Shown piece by piece: positions 1 to 64,000 of a stretch of DNA of 64,000 nucleotides. This stretch comes from Flavobacterium magnum. GTDB taxonomy: Bacteria; Bacteroidota; Bacteroidia; Flavobacteriales; Flavobacteriaceae. The DNA lies in the NCBI RefSeq assembly GCF_003055625.1, contig NZ_CP028811.1:1860001-1924000 (forward strand), written 5' to 3'. Under the pieces are notes generated by a model. That model saw only the letters and a list, made by a program, of their open reading frames with translations, was not told the DNA's origin and ran no database searches. The position numbers were made by a program, and so were the translations under genes. Within the stretch, counting starts at the first letter, position 1; each line of letters begins with the position of its first letter.

Positions 1-155
1 GCGCTCACGGCAATAAAGGCACTGAAGCGGCCATCGCGGCCATTAAGATGGCCTTTTTGCGGCAACAGGCCAATTCTGGTTATCCTTTCCCGACGCAAAA
101 CCTGTTGGAACCCGGAGCCATCCGCATCGAAGGGACTTACAAACTTGAGGAATAA
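1..155 (+). CDS. ribH: 6,7-dimethyl-8-ribityllumazine synthase, C-terminal part (partial)
   Basis: Only the last 50 codons are present (frame beginning at base 3, stop TAA at 153-155); the 5' part lies before the window. The residues HGNKGTEAAIAAIKMA match the C-terminal helix of lumazine synthase, which condenses 3,4-dihydroxy-2-butanone 4-phosphate with the ribityl-aminouracil in riboflavin synthesis and assembles as a capsid-like shell. After this helix comes a tail of about 30 residues ending in KLEE, longer than in E. coli or Bacillus RibH but like the tail I recall in Flavobacterium homologues. The neighbour mutL fits the gene order familiar from that genus. Confidence 0.9.
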   Translation, partial: AHGNKGTEAAIAAIKMAFLRQQANSGYPFPTQNLLEPGAIRIEGTYKLEE

Positions 156-179
156 CTTTCTCTGTACAGATCATCGTCA

Positions 180-207
180 AACCTGGCCATAGCGGACAGG
201 TTTTTTT
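180..207 (+). terminator. Rho-independent terminator after ribH
   Basis: An inverted repeat AACCTG (180-185) / CAGGTT (197-202) is followed by a run of T to 207. It lies 25 bases after the ribH stop and ahead of the mutL promoter. Confidence 0.75.
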
Positions 208-263
208 GATTAAAAGGACCGCTCATTTAAGATTTTGGCGTCCGGATTTCCGCAATATTTATG

Positions 264-271
264 TAACTTTG
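264..271 (+). promoter_or_regulatory. TAnnTTTG promoter element for mutL
   Basis: TAACTTTG matches the Bacteroidota -7 consensus TAnnTTTG exactly and lies about 50 bases before the mutL ATG. No TTG at the usual -33 spacing was found, so the call rests on the -7 box and its position after a terminator. Confidence 0.5.
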
Positions 272-323
272 GGGTTGTCCGGAAATCGGTTCCCGAAGCC
301 CGAAGTACTAACAAAAATGCCCA

Positions 324-2174
324 ATGCCGAGTATCATCCAATTGCTCCCAGACCATGTCGCAAACCAGATTGCTGCCGGAGAAGTCGTCCAGCGGCCCGC
401 TTCGGTTGTGAAAGAATTGCTGGAGAATGCGGTTGACGCGAAAGCAACCGACATCAAGCTGATTGTCAAGGATGCAGGGAAGTCACTGGTGCAGGTCATT
501 GACAACGGCGTGGGCATGGGGGTCACCGATGCCCGACTCTGCTTTGAGCGGCATGCCACTTCAAAAATACGTCAGGCCGAAGATCTGTTTTCACTGCATA
601 CCAAGGGTTTTCGCGGCGAGGCGCTCGCGTCGATAGCCGCCATTGCCCATGTGGAAATGAAAACGCGACAGGATCAGGAAGAGCTCGGAACGCATATCGT
701 GATTGAGGGCAGCCGGTTTGTGTCCCAGGATGTCGCGGTACTGCCTAAAGGGACGTCATTTGCAGTGAAGAACCTGTTCTTTAACATTCCTGCAAGGCGC
801 AATTTCCTGAAGTCGGACATCGTGGAACAGCGCCACATCATCGACGAGTTCCTGAGGGTCGTCATGGCACATCCGAATATCCATTTTACTTTGTACCATA
901 ATGGCAGCGAGGTTTTTAACCTTCCGCAGTCAAACATCCGGCAACGTGTTGTCAATATTTTCGGGGGAAAGACCAATGAGAAACTCGTGCCTGTCCACGA
1001 GGCCACCGATATCGTTTCCATACATGGATTTGTATCGAAGCCCGAGTTTTCAAAGAAGAGCAGGGGAGAGCAGTTTTTTTTCGTCAATGACCGTTTCATC
1101 AAGAGTGGCTACCTGCACCATGCCGTAATGGCGGCTTATGAAGGACTGCTGAAAGATGGTTGCCAGCCCGCGTACTACCTTTACCTCGATGTGCCGCCGC
1201 ACACCATCGATATCAACATCCATCCTACCAAGACCGAAATTAAGTTTGACGACGAGCATGCGTTGTACGCGATCTTACGATCGGCAATAAAGCACAGCCT
1301 TGGCCAGTTTAATGTGGCGCCTGTGCTCGATTTTGAGCGCGATCCAAACCTCGACACGCCTTACGATTATAAAAATCAGCAGGCGTCGGTACCCCTGATA
1401 CAGGTCGATGCCAATTTTAATCCGTTTGCAGACGACAAGCCGTCTAGGCCTTCGTACTCCACTTATAAGAAGCCGGACACGTCTCACTGGGATGGACTGT
1501 ATGTCGGACTCAGGCAGGAAGCCGAGACGATTACCGCGCCGGTTGATATCCAGTTTGAGCAGGAGGAAGTCACCGCGGCTTTATTTGACGACCACGAGCA
1601 GGAACTGCAAGCCGTCAAATTGTTCCAGATCCACAAGAAATACATCGTCAATCCGATTAAATCCGGAATGATCATTGTCGACCAGCAGCGGGCGCACCAA
1701 CGGATCTTATATGAAAAATTCCTGGCCAACATGACCGTCCGCCAGGCGGCGAGTCAGCAGTTGCTGTTTCCGCTGACCTTGTATTTCTCAAAACAGGAAA
1801 TGGAGCTGATGGCAGAATTGCAGGAATCATTGGTCAATACGGGATTTGTTTTTGAGAGTACGCACGAGGATCATGCCGTAATTTCAGGACTGCCTGTCAA
1901 TGTTGCCGAAAGTGAGGTTTCGATATTACTGGAACAATTATTGGGTGATCTCCAGGACGGGATTCCGGACAGCGCGTTTAGCCAGAATGACAGCATAGCC
2001 AAGTCTATGGCACGAAGCCTCGCCGTTAAGACCGGGACATTTTTGAACGAAAAGGAACAGGAAAACATCGTCAATGGGTTGTTTGCCTGCAAGGATCCAA
2101 ACGTGTCGCCTTTTCAAAAGCCGACTTTCATTACGATGCGGGTGGAAGACCTGGATAAAAAATTTGCTTTATGA
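324..2174 (+). CDS. mutL: DNA mismatch repair protein MutL
   Basis: MutL is the ATP-driven matchmaker of mismatch repair, linking MutS to downstream nuclease and helicase. The N-terminal GHKL ATPase is intact: E31 and N35 in KELLENAVDA, the DNGVG box at 60-64 and GFRGEAL at 95-101. A variable linker follows from about 330 to 420, then the C-terminal dimerisation domain. In that domain the endonuclease motif DQHA(x)2E(x)4E reads DQQRAHQRILYE, and the CPHGRP zinc/active-site motif reads SPFQKP, so nuclease activity is doubtful. Length (616 aa) is normal. The ATG at 324 begins directly with the conserved PSIIQLLP. The stop overlaps the next ATG by 4 bases (ATGA), so the rhomboid genes are probably translationally coupled. 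Confidence 0.95.
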   Translation: MPSIIQLLPDHVANQIAAGEVVQRPASVVKELLENAVDAKATDIKLIVKDAGKSLVQVIDNGVGMGVTDARLCFERHATSKIRQAEDLFSLHTKGFRGEALASIAAIAHVEMKTRQDQEELGTHIVIEGSRFVSQDVAVLPKGTSFAVKNLFFNIPARRNFLKSDIVEQRHIIDEFLRVVMAHPNIHFTLYHNGSEVFNLPQSNIRQRVVNIFGGKTNEKLVPVHEATDIVSIHGFVSKPEFSKKSRGEQFFFVNDRFIKSGYLHHAVMAAYEGLLKDGCQPAYYLYLDVPPHTIDINIHPTKTEIKFDDEHALYAILRSAIKHSLGQFNVAPVLDFERDPNLDTPYDYKNQQASVPLIQVDANFNPFADDKPSRPSYSTYKKPDTSHWDGLYVGLRQEAETITAPVDIQFEQEEVTAALFDDHEQELQAVKLFQIHKKYIVNPIKSGMIIVDQQRAHQRILYEKFLANMTVRQAASQQLLFPLTLYFSKQEMELMAELQESLVNTGFVFESTHEDHAVISGLPVNVAESEVSILLEQLLGDLQDGIPDSAFSQNDSIAKSMARSLAVKTGTFLNEKEQENIVNGLFACKDPNVSPFQKPTFITMRVEDLDKKFAL

Positions 2175-2953
2175 TGAACAACATGACCCCGGTGGTGAAA
2201 CAGCTGCTGATCATTAACATTATTGTGTTTATAGGCGCACAGCTCATGGGAGGAAACCCAATTGAAGCCAATGCCGCATACCGACAGCTGTCGTTGTTTT
2301 ATTTCGAAAACCCGAACTTTAAGATTTGGCAGCCCGTGACGAGCATGTTTATGCACGCTCCATTCCCGAATATCATGCACATTGCCTTCAACATGATTGC
2401 GCTGGTGTCGTTCGGGTCGATGCTTGAGCATTTTTGGGGCGGCACGAAATTCCTCATTTTTTATTTTGTTTGCGGATTGGGCGCTTTCCTGATGCATACC
2501 GGAGTCAATTACTATTTTTATCACGAAGGCGTAACGTACATGACTTCACTCGGACTGGGTGACCGGATCCCGGAATTCCTGTCATCGGGCACTTTTAAAT
2601 ATCCGACAAATATCAGCATCGACAACCAGGTTCTGGGCAATATGATTGACGCTTACAACGGCACGGCGGTTGGCGCTTCGGGCGCAATTTACGGTTTGCT
2701 CGTGGCATTTGCATTTATGTTCCCGATGGCGGAACTGGCACTTTTCTTCATTCCAGTGCCCATCAAGGCAAAGTATTTCGTTCCCGGACTCATTGCCGTG
2801 GATCTCTTTCTCGGACTAAAGGGCAGTTCGCTTTTCGGCGACAACTCGGGTGGAGGCATTGCGCATTTCGCCCATATCGGAGGCGCTCTGCTCGGATTCA
2901 TCATGATGATGTCATGGCGTAAGAACAAATTTCAAAACAACCGCTGGAATTAA
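2171..2953 (+). CDS. Rhomboid family intramembrane serine protease
   Basis: A polytopic membrane protein of 260 aa with about six hydrophobic segments. Rhomboid active-site features are present: HxxxN (H70, N74) in the second core helix, the nucleophile motif GASG with S170, and the partner histidine H235 in HFAHIGGAL, so a catalytic Ser-His dyad is expected. Such enzymes cleave transmembrane segments inside the bilayer. A loop of about 50 residues between the second and third core helices (about 115-165) is an insertion. The gene starts in the mutL stop overlap and is followed after 3 bases by a second rhomboid gene, so the three are likely one transcript. Substrate unknown. Confidence 0.9.
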   Translation: MMNNMTPVVKQLLIINIIVFIGAQLMGGNPIEANAAYRQLSLFYFENPNFKIWQPVTSMFMHAPFPNIMHIAFNMIALVSFGSMLEHFWGGTKFLIFYFVCGLGAFLMHTGVNYYFYHEGVTYMTSLGLGDRIPEFLSSGTFKYPTNISIDNQVLGNMIDAYNGTAVGASGAIYGLLVAFAFMFPMAELALFFIPVPIKAKYFVPGLIAVDLFLGLKGSSLFGDNSGGGIAHFAHIGGALLGFIMMMSWRKNKFQNNRWN

Positions 2954-2956
2954 GTT

Positions 2957-3820
2957 ATGGGACTATGGGATGACCTGAAGATGCAATACAGGATGGGCGG
3001 GATCACCCAGCGCCTGATCTTTTGGAATATTGGGGTTTTCCTGGTATCGCTTATCTTTTACGAATTCCGCCTGGGTACTTTTATTTTTCCGGATTGGCTT
3101 GCCCTGTCTTCTGATCCGTTAGTTCTTGCGATCCATCCATGGACTTTGCTCACGTATGCTTTTCTCCACAGTGGCTTCCTCCATTTACTTTTTAATATGC
3201 TCGTACTGAACTACGCAGGAATGCTGTTCCTTACTTTTTTCAAGGAAAAGCAACTCGTAGGATTGTACATTTTGAGCGCTATATTTTCCGGGATAATTTT
3301 CTGTGGCGCCTATTTCCTGATGGGCAGGGTATCAATTATCGTCGGGGCGTCAGCGGCCATTATGGCGATCCTCGTAGCGGCGACGACTTACAGTCCGCAC
3401 ATGCCAATACGGCTGCTCCTTATAGGACGCGTCCAGCTTTGGCACATGACGGCTGTCATCCTGATCATTGATCTCATGCAGCTGATGATTGAAAATACAG
3501 GAGGACATATTTCCCACCTCGCCGGCGCGTTTTTCGGTTTCACCTACATCAAACTCCTGCAAACCGGCACAGATCTCAGCAAAATCGTTACAGGTACCGT
3601 AGACGGTGTGCTGCGGATGTTCAAGCCGTCACAACCCAAACCCTTTAAAAAAGTACACCGCAATTACAATACCCAACCACGGTCAACCACTGCGTCAAAG
3701 ACCGCCGTTAAGGACAAAAAGCAGCAGCAGATTGATGAGATCCTGGACAAAATCAGCCGTTCAGGTTATGACAGCCTCACACAGCAGGAAAAGGATTTTC
3801 TGTTCAATGCCGGAAAATAA
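2957..3820 (+). CDS. Rhomboid family protease with C-terminal DUF6576-like tail
   Basis: A second rhomboid, 287 aa, probably a paralogue of the upstream gene. H76/N80, S132 and H187 (HISHLAG) keep the catalytic arrangement, but the nucleophile motif is GASAA rather than GASG, so the glycine after the serine, which usually contributes to the oxyanion site, is replaced by alanine. After the last membrane segment (about 200) comes a basic linker and a short helical region containing QQQIDEILDKI and LTQQEKDFL, resembling the small C-terminal domain named DUF6576 in Bacteroidota rhomboids. It starts 3 bases after the previous stop. Activity is plausible but less certain than for its neighbour. Confidence 0.88.
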   Translation: MGLWDDLKMQYRMGGITQRLIFWNIGVFLVSLIFYEFRLGTFIFPDWLALSSDPLVLAIHPWTLLTYAFLHSGFLHLLFNMLVLNYAGMLFLTFFKEKQLVGLYILSAIFSGIIFCGAYFLMGRVSIIVGASAAIMAILVAATTYSPHMPIRLLLIGRVQLWHMTAVILIIDLMQLMIENTGGHISHLAGAFFGFTYIKLLQTGTDLSKIVTGTVDGVLRMFKPSQPKPFKKVHRNYNTQPRSTTASKTAVKDKKQQQIDEILDKISRSGYDSLTQQEKDFLFNAGK

Positions 3821-3880
3821 TTTCGCAGCTCACTAATTGTTTGTAGATTAGTGCTGTTTTCGGCCAATTCCCATGCAGCA

Positions 3881-4936
3881 ATGAAAAACCTTTCGCTATT
3901 CAATAAAATCATGTTCGTTTGCAACATCATTCTCGCGTGCTGCACGTTCATGGCTTACCTGCTGCCTTTCATGGCCCCGAAGTTGTTCCCGTTCCTGTCA
4001 GTCTTCACGCTGGGCCTGCCGTTGATGCTGGTGCTGAACCTGCTGTTTTTTGCATATTGGGCGGTGCAATTCAAAAGACAGGTGTTGTTGTCGGGCATTG
4101 TGCTGCTGATCGGGATCACGTTCATCAATAAATTTTATAAATTTTCCGCGCCCGACTATGTGCCGGCAGCTGGGGATTTTAGCGTGATGAGCTATAATGT
4201 CAGACTTTTCAACAAATTCGAATGGTCAGACAAGGAAACGGTCCCCGTAGAAATCTCGGATTTCGTCAAGGAAAAGAACCCGTCTTTGTTGTGCATACAG
4301 GAGTTCTCAAACGCGGCTGATTTCGATTATTCGGGCTTTCCGCACCGCTTTATTTTCTCGAATGGCAAAAAAATAAAAACGGGGCAGGCGATTTTTTCCA
4401 GATTTAAGATCATCAATACCGGCCATATAGAATTCCCGGACTCAAATAACAATGCGATTTTCGCCGATGTCATCAAAGGGAAAGACACCATCAGGGTTTA
4501 TAATATGCACCTGCAATCCATTAAGATCAGTCCCGATGTGCACGACATTTCGGAAGACATCAATGAAATCAACCAGAAGAAATCGGAGATGATGTTCAGG
4601 CGGATCGGCAAGGCATTCCGAAAGCAGCAGCTCCAGGCCGAAATCATCATGAACCACAAACAAAACTGCAAATATCCGATCATCATTTGTGGGGACATGA
4701 ACAACAGCGCATTTTCTTATGTCTATCGGAACATTAAGGGCGACCTGAACGATTGTTTTGTAGAGGCGGGAAAAGGTTTCGGCAAGACGTACGATTTCAA
4801 CTATTATCCGGCGCGGATTGACTATATTTTTGCCGATGAGCGGTTTGATGTCAGGATGTTCAACAGTTATCCTGAAATCGTGGATTCAGACCATTTTCCG
4901 GTGATGGCGGTGCTTTCAGAAAAAAAAACCAATTGA
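3881..4936 (+). CDS. Endonuclease/exonuclease/phosphatase (EEP) family membrane protein
   Basis: The N-terminal ~90 residues hold three hydrophobic segments; the remainder is an EEP (DNase I-like) domain with SYNVR, the metal-binding glutamate in LCIQEF (near residue 141), GDMNN and the terminal SDHFPV. EEP enzymes hydrolyse phosphodiesters or phosphomonoesters of nucleic acids, inositol phosphates or lipids; which substrate is used here cannot be told, though membrane anchoring makes a lipid or extracytoplasmic phosphoester attractive. The ATG at 3881 is chosen over an in-frame GTG at 3851 because the hydrophobic segment follows it directly. Last gene of the + strand block, facing wbqC. Confidence 0.88.
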   Translation: MKNLSLFNKIMFVCNIILACCTFMAYLLPFMAPKLFPFLSVFTLGLPLMLVLNLLFFAYWAVQFKRQVLLSGIVLLIGITFINKFYKFSAPDYVPAAGDFSVMSYNVRLFNKFEWSDKETVPVEISDFVKEKNPSLLCIQEFSNAADFDYSGFPHRFIFSNGKKIKTGQAIFSRFKIINTGHIEFPDSNNNAIFADVIKGKDTIRVYNMHLQSIKISPDVHDISEDINEINQKKSEMMFRRIGKAFRKQQLQAEIIMNHKQNCKYPIIICGDMNNSAFSYVYRNIKGDLNDCFVEAGKGFGKTYDFNYYPARIDYIFADERFDVRMFNSYPEIVDSDHFPVMAVLSEKKTN

Positions 4937-4979
4937 CGTCACCAAGGTCGGGCGATAAACCCATTTAGCATTTTGGCTT

Positions 4980-5594
4980 TTAAATTGCCTGCCTCTTCAA
5001 ATAATCCAATGCATGCCGTCCTTCATTAAACAGCAGGTCCAGGATGCTGAGGTTGTTGATAAAACCGTGCTTATCCCCGAACACCTGAGTGTAAGGTTCC
5101 AGGGCAGCCTTGTCCTTTTTGCCGTTTGCAAGGTGACGGAAATCCTGAAATCCTGCGCCATCCTTGAAATATTCTGAGGTTTTGTCGTATTGGAAGTCCA
5201 TCCTGAGGCACTTCGCTACAATGTCCATGGTCTCGAGATTGAGGTCCATCAGGAACGTATACTCTTTTTCAAAAACCGGCATGATGGCATCTTCAAAGTA
5301 TTCAAAAAACGGCGAACTGCGGTAGGCGGCTTCCAAAGACTTGAAGTGCTGTTTCTGCCAGTCAAATGCCGTTTCCAGTCGGATGTCACGCGTTTTCTGG
5401 TGTGCGTTTTCCCTGCTGTGCTTCACGGGGATATTCAGCAGTTGTATCCCGTTGGGGCTGTAAATATACATGCGATTGCGGTTGGTCTGCTTCTGGAAAT
5501 TGTCGTCCATTTCCAATGTGACTGCCCCGGCCTGCGCCATGGCGGCAAACGTCGAGATGCTTGGGAAATAGGTTGGATGGATCAGGATAGACAT
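4980..5594 (-). CDS. WbqC family protein
   Basis: A soluble protein of 204 aa with the WbqC-family opening SILIHPTYFPSI and the conserved stretches NRNRMYIYSPNG and FEYF. Members occur in O-antigen and glycan biosynthesis loci and in flavobacterial core genomes; a thioesterase/aminoacyl-transfer role has been suggested for the family, but the reaction is unproved. The start at 5594 (MSILIHP) is preferred to one 11 codons upstream because conservation begins there. It is the last gene of the parA-to-wbqC run, 94 bases after lepB. Confidence 0.85.
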   Translation of the reverse strand: MSILIHPTYFPSISTFAAMAQAGAVTLEMDDNFQKQTNRNRMYIYSPNGIQLLNIPVKHSRENAHQKTRDIRLETAFDWQKQHFKSLEAAYRSSPFFEYFEDAIMPVFEKEYTFLMDLNLETMDIVAKCLRMDFQYDKTSEYFKDGAGFQDFRHLANGKKDKAALEPYTQVFGDKHGFINNLSILDLLFNEGRHALDYLKRQAI

Positions 5595-5688
5595 GGTTTT
5601 GCCTTTTACATGTGACATTGCAGACACCGTAGCCTGCGATTTTTTCCAAAGTATCCCGGAAATGCGGCAAGCTGCGGAATCCGAACCC

Positions 5689-7374
5689 TTAAGCTGTTTT
5701 TTCTTTTCTACGGTTCATAAAGAAAGTGATTCCGAAGTATGCTGCCAGCGCAATCAGGAAGAATTTAAAATAAGAGTAGGGTTCGCCACTGCCGCCAACT
5801 GTGGTGAAAAGCCTGTCCCAGCGGACGCTCCAGTTTTTGATCCCGTCGTTGATCCCGTCGACGCTCATCCAGATAAATACCGGTTTCCCGACGATATGAT
5901 CTTCCGGAACAAAACCCCAGTAACGGCTGTCCTCCGATTTGTTGCGGTTGTCTCCCATCATCCAGTAATAGTTCATTTTAAAGGTGTAACTGGCTGCTGG
6001 TTTTCCGTTCACGAAAATCTGGTTGTTTTTGACTTCTAGTGCATTGTTCTCATACACTGAAATGATGCGTTTGTAAAGCGGAAGGTTTTCCATGGTCAAC
6101 GCCACGGTGGCGCCACGCTTCGGAATCGTGATTGGTCCGAAATTGTCTTCACCCCATTTCGAATCATGCGGGAAAACCCGTGAGTCGTTATTTGCGGGCT
6201 TATAGCGCACCACCGAATCGATTGTCGGATTTTTGCGCAGTATTTCCGCCTCTTTCAAAGTGAGGTTTGCGAAGTTCTCCGCCTGGTATTGCTCCTGGGC
6301 AAACGCGCCCGACTTCTGTAATACCGATGCGGGCAATCCTCTTGGCCCGGTATAGACTATATTGTCTTTGGCACCTGTCAGGTAGGGGCGCAGCATGTTA
6401 AACTGTTCTTCAGAGTTTACCTCCACTTTATAGGCGCGTTGGTAGTCGTTGGTTCCTAAGGATTTCAGCAATTCGGTGCTTACGCCTTCTTTTGCGGCAT
6501 AAATCCGGTGCATATATTGTACTTTCGCCCTGTCGGTGTAGGTCATTTCGCTGCCATTGACGAACAAAATGCCATTCTTGCCCTGAACCACATCACCAGG
6601 CGTCCCGACGCAGCGTTTTACGTAATTCGATTTTTTGTCGATTGGCTTAATGACGGCCTTTCGTCCGCTTTTATCGAAAAAGACGTGTACGGTATCTACC
6701 GGCCAGTTGAAGACCACAATGTCATTTTTTTTTACATCCTCAAATCCTGGCAGCCTGAAGTATGGCAATTGTGGCCAATTCAGGTACGATTTGGTTTTTA
6801 CGATCGGAAGCGTATCGTGTACCATCGGCGCAGCGACAGTGGTCATTGGCGTCCTGGCACCGTAATTCACTTTGGAGACAAACAGGAAATCGCCTACAAG
6901 CAGGGTGCGCTCAAGGGAGGCCGTCGGGATGGTGAAGGGCTGGATAAAATAAGTATGTACAATCGTTGCCACGACGACCGCAAACAACAGCGAACTCACT
7001 GTGTCACCCATTTTGGTGGCTGCCACGAGGCTTCGGCCTTCAAGATGCTCCAGGTCCTGCGTATAATTCAGGTAATATATGTAAAAGCCCAGGGTAAACA
7101 GCACCAGTAGTGTGTCAACCGTTGAATTCCTTCCGAAACTCCTGATGGTCTCCACCCAGATAACCGGGAACATGATCAGGTTGACAATCGGGATAAACAG
7201 CAGGATGGTCCACCATGTCGGTCGGTTAATGATTTTCATGAGCACAATGGCGTTGTATACCGGCACCGCCGCTTCCCAGGCTTTCCGCCCCGCTTTGGTA
7301 TATAGCCTCCAGGTTCCTGCGAAATGGATTACCTGCAGCAGCAAAAAGAACACAAACCACTCTGATAAATTCAT
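5689..7374 (-). CDS. lepB: Signal peptidase I with multi-span N-terminal extension
   Basis: Type I signal peptidase releases exported proteins from their signal peptides at the outer face of the inner membrane. The catalytic serine is S153 in IPTASLERTLLVGD (aligned with S90 of the E. coli enzyme) and the general-base lysine is K253 in YVKRCVGTPGD. The C-terminal MMGDNRNKSEDSRYWGFV box is also present. Before the catalytic domain lie about 145 residues with several membrane segments, followed near residue 530 by one more; at 561 aa it is much larger than the E. coli protein (324), as is usual in Flavobacteriia. A long insertion (about 280-420) separates the two catalytic halves. 80 bases separate it from dapB. 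Confidence 0.95.
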   Translation of the reverse strand: MNLSEWFVFFLLLQVIHFAGTWRLYTKAGRKAWEAAVPVYNAIVLMKIINRPTWWTILLFIPIVNLIMFPVIWVETIRSFGRNSTVDTLLVLFTLGFYIYYLNYTQDLEHLEGRSLVAATKMGDTVSSLLFAVVVATIVHTYFIQPFTIPTASLERTLLVGDFLFVSKVNYGARTPMTTVAAPMVHDTLPIVKTKSYLNWPQLPYFRLPGFEDVKKNDIVVFNWPVDTVHVFFDKSGRKAVIKPIDKKSNYVKRCVGTPGDVVQGKNGILFVNGSEMTYTDRAKVQYMHRIYAAKEGVSTELLKSLGTNDYQRAYKVEVNSEEQFNMLRPYLTGAKDNIVYTGPRGLPASVLQKSGAFAQEQYQAENFANLTLKEAEILRKNPTIDSVVRYKPANNDSRVFPHDSKWGEDNFGPITIPKRGATVALTMENLPLYKRIISVYENNALEVKNNQIFVNGKPAASYTFKMNYYWMMGDNRNKSEDSRYWGFVPEDHIVGKPVFIWMSVDGINDGIKNWSVRWDRLFTTVGGSGEPYSYFKFFLIALAAYFGITFFMNRRKEKTA

Positions 7375-7454
7375 ATTGTCAAACTTTAATTGTTATGCTT
7401 ATTTTTTTAGCCTTCCGGCAGATTATATCCTAAGTGTCGGTTTGTTGCGGATTG

Positions 7455-8153
7455 TTACAATCCCAGCACATCCTTCATCGTAAAAACGCCTTTTTTTCCG
7501 GCAATCCATTCCGCAGCAATGACCGCACCAAAGGCAAATCCCTCGCGGCTGTGGGCTGTATGTGTAATCTCAATCGTATCGATGGCGGAATCGTATCTTA
7601 CCGTATGTGTTCCGGGTACTTCGTCGACACGCAGGGCTTCAATTTCAATCTCTGCGGCCTTTGGGTCTGACAATACCCAGCGTTCATAAGCAGAATTGCC
7701 GATAATGCCGTTAGCGAGCGAGATGGCTGTCCCGCTTGGCTTGTCGAGTTTCTGCGTGTGGTGGATTTCCTGCATTGACGCCTTGTATTGCGTGAATTTC
7801 GACATCATTTTTGCCAGATGGTCGTTCAGCTCAAAAAACAGGTTGACACCAAGGCTAAAATTCGACCCATAAATAAAAGCCCCGTTTTTTTCACGGCAAA
7901 GCGATACCATGGCATCATAGGATGCCAGCCAGCCAGTGGTCCCGGAGACGATCGGGATGCCACGTTCGAGGCAAGCCGATATATTGGCGACTGCGGCGTC
8001 AGGCACGCTGAAGTCGATTGCCACGTCAGCCTGCGCCAATCCGTCAAATGAATCGGAACTGGTTTTGCGAAACACCACCTGATGGCCGCGGTCCAAAGCG
8101 ATTTTCTCAATCACCTTGCCCATTTTGCCATATCCCAACAGTGCTATCTTCAT
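7455..8153 (-). CDS. dapB: 4-hydroxy-tetrahydrodipicolinate reductase
   Basis: DapB reduces hydroxy-tetrahydrodipicolinate with NAD(P)H on the way to meso-diaminopimelate and lysine. The N-terminal Rossmann motif GYGKMG is at 7-12, SGTTGW lies near 70, and the substrate/catalytic region EIHHTQKLDKPSGTA (about 127-141) holds the conserved His and Lys. At 232 aa it is shorter than the E. coli enzyme but typical for Bacteroidota. Its ATG shares one base with the stop of the DUF5683 gene (TAATG), indicating translational coupling. Confidence 0.95.
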   Translation of the reverse strand: MKIALLGYGKMGKVIEKIALDRGHQVVFRKTSSDSFDGLAQADVAIDFSVPDAAVANISACLERGIPIVSGTTGWLASYDAMVSLCREKNGAFIYGSNFSLGVNLFFELNDHLAKMMSKFTQYKASMQEIHHTQKLDKPSGTAISLANGIIGNSAYERWVLSDPKAAEIEIEALRVDEVPGTHTVRYDSAIDTIEITHTAHSREGFAFGAVIAAEWIAGKKGVFTMKDVLGL

Positions 8154-8710
8154 TAGAAACTATAGTTTAATGACAATCCGACATTGTGCCTGTAATTGAT
8201 GTCTGTCGGGTAATAATCCGGACGCAACGACAAATTGTCGTTGACGTTGAACTGCAATAAGTGCGCATCCACATTGGCGTCCACGATATTCAGCACATAA
8301 ATCCCGACCGTGATCAGGAAAGACAGGTCGCGGTTGCGCTGAAACGTTTTCTGTGCATTGAGCAGCGTAGCGGTGCTGTACTGTCCGTCAAATTCGTCTT
8401 TACCCCCGGCAAGCCGCACTTTGTAAGCATCGCGGAAGCGGTGGTATTTTTTATTGTTGTCTGCAAAAAAATAAATACCCGTACCCAGTGCGCCATAGAC
8501 AATCGGTATTTTCCAATAACGTTTGTTGTAGGCCTGCCCCAAACCGGGAAGTATTGCCGAATAAAATGCGGCTTTGGTCGGAGCCAGTGGATTGATGGGC
8601 TTTCGTTTGATTGTATCGGCCATAATCAGCACATCATTCTGTTTTGTCTGCGCCGACAAAAAGAGGCTGCACAGCAAGCAGAATGACCATATGGAAATAT
8701 TCCGAAGCAC
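8153..8710 (-). CDS. DUF5683 domain membrane/secreted protein
   Basis: A 185-aa protein with an N-terminal signal peptide (to about 20, ending SAQ), then KAAFYSAILPGLGQAYNKRYWKIP, which is the hallmark of DUF5683, and two further hydrophobic stretches. Function is unknown. It starts with GTG at 8710, which shares one base with the parB stop; an ATG start is not available before residue 31. The embedding between parB and dapB with single-base overlaps on both sides is strong evidence that it is translated as part of the operon. Confidence 0.85.
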   Translation of the reverse strand: MLRNISIWSFCLLCSLFLSAQTKQNDVLIMADTIKRKPINPLAPTKAAFYSAILPGLGQAYNKRYWKIPIVYGALGTGIYFFADNNKKYHRFRDAYKVRLAGGKDEFDGQYSTATLLNAQKTFQRNRDLSFLITVGIYVLNIVDANVDAHLLQFNVNDNLSLRPDYYPTDINYRHNVGLSLNYSF

Positions 8711-9609
8711 TAACTCTTTAAAAGTTTTAGGATGCGGTTGAAATCCTCCTGGGAATGAAAAGGGATCGTGATTTTTCCTTTGCCATTGCCGGCTATTTTG
8801 ATTTCGGCTTTGGTCCCGAAATAGTTATTGATCGCTTTCTGCTGCTCGTCGGCGACGGTAAAGGTATCGGCCTTGGTTTTTGCAGCAGGCTTTGGTTTGA
8901 GGCTTTCCTGGTAATTTTTTACCAAAGCTTCGGTTTCGCGAACCGACAGGTTTTCGCTTACGATTTTATGGTAAATATCCGCCTGTGCGTCTTGGTCTTC
9001 GATGTTGATGATTGCCCGTCCGTGGCCCATCGAGATGAAGCCGTCACGGATTCCGGTCTGGATAATGGGGTCGAGTTTCAGTAAACGCAGGTAATTGGCA
9101 ATGGTCGAACGTTTTTTTCCGACACGGTCGCTCATCTGTTCCTGAGTAAGTTGAATCTCATCCATCAGACGCTGGTAGGATAATGCAATTTCAATCGGGT
9201 CGAGGTCGTGGCGCTGGATGTTTTCAACCAAGGCCATCACCAACGATTCATTGTCGTTGGCAATCCGGATGTAGGCAGGAACCACTGCAAGTCCCGCAAT
9301 TTTCGAGGCGCGCAGACGGCGTTCCCCGGAAATCAGCTGGTATTTGTTAAAATCGAGCTTCCTGACGGTAATCGGTTGGATGACGCCCAACTCCCTGATC
9401 GAAGTGGCAAGTTCCTGTAACGATTCCTCATTAAAATTGCTTCGCGGCTGAAACGGATTAATCTCAATCGCATCGAGTTCCAACTCAATAATATTGCCGA
9501 CAACCTTGTCTGCATTCTTATCGTCAACCGATTTAATATCGTTATCAGGATCCTTAAGCAATGCCGATAATCCCCTTCCGAGTGCCTGTTTTTTTACCGC
9601 TTTGGTCAT
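8710..9609 (-). CDS. parB: Chromosome partitioning protein ParB
   Basis: ParB is a CTP-dependent clamp that loads at parS and spreads on DNA near the origin. Seen here: the N-terminal KKQALGRGLSALL segment that contacts ParA, the NPFQPR box at 51-56, the nucleotide-binding GERRLRA box at 95-101, a helix-turn-helix around 140-180 with KKRSTIANYLRLLKL, and a C-terminal dimerisation tail. 299 aa is normal. It overlaps parA by 4 bases. No perfect parS palindrome was seen nearby by eye. Confidence 0.96.
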   Translation of the reverse strand: MTKAVKKQALGRGLSALLKDPDNDIKSVDDKNADKVVGNIIELELDAIEINPFQPRSNFNEESLQELATSIRELGVIQPITVRKLDFNKYQLISGERRLRASKIAGLAVVPAYIRIANDNESLVMALVENIQRHDLDPIEIALSYQRLMDEIQLTQEQMSDRVGKKRSTIANYLRLLKLDPIIQTGIRDGFISMGHGRAIINIEDQDAQADIYHKIVSENLSVRETEALVKNYQESLKPKPAAKTKADTFTVADEQQKAINNYFGTKAEIKIAGNGKGKITIPFHSQEDFNRILKLLKS

Positions 9610-10376
9610 GATAAACTGTTTTTCTTGATGATTTCCTGTGCGAGGTGCAGGTAATTCGTCGCACCCTTGCTCGTCGCATCGTAGTTGATGATGCTTTCCC
9701 CGAAACTGGGGGCCTCGCTGAGTTTCACGTTGCGCTGGATCACCGTATTGAATACCATATCGCTGAAATGCTTCTGCACTTCCTCAACCACCTGATTTGA
9801 TAAACGCAGGCGCGAGTCAAACATGGTCAGCAGCAAGCCTTCAATGTCAAGTGACGGATTATGGATTTTCTGCACGCTCTTGATGGTATTGAGCAATTTC
9901 CCAAGTCCTTCCAGGGCAAAATATTCACACTGGATCGGAATCACGACAGAATCCGCGGCGGTCAGCGCATTAAGCGTTAAAAGGCCCAACGATGGCGCGC
10001 AGTCAATCAGTATGTAATCGTATTGGTCCTTGATTCCCGCCAGCGCTTCCCTGAGCATGTACTCACGGTTTTCCTTGTCAACCAATTCGATTTCTATCGC
10101 CACCAGGTCAATGTGTGCGGGAATCACTGAAACGTTCGGTGCGCTGCATGCCATAATGGCTTCTTCGGGCGTATTGCTGTGCTCCAGGATCTGGTAGGTC
10201 CCGATGGCTATATTCTCAATGTCAATCCCGAGGCCCGAACTTGCGTTGGCCTGCGGATCGGCATCGATAAGTAACACTTTTTTTTCAAGTACCCCGAGCG
10301 AGGCGGCCAGATTCACAGAAGTCGTCGTTTTTCCTACGCCGCCTTTCTGGTTGGCAATGGCAATAATCTTACCCAT
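9606..10376 (-). CDS. parA: Chromosome partitioning ATPase ParA
   Basis: A deviant-Walker ATPase (ParA/Soj) that positions ParB-bound origins. The deviant Walker A motif KGGVGKTT is at 11-18, the LLIDADPQANASSGLG segment follows, and the Walker B-like stretch YILIDCAPSLG is near 120. At 256 aa it has no N-terminal DNA-binding extension, so it is the chromosomal type. First gene of the minus-strand run; just upstream is an AT-rich stretch with a near-match to TAnnTTTG (TATTTTTA on the minus strand near 10400). Confidence 0.96.
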   Translation of the reverse strand: MGKIIAIANQKGGVGKTTTSVNLAASLGVLEKKVLLIDADPQANASSGLGIDIENIAIGTYQILEHSNTPEEAIMACSAPNVSVIPAHIDLVAIEIELVDKENREYMLREALAGIKDQYDYILIDCAPSLGLLTLNALTAADSVVIPIQCEYFALEGLGKLLNTIKSVQKIHNPSLDIEGLLLTMFDSRLRLSNQVVEEVQKHFSDMVFNTVIQRNVKLSEAPSFGESIINYDATSKGATNYLHLAQEIIKKNSLS

Positions 10377-10499
10377 TTAAGTTTCAAAATTTGGAGCGGT
10401 AAAAATACAATTATTTATGGGTTTTTCAAGGGTAAATTGTTAACAAAGTTGCAAAGTTGCAAAGTGGCGTTGCGGTGTATTGAGGGCTTTTTTTTCGGG

Positions 10500-10590
10500 A
10501 GCTGATCCGGCACTCCGCTGTATCTTTTACTGCTGAAAAACGCAGTAAAAGGATGCCGCTCCGGTCCGGGCTAGGGGCGGGAGACACACC
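10500..10590 (-). repeat. Dispersed structured repeat, copy A
   Basis: Read on the minus strand: AGCGGCATCC, then a 9-bp perfect stem made of TTTTACTGC/GCAGTAAAA (10525-10533 and 10542-10550 on the plus strand) with an 8-base loop, then GATACAGCGG. The flanking arms are shared with copies at 19748, 26321, 40054 and 49104, while the inner stem is different in each. It lies in the 240-base gap between the SDR gene and parA. Confidence 0.75.
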
Positions 10591-10617
10591 GGGACAGTTC
10601 GCGGTTGCAATTGCCTT

Positions 10618-11514
10618 TTATGATGATTTTTTGGCCTTGATCATCGCTTCGAGCATATCCCACATTGAATCCGGAATTGCCTCCAGCAGGTTGAATTGTC
10701 CCGCGCCTTTGAGCCATTCGCCCCCGTCAATGGTAATGACTTCGCCATTCACATACGCTGAAAAATCGGACACCAGGTACGCCGCAAGGTTGGCCAGCTC
10801 CTGATGGTCGCCCACGCGTTGCAGCGGCACTTTCTTGGCCATATCGAATTTTTGCGCCAGGTCGCCGGGCAACAGGCGGTCCCAGGCGCCTTTCGTCGGG
10901 AAAGGTCCGGGAGCGATCGCATTCGACCGGATGCCGTATTTCGCCCATTCCACAGCGAGGCTGCGTGTCATCGCCAGCACGCCGGCTTTGGCGGTTGCAC
11001 TGGGCACCACGTACGCCGATCCGGTCCAGGCATAAGTCGTCACGATATTGAGGATAACATTGTCCGTTTTTTTGGTTTCAATCCAATGTTTCCCAAAAGC
11101 CAGCGTGCAGTTTTTTGTGCCCTTCAGGACAATGTCGATAATCGTATCGAAGGCGTTTGCAGAGAGTCGTTCAGTGGGCGAAATAAAGTTACCCGCAGCG
11201 TTATTGAGCAGCACGTCCACCTTTCCGAAAGCCGAAACGACCGAGTCAAGCATTTTTTCCACCTGTGCATAATCGCGCACGTCGCATTGCACGGGCAGGC
11301 ATTTGGCGCCATTTCGGTTTCCTGCGGTGGCTGCTTCCAGTTCTGCTGCAGTTTTTTCCAGTTTCTGGAGGTCACGGGACGTGATGGCCACACTGGCCCC
11401 GAGTTCGAGGAAATATCGTGTCATCGCCTTCCCAAGGCCGCTGCCGCCGCCCGTAACTACAATCACCTTATTTTCAAGTGCACCGTCACGGAGCATTTTT
11501 TTTGAGAAATCCAT
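10618..11514 (-). CDS. SDR family oxidoreductase, 2,4-dienoyl-CoA reductase type
   Basis: A 298-aa short-chain dehydrogenase with the NADP-binding TGGGSGLG motif (about 21-28), NNAAGNF (about 108-114) and SATAKAGV in place of the usual YxxxK catalytic pair. The NNAAGNF box and the loss of the SDR tyrosine are characteristic of peroxisomal/bacterial 2,4-dienoyl-CoA reductases (DECR), which remove double bonds during beta-oxidation of unsaturated fatty acids. The C-terminal GGEWLKGAGQFN region also fits that subgroup. It stands alone, with structured repeat copy A after its stop. Confidence 0.88.
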   Translation of the reverse strand: MDFSKKMLRDGALENKVIVVTGGGSGLGKAMTRYFLELGASVAITSRDLQKLEKTAAELEAATAGNRNGAKCLPVQCDVRDYAQVEKMLDSVVSAFGKVDVLLNNAAGNFISPTERLSANAFDTIIDIVLKGTKNCTLAFGKHWIETKKTDNVILNIVTTYAWTGSAYVVPSATAKAGVLAMTRSLAVEWAKYGIRSNAIAPGPFPTKGAWDRLLPGDLAQKFDMAKKVPLQRVGDHQELANLAAYLVSDFSAYVNGEVITIDGGEWLKGAGQFNLLEAIPDSMWDMLEAMIKAKKSS

Positions 11515-11676
11515 GGTTTTGGTTTTTGAGCTAATATAAATAGAAAGTTCGGAATTCGGAGCAGCGGTAACAAAGATTGCCGGCGTTTTGATTTTTCCGG
11601 CATTTTTTTTTAGCTGGTTAAAAAGAGAGGCCCCAAATGATTATTTTGCAGCCTGAAACCATTACGACAAACAGCC

Positions 11677-12282
11677 ATGAAAAAGCTTTTTCTTTTATCA
11701 GCCTTGGTATGCGGCCTGCACGGATTTTCCCAGAAAATGCGTTATGGCGCGCTGTTGGGTATGAACGCTTACGACATTGAAGTGAGCGGACCGCTGATTG
11801 CAGGCAACGGACTCAGTGGTCTCAACTTTGGCGGATTCATCGATTACCAGTTCAGCAGCCACTGCGGATTGAAGGTGAACATGATTTTCAACAAGACCAC
11901 TGAAACCGATTATGGGCCATTGGAGTCGGGTACCTACTACGAAATTTTCGACGAGGCGAAACTCACCACGTTGCAGTTGCAACCCCTCATTAAATTTGAC
12001 GTCAACAAGGTATACGCCAAAGGTTTTTACCTACAGGGCGGCCTGAATATGGTCAATATCCTGAGAGCCAGGGCTGACGACGGGACATCTTTGAAGAATT
12101 TTTATAACCGTACCGCATTCAGCGGTATGCTGGGTTTCGGTGTGACTTTCTTGAAGCATTACAGCTTTGAATTGATGGGCAGTTACAGCCTGACCAATCC
12201 GATTGGTTTCCCCGAAAGCAGAGCCAGAAATATGGGAGCGTACACAAACCTCCTGATTGATATCGAGTCATTCCTGAAATAA
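11677..12282 (+). CDS. Outer membrane beta-barrel protein (PorT/OMP_b-brl type)
   Basis: A Sec signal peptide of about 19 residues (MKKLFLLSALVCGLHGFSQ) is followed by alternating amphipathic strands (MRYGALLGMNAY, LNFGGFIDYQF, LTTLQLQPLIKFDV, GFYLQGGLNMV) typical of small eight-stranded flavobacterial barrels. 201 aa. No specific function can be assigned. A clear terminator follows. Confidence 0.8.
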   Translation: MKKLFLLSALVCGLHGFSQKMRYGALLGMNAYDIEVSGPLIAGNGLSGLNFGGFIDYQFSSHCGLKVNMIFNKTTETDYGPLESGTYYEIFDEAKLTTLQLQPLIKFDVNKVYAKGFYLQGGLNMVNILRARADDGTSLKNFYNRTAFSGMLGFGVTFLKHYSFELMGSYSLTNPIGFPESRARNMGAYTNLLIDIESFLK

Positions 12283-12308
12283 GATATTTCGGCTGATCCA
12301 AAAAATAA

Positions 12309-12337
12309 AAACCAATCCCGGGAAGGATTGGTTTTTT
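12309..12337. terminator. Bidirectional terminator between the barrel gene and tRNA-Pro
   Basis: AACCAATCC pairs with GGATTGGTT, with T6 on the plus side and an A-rich (T-rich in reverse) stretch on the other side. It can end the barrel gene on the plus strand and the tRNA transcript on the minus strand. Confidence 0.8.
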
Positions 12338-12340
12338 CCG

Positions 12341-12414
12341 TCGGGATGACTGGATTCGAACCAGCGACCCCTAGCACCCCATGCTAGTACGCTACCAGGC
12401 TGCGCTACATCCCG
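12341..12414 (-). tRNA. tRNA-Pro (anticodon GGG)
   Basis: A 74-nt cloverleaf on the minus strand: acceptor CGGGATG pairs with CATCCCG, A is the discriminator, the T-loop GGTTCGAATCC is standard, and the anticodon stem CTAGC/GCTAG holds the loop ATGGGGT, giving anticodon GGG for CCC/CCU codons. No CCA is encoded. Confidence 0.95.
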
Positions 12415-12509
12415 AAATGGGTCTGCAAATATATTTCATTTATGGAACTGGCAAAATAATTAGCCGATAAATATGCAATTTTTTGCAGGGCATGCCCGCC
12501 AAGGTAAAC

Positions 12510-13379
12510 TCAGTGCGCCGCTTTTGTTTTTCCGAAGATCTTTTTAACGATGGTAATTACCGCGACGGCTGCGAGTCCGACTGCGAGTCCGAGTATAAAT
12601 TCCGTCAAAGTGACCGGAAGCCCGGGCAGGAAATGATGGAAATAACCGATGTTGTGCATGAAAATTCCTCCGGCGACCAGGATCAGTGCCAATGTTCCGA
12701 CAACGGCGAGCATCTTGATGACCATAGGCAACAGCCACACCAGGAATTTTCCCAATCGGCATAAAAAACCGGAATTGTTACTTTTCCGCATCAGGTGGTA
12801 ACCCGCATCGTCCATCCTTACAATCAGCGCCACGAGTCCGTAGACGCCGATTGTCGCAAGCACCGCCACGATGGTAACGGTCGCGATCTGCGTGGTCAGG
12901 TCCTTTTCTAACACCGATCCGAGCGCGATAATCACGATTTCGACCGAAAGGATAAAATCAGTAGTGATGGCTGACCTCACTTTCACTTTTTCATCATCTG
13001 CGGCGTCGCTGATATGCGCCTCGGTTGTTTCCGCGACATGCTTTTTATGGAAAAAATATTCGATGATTTTCTCAACCCCCTCGTAAGCCAGGTAGATGCC
13101 GCCCGAAATCAGGGCAAACGTAATGGCTATGGGGAAATAGTAGTTCAGCAGGAACGCGATTGGAAGGATGATGAGCTTGTTCAGGAACGATCCTTTCGTG
13201 ATGGCCCAAAGCACCGGTAGCTCCCGGCTGGCAAGGAATCCCGTCGCTTTTTCCGCATTGACGGCGAGGTCGTCGCCTAAGATCCCTGCTGTCTTCTGTG
13301 TTGCGATTTTGCTGCTCACGGCAATATCATCCATCAAAGCTGCAATGTCGTCTAATATTGCAAAGAAACCTCCTGCCAT
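12510..13379 (-). CDS. DUF808 (YedI-type) inner membrane protein
   Basis: A 289-aa protein opening with MAGGFFAILDDIAALMDD, the signature of DUF808/YedI, followed by several hydrophobic segments and an acidic cytoplasmic loop near 115-135 (KKHVAETTEAH...). The family is conserved but its function is not established; a transport or membrane-stability role has been guessed. It is a single gene between tRNA-Pro and mutB. Confidence 0.88.
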   Translation of the reverse strand: MAGGFFAILDDIAALMDDIAVSSKIATQKTAGILGDDLAVNAEKATGFLASRELPVLWAITKGSFLNKLIILPIAFLLNYYFPIAITFALISGGIYLAYEGVEKIIEYFFHKKHVAETTEAHISDAADDEKVKVRSAITTDFILSVEIVIIALGSVLEKDLTTQIATVTIVAVLATIGVYGLVALIVRMDDAGYHLMRKSNNSGFLCRLGKFLVWLLPMVIKMLAVVGTLALILVAGGIFMHNIGYFHHFLPGLPVTLTEFILGLAVGLAAVAVITIVKKIFGKTKAAH

Positions 13380-13480
13380 ATTTTTGATTTGAATTTTTTC
13401 TAATTGTTTGCTGTCAGCATGAGGATCACTTCAGGCGGTGCCTGCGCTCAATTGTAAGCGTTAATTCCCTCAGGTCGCTG

Positions 13481-15616
13481 CTATACTTCGGGCATCAAGA
13501 TCTCCAGTATCTGGATCGCCGCCTCACTGATTTTGGTTCCCGGCCCAAACACCGCTACAGCTCCCGCATCAAAAAGATACTGATAATCCTGTGCCGGGAT
13601 TACGCCGCCTACGATTACCATAATGTCTTCCCGGCCATAACGCTTCAGCTCGGCAATAACCTGTGGTACGAGGGTTTTGTGGCCTGCAGCCAAAGAGGAG
13701 ACGCCCAATATATGCACGTCGTTTTCCACGGCCTGTTTCGCGGCCTCCGCAGGGGTCTGGAATAACGGCCCGATATCAACATCGAAACCGACGTCGGCGT
13801 ACCCGGTCGCGACTACCTTTGCGCCGCGATCGTGGCCGTCCTGGCCCATTTTTGCAATCATGATCCTTGGCCTGCGTCCTTCCGTTTTTGCGAAGGCGTC
13901 GGCAAGTTGCTTCGCTTTGGCAAAGCTTTCGTCGTTCTTGATTTCTTTACTGTACACGCCGCTGAATGATTTGATTTGTGCTTTATAACGCCCGAAAACC
14001 GTTTCCAATGCATCGCTGATTTCACCCAGTGTGGCCCGGTGGCGTGCCGCTGCTACCGCGAGTTCGAGCAGGTTTCCGTCTCCGGTCTTTGCGGCGGTAA
14101 TCAGTGCGTCTAAGGCGACTTTAACTTTAGCATTATCTCTTGAGGCTTTAATTTGTTCAAGCCTTTCCACCTGCTGTTTCCGCACCATCTGGTTATCAAC
14201 ATCAAGAATGTGCAGTGGATCTTCTTTTTTCAACCTGTATTTATTGACGCCGACAATGATGTCCTGGCCGCTGTCGATGCGTGCCTGCTTGCGCGCAGCA
14301 GCTTCCTCAATGCGCAATTTGGGGATGCCTGCTTCAATCGCTTTGGTCATGCCACCGAGCCGTTCGACTTCTTCAATAAGTGCCCAGGCTTTGTCGGCGA
14401 TTTCCGCGGTAAGCGATTCTACATAATAACTGCCCGCCCACGGATCGACGGTTTTGGTTATTTTGGTTTCCTCCTGTAAGAAAATTTGTGTGTTCCGTGC
14501 AATCCTGGCCGAGAAATCGGTGGGCAGCGCGATGGCCTCATCCAATGCGTTCGTATGCAGTGACTGGGTACCGCCGAATGCTGCTGCTGCTGCCTCAATG
14601 CAGGTGCGCGCTACATTGTTAAACGGATCCTGTTCCGTCAGGCTCCACCCTGATGTCTGGCAATGTGTGCGCAGCGCCAGTGATTTTTCATCCCTGGGGT
14701 GAAACTGCTTCAATAGTTTTGCCCAAAGCATCCGCGCCGCACGCATTTTGGCAATCTCCATAAAATGGTTCATGCCGATCGCCCAGAAAAACGACAGCCT
14801 GGGTGCAAACTCGTCAATATTCATGCCTGCTGCCAGTCCAGTGCGGATGTATTCCAATCCGTCTGCTAAAGTATAAGCCAGCTCAATATCTGCCGTGGCG
14901 CCCGCTTCCTGCATATGGTAGCCTGAAATTGAAATCGAATTGAATTTCGGCATTTTCTTACTGGAATAATCAAAGATATCCGCGATGATTTTCATCGATG
15001 GGGCAGGAGGGTAGATGTAGGTATTGCGTACCATAAACTCTTTGAGGATGTCATTTTGGATCGTTCCGGAAAGTTTTTCCGGCTTCACGCCCTGCTCCTC
15101 GGCCGCGACGATATAGAACGCCATTATCGGCAATACGGCGCCATTCATTGTCATCGAAACCGACATTTCGTCCAGCGGAATCTGGTCGAACAGCAATTTC
15201 ATATCCTCAACCGAGTCAATGGCGACACCGGCTTTACCGACATCCCCTACGACACGCTCATGATCTGAGTCGTAACCGCGGTGCGTGGCCAGGTCGAAAG
15301 CAACAGACAACCCTTTCTGCCCGGCGGCAAGATTTCGCCTGTAAAAGGCATTGCTTTCCTCGGCGGTTGAAAATCCTGCATATTGTCTGATGGTCCAGGG
15401 TCGGCGCACGTACATCGTGGCGTACGGACCGCGCAAATTCGGAGCAAATCCCGCGCCGAAATGCAGGTGTTCCAGCGCTTCCACGTCCGATTTTGAGTAG
15501 GAAGACCTGATCCCAATGCCTTCTGCCGTTAAAAAGGCGCTGTCGTCGTTTAGGCTTAGCGAACCGTTATTTTGGCTATCGGCCAGACTGAGATGTCCTA
15601 AATCCTTTCGCATCAT
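13481..15616 (-). CDS. mutB: Methylmalonyl-CoA mutase large subunit
   Basis: Catalyses the adenosylcobalamin-dependent interconversion of succinyl-CoA and (R)-methylmalonyl-CoA, used in propionate metabolism. 711 aa, with the N-terminal TIM barrel ([23 protein letters not shown]) and a C-terminal B12-binding domain whose DxHxxG motif is D593-G-H595-D-R-G598; the histidine is the lower axial cobalt ligand. Starts with two ATG-type codons at 15616, overlapping the small gene upstream by 4 bases. The G-protein chaperone meaB (47026) and a cobalamin adenosyltransferase (55994) lie elsewhere in the window. Confidence 0.96.
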
Positions 15617-16068
15617 TTCTCCACAATTTTAAAAGTCCATTTCCGCGTCGTATAATTGGAATTCGCGGCTTCCATGATGCCCGCGCCAATCGTTGCTCCT
15701 GATCCTGCCACAAACACGAGGAATGCGGCATTATTCCCGGCAGTGGCGATGGCAATTGAGGTCGCTACCGTCGCCAGTCCCGCGAAGAGCACTACGGTTT
15801 TTACTGTCCCGAGCACTTTTGGCTGTTTCTTAATGCTTTGCAGGCTGTCAATCGGGATGGTATGGTTACCGATCTTCAAGGTGGTATTGTCGGTGAACGC
15901 AAGCAATCCTACGTGTTTTTTATGGTCGAGCGTGCGCGCTTTGACGCGTTCGTTTTCGATAAAGGTTTTGATTTTGCCGCTGTCGTTGTTGGTGAGTTCC
16001 AGTGCACGTTGTTGTGAAAAGGCGGCGAAAGAAACAAGACAGGCTAAAAGAAGTAAGGTGTTTTTCAT
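15613..16068 (-). CDS. Hypothetical exported protein between mutA and mutB
   Basis: A 151-aa protein with a signal peptide (cleavage probably after AAFSQ, residue 19), a soluble N-terminal half ([24 protein letters not shown]) and two Gly/Ala-rich hydrophobic stretches at about 88-132, then a short polar tail. I do not recognise the family. It overlaps mutA and mutB by 4 bases each, so it is certainly co-transcribed with the mutase genes, yet a secreted or membrane location makes a direct part in the cytosolic reaction unlikely. Confidence 0.75.
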
Positions 16069-17438
16069 GGGTTTTCGTTTTCGGTGTCGAGGCGTTCCTG
16101 TTCCATTTTTTCGGCAAGGCGCTTCTCGATGATGGGTGGAATCAGTGTTTTTCGGGGTTTTAGCTTTACGAAAGGAAACAACTCGAGTTCATGCTTCATC
16201 CTGTCGTTTTTGTTTGGGTATTTGTTTGTCCCCAAAAGCACTTCTTTGCCCGAATCGAACAGCTCTTGTTCACGTTGCGCGCTATCGTTGATTTTCTTGT
16301 TGATTGTACCATCGGAAAGCTGTTTCAGGAATCCGCCCGCGGCCTCGATTTCCTTAAACAGTGCCAAGGCTTTTTCTGCCAGTTGCAGTGTCAGGCTTTC
16401 AATGTAATAACTGCCGTCGGCCGGGTTTTCGGCCTTGTCAAAATAACTTTCGTTTTTCAGGATCAACAACTGATTCCTGGCAATCCTGCCTCCAAATTCA
16501 TTGCCCTTATGATACAGCGCATCGTAAGGCATATTCGCCACGGCATCGGCGCCGCCTGCGATTGCTGCCATGCTTTCGGTCGTAGTGCGCAGCATGTTCA
16601 CGTTATAATCGTAAAGCGTCTTGTTTCGTTTCGAAGGCGTGGCGATGATATGGCAACCGGTTTGCACGCCATATTCTCTGGCCACCAGATCAAACAAAAT
16701 ACGCAATGCCCGGAGTTTGGCAATCTCAAAAAAATAATTTGACCCGATGGCGACCTGAAACACGGGTGGGTGGGCTATATCCGGGATGTGATTGAAATAT
16801 TCGTTGGCATGCGACAGTGAATACGCCAGCTGCTGCACGATATTCGCGCCGGCATTCTGGTACAGGGCACTGTCAATGCTGATGGTTGGAAAGGTTGCAC
16901 GTCCCGGTAAACCGCGCAGTGCTGAAAAATTGTCCTCTCCCGGAGTGTCGATCCAGTTTCCTTCCCTGGCGAGGTGCCCTACGGGATCGATCAGGCAGTA
17001 AATCGACGCTTTATTGTCATTGGCAAATGCAGACACCTTCTCCATGAAGGCCTTTGAGATGAATGGAAGGCTCAGGTAAACCGTTGTGCCATCCGCAGGA
17101 AGGGCCGAAAGCAGCCGAACTATGTCAGTGTCTGCCGAAGGAATATGGAAACGCAGGCTTTCTGCGCCGCGGCTCAGGCAATCCTGTGCCCTGCTGATGG
17201 ATTTCTGCAATTCGAAAACGAAAATATCCTCGCAGATCGAAAATCCTTTCTGGCTTTGTGGCTGCAGGGTGGCAGTGTCCTCATCGGCGTGGTAGAAAGG
17301 TTTCACCTTAATGCCTTCCGGACTTTCCCAGACCAGCGTTTCGTTGTAATCGGCGCCGCGAAGCTCAAACTGGATCTGCTGCTTCCATTGTTTAGAGGAT
17401 ACGGGTCCGAAGGCGTCAAATGATGTAGGTTTTGCCAC
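16065..17438 (-). CDS. mutA: Methylmalonyl-CoA mutase small subunit
   Basis: Homologous to the N-terminal TIM-barrel part of the mutase (TTTESMAAIAGGADAVANMPYD, ARNQLLILKNESYFDKAENPADGSYYIE is the typical active-subunit region). It contains no B12-binding domain and lacks the DxHxxG motif, so it is the non-catalytic partner of MutB. At 457 aa it is about 160 residues shorter than the propionibacterial small subunit, which keeps a remnant B12 domain. It heads the mutA-orf-mutB operon. Confidence 0.93.
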   Translation of the reverse strand: MAKPTSFDAFGPVSSKQWKQQIQFELRGADYNETLVWESPEGIKVKPFYHADEDTATLQPQSQKGFSICEDIFVFELQKSISRAQDCLSRGAESLRFHIPSADTDIVRLLSALPADGTTVYLSLPFISKAFMEKVSAFANDNKASIYCLIDPVGHLAREGNWIDTPGEDNFSALRGLPGRATFPTISIDSALYQNAGANIVQQLAYSLSHANEYFNHIPDIAHPPVFQVAIGSNYFFEIAKLRALRILFDLVAREYGVQTGCHIIATPSKRNKTLYDYNVNMLRTTTESMAAIAGGADAVANMPYDALYHKGNEFGGRIARNQLLILKNESYFDKAENPADGSYYIESLTLQLAEKALALFKEIEAAGGFLKQLSDGTINKKINDSAQREQELFDSGKEVLLGTNKYPNKNDRMKHELELFPFVKLKPRKTLIPPIIEKRLAEKMEQERLDTENENP

Positions 17439-17514
17439 GCAAAAAATGTTTTATGTGCTTTAAAAAGAAGCGTTATTTTGTGGAACGAAATTTACTTAAA
17501 AAAAACGAATCGGA

Positions 17515-17853
17515 TTAAAAATCGCGTTTCAAAGTATCACCCTCAAATTCAATAATGTAAATGTCCTCGCTGTCGCGCTTCATGTAGTATTTCTCGCGCG
17601 CAAATTTCTCAACCTGATTGGAATCCTTCAGTATCTTAATATTGCGCAGGTCTTTTTTGATCTCTTCCTGGTAATATCGCTTGTTGTCTTCGAGTTCGTC
17701 GATATCCTTGTCGAGCAAGCGGTGGTTGAGCCAGGAATAATTGTCGAGGAAGAGCATCCAGACCACGAAAACCAGCAACACCAACACGTAGCGGTTGCCC
17801 AGGATGCGCAGCAACGGCCATTTTTCGAAGGTATTCTTGAATGGATTCTTCAT
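17515..17853 (-). CDS. Septum formation initiator (DivIC/FtsB-like) protein
   Basis: A 112-aa bitopic protein: a short basic cytoplasmic N-terminus, one membrane segment (about 22-40, RYVLVLLVFVVWMLFL), then a coiled coil (LLDKDIDELEDNKRYYQEEIKKDLRNIK) and the EKFAREKYYMKRDSEDIYII box typical of DivIC/FtsB. Such proteins act in the divisome with FtsL and FtsQ. 61 bases separate it from udk upstream, so they are likely co-transcribed. Confidence 0.88.
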   Translation of the reverse strand: MKNPFKNTFEKWPLLRILGNRYVLVLLVFVVWMLFLDNYSWLNHRLLDKDIDELEDNKRYYQEEIKKDLRNIKILKDSNQVEKFAREKYYMKRDSEDIYIIEFEGDTLKRDF

Positions 17854-17914
17854 AGTTTAAATTTCCGGAACGGGTATTCTTATATGGAGCCAATGGCTCG
17901 GACCACACCATCAA

Positions 17915-18523
17915 TTACAAAATACGCTGGTTGATTACTGCACGCACCACATCAATGGCCACGGTATTGTATTTGTCATTGGGGATGATGATGTCTGCGA
18001 ACGCTTTTGTCGGCTCGATAAATTGCTCGTGCATCGGCTTGAGCGTCGTCTGGTACCGGTTCAATACTTCGTGCATGTCGCGGCCACGCTCGGCAATGTC
18101 GCGTTTGAGGCGACGGATTAGCCGTTCGTCGGAGTCGGCATGGACGTAAATCTTGATATCGAAAAGCTCGCGCAGCTCCGGATTGGCAAGGATCAGGATG
18201 CCTTCGACGATCATGACCTTACGCGGATGCGTCGAAATCGTATCCTCTGTGCGGTTGTGGGTGACGAAAGAATAGACCGGCTGGTCAACGGTATTACCCG
18301 CCTTGAGATCCTTCAGGTGCGCCACCAAAAGTTCGAAATCAATGGCACGCGGATGGTCGAAATTGATCAGGGCACGTTCGTCGAAAGAGAGGTGGTTGTT
18401 CTCGCGATAGTAGGAATCCTGCGAAATGATGCCTACTTCGGTCTGTGGCAACTCGTTCATGATTTGGTGTACCACGGTGGTTTTCCCGCTGCCCGTTCCT
18501 CCGGCAATTCCGATAATCAGCAT
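17915..18523 (-). CDS. udk: Uridine kinase
   Basis: Phosphorylates uridine/cytidine in pyrimidine salvage. 202 aa with the P-loop GGTGSGKTT at 8-16, the substrate-binding QDSYYR near 40, NFDHPRAIDF, and the lid arginines in RLIRRLKRDIAERGRD. Start ATG at 18523 lies about 20 bases from a TATTTTTG promoter element. Confidence 0.95.
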   Translation of the reverse strand: MLIIGIAGGTGSGKTTVVHQIMNELPQTEVGIISQDSYYRENNHLSFDERALINFDHPRAIDFELLVAHLKDLKAGNTVDQPVYSFVTHNRTEDTISTHPRKVMIVEGILILANPELRELFDIKIYVHADSDERLIRRLKRDIAERGRDMHEVLNRYQTTLKPMHEQFIEPTKAFADIIIPNDKYNTVAIDVVRAVINQRIL

Positions 18524-18543
18524 ATCTGCATTTTTTGTTTAGG

Positions 18544-18551
18544 CAAAAATA
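18544..18551 (-). promoter_or_regulatory. TAnnTTTG promoter element for udk
   Basis: On the minus strand TATTTTTG matches the -7 consensus; it is 20 bases before the udk ATG. Confidence 0.5.
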
Positions 18552-18611
18552 AAAATTAAAATGAAAGCGAGGGCAATTGTGGGTTAACAATGTTCCTGCT
18601 TTCATTTAATT

Positions 18612-18641
18612 CCCGGCTGGCTATACGTTAGCGCCGCCGGG
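18612..18641 (-). other. GC-rich hairpin after the coiled-coil protein gene
   Basis: CCCGGC (18612-18617) and GCCGGG (18636-18641) are complementary and lie 22 bases beyond the stop of the minus-strand gene at 18664. No T run follows, so it is at best a weak terminator or a processing/decay barrier. Confidence 0.35.
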
Positions 18642-18663
18642 TGATCGAGTTGACGGTAAATTC

Positions 18664-19104
18664 CTAGCCGTTTTGCTGCAACCTGGCGCGCTTTTTCTCG
18701 TTCGACCTGATTTTTCGTTCAAGTTTTCGGATGTCGTTCTCAACATCCTCTACGCGGTTTGCGGCCTTCCGTGCTTCTTTAGCGTCGTCCGCCGCCTCGT
18801 CGCCAGCGTTCCTGGCACGTCGTGCTTTCCTGCGGCTGTCGAGGTCATCCTGGAGTTTGGCCGCCGCTTTACTGTTGTTGGCGCTGGATTCTTTCGCCTT
18901 ATTTTCTTTTTCGCGTGCGTCTGCCTGAAGTTCGGCCAGCCTGGTCTGCAGCTTTACGAGTTCCGCATTCTGTTCCAGGATTTTTGTGGAAAGCACCTGC
19001 GCTTTCCCGGAGTACTGGTAGACTTGTACGGAATCCTGGCTGGTTTGTGCGGTACAGATCCCCGAAATCAGGAGCATCATAAAAAAACATTGTTTCATTT
19101 TCAT
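18664..19104 (-). CDS. Hypothetical exported coiled-coil protein
   Basis: A 146-aa protein with a signal peptide (to about 19, GICTAQ) followed by an almost continuous charged coiled coil from about 40 to the end (KLQTRLAELQADAREKENKAKES; KLERKIRSNEKKRARLQ), rich in Ala, Lys, Arg and Glu. I cannot assign a family; the composition resembles periplasmic coiled-coil proteins common in Flavobacterium. ATG at 19104 or two codons later at 19098. It diverges from the DoxX gene. Confidence 0.7.
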   Translation of the reverse strand: MKMKQCFFMMLLISGICTAQTSQDSVQVYQYSGKAQVLSTKILEQNAELVKLQTRLAELQADAREKENKAKESSANNSKAAAKLQDDLDSRRKARRARNAGDEAADDAKEARKAANRVEDVENDIRKLERKIRSNEKKRARLQQNG

Positions 19105-19267
19105 TGCAAATTGGTTTTTAAGGATTCAGGTAAAGATAGCGCGAATAATGCGAACTGCCGTGCTATCTGCTCAATTTACCCTAATTACGTATAGTGCCTG
19201 TTTTCGGATTGCCGGCCTGCAGAACATTAATGGATTCCGGAAGAAAAAATATTTCATGGAAAATGAA

Positions 19268-19275
19268 TATATTTG
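19268..19275 (+). promoter_or_regulatory. TAnnTTTG promoter element for the DoxX gene
   Basis: TATATTTG matches the -7 consensus and lies 25 bases before the ATG at 19301. Its presence argues that in-frame upstream start codons (as early as 19148) are not used. Confidence 0.55.
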
Positions 19276-19300
19276 GGTTCAACACTTTAACCACATACCA

Positions 19301-19729
19301 ATGAAAAAATTACTTTCGTCCTTGCCGATAAACCTTGATTTGGGTTTGTTGCTGATCCGTTTGATGATAGGCATCCTGATGGCCTGCTATGGTTACCAGA
19401 AGCTGACTCATTTTGACCAGACCGCTGAGTTTTTCAACGAGGTCAATTTCCTGGGCATGACCGGAAAAGTTCCGCTGGCGTTGACAATTTTCGCCGAGTT
19501 TTTCTGCAGCCTGTTGCTTCTCATCGGGCTGTTGTCGAGGCTGAGCCTGATCCCGCTGTTGATTTGCATGGGATACATCGTCGTGGTGATGGACAAGATG
19601 GAAATCTACAAAGCCGGTGACAACGGCGTCGAATTCGGACACGCATTCGTTTATTTCGTGATTTACCTGGCGTTGTTTTTTACCGGACCCGGGAAATACA
19701 GTCTGGACGCCGCGATGCTGAAAAAGTAG
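19301..19729 (+). CDS. DoxX family membrane protein
   Basis: A 142-aa protein with four hydrophobic segments (RLMIGILMACYGYQKL; LALTIFAEFFCSLLLLIGLLSRL; LIPLLICMGYIVVV; HAFVYFVIYLALFFTGPGKYSLD). The GxxKL, FAE and GPGxxSLD features identify DoxX. Family members are linked to quinol/terminal oxidase or thiosulfate-quinone systems, but most are of unknown function. The ATG at 19301 is chosen because the fold begins there and the promoter element lies just upstream. Confidence 0.85.
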   Translation: MKKLLSSLPINLDLGLLLIRLMIGILMACYGYQKLTHFDQTAEFFNEVNFLGMTGKVPLALTIFAEFFCSLLLLIGLLSRLSLIPLLICMGYIVVVMDKMEIYKAGDNGVEFGHAFVYFVIYLALFFTGPGKYSLDAAMLKK

Positions 19730-19747
19730 TCCCGGTTTCGCGTTGCT

Positions 19748-19835
19748 GCGTTAGGGATGGAAGCGGCATCCTTTTTTGCCGGCGTTAGCCAGGCACAAAA
19801 AGATAAAGCGGACAGCCCGGGCCGGAGGCAACGCC
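19748..19835 (+). repeat. Dispersed structured repeat, copy C
   Basis: GCGTTAGGGATGG, then AAGCGGCATCC, a stem TTTTTTGCC / GGCACAAAAA (19772-19780 with 19792-19801), then GATAAAGCGGACAGCCCGG and GGCAACGCC. The ends GCGTT and AACGC are complementary, forming an outer stem. It lies between the convergent DoxX and M16 genes. Confidence 0.75.
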
Positions 19836-19842
19836 CTGAAAA

Positions 19843-19871
19843 TAAAAAAACCCGCTTTGTTGAAGCGGGTT
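19843..19871 (-). terminator. Terminator of the M16 protease gene
   Basis: AACCCGCTT (19849-19857) pairs with AAGCGGGTT (19863-19871). On the minus strand the stem is followed by T7, 21 bases past the stop of the protease gene. Confidence 0.85.
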
Positions 19872-19891
19872 TACTGTTTGTATGCGGTGCA

Positions 19892-22810
19892 CTAATAATT
19901 AAAGATTTCTTCGAGCGACACTTCCTCGACATCGCCAAGTTTCTTCAGGGCTTCGAAATCAAGGTTTTCCTTTTTACCCACAATCGCTGTGTTGTATTTT
20001 TTGGGCTTTACCTCGGCATTGAAGAACGCCGTCGTATTGTCGAGTGTGAGGTTCTGAATGCTGTTGTAAATATCCTTACGGTTGTCGTAATCAATACCGA
20101 ACTTCTTGAGGTTGAGCTGTGTGAAGAAGATGTTCGACTTGATGATCCTGCTCGAGGCAATCTGTTTCAGGCTTGACTCCTTTGCATTGTTGAACTGCCT
20201 GTCAATTTTAGGCATGTCTGCCAAAAGCACTGATATCGCGTCCACGGCCTGTGGCAGTTTGTTGGCCTGGGTCCCGATCGTCACCTGCATGTAATCGCTC
20301 TTATCCTTGTCGGATGCCGTACGGTATACCGCCCCTGCAGAATAAGCCAGCGACTTGGATTCGCGGATCTCCTGGAATACGATTGACGACAATCCGGAAC
20401 CGAAATAGTTGTTGAATACATTTACAGTACCGGCAATCTGCGGGTTGTATTTTACGCCCTTGGCCACACGCGTCATTTCTGCCTGCACCATGTCATAGTT
20501 GGCGAAGTACACTTTACCGGCAGTATCCGGTTGCGGATAGACTTTCGCCGTCGGTACGGCCTTGTTCGCGGCAAGGTTATGGTTCGCTTCCAGGGCTTTT
20601 ACGATTGGCTCGAGCTTATTTCCGTAGAAAAATACCTGGTGCTCATAATTGTTAATGCCTTTGATGATATCGGTCAGTTCTGAAACTTTCATGGACCGGA
20701 GTTCATCTTCTGAAAGAATGTCCCTGAAGCGCGAATTTTTCCCGTACATCGCATAATTGGTCAGGGCTGCGCTGATGCTTTCCTTGCGTTTCTTGGCATT
20801 GGCGCGTTGATTCAGGATGGTTTCCACCTGGGTGTTGTAAATTTCCTGGTCCGGTTTTACGGTTTTCATCCAGGTTTCGAGCATGGCGATGCCTTTCGGC
20901 AGGTTTTCTTCCAGGCCGGTCAGCGTAACGTAACTCAAATCGGTTCCGGCATTTACCGAGGGCGTGATGCCCATCTTATAAAACTCTTTCTTAATGTCTT
21001 CTGACGACATTTTATCGGTGCCGAGATAATCCAGCATATTGATCGCCAGAGAGAGTTTTTTGTCGTTATCCGAGCCCATATTGAAGATGTAATACACGCT
21101 GGCGATGTTGTTGGTGGTATTTTTCACGAAGCTGATGTTCGTGTTTTTGACTTTTCTCGTCTGTATTTCCTTTTTGAAATCCACGAAAACCGGAGAGAGC
21201 GCCGTTGACGTGCGGTTCTGGAAATCCTTGTAGAACCCCGATTGGGCATCACGGTTGAGGTTAACGGGCGTAATGGCCGGATTCGACACGCGAACGAGTT
21301 TGTCATTGACCCCTTTTCTTTTGTAAACGATGACATAATTGTCCTTGTAGAAATCATTCGCAAACTTCAAGATGTCGGCTTTGCTGATTTTTGACAGTTC
21401 GTCAATCTCAGATAAAACCTGTTCCCACGACCTTTTTTCAATGAACGTATTATATAAGGTGGTCGCCAGTCCGTTGCCTGATTCGAAGGTTTTCATACGA
21501 TCCAGTTTCATATTGTTGATTACGGCCTGAATCATCCAGTCGTCAAATTGGCCTTTTTTAAGTTTGGCAGTTTCGGCAAGCAGTAATTGTTTCCCTTCTT
21601 CGAGGGTCTGCCCTTCTTTCACCGAAATGGACAGCGATTGGTAGCCGTAATCATTCATCACCGAGTTTCCGGCGCCGGCGCTCAGGGCCAGCTGTTTTTG
21701 GTTGATGTCGAGGTCAATCAGTCCCACGTCGCCTGAATTGGAAAGGATGTTTGCAGCGATCTCGGACAGCATGGATTCGCGCGTTCCTACGCCCGAAGTC
21801 CTCCAGGCCATGGTCAGGCGTTCTGCCGTCGGGCTTTTTACTTCGCGTTCGACCACAGAAGTCATCGGTACTTCCGAAACCATTTTCTTCATCGGTAATT
21901 CCTTGTATTGGAAAGCCCCGAAATAATTGTCGACCATCTTGATCGTCTTGTCAAAATCCAGGTCGCCTACCAAAACCACCGCCATATTATTCGGTACGTA
22001 ATAGGTATTGAAATAATTGTGGATCGCGACCATCGATGGATTTTTCAGATGCTCTGATTTCCCGATCGTGGTTTGCTGCCCATAGGGCGTCAACGGGAAT
22101 AAGGCATCCATCAATGCGTAATTCACCAGCCTGCCGTCATTGTCCTGCGCGCGGTTGAATTCTTCGTACACCGCTTCGAGTTCGGTGTGGAAGAGTCGCA
22201 GCACCAATTCCGAAAAGCGCTCTTTTTCAATCGCCATCCATTTTTCCAGTTCGTTTGCAGGGATGTTGTTTTTGTATACGGTTTCATTGAGCCAGGTGTG
22301 GGCGTTGGTTCCCTTGGCGCCAAGCGAGGAAATCAGTTTGTCGTATTCATTGGCCACCGAATATTTCGAGGCTTCCAATGACACCTGGTCAATCTGTTTG
22401 TAAATCGCGGCTTTTTTCTCAGGATCGGTTTCCGCTTTGTGCTTTTCGTATAGATCGGAGATTTGGGCGATCAGCACTTTTTCCTTTTCCCAGTCCTGTG
22501 TTCCGATTTTGCTGGTCCCTTTAAAAACCATGTGTTCGAGATAATGGGCGAGGCCCGTATTGTCCGATGGGTCGTTGTTCGAGCCCGTCCTTACTGGAAT
22601 GTACGTCTGTATGCGGGGTTCATCGGTGTTCTGCGCGAGATACACCTTGAGTCCGTTCTTGAGCGTGTATACGCGCACGCCGGTTTTGTCATTTTTGACG
22701 ACTTCGTAGGTATAGCCGTTCGGATCTTTTTTGGTTTCTGTCGTGTAGGTCTGGGCCTGGGTGGCTGCGGCTGAAAGGAAGAAGATGCAGCGGGTGATGG
22801 TTTTAATCAT
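19892..22810 (-). CDS. M16 family zinc metalloprotease, two-module, exported
   Basis: A signal peptide (about 1-20, ending TQAQ) and two tandem M16 (pitrilysin/insulinase-like) modules, 972 aa. The first carries the inverted zinc motif HYLEH (H89, E92, H93) and the downstream EAVYEEF glutamate; the second (from about 520) lacks HxxEH and is the inactive partner half, as in pitrilysin. Probably a periplasmic peptidase that clears peptides. The start at 22810 (MIKTITRC, the first residue of a good signal peptide) is preferred to an in-frame ATG ten codons upstream. A single-gene unit with its own terminator. Confidence 0.9.
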   Translation of the reverse strand: MIKTITRCIFFLSAAATQAQTYTTETKKDPNGYTYEVVKNDKTGVRVYTLKNGLKVYLAQNTDEPRIQTYIPVRTGSNNDPSDNTGLAHYLEHMVFKGTSKIGTQDWEKEKVLIAQISDLYEKHKAETDPEKKAAIYKQIDQVSLEASKYSVANEYDKLISSLGAKGTNAHTWLNETVYKNNIPANELEKWMAIEKERFSELVLRLFHTELEAVYEEFNRAQDNDGRLVNYALMDALFPLTPYGQQTTIGKSEHLKNPSMVAIHNYFNTYYVPNNMAVVLVGDLDFDKTIKMVDNYFGAFQYKELPMKKMVSEVPMTSVVEREVKSPTAERLTMAWRTSGVGTRESMLSEIAANILSNSGDVGLIDLDINQKQLALSAGAGNSVMNDYGYQSLSISVKEGQTLEEGKQLLLAETAKLKKGQFDDWMIQAVINNMKLDRMKTFESGNGLATTLYNTFIEKRSWEQVLSEIDELSKISKADILKFANDFYKDNYVIVYKRKGVNDKLVRVSNPAITPVNLNRDAQSGFYKDFQNRTSTALSPVFVDFKKEIQTRKVKNTNISFVKNTTNNIASVYYIFNMGSDNDKKLSLAINMLDYLGTDKMSSEDIKKEFYKMGITPSVNAGTDLSYVTLTGLEENLPKGIAMLETWMKTVKPDQEIYNTQVETILNQRANAKKRKESISAALTNYAMYGKNSRFRDILSEDELRSMKVSELTDIIKGINNYEHQVFFYGNKLEPIVKALEANHNLAANKAVPTAKVYPQPDTAGKVYFANYDMVQAEMTRVAKGVKYNPQIAGTVNVFNNYFGSGLSSIVFQEIRESKSLAYSAGAVYRTASDKDKSDYMQVTIGTQANKLPQAVDAISVLLADMPKIDRQFNNAKESSLKQIASSRIIKSNIFFTQLNLKKFGIDYDNRKDIYNSIQNLTLDNTTAFFNAEVKPKKYNTAIVGKKENLDFEALKKLGDVEEVSLEEIFNY

Positions 22811-22888
22811 AAATTTAAGTTTGGTTTCGAAATTACGCAAAACATCAGACGTTTTTAAATCAAAATGTTACAGCTGTATGCGTTAAAA

Positions 22889-22915
22889 TAAAAAACCCGC
22901 TTATAAAGCGGGTTT
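22889..22915 (-). terminator. Terminator of the thrS-infC-rpmI-rplT operon
   Basis: AAACCCGCTT (22893-22902) pairs with AAGCGGGTTT (22906-22915) around a 3-base loop; T6 follows on the minus strand. It is 32 bases after the rplT stop. Confidence 0.85.
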
Positions 22916-22946
22916 CTCATTAGTAAGTCCAAAAAGTATTAAACGT

Positions 22947-23291
22947 TTATTTTACTTTATTAAGTATTGCTTTGAAAGCTTCAGGGTGGTTCATAGCCAA
23001 ATCGGCAAGGACCTTACGGTTCAATTCGATTCCGCTGGCTTTTACTTTACCCATGAACTGAGAGTAAGACATCCCTTCAAGACGTGCACCGGCGTTGATA
23101 CGCATGATCCACAGCGCGCGGAAGTTTCTCTTTTTTGCTTTACGGTCACGGTAAGCGTAGCTCATCGCTTTCTCTACCGCGTTTTTAGCAACTGTCCAAA
23201 CGTTTTTTCTACGGCCAAAGAAACCTTTGGCTTGCTTCATAATCTTTTTCCTTCTTGCCCTTTTGGCGACGGAGTTTACTGATCTTGGCAT
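22947..23291 (-). CDS. rplT: 50S ribosomal protein L20
   Basis: 114 aa, basic, opening with [32 protein letters not shown], the signature of L20, an early 50S assembly protein that binds 23S rRNA and in many bacteria represses its own operon by binding mRNA. It is separated from rpmI by an unusually long 124-base gap. Confidence 0.97.
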
Positions 23292-23415
23292 AATTTTTCT
23301 TTTTTTTTGTAGCAGGCGTCCCGAATTGAATCAAGGGAACTTAAAGGCCATACTCCAGGGTTATTAAATGTGTTAACCGTGAGGCACCGACAACTGTCAG
23401 CTAAAGCTGTGTCTA
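23292..23415 (-). promoter_or_regulatory. Possible L20 autoregulatory leader between rpmI and rplT
   Basis: The 124-base gap is far longer than expected between these two genes. On the minus strand it contains CAGCT(TT)AGCTG, a short perfect hairpin, followed by GACAGTTGTC (self-complementary) and a poly-A tract just before the rplT start. L20-binding leaders are known upstream of L20 genes in other bacteria; that this gap is one is inference from position and self-complementarity. Confidence 0.35.
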
Positions 23416-23613
23416 TTAGATAATCCTCAATTGTTCTTTGACGCTCTTCATATCTGATTGATGAACCAATGCAGAATGGGTCAGCGCCAATTTACGTTTC
23501 TTCGACTTTTTAGTCAGGATGTGGCTTTTGAAAGCGTGTTTCCTTTTGATTTTACCAGAGCCGGTCACTTTAAAGCGCTTTTTGGCACTGGATTTTGTTT
23601 TCATTTTAGGCAT
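23416..23613 (-). CDS. rpmI: 50S ribosomal protein L35
   Basis: 65 aa, opening [27 protein letters not shown], the diagnostic L35 sequence; a small basic 50S protein. 30 bases after infC in the standard infC-rpmI-rplT order. Confidence 0.97.
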
Positions 23614-23643
23614 AATTCCTAAGTGTATTTAAATTTGGACTTA

Positions 23644-24198
23644 CTATTTCTTCTTTTTCGGTGCGATGAACATAATCATCCGCTTTCCTTCCAAAACCGG
23701 CATGGCCTCCACCTTCCCGAACTCTTCAAGATCCTGGGCCAGCCTCAATAAAAGGATTTGTCCCTGGTCTTTGTAGATAATCGAACGTCCTTTAAAGAAT
23801 ACGAAAGCTTTTAATTTCGAACCTTCCTTAAGGAATTTCTCAGCGTTTTTCCTTTTAAACTCGTAGTCATGCTCATCAGTCTGTGGTCCGAAACGGATTT
23901 CCTTGATTATTACCTGCGTGGATTTTGCCTTCAGCACTTTTTCGCGTTTCTTCTGCTCATAGACGAATTTCTTATAATCCATGATTTTGCATACCGGCGG
24001 CTCCGCATTCGGGGAAATCTCCACCAAATCCAGTTCCTGCTCGTCTGCCATCCGCAGTGCTTCGGAAATCTTATAAACTCCCGTTTCTACATTTTCCCCC
24101 ACAAGCCGTACTTCAGGCGTGCGGATCAGGTTGTTGATCCTGTGGGCATCTTTCTTTTCCACCCTGGGTTGATAACCCTTGTTGTTTCTAATTGCTAT
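23644..24198 (-). CDS. infC: Translation initiation factor IF-3 (non-AUG start)
   Basis: IF-3 keeps 30S subunits free and checks start-codon and initiator-tRNA pairing. N-domain ([24 protein letters not shown]) and C-domain ([25 protein letters not shown]) are complete. A GTG at 24162 opens the frame at VEKKDAH, but the conserved flavobacterial N-terminus ([15 protein letters not shown] as I recall it) continues upstream in frame to ATA at 24196-24198, or ATT at 24190-24192; an in-frame TAA occurs five codons before the ATA, and no ATG/GTG/TTG lies between. I therefore place the start at ATA, recalling that E. coli infC uses AUU, which makes it sensitive to IF-3 itself. The GTG remains the alternative. 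Confidence 0.9.
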
Positions 24199-24232
24199 GA
24201 CTTTAAAATTTTAGTTAAACGATATGTCAATG

Positions 24233-26188
24233 TTATTCGACGTTGAATGTCTTTAATGTTTTGTTGATTTCCTCCTGGACCATTTCGGCAAATTGCGCTA
24301 TCGACACCGTCGTGTTGCCTTTTCCTTCCTGGCCATGGCGGCGTACTGAAATCGTGCCGTTCTTTTCTTCATCCTCGCCGACGATCAGCATAAATGGGTA
24401 TTTCTGCGTTTCCGCATCCCTGATTTTACGCCCGATGGTTTCGTTTCGGTTGTCAATTAGGGCGCGAATTTCGTGATTTTCCAGCAATTCTAAAACTTTT
24501 TTGGCATAATTTTCATATTTCTCACTCAAAGACAGGATTATAGCCTGTTCAGGCATCAGCCAGAGCGGGAAATTTCCTGCAGTATGCTCCAATAGTATTG
24601 CAATAAACCGCTCCATCGAACCGAAAGGCGCGCGGTGGATCATTACCGGACGGTGCAATTTGTCATCAGCACCTTTATAAGTAAGTTCGAAACGTTCAGG
24701 TAAATTGTAATCCACCTGGATCGTTCCCAACTGCCAGCTTCTGCCCAACGCATCTTTCACCATAAAATCCAGTTTCGGACCGTAAAAAGCGGCTTCCCCA
24801 TATTCCACGACCGTATTCAATTCCTTATCACGCGCGGCATTGATGATGGCGTTTTCGGCTTTCTCCCAATTCTCATCGGAACCGATGTACTTGTCGCGGT
24901 TTTCCTGGTCACGCAATGAGATCTGGGCCGTAAAGTTTTCAAAACCAAGCGACCCGAACACATACAGCACCAGGTCGATCACTTTCTTGAACTCGGCATC
25001 CAGCTGGTCCGGCGTACAAAAAATATGCGCATCATCCTGGGTAAACCCGCGTACACGGGTCAATCCATGCAGCTCTCCCGATTGCTCGTAACGGTACACC
25101 GTCCCGAATTCAGCGTATCTTTTCGGTAAATCCTTATATGACCAAGGCTTGTTGTTGTAAATCTCGCAGTGGTGCGGACAATTCATCGGCTTCAGCAAAA
25201 ATTCCTCGCCTTCAGCAGGCGTGTGGATCGGCTGGAACGAATCGGCGCCGTATTTGGCGTAATGTCCTGAAGTCACATACAATTCCTTTTGTCCGATATG
25301 TGGTGTCACGACTTGTTCGTAACCCGCTTTCTTCTGTGCCTTTTTCAGAAATTGCTCCAGTCTTTCGCGTAAAGCGGCACCTTTAGGCAGCCATAAAGGC
25401 AAGCCTTGTCCGACTTTCTGTGAGAACGCAAACAATTCCAGTTCCTTTCCTAATTTCCTGTGGTCACGGCGTTTGGCCTCTTCGAGCAATTCCAGGTAAT
25501 CGGTAAGGTCTTTCTGTTTTGGGAAAGAAACACCGTAAACACGTGTCAATTGCTTGTTTTTCTCGTCACCGCGCCAGTAAGCGCCGGCAACGCTCATGAT
25601 TTTCATGGCTTTGATCAGGCCGGTATTCGGAATGTGTCCGCCGCGGCATAAATCGGTGAAAGTAGCATGGTCACAAAACGTAATGGTGCCGTCTTCCAGA
25701 TTCTCAATCAATTCAATCTTATATGGATTGTTCTCCTTCTTATAAAACGCCAATGCATCAGCCTTCGAAGACGAGCGCATCTTAAATTCATGCTTCTCAC
25801 GCGCAATCTCCAATACACGGTCTTCAATTTTCTTGAACTCCGCATCAGTGATGTTCTTATCGCCGAAATCCACATCATAATAAAACCCTTTTTCGATGGC
25901 CGGCCCGATGGTTAACTTTACGCCCGGATACAATTCCTGCAGCGCCTGTGCCATCACGTGTGAAGTCGAGTGCCAGAACGCTTTTTTGCCTTCGGCATCA
26001 TTCCAGGTATATAAAACAAGACTCCCGTCCGTCGTCAGTGGCGTTTCCGTTTCAACCGTTGTACCATTAAAGGAAGCCGAAATCACGTTTCTGGCCAATC
26101 CTTCACTAATGCTTTTGGCAACTTCCATCGGAGTTGCCCCGGAAGCGAACTCCTTCACCGAACCGTCGGGTAGTGTAATCTTGATCAT
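24233..26188 (-). CDS. thrS: Threonine-tRNA ligase
   Basis: Class II synthetase charging tRNA-Thr. Domains in order: TGS (1-61), editing domain with HSTSH near 74-78, catalytic core with the zinc-site cysteine in [10 protein letters not shown], motif 2 [26 protein letters not shown], and motif 3 [13 protein letters not shown], then the anticodon-binding domain from about 545. 651 aa, full length. It heads the thrS-infC-rpmI-rplT operon with a strong promoter and a leader too short for a T-box. Confidence 0.97.
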
Positions 26189-26207
26189 CGTTTAAAAATT
26201 TGAACGG

Positions 26208-26238
26208 CAAATATAGGGGTTTGGCAAATTACAGCCAA
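26208..26238 (-). promoter_or_regulatory. thrS operon promoter (TTG-N20-TATATTTG)
   Basis: On the minus strand TTG (26236-26238) is followed after 20 bases by TATATTTG (26208-26215), an exact match to both halves of the Bacteroidota housekeeping promoter. The expected start site leaves a leader of only about 14 bases. Confidence 0.7.
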
Positions 26239-26320
26239 AATAAATGCCTGTAACTATAGGGTATTGTTTTTGGGCGTTTCCCCGTTGCGGAACCTGAGCC
26301 GTCCGATGCTTATATTTACT

Positions 26321-26405
26321 GCAACGGGGCCGGGCTCTGCGCTGTATCTTTTACGGCCTCCGCTGCGCTGCGGCCGCAAAAGGATGCCGCTGCGATCCCT
26401 AACGC
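26321..26405 (-). repeat. Dispersed structured repeat, copy B
   Basis: Minus-strand reading: GCGTTAGGGATCGC, AGCGGCATCC, a stem of TTTTACGGCC (26349-26358) with GGCCGCAAAA (26372-26381) around a GC-rich loop, then GATACAGCGC and GCCCGG. It sits in the divergent promoter region between thrS and the SRAP gene, so it is not simply a terminator. Confidence 0.72.
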
Positions 26406-26518
26406 AGAATCGTTCCATGTGCAGGCCATCGGAAGCAGTGTAATTTGATAAACAATATTGTATTTGTGTAAGAATTGTGGATTTGCGGATGTCTAAATTT
26501 ACAATCAAACTTGGGGTT

Positions 26519-27166
26519 ATGTGTAATAAAAGACGGGTGGAGGCGAAAATAGACAATGTGATGAAGCGCTTCAGTGTGATTATTCCTGAGGAACGTGATG
26601 TTTTTGACGGAAAGATGCATTCCGCATTTGAACATACGAAAGCCGGTATCATCAGGGCGGAAACCCCGGGTGTGATGGATACCGATTACCATTGGGGTTT
26701 GGTCCCAAAAACCTGGAACAAACCGAAAGAGCAAATATGGAACAGCACATACAATGCTAAGATTGAGGAGGTTCACCAGAAATATTCATTCAGGTCGATT
26801 TTAAACCAACGCTGCCTTATCCCTACTTCCTTTTATTACGAGTACCATTGGAACGATCCAAAGGGCAGGTCCAAGACATTATATGAAGTATGGCATCCGG
26901 ACGATGAGATTTTTTGTCTCGCAGGATTATACAGCTCATATACAGACAGCGACGGTTCGGTCTATAACAGTTACACGATTCTCACCACGCAGGCCAATCA
27001 ACGCATGAAATTCGTCCACAACAAAGATGCGCAGATCGATTACCATCGGATGCCCGTCATGCTCAATCCCGGAACCGAACGGGACTGGCTCGACCTGAAA
27101 AACCCACATCTGGATTTCTCGTATCCAAATTATAAGCCTTTGTTGATAGCGAATCCCGCGGGGTAA
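26519..27166 (+). CDS. SOS response-associated peptidase (SRAP, YedK/HMCES family)
   Basis: SRAP proteins form a stable thiazolidine crosslink with abasic sites in single-stranded DNA through Cys2. Starting at the ATG at 26519, the second residue is cysteine (MCNKRR), as the mechanism requires; an earlier in-frame start would bury it. The Asn of NAKIEEV (family NxRxE region, with Lys in place of Arg), the glutamate in SFYYEY and the histidine in DYHRMPVML are present. 215 aa. Monocistronic, in front of the rRNA operon; no SOS box was recognised. Confidence 0.88.
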   Translation: MCNKRRVEAKIDNVMKRFSVIIPEERDVFDGKMHSAFEHTKAGIIRAETPGVMDTDYHWGLVPKTWNKPKEQIWNSTYNAKIEEVHQKYSFRSILNQRCLIPTSFYYEYHWNDPKGRSKTLYEVWHPDDEIFCLAGLYSSYTDSDGSVYNSYTILTTQANQRMKFVHNKDAQIDYHRMPVMLNPGTERDWLDLKNPHLDFSYPNYKPLLIANPAG

Positions 27167-27330
27167 ATTTAAAACGCCTTCCTGGCTGCGGTACACCCCA
27201 AATCTGACTTGGGTTTCGGTTCATGATGCGTTGTGCGCAAAGTCAACCAAAATCCGATTTCTCTAATTCCTGCTCTTTCAGGGATTTAAAATACGCGGCG
27301 AAAAAACTTCAAAAAACTTTCAATAAAAAT

Positions 27331-27360
27331 TTGGTAAACACAAAAAGTGGCTTACCTTTG
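27331..27360 (+). promoter_or_regulatory. rRNA operon promoter P1 (TTG-N19-TACCTTTG)
   Basis: TTG at 27331-27333 and TACCTTTG at 27353-27360 have the ideal 19-base spacing, and an A-tract-rich stretch resembling an UP element lies upstream (27300-27330). The rest of the 160 bases after the SRAP gene shows only a weak hairpin near 27195-27215. Confidence 0.75.
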
Positions 27361-27464
27361 CCGTCCGCAAAACAGGGAACTGTGCTGTGGGAAAACAAAA
27401 GTTCTTCTTAACATATTGATTTAAAGCTGACGGAAAATAAATTTCAAATTATTTTCAAAAAAGC

Positions 27465-27494
27465 TTGGATGGTAAAAATTAAGTTGTACTTTTG
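27465..27494 (+). promoter_or_regulatory. rRNA operon promoter P2 (TTG-N19-TACTTTTG)
   Basis: TTG at 27465-27467, 19 bases, TACTTTTG at 27487-27494, again with an AT-rich upstream stretch. Same spacing as P1, 134 bases downstream, so the operon has tandem promoters; the 16S leader from P2 is about 180 nt. Confidence 0.75.
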
Positions 27495-27680
27495 CACCCG
27501 CTTTGAGACACAAGCGATATAAGAAAGATTGACACGTTCATTGATATATTGGATTGACAGCACTTCCGGAGTGATTCGGAAGTAAGCAGAGAGTAAGGGA
27601 AATCGGAAGATTTTCGAGAGAATAAAAATACGTTAGAAATTCGTCTGAAAAATACGCCAAGCGATTGGCAAACAATATAC

Positions 27681-29196
<1,516 letters not shown>

Positions 29197-29295
29197 AGAG
29201 AAAGGCGACATTTTAGCATATTACCATTAGGATCTCTGATGGTTTTCATTACTCTCGCTGTTGGTTCAAAAAAACAATCCAAGAAAAACAAACAG

Positions 29296-29369
29296 AGTCT
29301 CGTAGCTCAGCTGGTTAGAGTACTACACTGATAATGTAGGGGTCGGCAGTTCGAGTCTGCCCGGGACTA
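29296..29369 (+). tRNA. tRNA-Ile (anticodon GAT)
   Basis: 74-nt cloverleaf in the 16S-23S spacer: acceptor AGTCTCG/CGGGACT, D-arm GCTCAGCTGGTTAGAG, anticodon stem CTACA/TGTAG with loop CTGATAA (GAT), T-loop AGTTCGAGTCT. No encoded CCA. Confidence 0.96.
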
Positions 29370-29477
29370 CTACTTTGTTTTTTGTTTGGGTAAAGGAAAT
29401 TTTAGAAGTTGAGTTACACTTACTGGTGAACCGTTCAAGCAACTGTTAACTGTAAAGGTTGACCGTACACTAAAAAC

Positions 29478-29551
29478 GGGGGATTAGCTCAGCTGGCTAG
29501 AGCGCCTGCCTTGCACGCAGGAGGTCATCGGTTCGACTCCGATATTCTCCA
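29478..29551 (+). tRNA. tRNA-Ala (anticodon TGC)
   Basis: 74-nt cloverleaf: acceptor GGGGGAT pairs with ATTCTCC (two G-U pairs), anticodon stem CCTGC/GCAGG with loop CTTGCAC (TGC), T-loop GGTTCGACTCC. The usual second tRNA of the spacer. Confidence 0.96.
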
Positions 29552-29579
29552 CGATCAATCCATCGGATTGAAAAAGTTC

Positions 29580-29594
29580 ATTGACATATTGGGA
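29580..29594 (+). other. 5' strand of the 23S processing stem
   Basis: The 15 bases 29580-29594 pair with 32630-32644 over their full length (13 Watson-Crick and two G-U pairs), bracketing the 23S gene. This is the expected pre-23S stem for RNase III-type processing. Confidence 0.6.
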
Positions 29595-29626
29595 TAAGAA
29601 AATACAAAAAGTAGAAAGAACACAAA

Positions 29627-29695
29627 GTTTACAGTGTACAGCTTACGGTTTACAGTGCAAACTGTTAACTGTTAACTGTCAACCGTAAACTCAAA
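29627..29695. repeat. GTTTACAGT/ACTGTTAAC repeat cluster in the 16S-23S spacer
   Basis: Short related units (GTTTACAGT, GGTTTACAGT, ACTGTTAACTGTTAACTGT, CCGTAAAC) form both direct and inverted repeats; the two ends AGTTTAC and GTAAACT are complementary. A second shorter cluster (AACTGTTAACTGTAAAGG) precedes tRNA-Ala at about 29448-29465. Confidence 0.6.
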
Positions 29696-29701
29696 AGTAC
29701 A

Positions 29702-32580
<2,879 letters not shown>

Positions 32581-32682
32581 CGCCTTCCGGGCCTTCGGGC
32601 CCGGGACACTTTTTGCATGTAAATTTTTGTCCCAATGTGTTAATAATATAATGTGATCGGAACACCGATCGCGTAACGACTT

Positions 32683-32790
32683 AAGGTGGTTATTGCGGCG
32701 GGGCTCACCTCTTCCCATCCCGAACAGAGAAGTTAAGCCCGCCTGCGCAGATGGTACTGCAGTTTTGTGGGAGAGTATGTCGTCGCCTTT
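32683..32790 (+). rRNA. 5S ribosomal RNA
   Basis: About 108 nt: AAGGTGGTTATTGCGGCGGG at the 5' end, CCCATCCCGAACAGAGAAG in the middle and GTCGTCGCCTT at the 3' end, which pairs with the 5' end. Followed directly by a terminator. Confidence 0.95.
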
Positions 32791-32798
32791 CTTTATGG

Positions 32799-32828
32799 AA
32801 CCCCTCATCATTCGATGAGGGGTTTTTT
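32799..32828 (+). terminator. rRNA operon terminator
   Basis: AACCCCTCAT (32799-32808) pairs with ATGAGGGGTT (32815-32824), then T6. Eight bases after the 5S gene. Confidence 0.9.
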
Positions 32829-32866
32829 GTTTTATGCCATTTTTAAAAAAATGACGGTAAATATTA

Positions 32867-32938
32867 TCCGAACAGCGAAGTTAAGCCCGCCTGCGCAGAT
32901 GGTACTGCAGTTTTGTGGGAGAGTATGTCGTCGCCTTT
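32867..32938 (+). pseudogene. Truncated duplicate of the 5S rRNA 3' part
   Basis: These 72 bases repeat the 3' two thirds of the 5S gene with a single internal change (CAGAGAAG becomes CAGCGAAG); the similarity continues past the 3' end through TTTATGGAACCCC into a second terminator. The first ~38 bases of 5S are missing, so helix I cannot form and the copy is not a functional rRNA. Confidence 0.88.
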
Positions 32939-32946
32939 ATTTATGG

Positions 32947-32980
32947 AACCCCAACCTATACAGGTTGGGGTTCTTTTTTT
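32947..32980 (+). terminator. Terminator after the truncated 5S copy
   Basis: AACCCCAACCT pairs with AGGTTGGGGTT around a 4-base loop, then CTTTTTTTT. The outer AACCCC/GGGGTT part matches the first terminator while the inner stem differs but is still paired. Confidence 0.85.
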
Positions 32981-33232
32981 TAGGGATGCGACGCAGTTCG
33001 GGCAAAGCCCCGCGTCGTCGCCTTTAGCTTCGCCCGGTTCGGGCAATCCCCGCCGGTTTTTTTTTGAAAACCCCAGCTTAAGAGGCATAGGTTCTTTTTT
33101 TATACCAGTATCTAAAAATCCCGAAATTACCTATGGCTTTTTTTTGGTTTAGCCGGAATCCTGCCTGCACCGGAGGCCTGCCACTCCCAAAATAACTTAC
33201 CGCCCTTTTAGGAAAGAGACATCCGCGGATAC
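32981..33232. other. Non-coding region with decayed 5S-tail and tandem motifs
   Basis: No gene is seen. GTCGTCGCCTTTA (33014-33026) is identical to the 3' end of 5S, and a poly-T after AACCCC-like sequence follows (33060-33105), suggesting a third, heavily decayed duplicate. GTTCGGGCAA occurs twice 40 bases apart (about 32997 and 33037), each followed by CCCCG. These may be remnants of repeated duplication at the end of the rRNA operon. Confidence 0.35.
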
Positions 33233-33324
33233 GGCGCCGCGTGAGGGATCCCGGCATTGCCTGAGCTCGTTTGCGCAGCCTGCGCAGCAAACAGCGAGTG
33301 CCGGGAGTCCGACGCCGCCCTCAC
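33233..33324. repeat. Long GC-rich palindrome
   Basis: Nested complementary pairs: GTGAGGG (33241-33247) with CCCTCAC (33318-33324), CCCGGCA (33250-33256) with TGCCGGG (33299-33305), CTCG with CGAG, GTTTGC with GCAAAC, and an inner GCGCA/TGCGC. Much richer in GC than the surroundings. The left arm GCGTGAGGGAT resembles the GCGTTAGGGAT end of the dispersed repeats, so it may be a distant member. The following 140 bases to 33464 show nothing else except a near-promoter TATATTCG at about 33420. Confidence 0.6.
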
Positions 33325-33464
33325 AGAACCGCAACAAACACCAGCCACACAGGCGGCGGCACGCCATAAAAAAAAACGGCAGTGCTTACTGTCGATTCGC
33401 AATAGCTGCGTCTTTTTATTATATTCGTAGCCTTGCAAGTGATTCGTACAAAAAATAGTTAGGT

Positions 33465-33905
33465 ATGGCAAAGAAGAATAAGACCCATGAAACGGAAGTC
33501 AGTGTCACTGAGTTCATCAATTCCTATGCAGATAACGACCAAAAGAAGGCGGACAGTTTCAAACTGGTTTCCCTGCTGAGCACATGGTCAGGTTTTGAGC
33601 CGAAAATGTGGGGCCCGACAATCATCGGGTTTGGCAGTTATCATTATAAATATGCAAGCGGGCATGAGGGTGATGCACCGATGCTTGGATTTTCGCCACG
33701 AAAAGCGGAATTCTCATTATATGTCTATTCTCCGACCGCTGACAATGAGCACCTGCTCGAGGGTTTCGGAAAGTTTAAAATGGGGAAGGCCTGCATCTAC
33801 ATAAAAAAACTAGCCGACATTCATATTGATGTGTTGGAAAAAATGTGCAGGGCGACGATCGCTTATCTGGAGGCGCACCATGAGTGTGCCTGCAGGCAGA
33901 AATAA
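33465..33905 (+). CDS. DUF1801 domain protein
   Basis: 146 aa, soluble. The segments GPTIIGFGSYHYKYASG and GFSPRKAEFSLYVY are typical of DUF1801 (YdhG-like), a small fold of unknown biochemical role found widely in Bacteroidota. Start ATG at 33465; a near-consensus -7 element (TATATTCG) is about 40 bases upstream. Monocistronic. Confidence 0.85.
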   Translation: MAKKNKTHETEVSVTEFINSYADNDQKKADSFKLVSLLSTWSGFEPKMWGPTIIGFGSYHYKYASGHEGDAPMLGFSPRKAEFSLYVYSPTADNEHLLEGFGKFKMGKACIYIKKLADIHIDVLEKMCRATIAYLEAHHECACRQK

Positions 33906-33971
33906 TCGCGGCGGAGCGCATATAATCGACGCCTCTTAAACTTCGCTATATTTACACAACAATCTAAATTT

Positions 33972-35663
33972 ATGAAACACCTGAGATTGGTTTCCGTTGC
34001 ATTACTGCTGTTGTTGGCCGTCAGCTCGTTTTCATGTTCGCCTGATGACCGTGACGGGTCTGGGCCTTTAGTAACCAATTATCCGTTGTCCGGGTTGCTG
34101 GGACAGGAATTCACTATGCAGCTTGAAAATATTGAACCAAATAAATTGCAGGTGTTTTTTGGCAATGAGCAGGCGCCCATCACCTATTTGTCAGACGCTG
34201 AAATTAAGATCACCGTTCCGCGTACGCTAACCAACCCGACGTCGGTTTTGAAAATCATTGACCTGACCACCAATGAAACCATTGTAAATGAAAATTTCTC
34301 GCTGAAAACTCCGGTCATAAACGGATTCAGTGTTTCGGAAGTAGCCTTTGGTGAGGTTTTCAGTATCAACGGGGACAACTTCGATACAATCAAAGACGAT
34401 GTCGGCGTGACCGTGAACGGTATCGCTGCTTCCGCAGTAGCCGCGTCCTATAATAAGATTGATGTGGTACTTCCGACAAACATCACGGACGCAAATCTGC
34501 AAATTAAAGTAAAGGCGCAACGTCAGGAGGTGACTGCCGCGGCAATGCTTCACCTCAGGGCACCACAGATATTGAGTATTGACAATACCATCGCATGGAT
34601 TAAGGGGGAACTGACGCTTAACATGCTCAACTACAATCCGGACTATGAGATGGGTGAAGCCTCGATCAATGGCAATCCGTGTTACGTGTCAGTGTACAAC
34701 AACCAGGTAAAGCTATCCATCCCGCCCGGGGTGTACACTGACTTCCGCATCACTGCCGTCACCTATAAGACGGCGGGACAAACGGCCACTTATAATACCG
34801 ACATACCAATAGGGAACGATGCGATTATGGTGGATTACGATTCGGTTTCAGGCAACAATTCACAGATTTTTGAGCGCAACGGGAAAGCCTACAGGATTGC
34901 CCGGATGAATTCCGCTTCACAGGAAACAGGCGAGTATTCGCTGATGGAGTTTTCAGCTGCTACTGAAAAATGGACGGTACTGTCGTCATTTCACTATTTC
35001 GGTAATATTTCGGATGCGCTGTTTGACGGAGACGATACCCTTTATCTTTACAAATTCCAATCTGCTTCACAAACATATACCCTGACAAAGCTGAACCTGA
35101 ACACCTATGCCGAAACCGCTATTGCGCTGCCTGACAATACAATCATCAGCCCGATTATGTTTGCTTACCAAGGAGCGCTGTACCTGCTGAGCGGAATAGA
35201 ACTTGTCAACGGATTGCCTACAGTACGCACTGAAAAGTACAAATATTCGGGAGGAACATGGACGACATTATCCGCGTCAGCATTTTCAGGCATACCTGCT
35301 ATGGGCCAGTATGATTCCGGCAAGTGTGACTATATGCACTTCGGAAATAATATTTATGTGACGTGGCATGCGCGTACCTACAAAATCACGCCGGCGCTTT
35401 CGGTGACAGAATATCCATACAAATCAGTATTCCATTACCAGAATGCGGTTGTGGGGAGATACAGTAATTCAAACAGTCAGACCCTCTACAATATCGAAAC
35501 CAACCAGCCGGCGTATGTGCAGGATGACTTTTTTGACGAAGCCGGCAGCTGTTTCAACGCGGGCAGTGAAATTTACTTCCAGCGGAATGCCTGGACCGGT
35601 TATCATGTCAACACCACCTACACCCAACGTTTAAGAAAAACAATCCTAAATGCGTTACTTTAA
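33972..35663 (+). CDS. Lipoprotein with IPT/TIG repeats and C-terminal propeller-like region
   Basis: 563 aa. Lipobox SSFSC with the acylated cysteine at 22, followed by SPDDRD; acidic residues just after the cysteine favour surface export in Flavobacteriia. Residues about 35-270 form three IPT/TIG-like Ig domains (for example FSVSEVAFGEVFSINGDNFDTI). The rest has repeated ~50-residue beta units (SLMEFSAATEKWTVLSSF; YKYSGGTWTTLSASAFSG) like kelch propeller blades. A ligand- or glycan-binding surface protein is likely; no catalytic motif was seen. Its stop overlaps the next gene by 14 bases. Confidence 0.8.
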   Translation: MKHLRLVSVALLLLLAVSSFSCSPDDRDGSGPLVTNYPLSGLLGQEFTMQLENIEPNKLQVFFGNEQAPITYLSDAEIKITVPRTLTNPTSVLKIIDLTTNETIVNENFSLKTPVINGFSVSEVAFGEVFSINGDNFDTIKDDVGVTVNGIAASAVAASYNKIDVVLPTNITDANLQIKVKAQRQEVTAAAMLHLRAPQILSIDNTIAWIKGELTLNMLNYNPDYEMGEASINGNPCYVSVYNNQVKLSIPPGVYTDFRITAVTYKTAGQTATYNTDIPIGNDAIMVDYDSVSGNNSQIFERNGKAYRIARMNSASQETGEYSLMEFSAATEKWTVLSSFHYFGNISDALFDGDDTLYLYKFQSASQTYTLTKLNLNTYAETAIALPDNTIISPIMFAYQGALYLLSGIELVNGLPTVRTEKYKYSGGTWTTLSASAFSGIPAMGQYDSGKCDYMHFGNNIYVTWHARTYKITPALSVTEYPYKSVFHYQNAVVGRYSNSNSQTLYNIETNQPAYVQDDFFDEAGSCFNAGSEIYFQRNAWTGYHVNTTYTQRLRKTILNALL

Positions 35664-36984
35664 GAAATTCCTCAGTTTTGCGGCTTTAGTGCTGCTTTTG
35701 TTGTCATGCAGTTCCGACAACGATGGTCCCGGAAACATTGCCCTGACAATCACCGGATTTGAACCATCCTACAGCGCGGTAAGTTTGCAATGGCAACTGC
35801 AGCGGCCCTCAGATTTGATCGTGACCTCATTACGTATTTACAGGCTTGCGCAAAATGGCGACGATGAAGACATGCAGGTGCCTGTACAGATTGCAAACCT
35901 GCCGTCAAACGAAACGACTTACACTGACAACGATGTGCCTTACTATAAAGAGGTGACTTACAAAGTGGTGATTACATATCAGGACATTGATGATGATTCA
36001 GGAGTGACTACACGGGAACTCCAAAGCGATTTAAGGACGTTTACGCGTCCCCTTGTTTCATTTCCCTGGATTCCGTTGGATGTCCAAAAGGATCCGCTTA
36101 ATGATGATATTTTTCACATACTTGATAAGGCAGGGTCAGGTACGCTGACCAGATACAGCTGGTCTGACAAAAGCATCGCCGCAACACATCATTTTACCGG
36201 GGCAGGATGGACCCTCAACAACAGGTTTCAATTTGCGGACGGCAACGTCTTCGTGTGCGATGTGAACGGCGGAATCACCAGGCTCAATAAAGATAATTAC
36301 GCTGTAAATGGCAATTATAACGCTGTCATCAATGACAAACTCAACGCTTTTTCGATTGAAGGCGACCGCATTTATTATCAGGACAATAATGTATGGAATT
36401 ATTATGAAATGTCGACCGGATCATCAGTCAGCTCCGGTATCACCACAGATGCCGTTTACGCCGAAATGCTCAGTGAACACAAAGTGCTTTTCCTCTTCAC
36501 CCAAGGTATGCGGGTGCTCGGATACAGTCCGCAGACGTGCACCGCAACGGAATGTTTCCCGGTTTTTTACCCCGACAGTCACAGTTTTTCTCTGCCTCCT
36601 TATGCGGTCGACCCTTATATTTTCACATGGAATCATTCCAGGCAAAAATGCATCACCTCGTACAACGGTCGGATCTTTAATATCAACACTTTTGAACAGG
36701 AAGCCAATCTGAACGAAATTACGGGAAAACATTACATTCAGTTTGCGTTTGACACAGCGGGAAATATCTACGGTAGTGTACAGGGTGAAAAAATCATCCA
36801 CAAATTCAACAGCAATTATGAACTCATTGCGTCAATTCCCACCAAGCTTTATCCTGTATTCCCTATGGTTACCGATTCCGGACTGCAGGCTCTGGGCGCG
36901 TACCATCCGATCGATTACTGGGGATTTGTGTACGGATACGAATTTAATTTCAATGTGAAAGGCGCTATTGAGGTATTTGAATAA
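35650..36984 (+). CDS. Lipoprotein with Fn3-like domain and beta-propeller-like region
   Basis: 444 aa; lipobox LLLLSC with C20, then SSDNDGPG. Residues about 28-115 look like one fibronectin-type III domain (ALTITGFEPSYSAVSLQWQL ... YTDNDVPYYKEVTYKVVITYQD). The remainder is repetitive beta sequence with a propeller-like rhythm. The ATG lies inside the end of the previous gene (14-base overlap, different frame), so the two lipoproteins are almost surely made together. No transporter or SusC/D partner is nearby. Confidence 0.78.
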   Translation: MRYFKKFLSFAALVLLLLSCSSDNDGPGNIALTITGFEPSYSAVSLQWQLQRPSDLIVTSLRIYRLAQNGDDEDMQVPVQIANLPSNETTYTDNDVPYYKEVTYKVVITYQDIDDDSGVTTRELQSDLRTFTRPLVSFPWIPLDVQKDPLNDDIFHILDKAGSGTLTRYSWSDKSIAATHHFTGAGWTLNNRFQFADGNVFVCDVNGGITRLNKDNYAVNGNYNAVINDKLNAFSIEGDRIYYQDNNVWNYYEMSTGSSVSSGITTDAVYAEMLSEHKVLFLFTQGMRVLGYSPQTCTATECFPVFYPDSHSFSLPPYAVDPYIFTWNHSRQKCITSYNGRIFNINTFEQEANLNEITGKHYIQFAFDTAGNIYGSVQGEKIIHKFNSNYELIASIPTKLYPVFPMVTDSGLQALGAYHPIDYWGFVYGYEFNFNVKGAIEVFE

Positions 36985-37048
36985 ATGCTAAACCGCTTTG
37001 GCCTCCTCACAAAAATCCGGTTGAGCCTTGGAAGCCGCCACCTGGTTT

Positions 37049-37246
37049 TTATTTCGTAATAGCCTTCCGGCTCCGCCAATTGGCGTAGATCCCACAACCA
37101 ATAAATACCAGGTTGCAGACGATAATCATGATGTGGTTGACGGTGATCTTATCGAAATTCAGTTTTGAAATGAAAATCATCAGGAACACCGAGCCGAAAA
37201 GGATGATGGCGTTCCCTGTGTTTTTGCGTTTTGATTCTGCAGCCAT
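37049..37246 (-). CDS. Small two-span membrane protein
   Basis: 65 aa with a basic start (MAAESKRKN), two hydrophobic stretches (AIILFGSVFLMIFI; IMIIVCNLVFIGCGIYA) and a basic end (NWRSRKAITK). I do not recognise the family. It begins 6 bases after the end of the frameshifted small gene, on the same strand, so the two form a small operon. Confidence 0.6.
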   Translation of the reverse strand: MAAESKRKNTGNAIILFGSVFLMIFISKLNFDKITVNHIMIIVCNLVFIGCGIYANWRSRKAITK

Positions 37247-37252
37247 AGCGGA

Positions 37253-37440
37253 TTATTTATTGTTGGTTTTTCTACTTTTTACCATGACATCTAGGCCAAC
37301 ACTGATAAAAACAAGGATGCTCGCCAATAACAGGAGATCCACTGTGCGTATTTTTTCAGCGTCATTCTTGTGGCATATCCTGATAAAACCGCAGCGCCTG
37401 TATTGAGCAGGATGGTACTGTCTATTTTACGCTTCATCAT
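37253..37440 (-). pseudogene. Small membrane-protein gene with a one-base frameshift
   Basis: From ATG at 37440 the frame reads MMKRKIDSTILLNTGAAV... through KKYAQW, then becomes implausible and stops. Shifting back one base after that tryptophan gives DLLLLASILVFISVGLDVMV, a good membrane helix, then KSRKTNNK and TAA at 37253-37255. Restoring a G to the GG of CAGTGGATC gives one continuous 62-aa two-span protein. This is either a true single-base deletion or a sequencing error in a G run. Confidence 0.65.
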
Positions 37441-37540
37441 GGTTGTGTGGCACGTGATTGGGTTTAAACATACTATTTTTTTCAAAATCCAGCGTCGGAT
37501 TTTAATTGGCCACCGTGCAAACTTTATCGCCGCTTCTGGT

Positions 37541-37548
37541 TATCTTTG
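37541..37548 (+). promoter_or_regulatory. TAnnTTTG promoter element for the ABC-F gene
   Basis: TATCTTTG lies 19 bases before the ATG at 37568 and makes the long in-frame upstream extension (to 37370) untenable as coding sequence. Confidence 0.55.
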
Positions 37549-37567
37549 CCGCTTTAAAAACATATTT

Positions 37568-39202
37568 ATGATTACGGTTAACGATGTATCGGTGCAATTT
37601 GGCGGAACGACCCTTTTTAGTGAGGTGTCTTTCGCAATCAATGAGAATGACAAAATCGCACTGATGGGCAAAAACGGCGCGGGGAAATCGACATTATTAA
37701 AAATTATTGCCGGGGAAAGCAAGCCGTCAACGGGCAGCATTTCCGCCCCAAAAGAAGCCGTAATCGCCTACCTGCCGCAGCATCTGCTCACTAAAGATGA
37801 TAACACCGTTTTTGAGGAAGCCTCTAAAGCGTTCAGTGAAGTCTTTAGCATGAAGGCTGAAATCGATGAAATCAACGAACAACTCACGATACGGACCGAC
37901 TACGAAAGCGATGCCTATATGAAACTGATCGAAAGGGTATCTGAACTCAGCGAGAAATTTTATTCCATCGAAGAAATCAATTATGAAGCCGAGGTGGAGA
38001 AAGTTTTGAAAGGGCTCGGCTTCCTGCGCGAAGATTTTACGCGTCCGACGTCGGAATTTTCCGGTGGCTGGCGCATGCGCATTGAGTTGGCGAAAATCCT
38101 GCTCAAAAAACCGGACCTGATCCTGCTCGATGAGCCTACAAACCACATGGATATCGAAAGCATCGAATGGCTGGAGGATTTCTTGATCAATTCGGCCAAA
38201 GCGGTCATTGTCATTTCCCACGACCGCGCTTTCGTCGACAACATTACAAACCGGACCATAGAGGTGACCATGGGCCGTATTTACGACTATAAGGCGAAAT
38301 ATTCCCACTACCTCGAACTGCGCAAAGACCGTCGTTTACACCAGCAGAAGGCGTACGAGGAACAGCAAAAGATGATTGCCGAGAACATGGAATTCATCGA
38401 ACGTTTCAAAGGCACTTATTCCAAGACGCTGCAGGTACAATCCCGCGTGAAGATGCTCGAAAAGCTGGAGTTGGTCGAAGTCGACGAAGTCGATACGTCG
38501 GCATTGCGCCTGAAATTCCCGCCATCGCCAAGAAGCGGGCAGTATCCGGTGGTCGTTAACGGCCTGTCAAAGCACTATGATGGGCACGTTGTTTTTAACG
38601 ACGCCAACCTCGTCATTGAAAGAGGGCAGAAGGTGGCCTTCGTAGGGAAGAACGGAGAGGGGAAATCGACGATGGTCAAAGCCATCATGAAAGAACTCAC
38701 ACCGGACTCCGGTAAAGTCGAGATCGGCCACAACGCTCAGATTGGCTATTTTGCTCAGAACCAGGCGTCACTGCTTGACGGGGAGCTCACGGTCTTCGAA
38801 ACCATCGACCGTATTGCTGAAGGCGACATCCGTACCCAGATCAAGAATTTACTTGGCGCCTTTATGTTTGGTGGTGATGATGTACAGAAGAAAGTGAAAG
38901 TGCTTTCCGGCGGCGAGAAAACCCGTCTGGCGATGATTAAACTGCTGCTCGAACCGGTAAATGTCCTGATTCTCGATGAGCCTACGAACCACCTTGACAT
39001 GAAAACCAAGGATATCATCAAGGATGCGCTCAGGGATTTCGATGGCACGCTGGTGCTCGTCTCGCACGATCGTGATTTCCTTGACGGCCTGGCTGAAAAA
39101 GTATTCGAGTTTGGAAACAAACGCGTTAAAGAGCATTTTGAAGACATCAAAGGGTTTCTTGCCCATAAGAAAATGGAAAGCCTGCGGGAAATTGAAAAGT
39201 AA
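37568..39202 (+). CDS. ABC-F family ATPase
   Basis: 544 aa, two ABC cassettes and no membrane domain. Cassette 1: Walker A GKNGAGKST (about 35-43), signature FSGGWRMRIELAKILL, Walker B LILLDEPTNHMD. Cassette 2: GKNGEGKST, LSGGEKTRLAMIKLLL, LILDEPTNHLD. The linker between them (about 245-320) is the P-site tRNA interaction motif region. Members act on ribosomes to relieve stalling or give antibiotic tolerance; the EttA/YbiT/Abc-F housekeeping type fits best. Start at 37568 (MITVNDVSVQFGG) is fixed by family alignment and the promoter. Confidence 0.93.
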   Translation: MITVNDVSVQFGGTTLFSEVSFAINENDKIALMGKNGAGKSTLLKIIAGESKPSTGSISAPKEAVIAYLPQHLLTKDDNTVFEEASKAFSEVFSMKAEIDEINEQLTIRTDYESDAYMKLIERVSELSEKFYSIEEINYEAEVEKVLKGLGFLREDFTRPTSEFSGGWRMRIELAKILLKKPDLILLDEPTNHMDIESIEWLEDFLINSAKAVIVISHDRAFVDNITNRTIEVTMGRIYDYKAKYSHYLELRKDRRLHQQKAYEEQQKMIAENMEFIERFKGTYSKTLQVQSRVKMLEKLELVEVDEVDTSALRLKFPPSPRSGQYPVVVNGLSKHYDGHVVFNDANLVIERGQKVAFVGKNGEGKSTMVKAIMKELTPDSGKVEIGHNAQIGYFAQNQASLLDGELTVFETIDRIAEGDIRTQIKNLLGAFMFGGDDVQKKVKVLSGGEKTRLAMIKLLLEPVNVLILDEPTNHLDMKTKDIIKDALRDFDGTLVLVSHDRDFLDGLAEKVFEFGNKRVKEHFEDIKGFLAHKKMESLREIEK

Positions 39203-39206
39203 CCGA

Positions 39207-40046
39207 TCAGGGGTTATACGATAACGCTCTCGGAACGGTCATCAGGTAAATGGTGGCCGTTTTTTCGTCAGAATCGCTGTCCTCGCAAACCAGGAATTCC
39301 AATGCGGTTTCGGTCTGCCGGTAAAAGGTAAGGCCTTCGAATTTGTGCCTGCCCGGAATCATCATGACGTCCTCGACATGGTAATTTTCGGGGTTCATCC
39401 TTCCGAAAATACTGCCGATGATGGTGCCATCCTCGTAGGTCGATTTGGTATCTTCCGCCGACGCCAGGAAAAAAATCGCGTCACCGACTGTAGTTGCGTC
39501 TGTAAATGATGCGGCAAATCCGTCGATATCCGGAAGGTGTACCGGGACGAACCGCACGGCATTCCCGGGTTCATTCCTTGAAATAAAGACGCCGTTGCAG
39601 CCACCCGCGCCGTTGCCGCGCTGGAAAAACAGCCAGTGGCCGTCACGGAATACCGCACCTTCAATATTGAATTCCGATGCAGGCACTGAGGCACTGCGTT
39701 GCAGGCTTTCGTAACGTGCAGAGAGGTCTTCGGTGACGACGCTGCCGGAACGTAGATCGTAAATATACAGCAGGCACCGGTTAGGCTTTGATCCGGAACC
39801 GAAGGCGTAAATACGATTCTTGTACAGTGTCAATGATTCCACATCAGGTTTAGCGGGCTTTGGGATATGTTCAGCGGGATCGGCTGCGAGCGGCACCGTA
39901 CTGCAACGATCCGTTGCGGGATCGAACACGTAAAGGTATTGGCTGTTGTCGGCAATCAGGTACAAGGTGCGGTCATGGTACAAAATCCCCGAGGCGGCAC
40001 TGATGCCCGGGATCTGGAAGTAAGGACGGATAGCGCAGGTGACCAT
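39207..40046 (-). CDS. DUF6929-like beta-propeller protein
   Basis: 279 aa, no signal peptide. Repeated short beta units (GILYHDRTLYLIADNSQYLYVFD; LTLYKNRIYAFGSGS; GAVFRDGHWLFFQRGNG; VGDAIFFLASAED) suggest a propeller; the pattern resembles the flavobacterial DUF6929 family, related to phytase-like esterase propellers. No catalytic residues are evident. Start at 40046 (MVTCAIRPYF) is preferred to an in-frame ATG at 40079 that lies inside structured repeat copy D. Convergent with the ABC-F gene with 4 bases between stops. Confidence 0.72.
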   Translation of the reverse strand: MVTCAIRPYFQIPGISAASGILYHDRTLYLIADNSQYLYVFDPATDRCSTVPLAADPAEHIPKPAKPDVESLTLYKNRIYAFGSGSKPNRCLLYIYDLRSGSVVTEDLSARYESLQRSASVPASEFNIEGAVFRDGHWLFFQRGNGAGGCNGVFISRNEPGNAVRFVPVHLPDIDGFAASFTDATTVGDAIFFLASAEDTKSTYEDGTIIGSIFGRMNPENYHVEDVMMIPGRHKFEGLTFYRQTETALEFLVCEDSDSDEKTATIYLMTVPRALSYNP

Positions 40047-40053
40047 GGCGGGT

Positions 40054-40134
40054 GGGGATAGCCCGGATGGAAGCGGCATCCTTTTCCTTTTTTCTTTAAA
40101 AAGGAAAAGATACAGCGTACAGCCGGAAATTGCT
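40054..40134 (+). repeat. Dispersed structured repeat, copy D
   Basis: GGGGATAGCCCGGATGG and AAGCGGCATC lead into a perfect 12-bp stem, CTTTTCCTTTTT (40081-40092) with AAAAAGGAAAAG (40098-40109), then ATACAGCGTACAGCCGG. It lies between the divergent DUF6929-like and PPK2 genes, only about 8 bases upstream of the former's start. Confidence 0.75.
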
Positions 40135-40200
40135 ACAAATAAAAATTAAGCGTAACATATTGACACCTTAAATATATACATTTATGTGAAATATGCAATT

Positions 40201-41082
40201 ATGGAAAAAATCAAAGCAGCCGATTTTAGGGTGACTGAAGGCATTTCCTTAAGTGACATCCCTACGAAAATAGACATCGGCGCCAGCGAAGACAAGGTCA
40301 TAAAGAAGCTGGCCAAGACACGGCAAAAGCTCAGCAGCATGCAGGATGTGATGTATGCCCACAAGAAATACAATGTGCTGGTGTGCTTCCAGGGAATGGA
40401 CACGTCCGGGAAAGACAGCCTGATCCGGGAAGTGTTCCGGGAATTTAACCCGCGCGGCGTGGAAGTGCAGAGTTTCAAGACCCCGACATCAGCGGAGCTC
40501 GAGCACGATTACCTCTGGCGGCACTACATCCGATTGCCTGAAAAAGGAAAATTCGGTGTATTTAACCGATCACATTACGAAAATGTGCTGATCAGCCGTG
40601 TGCATCCGGAATATGTGCTCGGTGAAGACATTCCCGGGATTGAATCCGTTGAGGACATCCCGAAGGATTTCTGGAAAAAGCGCCTCAGGGAAATCCGGAA
40701 TTTTGAGTCCCATCTCGTGAACAACGGCACCATCATCATGAAATTCTTCCTGCACATCAGCAAGGAAGAACAGCGCGAGCGCTTGCTGCGGCGCCTTGAT
40801 GAGGAAAAGCACAACTGGAAATTTTCGCCGGATGACCTTAAGGAGCGTGACTGCTGGGAGGCCTACCAGGAATTTTATGAGGAAGCGATCAACGAAACGT
40901 CGGTCAGGCAGGCACCCTGGTTCATCATTCCTGCTGATGACAAGGATGTGGCGCGGCTCATTACGGCAAAAATCATCCGCCAGGAAATGAAGCAATACAA
41001 GGATATTACCGAACCGGAACTCAGCGACGAAGTGAAAGACCGTATTGCCTTTTACAGGAAAAAGCTTGGTGAGGGAAAATAA
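40201..41082 (+). CDS. Polyphosphate kinase 2 family protein (PPK2)
   Basis: 293 aa. PPK2 enzymes transfer phosphate between polyphosphate and nucleotides. Walker A GMDTSGKDS at 65-73, Walker B region VFNRSHYENVL near 118-128, and the lid with RERLLRRLDEEKHNWKFSPDD. The single-domain form with SxxDxxRxxxYE-type features fits PPK2 class III (nucleoside mono/diphosphate phosphorylation), but class cannot be settled by eye. The ATG at 40201 (MEKIKAADFR) is preferred to a GTG five codons upstream. Confidence 0.9.
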   Translation: MEKIKAADFRVTEGISLSDIPTKIDIGASEDKVIKKLAKTRQKLSSMQDVMYAHKKYNVLVCFQGMDTSGKDSLIREVFREFNPRGVEVQSFKTPTSAELEHDYLWRHYIRLPEKGKFGVFNRSHYENVLISRVHPEYVLGEDIPGIESVEDIPKDFWKKRLREIRNFESHLVNNGTIIMKFFLHISKEEQRERLLRRLDEEKHNWKFSPDDLKERDCWEAYQEFYEEAINETSVRQAPWFIIPADDKDVARLITAKIIRQEMKQYKDITEPELSDEVKDRIAFYRKKLGEGK

Positions 41083-41110
41083 AAAAACGTGCCTTGAGGG
41101 GCACGTTTTT
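41082..41110. terminator. Bidirectional terminator between PPK2 and barrel gene
   Basis: AACGTGCC (41086-41093) pairs with GGCACGTT (41100-41107), with A7 before and T5 after, so it works for both convergent genes. Confidence 0.85.
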
Positions 41111-41134
41111 CGTTTGACTTGTTTTGGTGTTTTT

Positions 41135-41689
41135 TTATAGGTCGAATCCGTATGCAATACGCGCGGCAAGCTGTCCGATTCCTTTTTCGCCGTTGGCATC
41201 GCGGAATTTATTGTAGAATTCGTAACGCAGGCTCAGGTCAAGGTGCTTGGTAGCATAACCCACTCCCGGTGCGAAAATCAACGATGTATCATCATAGTCT
41301 GCGGTTACCGGTATGGCAGCACCCAATTCTCCCTGAAGGTAAAAGGTATCGCCCCATACAAATCCCTTGAATCCTGCTTTAGCAGGGATGAAGCCCAAAT
41401 CATCACCGTCACCATCTACAAACAGGTGTGTATAACCTGTGGTAATGGTAAGCGAGTTGCGTTTTGAGAAATTGTACTGAAGGCGGGCATCTGCACCCAC
41501 GGCAGCACCGTAGCCGTCTTCAAAGACATAACCGCCGGAAAGTCCGAAGCCAAGTTTAAACCCCTGGTCGTAAGTTGCCGGGTTGTCAGAGGCCACCTGA
41601 GGGTTGGTCTGTGCATGCGTCGTGTTGATGGCCAGTGCGATACATGCCGCTGTAAATAATCCTTTAATTGCTGTTTTCATGATCTTCAT
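41135..41689 (-). CDS. Outer membrane beta-barrel protein
   Basis: 184 aa, signal peptide to about residue 27 (NTTHAQ) and amphipathic strands (FKLGFGLSGGYVF, ADARLQYNFS, SLTITTGYTHLFV, TFYLQGELGAAIP, GQLAARIAYGFDL, ending in aromatic/aliphatic C-terminal residues) typical of small outer-membrane barrels. Start at 41689 or, equally good, three codons in (MKTAIKG). Role unknown. A strong -7 element lies 63 bases upstream. Confidence 0.82.
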   Translation of the reverse strand: MKIMKTAIKGLFTAACIALAINTTHAQTNPQVASDNPATYDQGFKLGFGLSGGYVFEDGYGAAVGADARLQYNFSKRNSLTITTGYTHLFVDGDGDDLGFIPAKAGFKGFVWGDTFYLQGELGAAIPVTADYDDTSLIFAPGVGYATKHLDLSLRYEFYNKFRDANGEKGIGQLAARIAYGFDL

Positions 41690-41751
41690 TTTTTAATTTG
41701 TTAATTGAGTCAGTTTGATTTGTTAGTACTATTCTTAGCAAAATCATATTG

Positions 41752-41759
41752 CAAATATA
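41752..41759 (-). promoter_or_regulatory. TAnnTTTG promoter element for the barrel gene
   Basis: TATATTTG on the minus strand, giving a leader of about 60 nt. Confidence 0.5.
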
Positions 41760-41933
41760 GAGTCGGCATTTTTGAGGTCGGTTACAGAATTACAGGGTAT
41801 TGTTATAATGTACACAGGTAGGCTTTTTCATACATAAATGCGAAGGATGCGATTCGTCGGAAGAAGTTTCCAGACAGGGGGTATTCGGTTTTAACCCGCG
41901 GCATTTCTGCTTTATGCTTTCAGCCTTTTACGT

Positions 41934-41941
41934 TACCTTTG
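41934..41941 (+). promoter_or_regulatory. TAnnTTTG promoter element that sets the MATE start
   Basis: TACCTTTG overlaps an upstream in-frame TTG (41939); a start there would fall inside the promoter, so the ATG at 41957 must be the start. Leader of about 10 nt. Confidence 0.6.
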
Positions 41942-41956
41942 CGCGAAAATTTCGGC

Positions 41957-43372
41957 ATGTTTGCACAATACACCAAAGAATTCCGCTACAACCTTAAACT
42001 CGCATACCCGGTGATCCTGGGAATGATCGGGCATGTGATGATCCAGATCGTCGATAACATCATGGTGGGTAAACTGGGCAGCACCGAACTGGCTGCGGTG
42101 TCGTTGGGCAACAGCATGATTTTTGTAGCGATGTCATTGGGCATCGGTTTTTCCACGGCCATAACCCCGATTGTCGGCGAGGGCGATGTGGAAAAAGATA
42201 CGGGCAAGATCCGGGCGGCGTTCCACCACGGTTTGTTCCTGTGTTCCATCTTAGGTGTCGTGCTGTTCCTGCTGGTAGTGCTTGCAAAACCGGTAATGGA
42301 GTTGCTGCAGCAGCCGCCTGAAGTGATCGTGCTTGCGAAACCCTACCTGGACTGGGTGGCATTTTCGCTGGTCCCACTGATCATTTATCAGGGATACAAG
42401 CAATTTGCCGATGGTTTATCGATGACAAAATTCTCGATGTATGCGATCGTGATGGCCAACATCGTGCACGTTGGCATCAACTATTGCCTGATTTACGGCG
42501 TATGGATTTTTCCCGAAATGGGCATTGTCGGGGCGGCGTTGGGCACGGTGATTTCCCGCATACTGATGGTGACCTTCATGCACATCATCCTGTCACGCCA
42601 GGAAAAACTCAAATCCTATTTTAAAGGCTTTACTTTCGCCGAGATCAAAAAAAGTATGCTCCGCAAAATCATCAACCTGGGTTTGCCCTCAGCAATGCAG
42701 ATGATGTTTGAAGTGGTGCTTTTTACCGCTGCGATCTGGCTTTGCGGAAATATCGGTAAAACGAGCCAGGCGGCCAACCAGATTGCGTTAAGCCTCGCCT
42801 CCTTTACCTTTATGTTTGCAATGGGACTCAGCGTAGTCTCCATGATCCGGGTGAGCAACCAGCGCGGTTTGCAGGATTATAATAACCTGGTCGTTGTTGC
42901 GCGCTCGATATTCCTGCTGTCGATTATTATCGAGATCGTATTTGCGCTGCTGTTTATCGCTTTTCACCAAAGCCTGCCGTACCTGTTCCTCAATATGGAC
43001 AACACGTTGCAGGAAGTCGACAATGCCGAGGTCATTTCCATCGCGTCGAAGTTACTCGTCGTAGCCGCTGTTTTCCAGATTTCCGACGGCATACAGGTGG
43101 TCGTACTCGGCGCCTTACGTGGCTTGCAGGATGTAAAGATCCCAATGTATATTACGTTTGTTGCGTATTGGGTCATCGGTTTCCCGATTTCGTGGTACCT
43201 CGGGGAACACACGGAACTGAAAGCGGCCGGTGTCTGGATCGGATTGCTCGCAGGGCTTACGGCCGCAGCATTATTTTTGTATATTCGCTTTCATTATCTA
43301 ACAAAAAAGATGCGGAATCAGCCAATCGATCCGTCGGGCCAAACAAAGCCGATGAACAACGCCTGGCACTAA
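41957..43372 (+). CDS. MATE family efflux transporter
   Basis: 471 aa with twelve hydrophobic segments and internal two-fold similarity (MIGHVMIQIVDNIMVGKLGSTELAAVS in the N-half; INLGLPSAMQMMFEVVLFTAAIWLCGNIG in the C-half), which marks the MATE/NorM family of Na+ or H+ coupled multidrug exporters. MVGKLG and the conserved Asp/Glu positions are present. Substrate unknown. Monocistronic or leading into the small acidic gene 36 bases downstream. Confidence 0.93.
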   Translation: MFAQYTKEFRYNLKLAYPVILGMIGHVMIQIVDNIMVGKLGSTELAAVSLGNSMIFVAMSLGIGFSTAITPIVGEGDVEKDTGKIRAAFHHGLFLCSILGVVLFLLVVLAKPVMELLQQPPEVIVLAKPYLDWVAFSLVPLIIYQGYKQFADGLSMTKFSMYAIVMANIVHVGINYCLIYGVWIFPEMGIVGAALGTVISRILMVTFMHIILSRQEKLKSYFKGFTFAEIKKSMLRKIINLGLPSAMQMMFEVVLFTAAIWLCGNIGKTSQAANQIALSLASFTFMFAMGLSVVSMIRVSNQRGLQDYNNLVVVARSIFLLSIIIEIVFALLFIAFHQSLPYLFLNMDNTLQEVDNAEVISIASKLLVVAAVFQISDGIQVVVLGALRGLQDVKIPMYITFVAYWVIGFPISWYLGEHTELKAAGVWIGLLAGLTAAALFLYIRFHYLTKKMRNQPIDPSGQTKPMNNAWH

Positions 43373-43408
43373 GACATTCTTTAAATCGTCATTCTACAAT
43401 TCAATAAT

Positions 43409-43642
43409 ATGGAACTACCAAAATTCGTCCTGGCCGACAACTCCGATTTTCCTGAGGATATTTTTATCATCCACCTTGATTATCCGCGTTTTATCATCAA
43501 TCTCAAGGACGACGAAGTCGAAATTATGGAAGAGGCTGAGGACCTTGATGAAGCCGAGCTGAACGCTGAAATGGAAAGCCTGATCATCGAGGCGAATGCT
43601 TTCTACGACCGTGAAATGGAACGGTATGAAGGGGAAAATTAA
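43409..43642 (+). CDS. Small acidic hypothetical protein
   Basis: 77 aa, strongly acidic (about 25 Asp/Glu). No signal or membrane segment. MELPKFVLADNSDFPEDIFIIH and ANAFYDREMERYEGEN look like a conserved flavobacterial protein I remember as uncharacterised. It lies between the MATE gene and the DUF4836 operon. Confidence 0.75.
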   Translation: MELPKFVLADNSDFPEDIFIIHLDYPRFIINLKDDEVEIMEEAEDLDEAELNAEMESLIIEANAFYDREMERYEGEN

Positions 43643-43741
43643 TTGTGCCGACTGCGTCGTAACCGAGAATCCGGATAAACAAACAGACGCCTCGTCATTG
43701 CGTTTCCAATCCCAAACGTTTACAACAATCAAAAATATCAT

Positions 43742-45232
43742 ATGAAGAAAATTATCTATGGCCTGGCCGTGTGCCTGGCAATCCTGATGGCGTCCTGTGG
43801 CAAGGACAGTGACAACGAGGAAATCCTGAAATACACAACCGAGAAAACCCTCGCAATTGTCAAGATCAACCTGCAGCAGCTCGATAAAAAACTGCCGAAG
43901 GACGAAATGCTCAACGACAAAACGGGTAATTTTTCGGACAAGGACAGGGAAAAGATGGAATTGTTCCTGAATGCAGATAAGAATGGCGTCGATATCGAAA
44001 GGCCGTTATACCTTATGACCGACCAGGACAGGGACGGATTTGCGTTCTCTTTTTTCGGGTGGCTCGCTGACCAATCGAAATTCACTGCCAATTTTTCAAA
44101 GATTACCGGTTCTAAAATACGCATCGACGCGACCACGCAATTGATTTATGCCAATGATCAGCTTATCGGCAGCATACAGGACGATATGATCGTACTCTCG
44201 CGCCACGTCGGCAATCCGATGGCGATGGTCTACGGAGGTTCTACAGGTTCTCCAGACAATACGCTGACGGCTGGTTTCTATACGGCCCTGTGGAAGCGCA
44301 AGCCGGTTGATAATAAAAATGCCATTGACCAGATTGAAAAATCACTCGACAGCGGGTCTGATGTCAGTTCGTGGATCAACCTTTACGGCATGATCAACAC
44401 GTTTTCAAAAGGCTACATCGAAACGCTCGCGGTCAACAAATTGCTTATCGGCGCAGGATTTGGCGTCAGCCTGAATTTTGGAGAAGGGAAGATTGCATTC
44501 AAAGGGAGTACGTTCTTCAATGATGATCTGAAAAAATTGGTGCAGAAATTCTATAACGGCAAGACGGTGGATTACAATATCGTGAAAAACATCGAAATCG
44601 ACCGTACCAAAAATTACAGCCTCGGATACATGAGTCCGGAATTTATCAGGTATTTTGTGAAAGAGGCCGGCTTTGAATCGATGGCCAATAATTTCCTCGA
44701 ATCGAGAGGCATCACCTTAGAAGAGATCACCAATGCGCTGACCGGCCAGTATGCCTTCACCCAGTTCCGCGAGGACGATACCGCCCAGGCGGCGCCCCAG
44801 GTTGACGAGTACGGTTTTCCGGTGGTGTCATACGCGCAGCCAAAATTCCTGCTGGCCCTGGGTATACACGCGGATAAAGCCCAAAAACTCATCGGCCTCG
44901 TGACCGCAGAACCAATGCTTGAGCAAAATGCCAAAGTGTATCACGATAAGGAATTGCTCGTGGTGGCCACAAACGAAAATGACATGGCGCTGCTTAAAAC
45001 CAATAAGCCCGCGGTCAACAGTTCGCTTAAAAAACAATCTGGGGTGACCGGCTACAGCTGGTCAGACGCTTCTGATGCCAACAACATGCTTCAAACCGGC
45101 AACAGGAAATTGAAAGTCGTAAGCATGGAATCGATCTCGAACGTCAGGGACGGTAACTTCACTTCAGAGGTGACTATTACTGTCGATAAAAGCAAAAAAA
45201 ATGTACTTCATTACCTGATGGGATATGAATAG
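43742..45232 (+). CDS. DUF4836 family lipoprotein
   Basis: 496 aa. Lipobox LMASC with C19, followed by GKDSDNEE. The region EKTLAIVKINLQQLDKKLP and later repeats are typical of DUF4836, an uncharacterised Bacteroidota lipoprotein family of about this size. Its last 8 bases overlap the next gene, so it is co-translated with an ABC ATPase and an FtsX-type permease. Confidence 0.82.
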   Translation: MKKIIYGLAVCLAILMASCGKDSDNEEILKYTTEKTLAIVKINLQQLDKKLPKDEMLNDKTGNFSDKDREKMELFLNADKNGVDIERPLYLMTDQDRDGFAFSFFGWLADQSKFTANFSKITGSKIRIDATTQLIYANDQLIGSIQDDMIVLSRHVGNPMAMVYGGSTGSPDNTLTAGFYTALWKRKPVDNKNAIDQIEKSLDSGSDVSSWINLYGMINTFSKGYIETLAVNKLLIGAGFGVSLNFGEGKIAFKGSTFFNDDLKKLVQKFYNGKTVDYNIVKNIEIDRTKNYSLGYMSPEFIRYFVKEAGFESMANNFLESRGITLEEITNALTGQYAFTQFREDDTAQAAPQVDEYGFPVVSYAQPKFLLALGIHADKAQKLIGLVTAEPMLEQNAKVYHDKELLVVATNENDMALLKTNKPAVNSSLKKQSGVTGYSWSDASDANNMLQTGNRKLKVVSMESISNVRDGNFTSEVTITVDKSKKNVLHYLMGYE

Positions 45233-45875
45233 CATCACGCTCGACGGCATCACGCCAAAATACTTTGTCCCGAAAACAATGGCGACTGCCGCTACGATCT
45301 GGAACACGAAAACCACTTTCACGAAAGGCGAATATTATCTTGTGATTGCGCCATCCGGAAGTGGAAAATCGACTTTGGCAACGGCGATGCTCGGGAATCA
45401 TTTTGAATATGACGGGACTATTTTATATGACCTGGTAAGTCTCAAAACGCAGTCGCTTGAGCAGATTGTGGCGTTCCGAAGGAACCAGCTCCAGTTGCTT
45501 TTTCAGGATGTGCGCCTGATCCCGGACCTTACCGTCCGTGAGAATGTGCTGTTGCGGACGTTCGGTAAAAAGAATGCCGACTTTGAAAGCAAGCTGCAAT
45601 CGTACGCGGACACGCTGGGCATATTGCCGCTACTTGACAAAAAGGCGAAGAACTGTTCCTACGGGGAAAGACAACGTTCCGCGATCGTGCGTAGCCTCAT
45701 AAACCCGACTGATTTTCTCGTGTATGACGAATGTTTCAGCCACCTCGACCTCAAAAACAAGCAAATTGCATTTGACCTGATTATTCGGGTGGCCGAGGCG
45801 CATGGGAGCGGTGTGATATTTTTTGAGCTCAATGATTTTCCGTTCCCGCATCAATGCCATATCCTGAATTTATGA
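45225..45875 (+). CDS. ABC transporter ATP-binding protein
   Basis: 216 aa. Walker [10 protein letters not shown] (about 43-51), Q-loop LFQDVRLIPDLTV, signature CSYGERQRSAIVRSL (C-S-Y-G in place of LSGGQ) and Walker B FLVYDECFSHLD. Diverged from LolD/FtsE/MacB ATPases but with all catalytic motifs except the altered signature. Starts within the DUF4836 gene and its TGA overlaps the permease ATG. Confidence 0.88.
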   Translation: MNSITLDGITPKYFVPKTMATAATIWNTKTTFTKGEYYLVIAPSGSGKSTLATAMLGNHFEYDGTILYDLVSLKTQSLEQIVAFRRNQLQLLFQDVRLIPDLTVRENVLLRTFGKKNADFESKLQSYADTLGILPLLDKKAKNCSYGERQRSAIVRSLINPTDFLVYDECFSHLDLKNKQIAFDLIIRVAEAHGSGVIFFELNDFPFPHQCHILNL

Positions 45876-47029
45876 TGAAACAACTGACCAAATCCTTTTT
45901 CCTGTACCTGGGATTGTTCCTGGCGTTTGCGCTGGTGTTGAGCTGTGCACAGCTTTATGTGAATGCCAATGCACTCTTCGGAAGCAGGAGCAGTGAGGCC
46001 AACTATTGGCTGACGATGTCCAAAACCATTACGCCGGACAACATTGGCAGGAAGGAATTGATCGGCTTCAATGACAGGGATATCGCCGATCTGAAAACGT
46101 GGAAGGAAGTCAAAAGCCTCTATCCGGTCGTATCAAACGATTTTAAGGTCTCGGCCGACGGGGGTGATTTTATTCCGTTTTATACCGATATGTATCTCGA
46201 AGCCGTGGATGACGATGCCATTGACATCCGCGATTTGTCCGCATTCAAAGTCAAGGGCAACGTGCTCCCGATCATCATCTCGCGCGAATACCTGAACCTG
46301 TACAACTACGGCTTTGCACTGAACCAGGGTTTGCCGCAGATCACCGAGGAATTTGCCAAAAAGATTGAAGTCAATATCAACCTCAGGCTAAAGGAGAAGA
46401 ACCTCAGGTACACCGGCAGGCTTGTGGGCTTGTCAGACAGGATCCACTCGGTTTTGGTACCGAAGCATTTCCTGGATTCGATCAACGGCACACAGGACTT
46501 CAGTAAGGCGCACCAGAATATCTTCACACGTGTGCTCGTGAAGGTAAACGATGCCAGCGATCAGGACCTGATTGAGAAAATGAAGCAGAAAGGTTACGAA
46601 TCCAATCAGGAATCGCTGCGTTCGGCAAAAATAAAAAGCAAGTTGTTCCTGGTACTGAAGACCATCGCCCTGATTGGCGGATTCATTTTCCTGTTGTGTA
46701 TTTTTATGATTGTGAATTTTATCAAGATGCAGTTCCTGGAACAGCACGAAGCCGTCTCCATAAAATATTCGCTGGGATACTCCCCACGGAAGATGGTGCG
46801 TTCCATCAGCCGCTTTTTCAGTATTAACCTGGGTATAGTGTTGCTGATCTGTCTGGGGTTGCTGTCTGTCGGCCAATACTACCTCGGTACGGCACCCATA
46901 GCCAATGGGCTGCTCCCGAAGTTCATCCACATCTACCTCTGGCCATTGGTTTTGATCGTGCCGCTGGTGGTGTATGTGGTCGTCAACTGGCTGATTTACC
47001 GCTGGCTGATCAAATCCTGGAAATTTTAG
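45872..47029 (+). CDS. FtsX/MacB-type ABC permease
   Basis: 385 aa: one membrane segment near the N-terminus (SFFLYLGLFLAFALVLSCAQLY), a large periplasmic domain (about 45-250) and three segments at the C-terminus, the classic FtsX/LolC/MacB topology. LKTIALIGGFIFLLCIFMIVNFIKMQFLEQHEAVSIKYSLGYSPRKM is the FtsX-family core. Such mechanotransmission permeases act on lipoproteins, peptidoglycan hydrolases or efflux pumps. ATG at 45872 (ATGA overlap with the ATPase). Its stop overlaps the opposing meaB stop by 3 bases. Confidence 0.85.
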   Translation: MMKQLTKSFFLYLGLFLAFALVLSCAQLYVNANALFGSRSSEANYWLTMSKTITPDNIGRKELIGFNDRDIADLKTWKEVKSLYPVVSNDFKVSADGGDFIPFYTDMYLEAVDDDAIDIRDLSAFKVKGNVLPIIISREYLNLYNYGFALNQGLPQITEEFAKKIEVNINLRLKEKNLRYTGRLVGLSDRIHSVLVPKHFLDSINGTQDFSKAHQNIFTRVLVKVNDASDQDLIEKMKQKGYESNQESLRSAKIKSKLFLVLKTIALIGGFIFLLCIFMIVNFIKMQFLEQHEAVSIKYSLGYSPRKMVRSISRFFSINLGIVLLICLGLLSVGQYYLGTAPIANGLLPKFIHIYLWPLVLIVPLVVYVVVNWLIYRWLIKSWKF

Positions 47030-48114
47030 GCTTTAAAATACTGTTCCAATAAAAGACGGGCCGCTGCAAATGGGGATATTTCACCCTGCTGCACGGCCCT
47101 TTTCATATCGTCCAAAGATGCCGAAATGTCGCTGTTGTTGAAAAACCTTTCCTTGAGTTGGCGCTCGATCGTTTCCATCATCCAGTACTGGTTTTGCGCC
47201 GCGCGCCGTTTTTCAAAGAAGCCATTGGATTTAGTGAGCCGGAGGTATTCCGAGATGGTTTCCCACACGGCTCCAATACCGGTCTTCTCCACTGCGCTGC
47301 ACGTGGAAACCGTCGGCTGCCATCCCGAATCTTTTGCCGGGAATAAATGCAGCGCCCTGTTGAATTCCGTTTTAGCGAGCTGGGCCCTTTTGATATTGTC
47401 GCCGTCTGCTTTGTTGATGACAATCGCATCGGCCATTTCCATGATGCCGCGCTTGATGCCCTGCAGCTCGTCGCCCGCGCCGGATATCTTGAGCAGCAGA
47501 AAGAAGTCGGTCATGCTGTGTACGGCCGTCTCACTCTGTCCCACACCGACGGTTTCAATCACGATAATGTCAAACCCCGCCGCTTCACATAAAATGATCG
47601 CTTCACGCGTTTTCCTCGCCACGCCGCCCAAAGCTTCTCCTGAGGCTGAGGGCCTGATGTAAGCCCGCTCATCTTTAACGAGTTCTTCCATGCGGGTTTT
47701 GTCGCCCAGGATGCTGCCGTGCGAAAGGGTGCTGCTCGGATCTACTGCCAGTACGGCTACCTTCCTGCCGATTGCGGTGAGCTGGGAGCCGAACGCCTCG
47801 ATGAAGGTACTTTTCCCTACGCCGGGCACCCCGGTGATCCCGATACGCACCGATCGGTTGGCATGTGGCAGGCAGCCATTTATGACTGTTGTCGCTTTTT
47901 CAAAATGATCCGGGTTGGTGCTTTCAATCAGCGTGATGGCTCGGCTCAAAGCTGTTTTGTCTCCGCGGATGATGCCTGATATCAACGCTTCGGCACTGGG
48001 CTGGATGCGTCTATAATTGCGTACCTGCTGCGCTGACTGGGCGCTGACGGTATCTGGCGGCGGGATGCCGGCCTTTTCCTGAAGTGTCGCGGGTCTTTTG
48101 TTTTTGTCTGGCAA
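47026..48114 (-). CDS. meaB: Methylmalonyl-CoA mutase-associated GTPase MeaB
   Basis: 362 aa. A G3E-family GTPase that gates cofactor loading and protects methylmalonyl-CoA mutase. Walker A GVPGVGKST at 95-103, VDPSSTLSHGSILGDKTRM (switch-region signature of MeaB/ArgK), ETVGVGQSE and the base-specificity motif NKAD. The N-terminal extension and C-terminal dimerisation arm are both present. It lies about 30 kb from mutAB, so the mutase set is not one operon. Confidence 0.95.
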   Translation of the reverse strand: MPDKNKRPATLQEKAGIPPPDTVSAQSAQQVRNYRRIQPSAEALISGIIRGDKTALSRAITLIESTNPDHFEKATTVINGCLPHANRSVRIGITGVPGVGKSTFIEAFGSQLTAIGRKVAVLAVDPSSTLSHGSILGDKTRMEELVKDERAYIRPSASGEALGGVARKTREAIILCEAAGFDIIVIETVGVGQSETAVHSMTDFFLLLKISGAGDELQGIKRGIMEMADAIVINKADGDNIKRAQLAKTEFNRALHLFPAKDSGWQPTVSTCSAVEKTGIGAVWETISEYLRLTKSNGFFEKRRAAQNQYWMMETIERQLKERFFNNSDISASLDDMKRAVQQGEISPFAAARLLLEQYFKA

Positions 48115-48172
48115 AATCGTGCGTTTGGTACGTAAAAGTAATCATAATTCACAATTCCTGATTTGTAATCTC

Positions 48173-48180
48173 TAATTTTG
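48173..48180 (+). promoter_or_regulatory. TAnnTTTG promoter element immediately before the AEC gene
   Basis: TAATTTTG ends only 4 bases before the ATG at 48185, so a start site at the usual distance falls at or next to the A of ATG (leaderless mRNA likely). Confidence 0.5.
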
Positions 48181-48184
48181 CCGC

Positions 48185-49096
48185 ATGGAAAACATCCTAC
48201 TGATTTTTATCTGCCTGTTTGTAGGGCTGATGCTGCAGCGGGTCCGGCAATTGCCCGCGCAGGCCCATAAGGTATTGAACCTGTTTGTCATTTACGTCTC
48301 GCTTCCTGCGCTGGCGCTGTACTACATACCGAAAATCGTTCTGGGTCCTGCACTGCTGTATCCGCTGGGCGTGGCCTGGATCGGATTCGGTTTTTCGTTC
48401 TTATTCTTCCGCACACTGGGACAATGGCTGAAATGGCCGCGCAGGCTTACGGGCTGCCTGATCATCGTGTCCGGGTTGGGGAATACGTCATTCGTAGGGT
48501 TTCCGGTCATACAGGCCTTGTATGGAGAACAGGGACTGCAGACGGCCATCATTGTGGATCAACCGGGCTCATTCGTGGTGATGGCCACGTTGGGGATCAT
48601 TACGGCGATGGTGTTTTCCGGCAACAAACCCGATCTGCGTACGATATCGATGAAGATATTGATTTTCCCGCCGTTTGTCGCGTTTGTACTGGCTGCAGTC
48701 ATGAACCTGCTTAACACCGATTTCCCAACGCTTTTGCAACAGTCACTGCAGAAACTCGGCGCGACGGTGACCCCTATCGCCCTGGTGTCAGTAGGTTTAC
48801 AGCTTACGTTTGACGTGAAGAGCAGGCACTGGCGTTTTTTGTCGCTTGGGTTGTTGTTTAAACTATTTTTGACGCCCGCGTTGATTTTCATATTGTACCG
48901 GTGCATCCTTGGGGAAAAAGGAATGGCGATCGACGTCTCGGTGATGGAAGCGGCGATGGCACCGATGATTACCGGTGCGATCGTGGCTTCGGGTTACGGA
49001 CTCAAGCCGAAACTGAGCAGTATGATGATCGGGATTGGGATTCCGTTGTCGTTCCTGACCCTGTGTTTTTGGCACTGGATACTGTCCGTCGCGTAG
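48185..49096 (+). CDS. AEC family transporter
   Basis: 303 aa, about ten hydrophobic segments in two repeats, with the conserved glycine/proline-rich cores GNTSFVGFPVIQALYGEQGL and MEAAMAPMITGAIVASGYGL. AEC (auxin efflux carrier-like) proteins export organic acids or similar anions. Substrate cannot be predicted. A structured repeat follows 8 bases after the stop. Confidence 0.9.
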   Translation: MENILLIFICLFVGLMLQRVRQLPAQAHKVLNLFVIYVSLPALALYYIPKIVLGPALLYPLGVAWIGFGFSFLFFRTLGQWLKWPRRLTGCLIIVSGLGNTSFVGFPVIQALYGEQGLQTAIIVDQPGSFVVMATLGIITAMVFSGNKPDLRTISMKILIFPPFVAFVLAAVMNLLNTDFPTLLQQSLQKLGATVTPIALVSVGLQLTFDVKSRHWRFLSLGLLFKLFLTPALIFILYRCILGEKGMAIDVSVMEAAMAPMITGAIVASGYGLKPKLSSMMIGIGIPLSFLTLCFWHWILSVA

Positions 49097-49103
49097 GATG
49101 TTT

Positions 49104-49215
49104 GCGTTAGGGATAGCAATGGAAATCCTTTTTTTGTCAACGGAAATGGCCCGGTTATCCCGTCGCAGGCCGACAAAAAAAGATTGCAATGGATAGCCCG
49201 GCCGCAGGCAACGCC
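49104..49215 (+). repeat. Dispersed structured repeat, copy E
   Basis: GCGTTAGGGATAGCAATGG, a perfect 11-bp stem CTTTTTTTGTC (49128-49138) with GACAAAAAAAG (49172-49182) around a 33-base GC-rich loop, then ATTGCAATGGATAGCCCGG and GGCAACGCC. In this copy both flanking arms carry GCAATGG where the others carry AGCGG. The outer ends GCGTT/AACGC also pair. Confidence 0.75.
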
Positions 49216-49257
49216 CAAATAAAATCAACAATACTGCGCCATTTTTTATATAAATAG

Positions 49258-49265
49258 TATTTTTG
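49258..49265 (+). promoter_or_regulatory. TAnnTTTG promoter element for glcD-like gene
   Basis: TATTTTTG, 27 bases before the ATG at 49293; follows repeat copy E. Confidence 0.5.
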
Positions 49266-49292
49266 GTGCACACTCCATAATTCCAGATTTGC

Positions 49293-50702
49293 ATGAATCA
49301 AATAACCGATGGTACGATAATCGCCGCGTTGCAGCAGATTGCTGGTCAGTCCTTTGTTTTTTCGGATGTTGACACCCTGACACACTACGGGCATGATGAA
49401 ACAGAGGATTACAGTTTTCCGCCCGGTGTCGTCGTAAAACCGGGGACAGCATCGGAGGTTTCCGCGATTATGCGACTGGCCAATGAACACCACCTCCCTG
49501 TTGTCCCGATAGGCGGCAGGACCGGTTTGAGCGGCGGTGCCTTGAGCATTCACGGCGGCATCGGGCTTTCGATGGAACGTTTCAATAAGATTATCCACAT
49601 TGATGAGCAGAATTTGCAGGTAACCGTTGAGCCGGGTGTGATTACCCAGACGCTTAGGGAACGTGTGGCAAGTACAGGGCTTTTTTATCCGGTGGATCCC
49701 AGCAGCCAGGGCAGCTGTTTCATAGGCGGGAATGTCGCCGAGAACTCGGGCGGCGCACGCGCAGTGAAATACGGTGTGACAAAAGACTATGTGCTGAATC
49801 TCGAAGTGGCGCTGCCTAATGGCGAAATCATCTGGACGGGCGCCAACACATTAAAAAATGCAACGGGCTATAACCTCACCCAGTTGATGGTTGGCAGCGA
49901 AGGGACCTTGGGCATCATCACGAAGATTGTATTGAAATTGCTGCCGGCCCATACGCATAATATCCTGATGCTGGTACCATTTTACAAGGCCGAAGAGGCT
50001 TGTGAAGCGGTCTCAGCGATTTTCAGGGCGGGAATCGTGCCGAGCGCACTCGAGTTTATGGAGCGCGATGCCATTGACTGGGCGGTACAATATGTGGATG
50101 GACTCAGTGTCGCTGTAAAGCACGGCATCGAGGCGCATTTACTGATAGAGGTGGACGGCAATCATCCCGACGTACTGTTTTCGGAAGCTGAAAAGATTAT
50201 GGCAGTGGTAGAAAATTTTGAGATTGATGAGGTGCTTTTTGCCGATACTGAAGACCAGAAAAATGCACTGTGGAAAATGCGGCGCAGCATCGCCGAAGCG
50301 GTCAAATCGAATTCGGTTTACAAGGAAGAGGATACGGTAGTGCCGCGTTATGAGTTGCCTAAGTTGCTGCGGGGCATCAAAGAAATCGGTACCAAGTACG
50401 GATTCAGATCCGTTTGCTATGGTCATGCCGGCGACGGGAACCTGCACGTAAACATCATAAAGGGCGACATGTCTGACGAGCGCTGGAAGACAGAGGTGCC
50501 GAAGGGCATCCGTGAAATCTTCAGCCTGACTGTTGCGCTAAAAGGGACGCTGTCAGGAGAGCACGGCATCGGATATGTGCAGAAAAATTATATGGACATC
50601 GCGTTCAGCGCGCCACACCTGGCTGTGATGCGCGGCATCAAGAAGGTTTTCGATCCGAACAATATATTGAATCCCGGGAAAATTTTCCCTGACCAGCACT
50701 GA
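49293..50702 (+). CDS. FAD-linked oxidase, GlcD/D-2-hydroxyacid dehydrogenase type
   Basis: 469 aa of the VAO/PCMH flavoprotein family. The FAD-binding region VVKPGTASEVSAIMRLANEH, VVPIGGRTGLSGGALSIHGGIGLSMERFNKI, and DPSSQGSCFIGGNVAENSGGARAVKYG are all typical, as is the C-terminal box CYGHAGDGNLHVNI and EHGIGYVQKNY. Such enzymes oxidise glycolate, D-lactate or related 2-hydroxy acids. No glcE/F partners are nearby, so a stand-alone D-lactate/2-hydroxyglutarate-type dehydrogenase is more likely than a GlcDEF complex. Confidence 0.92.
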   Translation: MNQITDGTIIAALQQIAGQSFVFSDVDTLTHYGHDETEDYSFPPGVVVKPGTASEVSAIMRLANEHHLPVVPIGGRTGLSGGALSIHGGIGLSMERFNKIIHIDEQNLQVTVEPGVITQTLRERVASTGLFYPVDPSSQGSCFIGGNVAENSGGARAVKYGVTKDYVLNLEVALPNGEIIWTGANTLKNATGYNLTQLMVGSEGTLGIITKIVLKLLPAHTHNILMLVPFYKAEEACEAVSAIFRAGIVPSALEFMERDAIDWAVQYVDGLSVAVKHGIEAHLLIEVDGNHPDVLFSEAEKIMAVVENFEIDEVLFADTEDQKNALWKMRRSIAEAVKSNSVYKEEDTVVPRYELPKLLRGIKEIGTKYGFRSVCYGHAGDGNLHVNIIKGDMSDERWKTEVPKGIREIFSLTVALKGTLSGEHGIGYVQKNYMDIAFSAPHLAVMRGIKKVFDPNNILNPGKIFPDQH

Positions 50703-50788
50703 CTGTAAAATACGACATTTTACGTATTGCCCGGCGCCGGGGACGAGTGTATTTTTACAAAAAATTATTAACTAATCAATTTTACATC

Positions 50789-51307
50789 ATGAAAAAATTA
50801 CTCTTAAGTGTGGCTGCCGTTCTGGCCTTTGGCGTAGTAAGTGCGCAGGATTCAGACGGAATGCGATTCGGTGCCAAAGCGGGTTTTGCCTCTTTGTCAT
50901 CAAAAGTTAAAGTGGCGGGTGTTTCTGCTAACGGTTCGGATTCCGGATTTTTCGGCGGCCTGTTTGCTGAATTCCCTATCTCGGAATCATTTGGATTTAA
51001 GCCTGAACTGCTGTATGTGGCGGTGGGCGACGTCAATCAGATCCAATTGCCTTTGCACCTGAAATATGACGTAACCGAAGGTTTTGGTTTGTTCACGGGT
51101 CCGAATCTTGGTTTTATCACCGGGGCTGAGGATGGTACAAAGTCATTCAACTACGGTATCGATTTGGGCGCGTCTTACGACATCACCGAAGAAATTGTTG
51201 CCGATGCGCGCTACAACATCGGGCTGGCGAATCTTGTGGAAAATGGCGACAGCGACAACTCAATCAAACTAAGCGGATTTTATATCGGCGTAGGGTACAG
51301 GTTCTAG
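50789..51307 (+). CDS. Outer membrane beta-barrel protein (PorT-like)
   Basis: 172 aa from the ATG at 50789 (MKKLLLSVAAVLAFGVVSAQ signal peptide); an in-frame start 14 codons upstream would precede the signal peptide and is rejected. Strands such as MRFGAKAGFASLS, FGFKPELLYVAVG and LSGFYIGVGYRF end with an aromatic C-terminal residue, as in barrels recognised by BAM. Possible promoter TTG (50727)-N20-TATTTTTA (50750), one mismatch. Confidence 0.82.
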   Translation: MKKLLLSVAAVLAFGVVSAQDSDGMRFGAKAGFASLSSKVKVAGVSANGSDSGFFGGLFAEFPISESFGFKPELLYVAVGDVNQIQLPLHLKYDVTEGFGLFTGPNLGFITGAEDGTKSFNYGIDLGASYDITEEIVADARYNIGLANLVENGDSDNSIKLSGFYIGVGYRF

Positions 51308-51324
51308 TATTTGTTTTTAGTTAT

Positions 51325-51357
51325 TAAAAAAGCCATCAGGAAACTGATGGCTTTTTC
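51325..51357. terminator. Bidirectional terminator after the barrel gene
   Basis: AAGCCATCAG (51330-51339) pairs with CTGATGGCTT (51344-51353), A6 before and T5 after. Serves the barrel gene (+) and the 36-aa gene (-). Confidence 0.85.
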
Positions 51358-51359
51358 TT

Positions 51360-51470
51360 TTAGTCCCTTTTCGGGGTGTTCTTCTTATCCCTTTTCTCCG
51401 CTTTTTTCTCCTTTGCGGTTTTCAGGGGTTCTTTCTTTGCGGTTTTCTTCGCGTCGTGACTTTTTGCCAT
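51360..51470 (-). CDS. 36-residue Lys-rich hypothetical protein
   Basis: ATG at 51470 on the minus strand opens MAKSHDAKKTAKKEP..., ending KKNTPKRD with TAA at 51360-51362; more than a third of residues are Lys or Arg. Short basic proteins beginning MAKS(N/H)DAKK occur in flavobacterial genomes by my recollection. It uses the shared terminator directly after its stop. Probably a nucleic-acid-binding or ribosome-associated small protein, but this is a guess. Confidence 0.6.
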   Translation of the reverse strand: MAKSHDAKKTAKKEPLKTAKEKKAEKRDKKNTPKRD

Positions 51471-51522
51471 GGTTGTTGGTTTTAAAAGGTTAGCTGACGT
51501 AAAAGTATAGGAAGGCTTTCTG

Positions 51523-52092
51523 TTACAATCCTAAAGCAGTCTTGATTTTCTCGTCAAAAATCATATTAAAGAGTTGCTCGTTGTCATAGTTTACAAAGGT
51601 CCACTCATTTTTTGTCGTGTCATCGGCCACCCCAATCATTACTGCAGGTCCTTCCAGCGTAAAGGTTTTGGTCGCTTTGTCGTAATTTACTTTGTCAAAC
51701 TGTGGCGCGCTTTTCAGGCCCTGTTCCATAGTGCTGACCATGCCGTCGGTCACGTCACCCTTGAGCGTCATTTTCATGCCGTTCCTGTACTTGATGACAC
51801 TGAACTTTTTTCCGTCGATCTCCTTCACATCGGTGTAGGTAAATACGGGTTTCATATCCGAGAGCGTAATGGCCATCTGTTCGTTATCGAACATGCCTTT
51901 CATCATCCCGGAAAGCGTTTCACGGTCAACGATGTCGAACACTTTAGGATAGGTGAGATCCATAATCGCATCAAAATTCATGTCGATAGAGGATTTGTAC
52001 ATTTTCTGGGTTTGTGCTTTCAGGCCGTCCAATGTCTGGGAAAAACCGGTCGAAACGGTAATGAACAATAAAAGGGCAAGGATTTTTTTCAT
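51523..52092 (-). CDS. Hypothetical exported protein
   Basis: 189 aa with a clear signal peptide (MKKILALLLFITVSTGFSQ). The mature part (TYPKVFDIVDRETLSGMMKGMF; MKMTLKGDVTDGM) looks like a compact alpha/beta fold with an SnoaL/NTF2-like feel, but I cannot assign a family. Located between the 36-aa gene and secA, same strand as secA but beyond its terminator. Confidence 0.75.
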   Translation of the reverse strand: MKKILALLLFITVSTGFSQTLDGLKAQTQKMYKSSIDMNFDAIMDLTYPKVFDIVDRETLSGMMKGMFDNEQMAITLSDMKPVFTYTDVKEIDGKKFSVIKYRNGMKMTLKGDVTDGMVSTMEQGLKSAPQFDKVNYDKATKTFTLEGPAVMIGVADDTTKNEWTFVNYDNEQLFNMIFDEKIKTALGL

Positions 52093-52127
52093 GGAGTTGA
52101 TAGTGTTATATGATTTACTAAAAATAT

Positions 52128-52165
52128 AAAAAAAATCCCCGCTGTAGTTACAATCGGGGATTTTA
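52128..52165 (-). terminator. Terminator of secA
   Basis: ATCCCCG (52135-52141) pairs with CGGGGAT (52155-52161); minus-strand T8 follows. 19 bases after the secA stop. Confidence 0.8.
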
Positions 52166-52183
52166 TATCAGATTTTATTTCGA

Positions 52184-55100
52184 TTAGTCGTTTACGATAA
52201 CCCATTCGCCTGAAGTCAGCAGCGATTCGGCTTTCTTGTACTTCATGGTTTCGGTCTTGCCACTCATCACGTGTTTCACAGTAATATTGTCATTCCTGTT
52301 GATTTTCGGGGCATCGCGCACGATTGTTTCAGTAACCTGGCGTGGTTGCGTTTGTCCTGCTTCGCGATTCATCGCAGACGATTGGTCGCTATTCGGGATC
52401 TCATCTTTTGAAGTCTGGTAGTTTTCTTTCTGCTTTACTTCCCGGGCTTCCTCGATTTTAGGAGCCTGCTGCATCGGCAGGTCGCCTTTGAACAGGAAGG
52501 ACACCACTTCTTTATTGACACCGTTCAGCATATTATTGAACAGGTTGAATGCTTCAAATTTGTAAATCAACAATGGATCCTTTTGCTCGTGGACGGCGAG
52601 CTGCACTGATTGCTTGAGCTCATCCATTTTACGCAAATGCTTCTTCCAGGCTTCGTCCACAATGGCCAGCGTGATGTTCTTCTCGAAATCGGCGATCAGC
52701 TGTTTTCCCTGTGTTTCGTATGCCTTTTTAAGATCCGTTACAACATTCAGCGTTTTAATGCCATCAGTGAATGGTACCACGATACGCTCAAATTTGTTGC
52801 CTTCGTTCTCGAAAACATTGGCAATAATCGGCATGGCTTCGCGTGCGCTGCGCTCGGTTTTTTCGTTATAGTATTGTGACGCTGATTTGTAGACTTTGGC
52901 CGTCAGTTCCGTTTCATTCTGCTGGTTGAATTCGCTTTCGCTAACCGGCGACGTGATTGAGAAATAACGGATCAGCTCGAATTCGAAATTCCTGAAATCG
53001 GAGGCTGCCTTGTTATTGGCCACGATCAGTTCGCAGGTGTCAAACATCATATTGGCGATGTCGAGTTTCAGTCTTTCGCCGTGTAAGGCATGACGCCTTC
53101 TTTTGTATACGACCTCACGTTGGGCATTCATGACATCATCATATTCCAAAAGCCTTTTACGTACACCGAAGTTGTTTTCCTCTACTTTTTTCTGGGCGCG
53201 CTCGATCGATTTGGTCATCATCGAATGCTGGATTACCTCGCCTTCCTTGAGTCCCATACGGTCCATGATCTTGGCGACCCTTTCCGATCCGAACAAACGC
53301 ATCAGGTTGTCCTCCAGCGATACATAAAATTGTGAACTACCGACGTCTCCCTGACGGCCCGCACGACCACGCAGCTGGCGGTCTACGCGACGGGAATCGT
53401 GGCGCTCCGTACCGATGATGGCCAGACCGCCTGCCTTTTTCACTTCAGGGGTCAGTTTAATATCGGTACCACGACCTGCCATATTCGTTGCGATCGTTAC
53501 GACACCGGGTTTTCCTGCCTCTTCAACGATTTGCGCTTCCTGCTTATGCATTTTGGCGTTCAGGACATTGTGCTGTACACCGCGCATTTTCAGCATGCGG
53601 CTCAGCAATTCTGAAATCTCTACCGAAGTGGTACCGATCAGTACGGGCCTTCCTGCGGCTGAGAGTTGTGTAACATCCTCAATTACCGCATTGAATTTCT
53701 CGCGTGTGGTTTTGTAGATCAGGTCATCGCGGTCAATCCTCGCCATTGGCCTATTGGTTGGGATTTCCACCACATCGAGTTTATAAATTTCCCACAATTC
53801 ACCCGCCTCAGTAACGGCTGTACCGGTCATGCCGGCCAGTTTGCTGTACATACGGAAATAATTCTGCAGCGTCACGGTTGCAAAAGTCTGCGTCGCGGCT
53901 TCAATCTTCACGTTTTCTTTCGCTTCGATTGCCTGGTGCAACCCGTCAGAATAGCGGCGGCCGTCCATAATACGCCCGGTTTGTTCGTCAACGATCAGGA
54001 TTTTGTTGTCCATGATGACATATTCCACGTCTTTTTCGAACAGCGTGTAGGCTTTAAGCAATTGGGTCAGGGTATGGATGCGTTCGCTTTTTACGCTGAA
54101 ATCCTGGAACAGCTTTTCTTTTTCCTCGGCTTCCTTATCCTTTTCAAGATTCATTTTTTCGATGCGTGCGATTTCGGTCCCGATATCAGGCAGCACGAAA
54201 AAGTGGCTGTCGGTATCTCCGGAAAGGAATTTGATACCATTGTCTGTAAGTTCAACCTGGTTGTTCTTTTCCTCAATCACAAAATACAGTGCCTCATCGA
54301 CCTTGTGCATCTCGCGGTTGTTGTCAGACATGTATTGGTTTTCGGTTTTTTGCAGCAATTGCTTGATGCCTTCTTCCGATAAGAATTTGATCAGCGCCTT
54401 GTTTTTAGGCAAACTCCTGTACGCGCGCAACAACGAAAATCCGCCATCTTTTGTATTTCCTTCTTTGATCAGTCGTTTCGCATCGGCTAAAAAACCGTTG
54501 GCCAGCTGCCTTTGCAGGTTGACGAGATTTTCGACTTTCGGACGCAGTTCATTGAATTCGTGGCGGTCGCCCTGTGGCACCGGCCCCGAAATAATCAATG
54601 GTGTCCTGGCATCATCGATCAGGACGGAATCGACCTCGTCGACAATCGCGAAATTATGCTTGCGCTGCACCAGATCAGCCGGCGAATGCGCCATATTGTC
54701 CCTTAGGTAATCAAAACCAAATTCGTTATTGGTACCATAGGTAATGTCGGCATCGTAGGCTTTTTTCCTGCCTTCTGAATTGGGTTGGTGGTTGTCGATG
54801 CAGTCTACGGTCAGTCCGTGGAACTCAAACAGCGGCGCTTTCCAGCTGCTGTCACGTTTGGCCAGATAGTCGTTCACGGTAACGAGGTGCACACCGTTTC
54901 CGGTCAATGCATTGAGGTACAATGGCAATGTGGCCACGAGGGTTTTTCCTTCACCCGTCTGCATTTCAGCGATTTTTCCCTGGTGCAGCACCATACCGCC
55001 GATGAGCTGCACATCATAGTGGATCATGTCCCAGGTGATCGCCTTTCCGGCGGCATTCCAGGAATTGGCCCAGATGGCATTGTCGCCTTCCAGCGTGATG

Positions 55101-55537
55101 TAAGGTTTTTCGGCTGAAAGTTCGCGGTCTTTCGGTGTGGCCTTTACGGTGACATTGGTATTTTCCTTGAATCGTTTGGCGGTTTCTTTCACCACGGCGA
55201 AAGCTTCCGGAAGGATGTCAAGCAAGGTTTTTTCTGAAATCTCATAAGCTTCCTTTTCAAGGGCATCGATATCGGCGTAAATGTCCTCCTTGACATCAAT
55301 ATCGTCAGTGGCCTCGACCCTGGCTTTAAGGTCTGCGATTTTTGCATCCCTGTCAGCACGGGCATCCTTGATGCGTTGCCTGAATTCTGCCGTTTTTGCG
55401 CGGAGCTCGTCGTGCGAAAGGGCTGCCATGCTGCCTTCAAGCGCTTTGATTTTAGTAAGGTAGGGCTGCAGGGACTTGACATCCTTTTCTGATTTATTTC
55501 CTACGAAAGCCTTGAGAATGCTATTTATGAAACTCAT
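52184..55537 (-). CDS. secA: Preprotein translocase ATPase SecA
   Basis: 1117 aa motor that drives preproteins through SecYEG. Walker A in MQTGEGKTLVATLPLYLNAL, DEVDSVLIDDARTPLIISG (Walker B), the preprotein cross-linking domain, GRGTDI and the helicase motif VI QLRGRAGRQGDVG are all present. It is about 200 residues longer than the E. coli protein, with insertions of the kind seen in Bacteroidota. The C-terminus ends KKAESLLTSGEWVIVND and has no CxCxxG...CH zinc finger, so it lacks the usual SecB/lipid-binding tail. Confidence 0.97.
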   Translation of the reverse strand: MSFINSILKAFVGNKSEKDVKSLQPYLTKIKALEGSMAALSHDELRAKTAEFRQRIKDARADRDAKIADLKARVEATDDIDVKEDIYADIDALEKEAYEISEKTLLDILPEAFAVVKETAKRFKENTNVTVKATPKDRELSAEKPYITLEGDNAIWANSWNAAGKAITWDMIHYDVQLIGGMVLHQGKIAEMQTGEGKTLVATLPLYLNALTGNGVHLVTVNDYLAKRDSSWKAPLFEFHGLTVDCIDNHQPNSEGRKKAYDADITYGTNNEFGFDYLRDNMAHSPADLVQRKHNFAIVDEVDSVLIDDARTPLIISGPVPQGDRHEFNELRPKVENLVNLQRQLANGFLADAKRLIKEGNTKDGGFSLLRAYRSLPKNKALIKFLSEEGIKQLLQKTENQYMSDNNREMHKVDEALYFVIEEKNNQVELTDNGIKFLSGDTDSHFFVLPDIGTEIARIEKMNLEKDKEAEEKEKLFQDFSVKSERIHTLTQLLKAYTLFEKDVEYVIMDNKILIVDEQTGRIMDGRRYSDGLHQAIEAKENVKIEAATQTFATVTLQNYFRMYSKLAGMTGTAVTEAGELWEIYKLDVVEIPTNRPMARIDRDDLIYKTTREKFNAVIEDVTQLSAAGRPVLIGTTSVEISELLSRMLKMRGVQHNVLNAKMHKQEAQIVEEAGKPGVVTIATNMAGRGTDIKLTPEVKKAGGLAIIGTERHDSRRVDRQLRGRAGRQGDVGSSQFYVSLEDNLMRLFGSERVAKIMDRMGLKEGEVIQHSMMTKSIERAQKKVEENNFGVRKRLLEYDDVMNAQREVVYKRRRHALHGERLKLDIANMMFDTCELIVANNKAASDFRNFEFELIRYFSITSPVSESEFNQQNETELTAKVYKSASQYYNEKTERSAREAMPIIANVFENEGNKFERIVVPFTDGIKTLNVVTDLKKAYETQGKQLIADFEKNITLAIVDEAWKKHLRKMDELKQSVQLAVHEQKDPLLIYKFEAFNLFNNMLNGVNKEVVSFLFKGDLPMQQAPKIEEAREVKQKENYQTSKDEIPNSDQSSAMNREAGQTQPRQVTETIVRDAPKINRNDNITVKHVMSGKTETMKYKKAESLLTSGEWVIVND

Positions 55538-55570
55538 GATTTATTTAATTTCTGTTTGTAAAAATGTGTG

Positions 55571-55578
55571 CAAATTTA
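55571..55578 (-). promoter_or_regulatory. TAnnTTTG promoter element for secA
   Basis: TAAATTTG on the minus strand, 33 bases before the secA ATG and just after the terminator of the DUF2795 gene. Confidence 0.5.
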
Positions 55579-55581
55579 AGC

Positions 55582-55606
55582 AAAAAAAAAGCCTCTTGCA
55601 GAGACT
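55582..55606 (-). terminator. Terminator of the DUF2795 gene
   Basis: AGTCTCT and AGAGGCT are complementary on the minus strand with T9 following, 21 bases after the DUF2795 stop. Confidence 0.8.
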
Positions 55607-55627
55607 TTAAGATTGATTTTTTATTTT

Positions 55628-55849
55628 TTAATATTCGTCCTCGTTCCAAAGGTAATCTTCGTCGGTAGGATAATCAGGCCATATTTCTTCCATTGATTCG
55701 TATATCTCGCCTTCATCTTCGATTGATTGCAGGTTTTCCACAACCTCAAGCGGCGCTCCTGCACGGATAGCGTAATCGATTAGCTCATCTTTGGTTGCCG
55801 GCCACGGCGCATCGCTTAAATAAGATGCCAATTCTAATGTCCAATACAT
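55628..55849 (-). CDS. DUF2795 domain protein
   Basis: 73 aa. LASYLSDAPWPATKDELIDYAIRAGAPLEVVENLQSIEDEGEIY is the DUF2795 core, a small helical fold common in Bacteroidota; the C-terminus is strongly acidic (TDEDYLWNEDEY). Function unknown. ATG at 55849; its own terminator separates it from secA. Confidence 0.88.
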   Translation of the reverse strand: MYWTLELASYLSDAPWPATKDELIDYAIRAGAPLEVVENLQSIEDEGEIYESMEEIWPDYPTDEDYLWNEDEY

Positions 55850-55993
55850 CTATAGTCGATTTTAATATTTGATGCAAAAATAATTTTTTTACTGAAAAAG
55901 TCAAGTAAAATTCGATTTATTTTAAAAAAGTTAAGAACGTCTTTGCGAAATCCCAATCGGGTCGGATTCAATTGCAGACAAATCCTCTAAAAT

Positions 55994-56563
55994 TTACTTC
56001 CTCGGGATCCATTTGACTTCGTCAGCGCGCAGGTCGGCTGTCAATTTCCGTGCCAGAACAAAAAGGTAATCTGAAAGACGGTTCAGGTAGGTTATGGCCA
56101 GTTCCGAAACCGGGTCAATATGGCTCAAATGTACTGCCAGCCTTTCCGCACGCCGGCACACGCAACGCGCAATATGACAATATGACACGGTCGTATGCCC
56201 CCCGGGCAGCACGAAATGCGTCATCTGAGGCAACTGGGAGTCCATATGGTCGATCTCAGTTTCGAGCAGTTCGACATCTTTTTCCGACAGGCCAAGATTC
56301 TGCAATCGGCGTTCGCCATTTTTCATGACTTCTTTTTCCGGCGGGGTTGCGAGGATCGCCCCTATAGTGAATAACCGATCCTGGATCTCGATCAGGATGT
56401 CTTTATACCTGACATCGATTTGCTGATCGCGTAACAGCCCGATGTAAGAATTGAGCTCGTCAACCGTGCCGTAGCTTTCAATGCGGATATGGTCTTTCGG
56501 CACGCGGGTACCGCCAAATAATGCTGTAGTCCCTTTGTCGCCGGTTTTGGTATATACTTTCAT
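55994..56563 (-). CDS. Cob(I)yrinic acid a,c-diamide adenosyltransferase (PduO type)
   Basis: 189 aa, PduO/MMAB-type ATP:cob(I)alamin adenosyltransferase: N-terminal ATP site TKTGDKGTTALFGGTRVPKD, then RIESYGTVDELNSYIGLLRD and the C-terminal CRRAERLAV and YLNRLSDYLFVLAR boxes. It makes adenosylcobalamin and hands it to methylmalonyl-CoA mutase, linking it to mutAB and meaB in this window. 56 bases upstream of it is the ABC ATPase gene, probably co-transcribed. Confidence 0.94.
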   Translation of the reverse strand: MKVYTKTGDKGTTALFGGTRVPKDHIRIESYGTVDELNSYIGLLRDQQIDVRYKDILIEIQDRLFTIGAILATPPEKEVMKNGERRLQNLGLSEKDVELLETEIDHMDSQLPQMTHFVLPGGHTTVSYCHIARCVCRRAERLAVHLSHIDPVSELAITYLNRLSDYLFVLARKLTADLRADEVKWIPRK

Positions 56564-56619
56564 TATGACTTGATGGGGAAAATTGAAAACAGATTATCGT
56601 AAACAATTCACCCTGTTTA

Positions 56620-57315
56620 TTATTGAACGTTATTTTTTGTATCGCTTTCAATGACGCCGTCCCGCAGGCGGATCACCCGATGGGCGTAGGCCGCAATATC
56701 TTCTTCATGGGTGACCAGTATGACGGTGTTGCCGTTTTTATGGATGTCGTCAAAAAGCTTCATGATTTCGACGGACGTTTTGCTGTCCAGATTTCCTGTT
56801 GGCTCGTCAGCCAGTATGATTGATGGTGTATTAACCAATGCCCTGGCAATCGCGACCCGTTGCCGCTGCCCGCCCGAAAGCTGGTTGGGCTGGTGGTCCA
56901 TGCGGTCGGCGAGGTTGACCTGTGCGAGCACTTCCTTTGCGCGTTTGTGGCGTTCTGATTTGGAAAAGCCGGCGTAAATCATCGGCAGCGCCACATTGTC
57001 CAGTGCGGTGGTCCTCGGTAACAGGTTAAAGGTCTGGAACACAAAACCTATTTCCTTGTTCCGGATTTCGGCCAGCTCATTATCGCCCATGTGGCTCACG
57101 TTTTTACCATTAAGGATATAGGTGCCTGACGTGGGTGTATCAAGGCAGCCCAATAGGTTCATGAGGGTCGATTTCCCTGAGCCCGACGGTCCCATCAATG
57201 CAACGTATTCACCCTTGCTTATTTCGAGGTCGATGCCTTTAAGTACATACACGGTTTCATTTCCCAGCGCGAAATTCCGCGTGATGTCCTTGATACTTAT
57301 TAATGGTGACGCCAT
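56620..57315 (-). CDS. ABC transporter ATP-binding protein (LolD/MacB type)
   Basis: 231 aa. Walker [10 protein letters not shown] at 42-50, [17 protein letters not shown], Walker [13 protein letters not shown] and the H-loop VTHEED. The closest families are LolD, MacB and FtsE ATPases, which work with FtsX-type permeases; no permease gene is next to it here, so the partner must be elsewhere. Confidence 0.9.
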
Positions 57316-57430
57316 ACTTTTAATTTGAGATAAAAGTAAACAATTTGTTTCAAAGACAAACCAAACGGAGCTATACTGAAATGTTATAATATTTGGAGGC
57401 TTAATGGAAATGTTTTCAGGAAACCGATGG

Positions 57431-57438
57431 GTAATTTT
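57431..57438 (+). promoter_or_regulatory. TAnnTTTG promoter element for the DUF6565 lipoprotein
   Basis: TAATTTTG, 31 bases before the ATG at 57470. Confidence 0.5.
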
Positions 57439-57469
57439 GGGATATTAAAAATCAAAACAATCTAATTTT

Positions 57470-58147
57470 ATGAAAACGAATTATTTATTATCGGGGTTTG
57501 CTGTGATGGCATTGGGTTTTGCTTCCTGCAAAAGTGATGGTGAGCAAAAAGCCGAAAAGACGGTGGACAGTTATGAAAAATATGCAGATTCAGTAAGCAG
57601 CGTTGCCGTAGCCGATGCTAAGACAAACTGGGCTGCTATTGAAGCTGAGTACAGCCAGCGTACTGCGGAAGCCGAAGCGGCATTGGCGGAATTCAAGGAC
57701 AAGGCAGCTGCCGAAGCCAGGATTGAAAAAGCCAAGGCGAAATACACCGAGCTTAAAACACAGGTTGACGCAGAAGTAGCAAAAACGGCCACCGCTGCAT
57801 CTACGACGCCGGACAGGAAGCAGGTATTGCGTGACTCTTATTTTGGAGCGGGTAAAATTGGCGAGGACATGAACTTTTCATGGGTAAACAAAGACAACAT
57901 CCTGAAAGTTTACAACGATTTCTACAACGAATTTGACGCCAACAAGGATTCTTACTCAAGAGAAGATTTTGACGAGATCAAAGCCATGTATGAAGCATTG
58001 GACGCCCACAAAAATACGGTAGAGAAAGAAGGTCTTTCTTCACGTGATAACAGGAAAATCGCTGAACTTAAATTTAAGTTCGCCCCTAAGTTCAAATGGG
58101 AACGTATGGGTGCCAAGGCTGAGGAAAACGCCGACGCAAAAAAATAA
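57470..58147 (+). CDS. DUF6565 family lipoprotein
   Basis: 225 aa, lipobox GFASC with C20 followed by KSDGEQKAEK. A helical, Ala/Lys/Glu-rich N-terminal region (coiled coil about 50-110) and a C-terminal region with SWVNKDNILKVYNDFYNEFDANKDSYSREDFDEIKAMYEALDAHKN, which resembles the DUF6565 family. Possibly a periplasmic/outer-membrane structural protein. Followed by three hairpins in a row. Confidence 0.75.
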   Translation: MKTNYLLSGFAVMALGFASCKSDGEQKAEKTVDSYEKYADSVSSVAVADAKTNWAAIEAEYSQRTAEAEAALAEFKDKAAAEARIEKAKAKYTELKTQVDAEVAKTATAASTTPDRKQVLRDSYFGAGKIGEDMNFSWVNKDNILKVYNDFYNEFDANKDSYSREDFDEIKAMYEALDAHKNTVEKEGLSSRDNRKIAELKFKFAPKFKWERMGAKAEENADAKK

Positions 58148-58152
58148 ATCAT

Positions 58153-58179
58153 CAATGGCATCCTGCAGGGTGCCATTTT
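58153..58179 (+). terminator. Terminator after the DUF6565 lipoprotein
   Basis: AATGGCA (58153-58159) pairs with TGCCATT (58170-58176), then TTTTG. Confidence 0.75.
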
Positions 58180-58201
58180 TGTTTATCATACCTTCATTTT
58201 G

Positions 58202-58223
58202 ACGTGTACTCTAAAGTACACGT
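58202..58223. repeat. Perfect 9-bp inverted repeat
   Basis: ACGTGTACT (58202-58210), loop CTAA, AGTACACGT (58215-58223). No T run follows, so it is not a standard terminator; it could be an operator or a transcript-stabilising hairpin. Confidence 0.55.
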
Positions 58224-58230
58224 ATTTAAG

Positions 58231-58263
58231 AAATCCGCCACTAATTCAGTGGCGATTTTTTTT
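58231..58263 (+). terminator. Second terminator before the RCC1 gene
   Basis: CGCCACT (58236-58242) pairs with AGTGGCG (58248-58254), followed by ATTTTTTTT. With the preceding two hairpins it insulates the RCC1 gene from the upstream lipoprotein gene. Confidence 0.75.
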
Positions 58264-58334
58264 AAATTTAAACTTATTGTAAATTATTAGTAAAAGTTTA
58301 GTAATTTTAAGTTTTTATTAACGAACGCTTTACG

Positions 58335-59624
58335 ATGAGGCAACTTTTACTCAAAACCCTTTTGTTTTCCCTTTACGGACTGTCCGTTACGGCGCAATGC
58401 TGGAAGTCGGTGTCGCCCGGTGTTTATCACACGATGGGCATCAGGGAGGACGGTACCTTATGGGGATGGGGCGGAAATGCGAACGGACTTTTGGGCGATG
58501 GGACCACGATTGACAAGGTTTTTCCGGTCAAGATCGGAATCGATGCCAATTGGGATATGGTTTCCGCGGGCGGTTCGCATTCAATAGCACTCAAGACTGA
58601 CGGCACGCTTTGGAGTTGGGGATACAACGGCTATGGCGAGCTGGGCGATGGGACACTCACCAGTAAAAGTATGCCGATACAGGTAGGCACCGCTAACGAC
58701 TGGGCAATGATTTCCGCGACATACTGGTCGAACATGGCCATCAAGGATGATGGGACACTCTGGGGATGGGGACACAATGTGACTTACGGGCAGCTTGGTG
58801 ACGGAACCCTGTACAATAAGAACATACCGATCCAGATCGGGACCGATAACAATTGGGAGTTCGTCTCCGCGGGATCCCGCCACACCGTAGCCATCAAGAA
58901 GGATGGCACGCTTTGGATGTGGGGCAATAATGAACATGGTGAATTCGGGAACGGGAACAATACTTCGAGCATCGTGCCTATACAGATTGGCAACGACAAC
59001 GACTGGGCCGTAGCGCTTTCCGGAGAATACCACACCGTGGCGCTGAAGCAGAACGGGACCCTTTGGTCAGCGGGCTTCAATGCCGACGGCCGCCTGGGCC
59101 TGGGCGACGATATTGACGTCAACGTGCTCACTCAGGTTGGTGTTGATTATGACTGGCAATCGATAGGCATCGGCAAAGCAAATACCGTGGCCATCAAGCA
59201 GGACGGATCATTATGGGCTTGCGGGTACAATTATAACGGACTTCTCGGTGATGGTACCAATGTGGAGAAAAAGGTTCTGACAAGAGTAGGGACAGGCAAT
59301 GACTGGATATTTGCCGACACGGGGGAATTCCATACCGTTGCGTTGAAAGGAGACCAGGCGATGTCAGCCTGGGGCGATAATTTTTACGGACAACTGGGCA
59401 ACGGTTCGCATGTGCCGTCGTTCCTGCCTATAAATTATAGCTGCACCACACTCGGCACCGGTTCGCCGGATCCGCTGGAAGATACCTATTTATTTCCGAA
59501 TCCCGCGCGCGACGTGTTGTATCTGAGCAGTGCATCCACCAATCAGATTGAGGCTGTTGCCGTTTTCGACATCTTAGGAAAAAAATATCAGAGCAGTATG
59601 AGAATCAATCGGCCATCGACGTGA
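58335..59624 (+). CDS. RCC1-repeat exported protein, zero-frame product without sorting domain
   Basis: Signal peptide (about 1-21, SVTAQ) and seven RCC1-type repeats of about 50 residues (KTDGTLWSWGYNGYGELGDGT pattern), predicting a seven-bladed propeller, 429 aa. Near the end LYLFPNPARDVLYLSS... begins a T9SS type A sorting domain, but in the zero frame it becomes RINRPST and stops at 59624. The complete sorting domain continues in the -1 frame to 59704. RCC1 propellers of this kind are usually surface-exposed or secreted in Flavobacterium. Confidence 0.85.
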   Translation: MRQLLLKTLLFSLYGLSVTAQCWKSVSPGVYHTMGIREDGTLWGWGGNANGLLGDGTTIDKVFPVKIGIDANWDMVSAGGSHSIALKTDGTLWSWGYNGYGELGDGTLTSKSMPIQVGTANDWAMISATYWSNMAIKDDGTLWGWGHNVTYGQLGDGTLYNKNIPIQIGTDNNWEFVSAGSRHTVAIKKDGTLWMWGNNEHGEFGNGNNTSSIVPIQIGNDNDWAVALSGEYHTVALKQNGTLWSAGFNADGRLGLGDDIDVNVLTQVGVDYDWQSIGIGKANTVAIKQDGSLWACGYNYNGLLGDGTNVEKKVLTRVGTGNDWIFADTGEFHTVALKGDQAMSAWGDNFYGQLGNGSHVPSFLPINYSCTTLGTGSPDPLEDTYLFPNPARDVLYLSSASTNQIEAVAVFDILGKKYQSSMRINRPST

Positions 59625-59704
59625 ACGGGTTGTCTTCGGGTGTTTATTTTGTGCGGATAACCGCCGCCGGTCAATCGAAAATGCTCCGTTTCGTAAAAAA
59701 ATGA
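59579..59704 (+). other. A7 slippery heptamer and out-of-frame T9SS sorting domain
   Basis: A7 at 59579-59585 is placed as A AAA AAA relative to the reading frame (GGA AAA AAA). One step back gives GKKISEQYENQSAIDV followed by NGLSSGVYFVRITAAGQSK and MLRFVKK, then TGA at 59702-59704, a textbook T9SS C-terminal domain. The convergent methyltransferase gene ends at 59705, directly abutting this longer frame. Slippage, a programmed shift, a recent deletion or a homopolymer sequencing error would each explain it. Confidence 0.75.
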
Positions 59705-60484
59705 TCAAACCCTGATCACAAAATCCTCTTTCTGCTGTTCCTTCCTGAAAAATACCAATCCCCATTGAAACGTGTCCACGGTTACTGTGACCCTCGGATT
59801 TTTTTTAATGATTTCCCAGGCTGATTCCATTTCAGCCGACCAGTGGATGTCATCAAAAACCCAGACCGTGTCATTGGTTGCGGTGGGCAATAAAGTATTG
59901 AAATAGCGTACTGTCGCTTCTTTGGTATGGTTGCCGTCGAAATACACAAAATCGGGTCGGTAGGTTCCGGATAACAATTCCGGCCAGGTGTTTTCGAAGC
60001 GGTCGACAACCACTCGGACGTTTCCGATGCCCGCGGCGGCGAGCGATTTTTCTGCGACCGACGCGGTTTCCGGGCAACCTTCGAGCGTAACGATCTGTGC
60101 GTCGGTGTATCCTGAGGCCAATGCGGCAGTCGCCAGGCCAAGCGATGTTCCGACTTCAAGTACCTGCTTCGGCCTGAAATACCGGACCATCCTGAAAAGC
60201 AATTCGGCCCTTTTTTTGGAAATACCCGCTGTCTTGGCTATTGCGGAGATTTTTCTGTAATCGGATTTGAATACTCTGGAGCCGGCACCAAAATCAGCCA
60301 CGCCAATCAGTTCGTCATTCCCCAATAGCGCTTTCCGATATTGCCGCAGCACAGTGTACTCAGGATACTCGGTGCGATCATAAAAGCACTTTGTCACCAA
60401 TTGAAACACAAATGGCGAGTGCACGCCGTGCTCGTTAGTCGATCTGGCAAGAAAATTCAAATATGATTGTATTCCAAATAACAT
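59705..60484 (-). CDS. Class I SAM-dependent methyltransferase
   Basis: 259 aa. Motif I VLEVGTSLGLATAAL (about 115-129), acidic residue in VTLEGCPE, and FVYFDGNHTKEATVRYFN match class I O-methyltransferases (COMT/RlmJ-like fold). N-terminal region FLARSTNEHGVHSPFVFQLVTKC is typical of a Bacteroidota subgroup. Substrate unknown. Confidence 0.88.
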   Translation of the reverse strand: MLFGIQSYLNFLARSTNEHGVHSPFVFQLVTKCFYDRTEYPEYTVLRQYRKALLGNDELIGVADFGAGSRVFKSDYRKISAIAKTAGISKKRAELLFRMVRYFRPKQVLEVGTSLGLATAALASGYTDAQIVTLEGCPETASVAEKSLAAAGIGNVRVVVDRFENTWPELLSGTYRPDFVYFDGNHTKEATVRYFNTLLPTATNDTVWVFDDIHWSAEMESAWEIIKKNPRVTVTVDTFQWGLVFFRKEQQKEDFVIRV

Positions 60485-60542
60485 GGGATTTTCCGGATTC
60501 AGGGTGTCTTTTTTCGGACGGGATCGATGTTGGCCAATTTTC

Positions 60543-62411
60543 CTATTGCTCCATTTTCGCGCTCAGTTCAAACCAGCGTTCCTCTTTTTCTTCAAGCTTG
60601 CCGATGATCTGCTGCAGCTCATTTGCTTTTTTTTCAATATCGGCATCGGCAACATTCCCGTCGGCAAAAGCCTTTTCAATTCTTGATTTTTCAAATTCCA
60701 AATCCCGGATCTCACGTTCCACTTTTTGGAATTCCTTCTGCTCTGAAAAGGACAGGCCGCTTTGGACCTGCTGCTGTTTCCATGAATTTTTTTCCGTATT
60801 TACCGCGTTCAGCTCTTTTTTTGTTGGCTCGGCGCTGTCCTCATAGGCCCGGAAATCTGAGTAATTACCCGGAAAATCCTCAATTTGGCCGGCTCCCCTG
60901 AAGATGAACAAATGGTCAACAATCTTGTCCATAAAGTAACGGTCGTGCGATACCACAATCAGGCAGCCCGGATAATCCAACAGGAAGTTTTCCAAAACGT
61001 TCAGGGTCACGATATCGAGGTCGTTTGTAGGCTCATCCAGGATCAGGAAGTTCGGGTTTTGGATCAGTACCGTGCACAGGTATAGCCGCTTTAACTCACC
61101 GCCGCTGAGCTTCTCAACGTAATCGTGTTGTTTTTTCCTGTCGAAAAGGAACCGCTCGAGCAATTGCCCCGCCGAAATGGTCCGGCCTTTCATGAGCGGG
61201 ATGTATTCGCCGTATTCCTTAATGATATCGATGACTTTCTGGCCCGGTTTTGGATTGATGCCGCTTTGGGTATAGTAGCCCACCTTGATCGTGTCGCCGG
61301 TCACGACTTTCCCCGCATCTGGCGGTATCGTACCGGTCAGCAAATTGAGGAACGTCGACTTCCCCGTGCCGTTTTTCCCGATGATCCCAACGCGCTCGCC
61401 CCTTTGGAAATCATAACTAAATCCGTCAAGGATTACCTTGTCCTTAAAACGCTTGACGAGCTTATGCATTTCGATGACCTTGCTGCCCATGCGCTCCATG
61501 TTGATTTCCAGTTCGACCTGGTTTTCTTTGCGGCGGCTTTGCGCTTTTTCCTTGATTACGTAAAAGTCATCCTGTCGCGATTTTGACTTGGTGGTACGCG
61601 CTTTAGGCTGTCGCCTCATCCAGTCGAGTTCTTTTACGAACAGGTTCTGCGCCTTATCGATGCTCGCATTTTCTGAGGCAATGCGCTGTTCTTTTTTCTC
61701 AAGGTAGTATGAATAATTGCCTTTATACTGGTAGAGTTTTCCGTTGTCGAGCTCAATGATCTCGTTGCACACACGCTCGAGGAAAAACCGGTCGTGCGTG
61801 ACCATGAACAAAGTGATATTTTCTTTGGCGAAGTAACTTTCCAGCCATTCAATCATTTCAAGGTCAAGATGGTTTGTCGGCTCGTCGAGGATCAGCAGGT
61901 CAGGCCGGTTGATCAGGATGATTGCGAGCGACAGCCTTTTTTTCTGCCCTCCCGAAAGGCTTTTTACCTTGAGCTTAAAATCCTCGAGCTTGAGCTTGAA
62001 AAGGATTTGCTTGAATTGCGTCTCAAAATCCCAGGCGTTGAACTGGTCCATTTTGTCAAACGCGCGCTGGTAGGCTTCTTCATCGGAAGGATTTTCCAGT
62101 GCGTGTTCATATTCCTCAATCACTTTGAGTATCGGATTATCTGACGCGAAAATGCTTTCCTCAATCGTCAGCTCGTCCTGAAGGTCAGGCACCTGTGACA
62201 GGAAGGCCATCTTGATTTCCTTTCGCATCACCACCTTACCGGAGTCCGGTTCATCAATACCATTTATGATGTTCATGATTGTGGTTTTTCCGGTACCGTT
62301 TTTCGCGATGAAGGCAATTTTCTGGTCTTTATTGATGCCGAATGAGATGTTTTCAAACAACACGCGTTCGCCAAACGACTTCGATATATTTTCTACAGAG
62401 AGGTAATTCAC
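60543..62411 (-). CDS. ABC-F family ATPase, Uup-like
   Basis: 622 aa, two cassettes and no membrane domain. Cassette 1 has Walker A AKNGTGKTT (36-44, Ala for the first Gly), LSGGQKKRLSLAIILI and LLILDEPTNHLD; cassette 2 has GKNGTGKST, LSGGELKRLYLCTVLI and LILDEPTNDLD. A C-terminal coiled coil (about 540-622, rich in EKK/EER) is the DNA/ribosome-binding domain characteristic of Uup. Uup acts in ribosome stress and DNA branch handling. Second ABC-F of the window. Confidence 0.92.
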   Translation of the reverse strand: MNYLSVENISKSFGERVLFENISFGINKDQKIAFIAKNGTGKTTIMNIINGIDEPDSGKVVMRKEIKMAFLSQVPDLQDELTIEESIFASDNPILKVIEEYEHALENPSDEEAYQRAFDKMDQFNAWDFETQFKQILFKLKLEDFKLKVKSLSGGQKKRLSLAIILINRPDLLILDEPTNHLDLEMIEWLESYFAKENITLFMVTHDRFFLERVCNEIIELDNGKLYQYKGNYSYYLEKKEQRIASENASIDKAQNLFVKELDWMRRQPKARTTKSKSRQDDFYVIKEKAQSRRKENQVELEINMERMGSKVIEMHKLVKRFKDKVILDGFSYDFQRGERVGIIGKNGTGKSTFLNLLTGTIPPDAGKVVTGDTIKVGYYTQSGINPKPGQKVIDIIKEYGEYIPLMKGRTISAGQLLERFLFDRKKQHDYVEKLSGGELKRLYLCTVLIQNPNFLILDEPTNDLDIVTLNVLENFLLDYPGCLIVVSHDRYFMDKIVDHLFIFRGAGQIEDFPGNYSDFRAYEDSAEPTKKELNAVNTEKNSWKQQQVQSGLSFSEQKEFQKVEREIRDLEFEKSRIEKAFADGNVADADIEKKANELQQIIGKLEEKEERWFELSAKMEQ

Positions 62412-62544
62412 AGGTATATTTTTTGCAAAAGTAACTTTTTAAGCGGAAAGTCGGGGGTGCCGGAAGTCCAAAAACCCGAATGCACGCAAGTAATTGACTT
62501 AATTTGTCAATTATTAATTATTTTCGCAGCACAAACTTTACCCG

Positions 62545-63339
62545 ATGCCCAAAACGATTTTTCCACTCATCCTGATGTTCGCAGTATGCTTCATAACGCC
62601 GGCATCAGCTCAGAACACGCGTATCAGCGACCACAATACGATCGGTTGGTACGGCGTTACCGGAAATTTCAGGCTCAGCGATAAATGGGGTTTTGTTACC
62701 GAATACCAATGGCGCCGCAACAAGCTCATTACCGAGTGGCAGCAGGGGCTTGCGCGGATTTCGGCCAGCTACCAGATCCATCCCAAAGTACAGTTCCGTC
62801 TCGGGTACGGCTGGGCCAAAACCTATGCGTATGGCGAAATCCCGATCAACCGTTTCGGGAAGGATTATCACGAGCACCGCGCTTTCGAGGCCGTTACGAT
62901 TACCGACAACGTTTCAATCCTCGGGCTGACGCACCGGTTCATGCTCGAGCAGCGATGGGTTGGGCGGTACACAAGCGAAGCGCTTGATAAGGAAGACCAG
63001 TTTCCGTTCAGGAACCGTTTGCGTTATATGTTCCGGGCACAGGTTCCGCTGAAAGGGCAGCAAAGCGTAAACAGCACGCCATACCTTGCGATGTTTAATG
63101 AAATTTCGGTAAACTTCGGAAAGCACGTCGGTGAGAATGTTTTCGACCAGAACAGGCTTGGATTGCTTTTTGGTTACCGGTGCAGCGACATTTTCACTAT
63201 CGAGGCCGGGTACATCAGCCAGATATTACAATTCGGACGCGAGATCGACGGCAATAATGTGTTTCAATACAATAATGGAATTATGGCGAGTGCCCTTTTT
63301 AACTTTGATTTGAGAAAAAATAATAAGGTGTCGAAATAA
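62545..63339 (+). CDS. DUF2490 family outer membrane protein
   Basis: 264 aa: signal peptide (to about 22, TPASAQ), then long amphipathic strands (WGFVTEYQWRRNKLITEWQQGL; HPKVQFRLGYGWAKTYAYGE; GLTHRFMLEQRWVGRY; FRNRLRYMFRAQVPL) typical of DUF2490 barrel proteins. Function unknown; these are thought to be outer-membrane beta-barrels. Diverges from the Uup-like gene. Confidence 0.85.
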   Translation: MPKTIFPLILMFAVCFITPASAQNTRISDHNTIGWYGVTGNFRLSDKWGFVTEYQWRRNKLITEWQQGLARISASYQIHPKVQFRLGYGWAKTYAYGEIPINRFGKDYHEHRAFEAVTITDNVSILGLTHRFMLEQRWVGRYTSEALDKEDQFPFRNRLRYMFRAQVPLKGQQSVNSTPYLAMFNEISVNFGKHVGENVFDQNRLGLLFGYRCSDIFTIEAGYISQILQFGREIDGNNVFQYNNGIMASALFNFDLRKNNKVSK

Positions 63340-63416
63340 CCTGGTGAGCCGGCGGAAATTTTCCTTAGCGGCGTGAACCCTGAAACTGCCATTTTGCAAA
63401 CTAATCCCAGCTAAAA

Positions 63417-64000
63417 ATGAAGCTCTCCGTAATCATCCTAAATTACAACGTCCGGTATTTTCTCGAGCTTTGTGTCCTGAGCGTACTCAAAGCAACGGAA
63501 AATATCGAGGCTGAGGTGATTGTCATAGACAACCATTCTTCAGATGACAGCTGCGCGATGATGAAGTCCCGTTACCCGCAGGTACGGCTTATAGAGAACC
63601 ATGAGAATTCGGGCTTTCCCAAAGGCAATAACATCGGTGTAGCACAGGCCAAAGGCGAGTACCTCTGCATCCTGAATCCCGATACGGTGGTCGCAGAAGA
63701 TACTTTTTCTAAAGTGCTGGCGTTCGCCGGGGATCAGGACGATTTCGGCATTGCAGGCGTAAAGCTGATTGATGGTACGGGCCATTTCCTTCCGGAAAGT
63801 AAGCGCGGCGTGCCCACGCCTTGGGTCGCGTTTACGAAGATTTTCGGGTTGTATAAAATCGCCCCAAAAGCATTCGGGAAGTACTATGCGATGCATTTAA
63901 ACGAAAACCAATCGGGAAAAGCGGACATTCTCGTGGGTGCATTTATGCTGATGAAACGCGACCTGTACAACGAATTGGGTGGTTTCGATGAAAACTGCTT
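63417..64000 (+). CDS. Family 2 glycosyltransferase, N-terminal part (partial)
   Basis: ATG at 63417; the frame is open to the end of the window (194 codons). KLSVIILNYNVRYFLELCVLS is the opening of a GT-A/GT2 glycosyltransferase, ENSGFPKGNNIGVAQAKGEYLCILNPDTVV contains the DxD-like acidic site, and VGAFMLMKRDLYNELGGFDE is the acceptor-region box of rhamnosyl/mannosyl transferases of cell-surface glycans. Probably the first gene of a glycan or lipopolysaccharide operon that continues beyond the window. Confidence 0.88.
   Translation, partial: MKLSVIILNYNVRYFLELCVLSVLKATENIEAEVIVIDNHSSDDSCAMMKSRYPQVRLIENHENSGFPKGNNIGVAQAKGEYLCILNPDTVVAEDTFSKVLAFAGDQDDFGIAGVKLIDGTGHFLPESKRGVPTPWVAFTKIFGLYKIAPKAFGKYYAMHLNENQSGKADILVGAFMLMKRDLYNELGGFDENC

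Follow-up and report, generated by a model that had tools for sequence, protein, structure and literature searches.

Flavo-1 repeats of Flavobacterium magnum and relatives: paired stems, a second architecture, a long form and probable block-wise exchange of interiors

The window analyzed here (64,000 nt of Flavobacterium magnum, contig NZ_CP028811.1, positions 1,860,001 to 1,924,000) bears five dispersed copies (A–E) of a structured repeat, each in a gap between genes (Table 1). All five match the Rfam family Flavo-1 (RF01705) with covariance-model scores of 47.8–76.7 bits (cut-off 42 bits), and a permissive scan (E up to 5) detected no sixth copy in the window. The preliminary description had reported five copies with common arms and copy-specific paired interiors, located in tandem, convergent and divergent gaps. 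All of this was confirmed by the Rfam extents and by the sequence of every copy, including the both-sided change of copy E, which reads AGCGG to AATGG on each side. Copies A–E are short members of Flavo-1, whose base is built of short helices alternating with 3 × 3 internal loops and whose interior is variable; the basal stem and the symmetric loops are common to the RF01705 model and the five copies.

Table 1. Flavo-1 copies in the window and their parts.
Feature	Position	Strand	Rfam extent (bits)	Form or sequence	Gap
Copy A	10500..10576	-	10500-10576 (61.5)	type I (TAGCCCGGA...AGTGCCGGA)	tandem, sense; between SDR (2,4-dienoyl-CoA reductase-like) gene and ParA-like gene
A, interior stem				TTTTACTGC/GCAGTAAAA	
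Copy C	19748..19834	+	19740-19826 (48.4)	type II, three-way form	convergent; DoxX-like/M16 peptidase
C, outer stem	19748-19752/19830-19834			GCGTT/AACGC	
C, side hairpin	19821-19829			GCC-GGA-GGC	
C, interior stem				TTTTTTGCC/GGCACAAAAA, near-perfect	
Copy B	26274..26405	-	26324-26408 (47.8)	type II	divergent; ThrRS/SRAP
B, outer stem	26405-26401/26278-26274			GCGTT/AACGC	
B, long side hairpin				CCCCGTTGC...GCAACGGGG	
B, interior stem				cap GCAGCGCAGCGGA	
Copy D	40056..40133	+	40056-40133 (76.7)	type I	divergent; DUF6929/PPK2
D, interior stem				TTTTCCTTTTT/AAAAAGGAAAA, loop TCTTT	
Copy E	49104..49214	+	49099-49207 (54.1)	type II	tandem, sense
E, outer stem	49104-49108/49210-49214			GCGTT/AACGC	
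E, side hairpin	49201-49209			GCC-GCA-GGC	
E, inner 2-bp helix				AT/AT	
E, interior stem				TTTTTTTGTC/GACAAAAAAA	

Flavo-1 is a computational motif of Bacteroidota dating from 2010 (Weinberg et al.), listed in Table 1 of PMC2864571, where it was first presented as a probable RNA; the passage of a review that names it (PMC9029176) places it among the most abundant sRNA families and gives no function. The family itself is already known, and what is new is type II, the long form with its tip, the block-wise differences between orthologous interiors and the strand asymmetry. Within a limited open-access search, the texts returned made no mention of the long form or type II, and a letter search with the arm motifs gave only matches that appear unrelated by title and start of abstract. 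The search of the genome and the genus proposed in the preliminary description led to many further copies. At least 97 matches, 88 of them above the cut-off, were found in the F. magnum genome, a floor given that scoring covered 150 of the 800 candidates from a first look. Concerning relatives, 39/59 genomes have a match, among them 34 of the 36 of the same genus (two with a single weak match), while none of the 14 control genomes has one. Copy number ranges from 0 to at least 65 inside one genus; two congeneric genomes are without a match, and several others carry 1–4 copies. Flavo-1 looks like an interspersed non-coding repeat of Flavobacterium, with roughly a hundred copies here. The initial interpretation holds as far as a real family with kept structure and many copies is concerned, although the family had been described before and its changes are often blocks.

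The pairing of Flavo-1 is strongly conserved. Across 151 copies (94 own and 57 from relatives, the latter being best-scoring matches with orthologous pairs included) the inner 2-bp helix is paired in 145, as against a mean of 114 and a maximum of 122 with shuffled partners and at most 44 when the partner was slid by 1–3 columns. The pair GATn/n'AGC occurs in all four Watson-Crick forms (G-C 59, A-T 48, T-A 24, C-G 11), in total 142/149 (shuffled mean 47, max 66), and the type I pair CCnGA/GCnGG is formed in 115 of 116 regex-parsed copies (shuffled mean 49, max 64); these three counts leave out four own copies with unparsed arms (352598, 2965878, 3264665 and L053) and lean toward paired copies, because the finding model itself scores those pairs. 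The Rfam model covers neither the type II outer stem nor the tip of the long form. Shuffled-partner statistics ignore relatedness among copies, but a single orthologous site (gap D, below) by itself takes all four Watson-Crick states. Covariation beyond chance was borne out against shuffled partners. The earlier argument from paired changes to selection on structure was upheld in one half: structure is kept, but the changes are often whole-interior blocks and not independent compensatory mutations.

Copies B, C and E represent a second architecture, which adds a side hairpin and a further outer stem that covaries; both are absent from the RF01705 model (76 positions), which describes the type I base only. 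The outer 5-bp stem is perfect in 26/28 copies (shuffled mean 9.3, max 17; three own copies without a regex-findable right arm left out); the 26 perfect stems use 7 different left 5-mers, and all 28 together use 9. Of the 18 own type II copies that parsed, 15 have a GNA loop in the side hairpin, and among 30 type II loci obtained by pattern search (two of them own) nine side hairpins parse as CC-NNN-GG, seven of these with GNA. GNA mini-hairpins with at least two G-C pairs are described in PMC4686876 as extraordinarily stable in DNA, and loops of this DNA type count toward the favored reading given below. Such loops are not universal, since 0/50 distinct interiors of relatives are GNA-tipped (YCTTT 27, GGGTT 7, other 16); YCTTT is the commonest interior tip in own copies (40/86).

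Apart from the short members, Flavo-1 has a long form of ~140 nt with the conserved tip AGCGACYANNRGAAGCTC. Long forms with this tip are present in 55/101 Flavobacterium genomes, and the reversed-pattern control gave 0. The tip stem has 4.57 of 5 Watson-Crick pairs over 30 loci (shuffled 3.10, max 3.70), and RF01705 passes over the tip as an insertion, at 35–61 bits in the 10 long forms scanned. In F. fluviatile (L269) a short interior is found, by eye, within the arms and flanks of a long-form clade.

Orientation and neighboring signals bear on whether Flavo-1 is a structured RNA, either a trans sRNA or an mRNA-borne element for stability, processing or protein binding. Copies show no orientation preference to genes: tandem gaps contain 29 sense and 37 antisense copies (p 0.39), and the rest are 14 convergent, 16 divergent and one at a locus edge. 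Conserved upstream sequence was absent from 71 type I copies, TAnnTTTG lies upstream of 4/97 copies and downstream of 9/97, and no promoter or terminator signal was seen. Only 4/97 copies have a T5 run within 25 nt of their 3' end (5' side 6/97); an intrinsic terminator was rejected on this ground, in agreement with the first impression that the copies are not just terminators. Interior stems have G.T over A.C at 37:4 in own copies and 25:4 over distinct contexts (p 1e-4), namely 7:1 in sense, 12:3 in antisense, 10:0 in convergent and 8:0 in divergent copies; relatives gave 10:4, not significant. This asymmetry fits RNA equally well, which counts against a preference for single-stranded DNA. 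The sense strand folds better in 139/151 copies with DNA energies and in 96/151 with RNA energies. The G.U-type asymmetry on one strand speaks for RNA, as do the Rfam type of the family ('Gene; sRNA'), its first presentation noted above, the very stable rod into which the long form of L353 folds as RNA (z -6.5), and the conservation of tip and base together, as in protein-bound RNA. However, antisense copies show the same asymmetry, and an sRNA gene is disfavored because G.T exceeds A.C on one strand irrespective of gene direction and promoter and terminator are wanting. For F. psychrophilum, the transcript data given in PMC9723704 have several 5' transcribed regions coinciding with Flavo-1 matches, while the matches are indistinctly sense or antisense and many lie outside transcribed regions. 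On balance we consider a structured RNA unlikely, though the best placed of the alternatives to a DNA-level repeat.

A host-functional DNA site, binding a protein or acting on topology (BIME/gyrase- or nucleoid-like) so that position matters, is somewhat more doubtful still. A point in its favor is gap D (DUF6929/PPK2), which is syntenic in 77 of the 80 Flavobacteriaceae loci examined and contains a strict Flavo-1 arm in 40/77 (46/77 by strict or permissive parse), with 40/40 strict matches in the same direction after both strands were searched. The site of copy D is old and its orientation conserved; all four Watson-Crick states occur among 43 sequences of this single orthologous site, 42 of them paired. 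None of the 97 copies is spanned in its middle by a gene call, which also agrees with a host site. Nevertheless, 31/77 gap D sites have no arm by either parse (L334 among these being copy-like by eye), some congeners have few or no copies, as given above, and leading and lagging strands are alike (34+/31- vs 17+/15-, a weak test since the origin was placed from GC skew only). An old copy kept in one orientation at gap D would be expected of a conserved site and equally of a fossil insertion. Viral contigs searched with the DUF6929 neighbor protein gave no relative.

Orthologous sites were compared between two closely related genomes, G006 and G086; the comparison covered 32/40 and 17/25 copies and gave 13 orthologous pairs. 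Five of the 13 have wholesale-different interiors (edit distance 12–25) between flanks identical in 48–60 of 60 letters per side. Each interior in four of these pairs, and one interior in the remaining pair, resembles copies from other loci more than it resembles its ortholog; one of the five is partly a hairpin insertion in the loop. One further shared core (L161/L183) has hairpins inserted in both arms. Additionally, copy L150 has the interior of L042 with an inverted loop. Paired changes in Flavo-1 can be block exchanges. Eight places have no recognizable copy in one of the genomes (L151/L181, L157/L186, L163/L188, L140/L184 and L166/L185, and in G006 C12:349132, C5:226612 and C11:663296). 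L163/L188 is the only clean one, and its sequence points to a deletion between short direct repeats, not an insertion. No clean empty site was present among the G006/G086 sites compared (13 pairs, one shared core, eight one-sided places). The proposed comparison of orthologous gaps thus yielded interiors that differ as blocks and no fresh insertion. Least probable of the readings weighed is that the covariation is mutational and not selected, template switching at quasi-palindromes making and re-making perfect stems: it agrees with the multibase compensatory changes and the hairpin creation and maintenance reported in PMC8794818, with the block-wise interiors, L150 and the hairpin deletion at L163/L188, but template switching would erase mismatches, whereas the unpaired 3 × 3 loops are kept while the intervening helices covary, and it does not predict the strand asymmetry.

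A RAYT-like gene had been suggested as a further check, and none is present in this genome (Y1 transposase PF01797, 0 matches). PF01797 occurs in 33/60 genomes, and Y1 number does not follow copy number (capped at 65), the Spearman coefficient across 37 genomes of Flavobacterium being -0.06 (p 0.74); membership in RAYT/REP is rejected on both points. Flavo-1 is REP-like in its high copy number, mostly extragenic location, imperfect hairpins, alternative paired-stem subfamilies and G-T pairs, as REPs are characterized in PMC3733652, which gives them 20–40 bp against about 70 to 150 here. It is unlike REP/RAYT in its block-exchanged interiors and in lacking a GTAG/CGTC tetranucleotide at its end (97 copies, by eye), the ends being TAGCCC/GCGTTAGGG and GCTCC/ACGCC. 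Like MITEs, it consists of short palindromes that are non-coding, numerous and scattered through the genome, but its base is kept by structure and not by a fixed terminal sequence, and no target-site duplication was detected in 97 copies (longest shared word mean 4.30 vs 4.17 shuffled, sd 0.10), where decayed ones may remain. Flavo-1 may also resemble attC-like sites, which are defined by R/L boxes and an integrase, in having a variable tip and a bulge. The STAXI motif offers a parallel, its loop types having been used to judge between ssDNA and RNA folds; in the account of PMC2864571 it has UUCG loops, which are RNA-like, whereas among the hairpin loops predicted for 151 Flavo-1 copies UNCG is absent and GNRA rare (4/167 with RNA energies, 8/197 with DNA energies). 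No match was found in plasmids and phages (one composite query) or viral contigs (two exact arm patterns). No mobilizing enzyme for Flavo-1 was found. A carrier gene flanked by pairs of copies was rejected, and no parent transposon came to light, the neighbors of close pairs being housekeeping-like by eye.

We favor, with a probability of roughly one half, a REP/MITE-like non-autonomous repeat in which the folded single strand is selected and interiors are swapped between resident copies. The mobile origin suggested at first sight is plausible, but no fresh insertion was seen. Copies would have spread in trans by a putative enzyme recognizing one folded strand, reading the fold of base and tip and not a fixed end sequence. 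Resident copies would then persist, exchange interiors with other copies through template switching at the hairpin or short-tract conversion, or have them removed by deletion. Selection would act on the folded sense strand, with ssDNA more likely than a transcript. Should Flavo-1 be such a repeat, acting at the DNA level and exchanging its caps, counts of sRNAs in Bacteroidota are too high, and covariation by itself does not establish that an RNA is functional. Type II and the long form offer concrete testable targets (a tip-binding protein, an extended covariance model).

More tentatively, and possible rather than probable, the catalogued Flavo-1 may be only the base of the ~140-nt rod, with tip and base recognized by the enzyme on the sense strand. 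The short hairpins would be cap-swapped derivatives at fixed sites, so that about a hundred chromosomal sockets would exchange caps as blocks. The recognized strand could be ssDNA, or RNA copied back, and an A-run on the 3' side would agree with a SINE-like route. Such a run also counts toward the favored reading: 54/97 copies have an A5 no farther than 25 nt from the 3' end (5' side 4/97; at +40–65 14/97). In type I it accompanies 21/32 copies adjoining a gene start and 22/39 adjoining a stop, in type II 5/13 and 5/12, respectively, and in relatives it is found 3' of 38/57 copies vs 5' of 14/57.

All five copies of the structured repeat (A–E) exceeded the gathering cut-off of the Rfam family Flavo-1 (RF01705) in a covariance-model scan, and a permissive scan added no sixth copy in the window. 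The structured repeat of the preliminary description is an already-known family, its structure is confirmed, and two of its variants, type II and a long form, lie outside the Rfam model. In a candidate-RNA table of 2010, its entry reads 'RNA: probably; cis-regulatory: probably not' (PMC2864571). A review covers it, with no function given, in a section devoted to the sRNA families of highest abundance (PMC9029176). According to a transcriptome paper, several 5' transcribed regions overlap Flavo-1 matches, which are indistinctly sense and antisense and in many cases outside transcribed regions (PMC9723704). Further copies, which had been left to a whole-genome search, were found: at least 97 matches in the F. 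magnum genome (88 above the cut-off), a lower bound because scoring covered 150 of the 800 first-look candidates. A match was present in 34 of 36 same-genus relatives, with 0 to at least 65 copies each, and in 5 of 23 other-family genomes.

Window coordinates of Flavo-1 copies and neighbouring features
Feature	Position	Strand
Copy A	10500-10576	-
Copy C	19748-19834	+
Copy B	26274-26405	-
rRNA operon (16S, two tRNA genes, 23S, 5S)	27679-32791	
DUF6929, longest ORF	39207-40079	-
Copy D	40056-40133	+
Copy E	49104-49214	+

Gene calls made with a simple codon-usage script on the fetched flanks of all 97 own copies placed no predicted gene across the middle of any copy, and a few predicted gene ends touched the edges of some. 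Tandem gaps held 29 sense and 37 antisense copies (p = 0.39), the remainder being convergent (14), divergent (16) or at a locus edge (1). Copy B lies ~1.3 kb before the rRNA operon, with a SRAP gene between. Concerning the ends, an A-run was present on the 3' side in 54/97 own copies, vs. 4/97 on the 5' side; it is independent of the neighbouring gene in type I and weaker in type II (10/25), and may represent a target preference, a tail, or sequence belonging to the element itself. No conserved upstream sequence was found in the 71 type I copies, nor target duplications in the 97.

Reading the 97 own copies led to two architectures; a script assigned 71 copies to type I and 26 to type II. Type I has the layout TAGCCCnGATnGnAGcGGnATCC-[interior]-GATnnAGCGnAnAGCnGGAnnnAGCTCC, whereas type II (B, C and E) reads GCGTTAGGGATnGnAGcGG...AGCCCG, a side hairpin and AACGCC. 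The type II outer stem, placed in 28 copies by a separate regex, covaries (GCGTT/AACGC, GCAAC/GTTGC, GCGTC/GACGC, GCGCC/GGCGC and others). An exact type II arm pattern was matched in 21 of 60 genomes (own included), all within the genus, with 0 for the reversed control; among 30 loci taken from this pattern search, two of them own, the AACGC partner is present in 26. In one subtype the 3x3 loop reads GNA (left 65/80, right 66/80). Nearly every copy bears a bulged C in ATCC/GAT, on which the parser was anchored, so that this is not an independent count. A third interior class, which lacks the ATCC/TTTT block and reads ...AGCCC...GAGGACTTG(N)AG, was seen at L249, L253, L257 and own position 352598, the last scoring only 30.6 bits with Rfam.

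The long form carries AGCGACYANNRGAAGCTC at the tip of a long interior, as in many copies of the divergent DUF6929/PPK2 gap that holds copy D (gap D). This 18-mer was found in 55 of 101 genus genomes, with at most 21 copies in any one of them, whereas its reversed control matched none of the 101. In an order-wide draw it was found in 14/18 genus genomes, 0/12 genomes from other genera of Flavobacteriaceae and 2/166 others; the F. magnum genome has one exact match (C1:217106). With a strict regex, 21 of 30 fetched long-form loci had both Flavo-1 arms (left 23, right 26). The tip stem covaries, with 4.57 of 5 pairs Watson-Crick vs. 3.10 when shuffled (maximum 3.70) and 14 different left arms, and eight hand-chosen long forms align to one rod of 53 predicted pairs, 34 with two-sided change. 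Rfam covers only the arms (35–61 bits in 10 scanned), and no other Rfam family reached its cut-off in these 10. In two genomes, a Flavo-1 copy (L001, own 505378, and L052) is closely followed on its 3' side by a module, AGAGCGAACGGGCGAAGCAAATAGCTCC, that loosely resembles this tip.

The reading of paired changes as selection on structure holds in part: paired substitutions do occur, such as G-C vs. A-T at one base pair of the orthologous pair L158/L182, but some paired changes are block exchange. The close genomes G006 and G086 (96% over one 4.6-kb locus) have 40 and 25 matches, of which 32 and 17 were compared for orthologous pairs. In 5 of 13 pairs the interiors are 12–25 edits apart, while the flanks match at 48–60/60 per side. 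Both interiors of four of these are nearer to other loci than to the ortholog (e.g., 1 vs. 19); in the fifth, one side has a loop-inserted hairpin and one of the two interiors is nearer to other loci. In a sixth pair, 6 edits separate the interiors, pairing is kept except for one A.C, and the flanks are poor (30 and 38/60). Moreover, each of four own interiors recurs unchanged at three loci, where the outer pairs differ in some cases. Since interiors differ as blocks and recur at several loci, exchange can keep pairing in one step, and the mechanism of the paired changes is partly block exchange. The source can be either other loci of the same genome or an unseen strain by ordinary recombination, the two being indistinguishable. 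The 3x3 loops between helices stay while the helices change, a pattern that template switching alone would hardly yield. Small palindromes of other repeats nest inside Flavo-1 or replace part of it, namely TCCCGATCGCTATCGGGA in a loop of L216 (G086 C25:124637) and CCCGAAAATTTGGGA and TCCGAAATTTCGGGA in the arms of L183. Another interspersed repeat, the first ~35 nt of the search anchor GGAGTTACTCGCGAAGATTTCTCCTTCGTCGAA, occurs tens of times in both G006 and G086.

Mutation alone is expected to give G.T and A.C equally. Own interior stems hold 37 G.T vs. 4 A.C (25:4 over distinct contexts, p = 1e-4), those of relatives 10:4, alone not significant. Read-through transcripts do not explain this excess, as its sign is the same in every gene orientation (sense 7:1, antisense 12:3, convergent 10:0, divergent 8:0). 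Of 151 copies (94 own, 57 from relatives), 139 fold better as the sense strand under DNA energies, and 96 do so under RNA energies. Side-hairpin loops read GNA in 15/18 parsed own type II copies and in 7/9 parsed among the 30 pattern-search loci. Among 86 distinct own interiors the tip is YCTTT in 40, GNA-type in 23 and of another kind in 23; among 50 distinct interiors from relatives it is YCTTT in 27, GGGTT in 7 and of another kind in 16, with no GNA-type tip. GNA mini-hairpins are presented in PMC4686876 as a DNA speciality. Strand, folding and loop data lean towards single-stranded DNA as the folded form, short of proof.

For gap D, the best 80 relatives of the PPK2 protein (76 titled Flavobacterium, 4 Flavobacteriaceae bacterium or [Flexibacter] sp.) gave 77 syntenic DUF6929-PPK2 gaps. 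A strict left arm, searched on both strands, was present in 40, all oriented as in copy D, and a permissive parse (+ strand only) added 6. The presence/absence comparison of this orthologous gap thus gave an arm in 46/77, and several 'empty' loci keep, by eye, a right-arm remnant, which makes loss by deletion their likelier reading. The outer pair in 43 permissively parsed sequences (own included) is T-A in 31, G-C in 4, C-G in 4 and A-T in 3, with one mismatch. 'Empty' loci such as L285 have the palindrome TTCCGATAGCTATCGGAA in the gap. Finally, the longest DUF6929 ORF starts inside copy D and its first residues would read from Flavo-1; the true start is probably further in.
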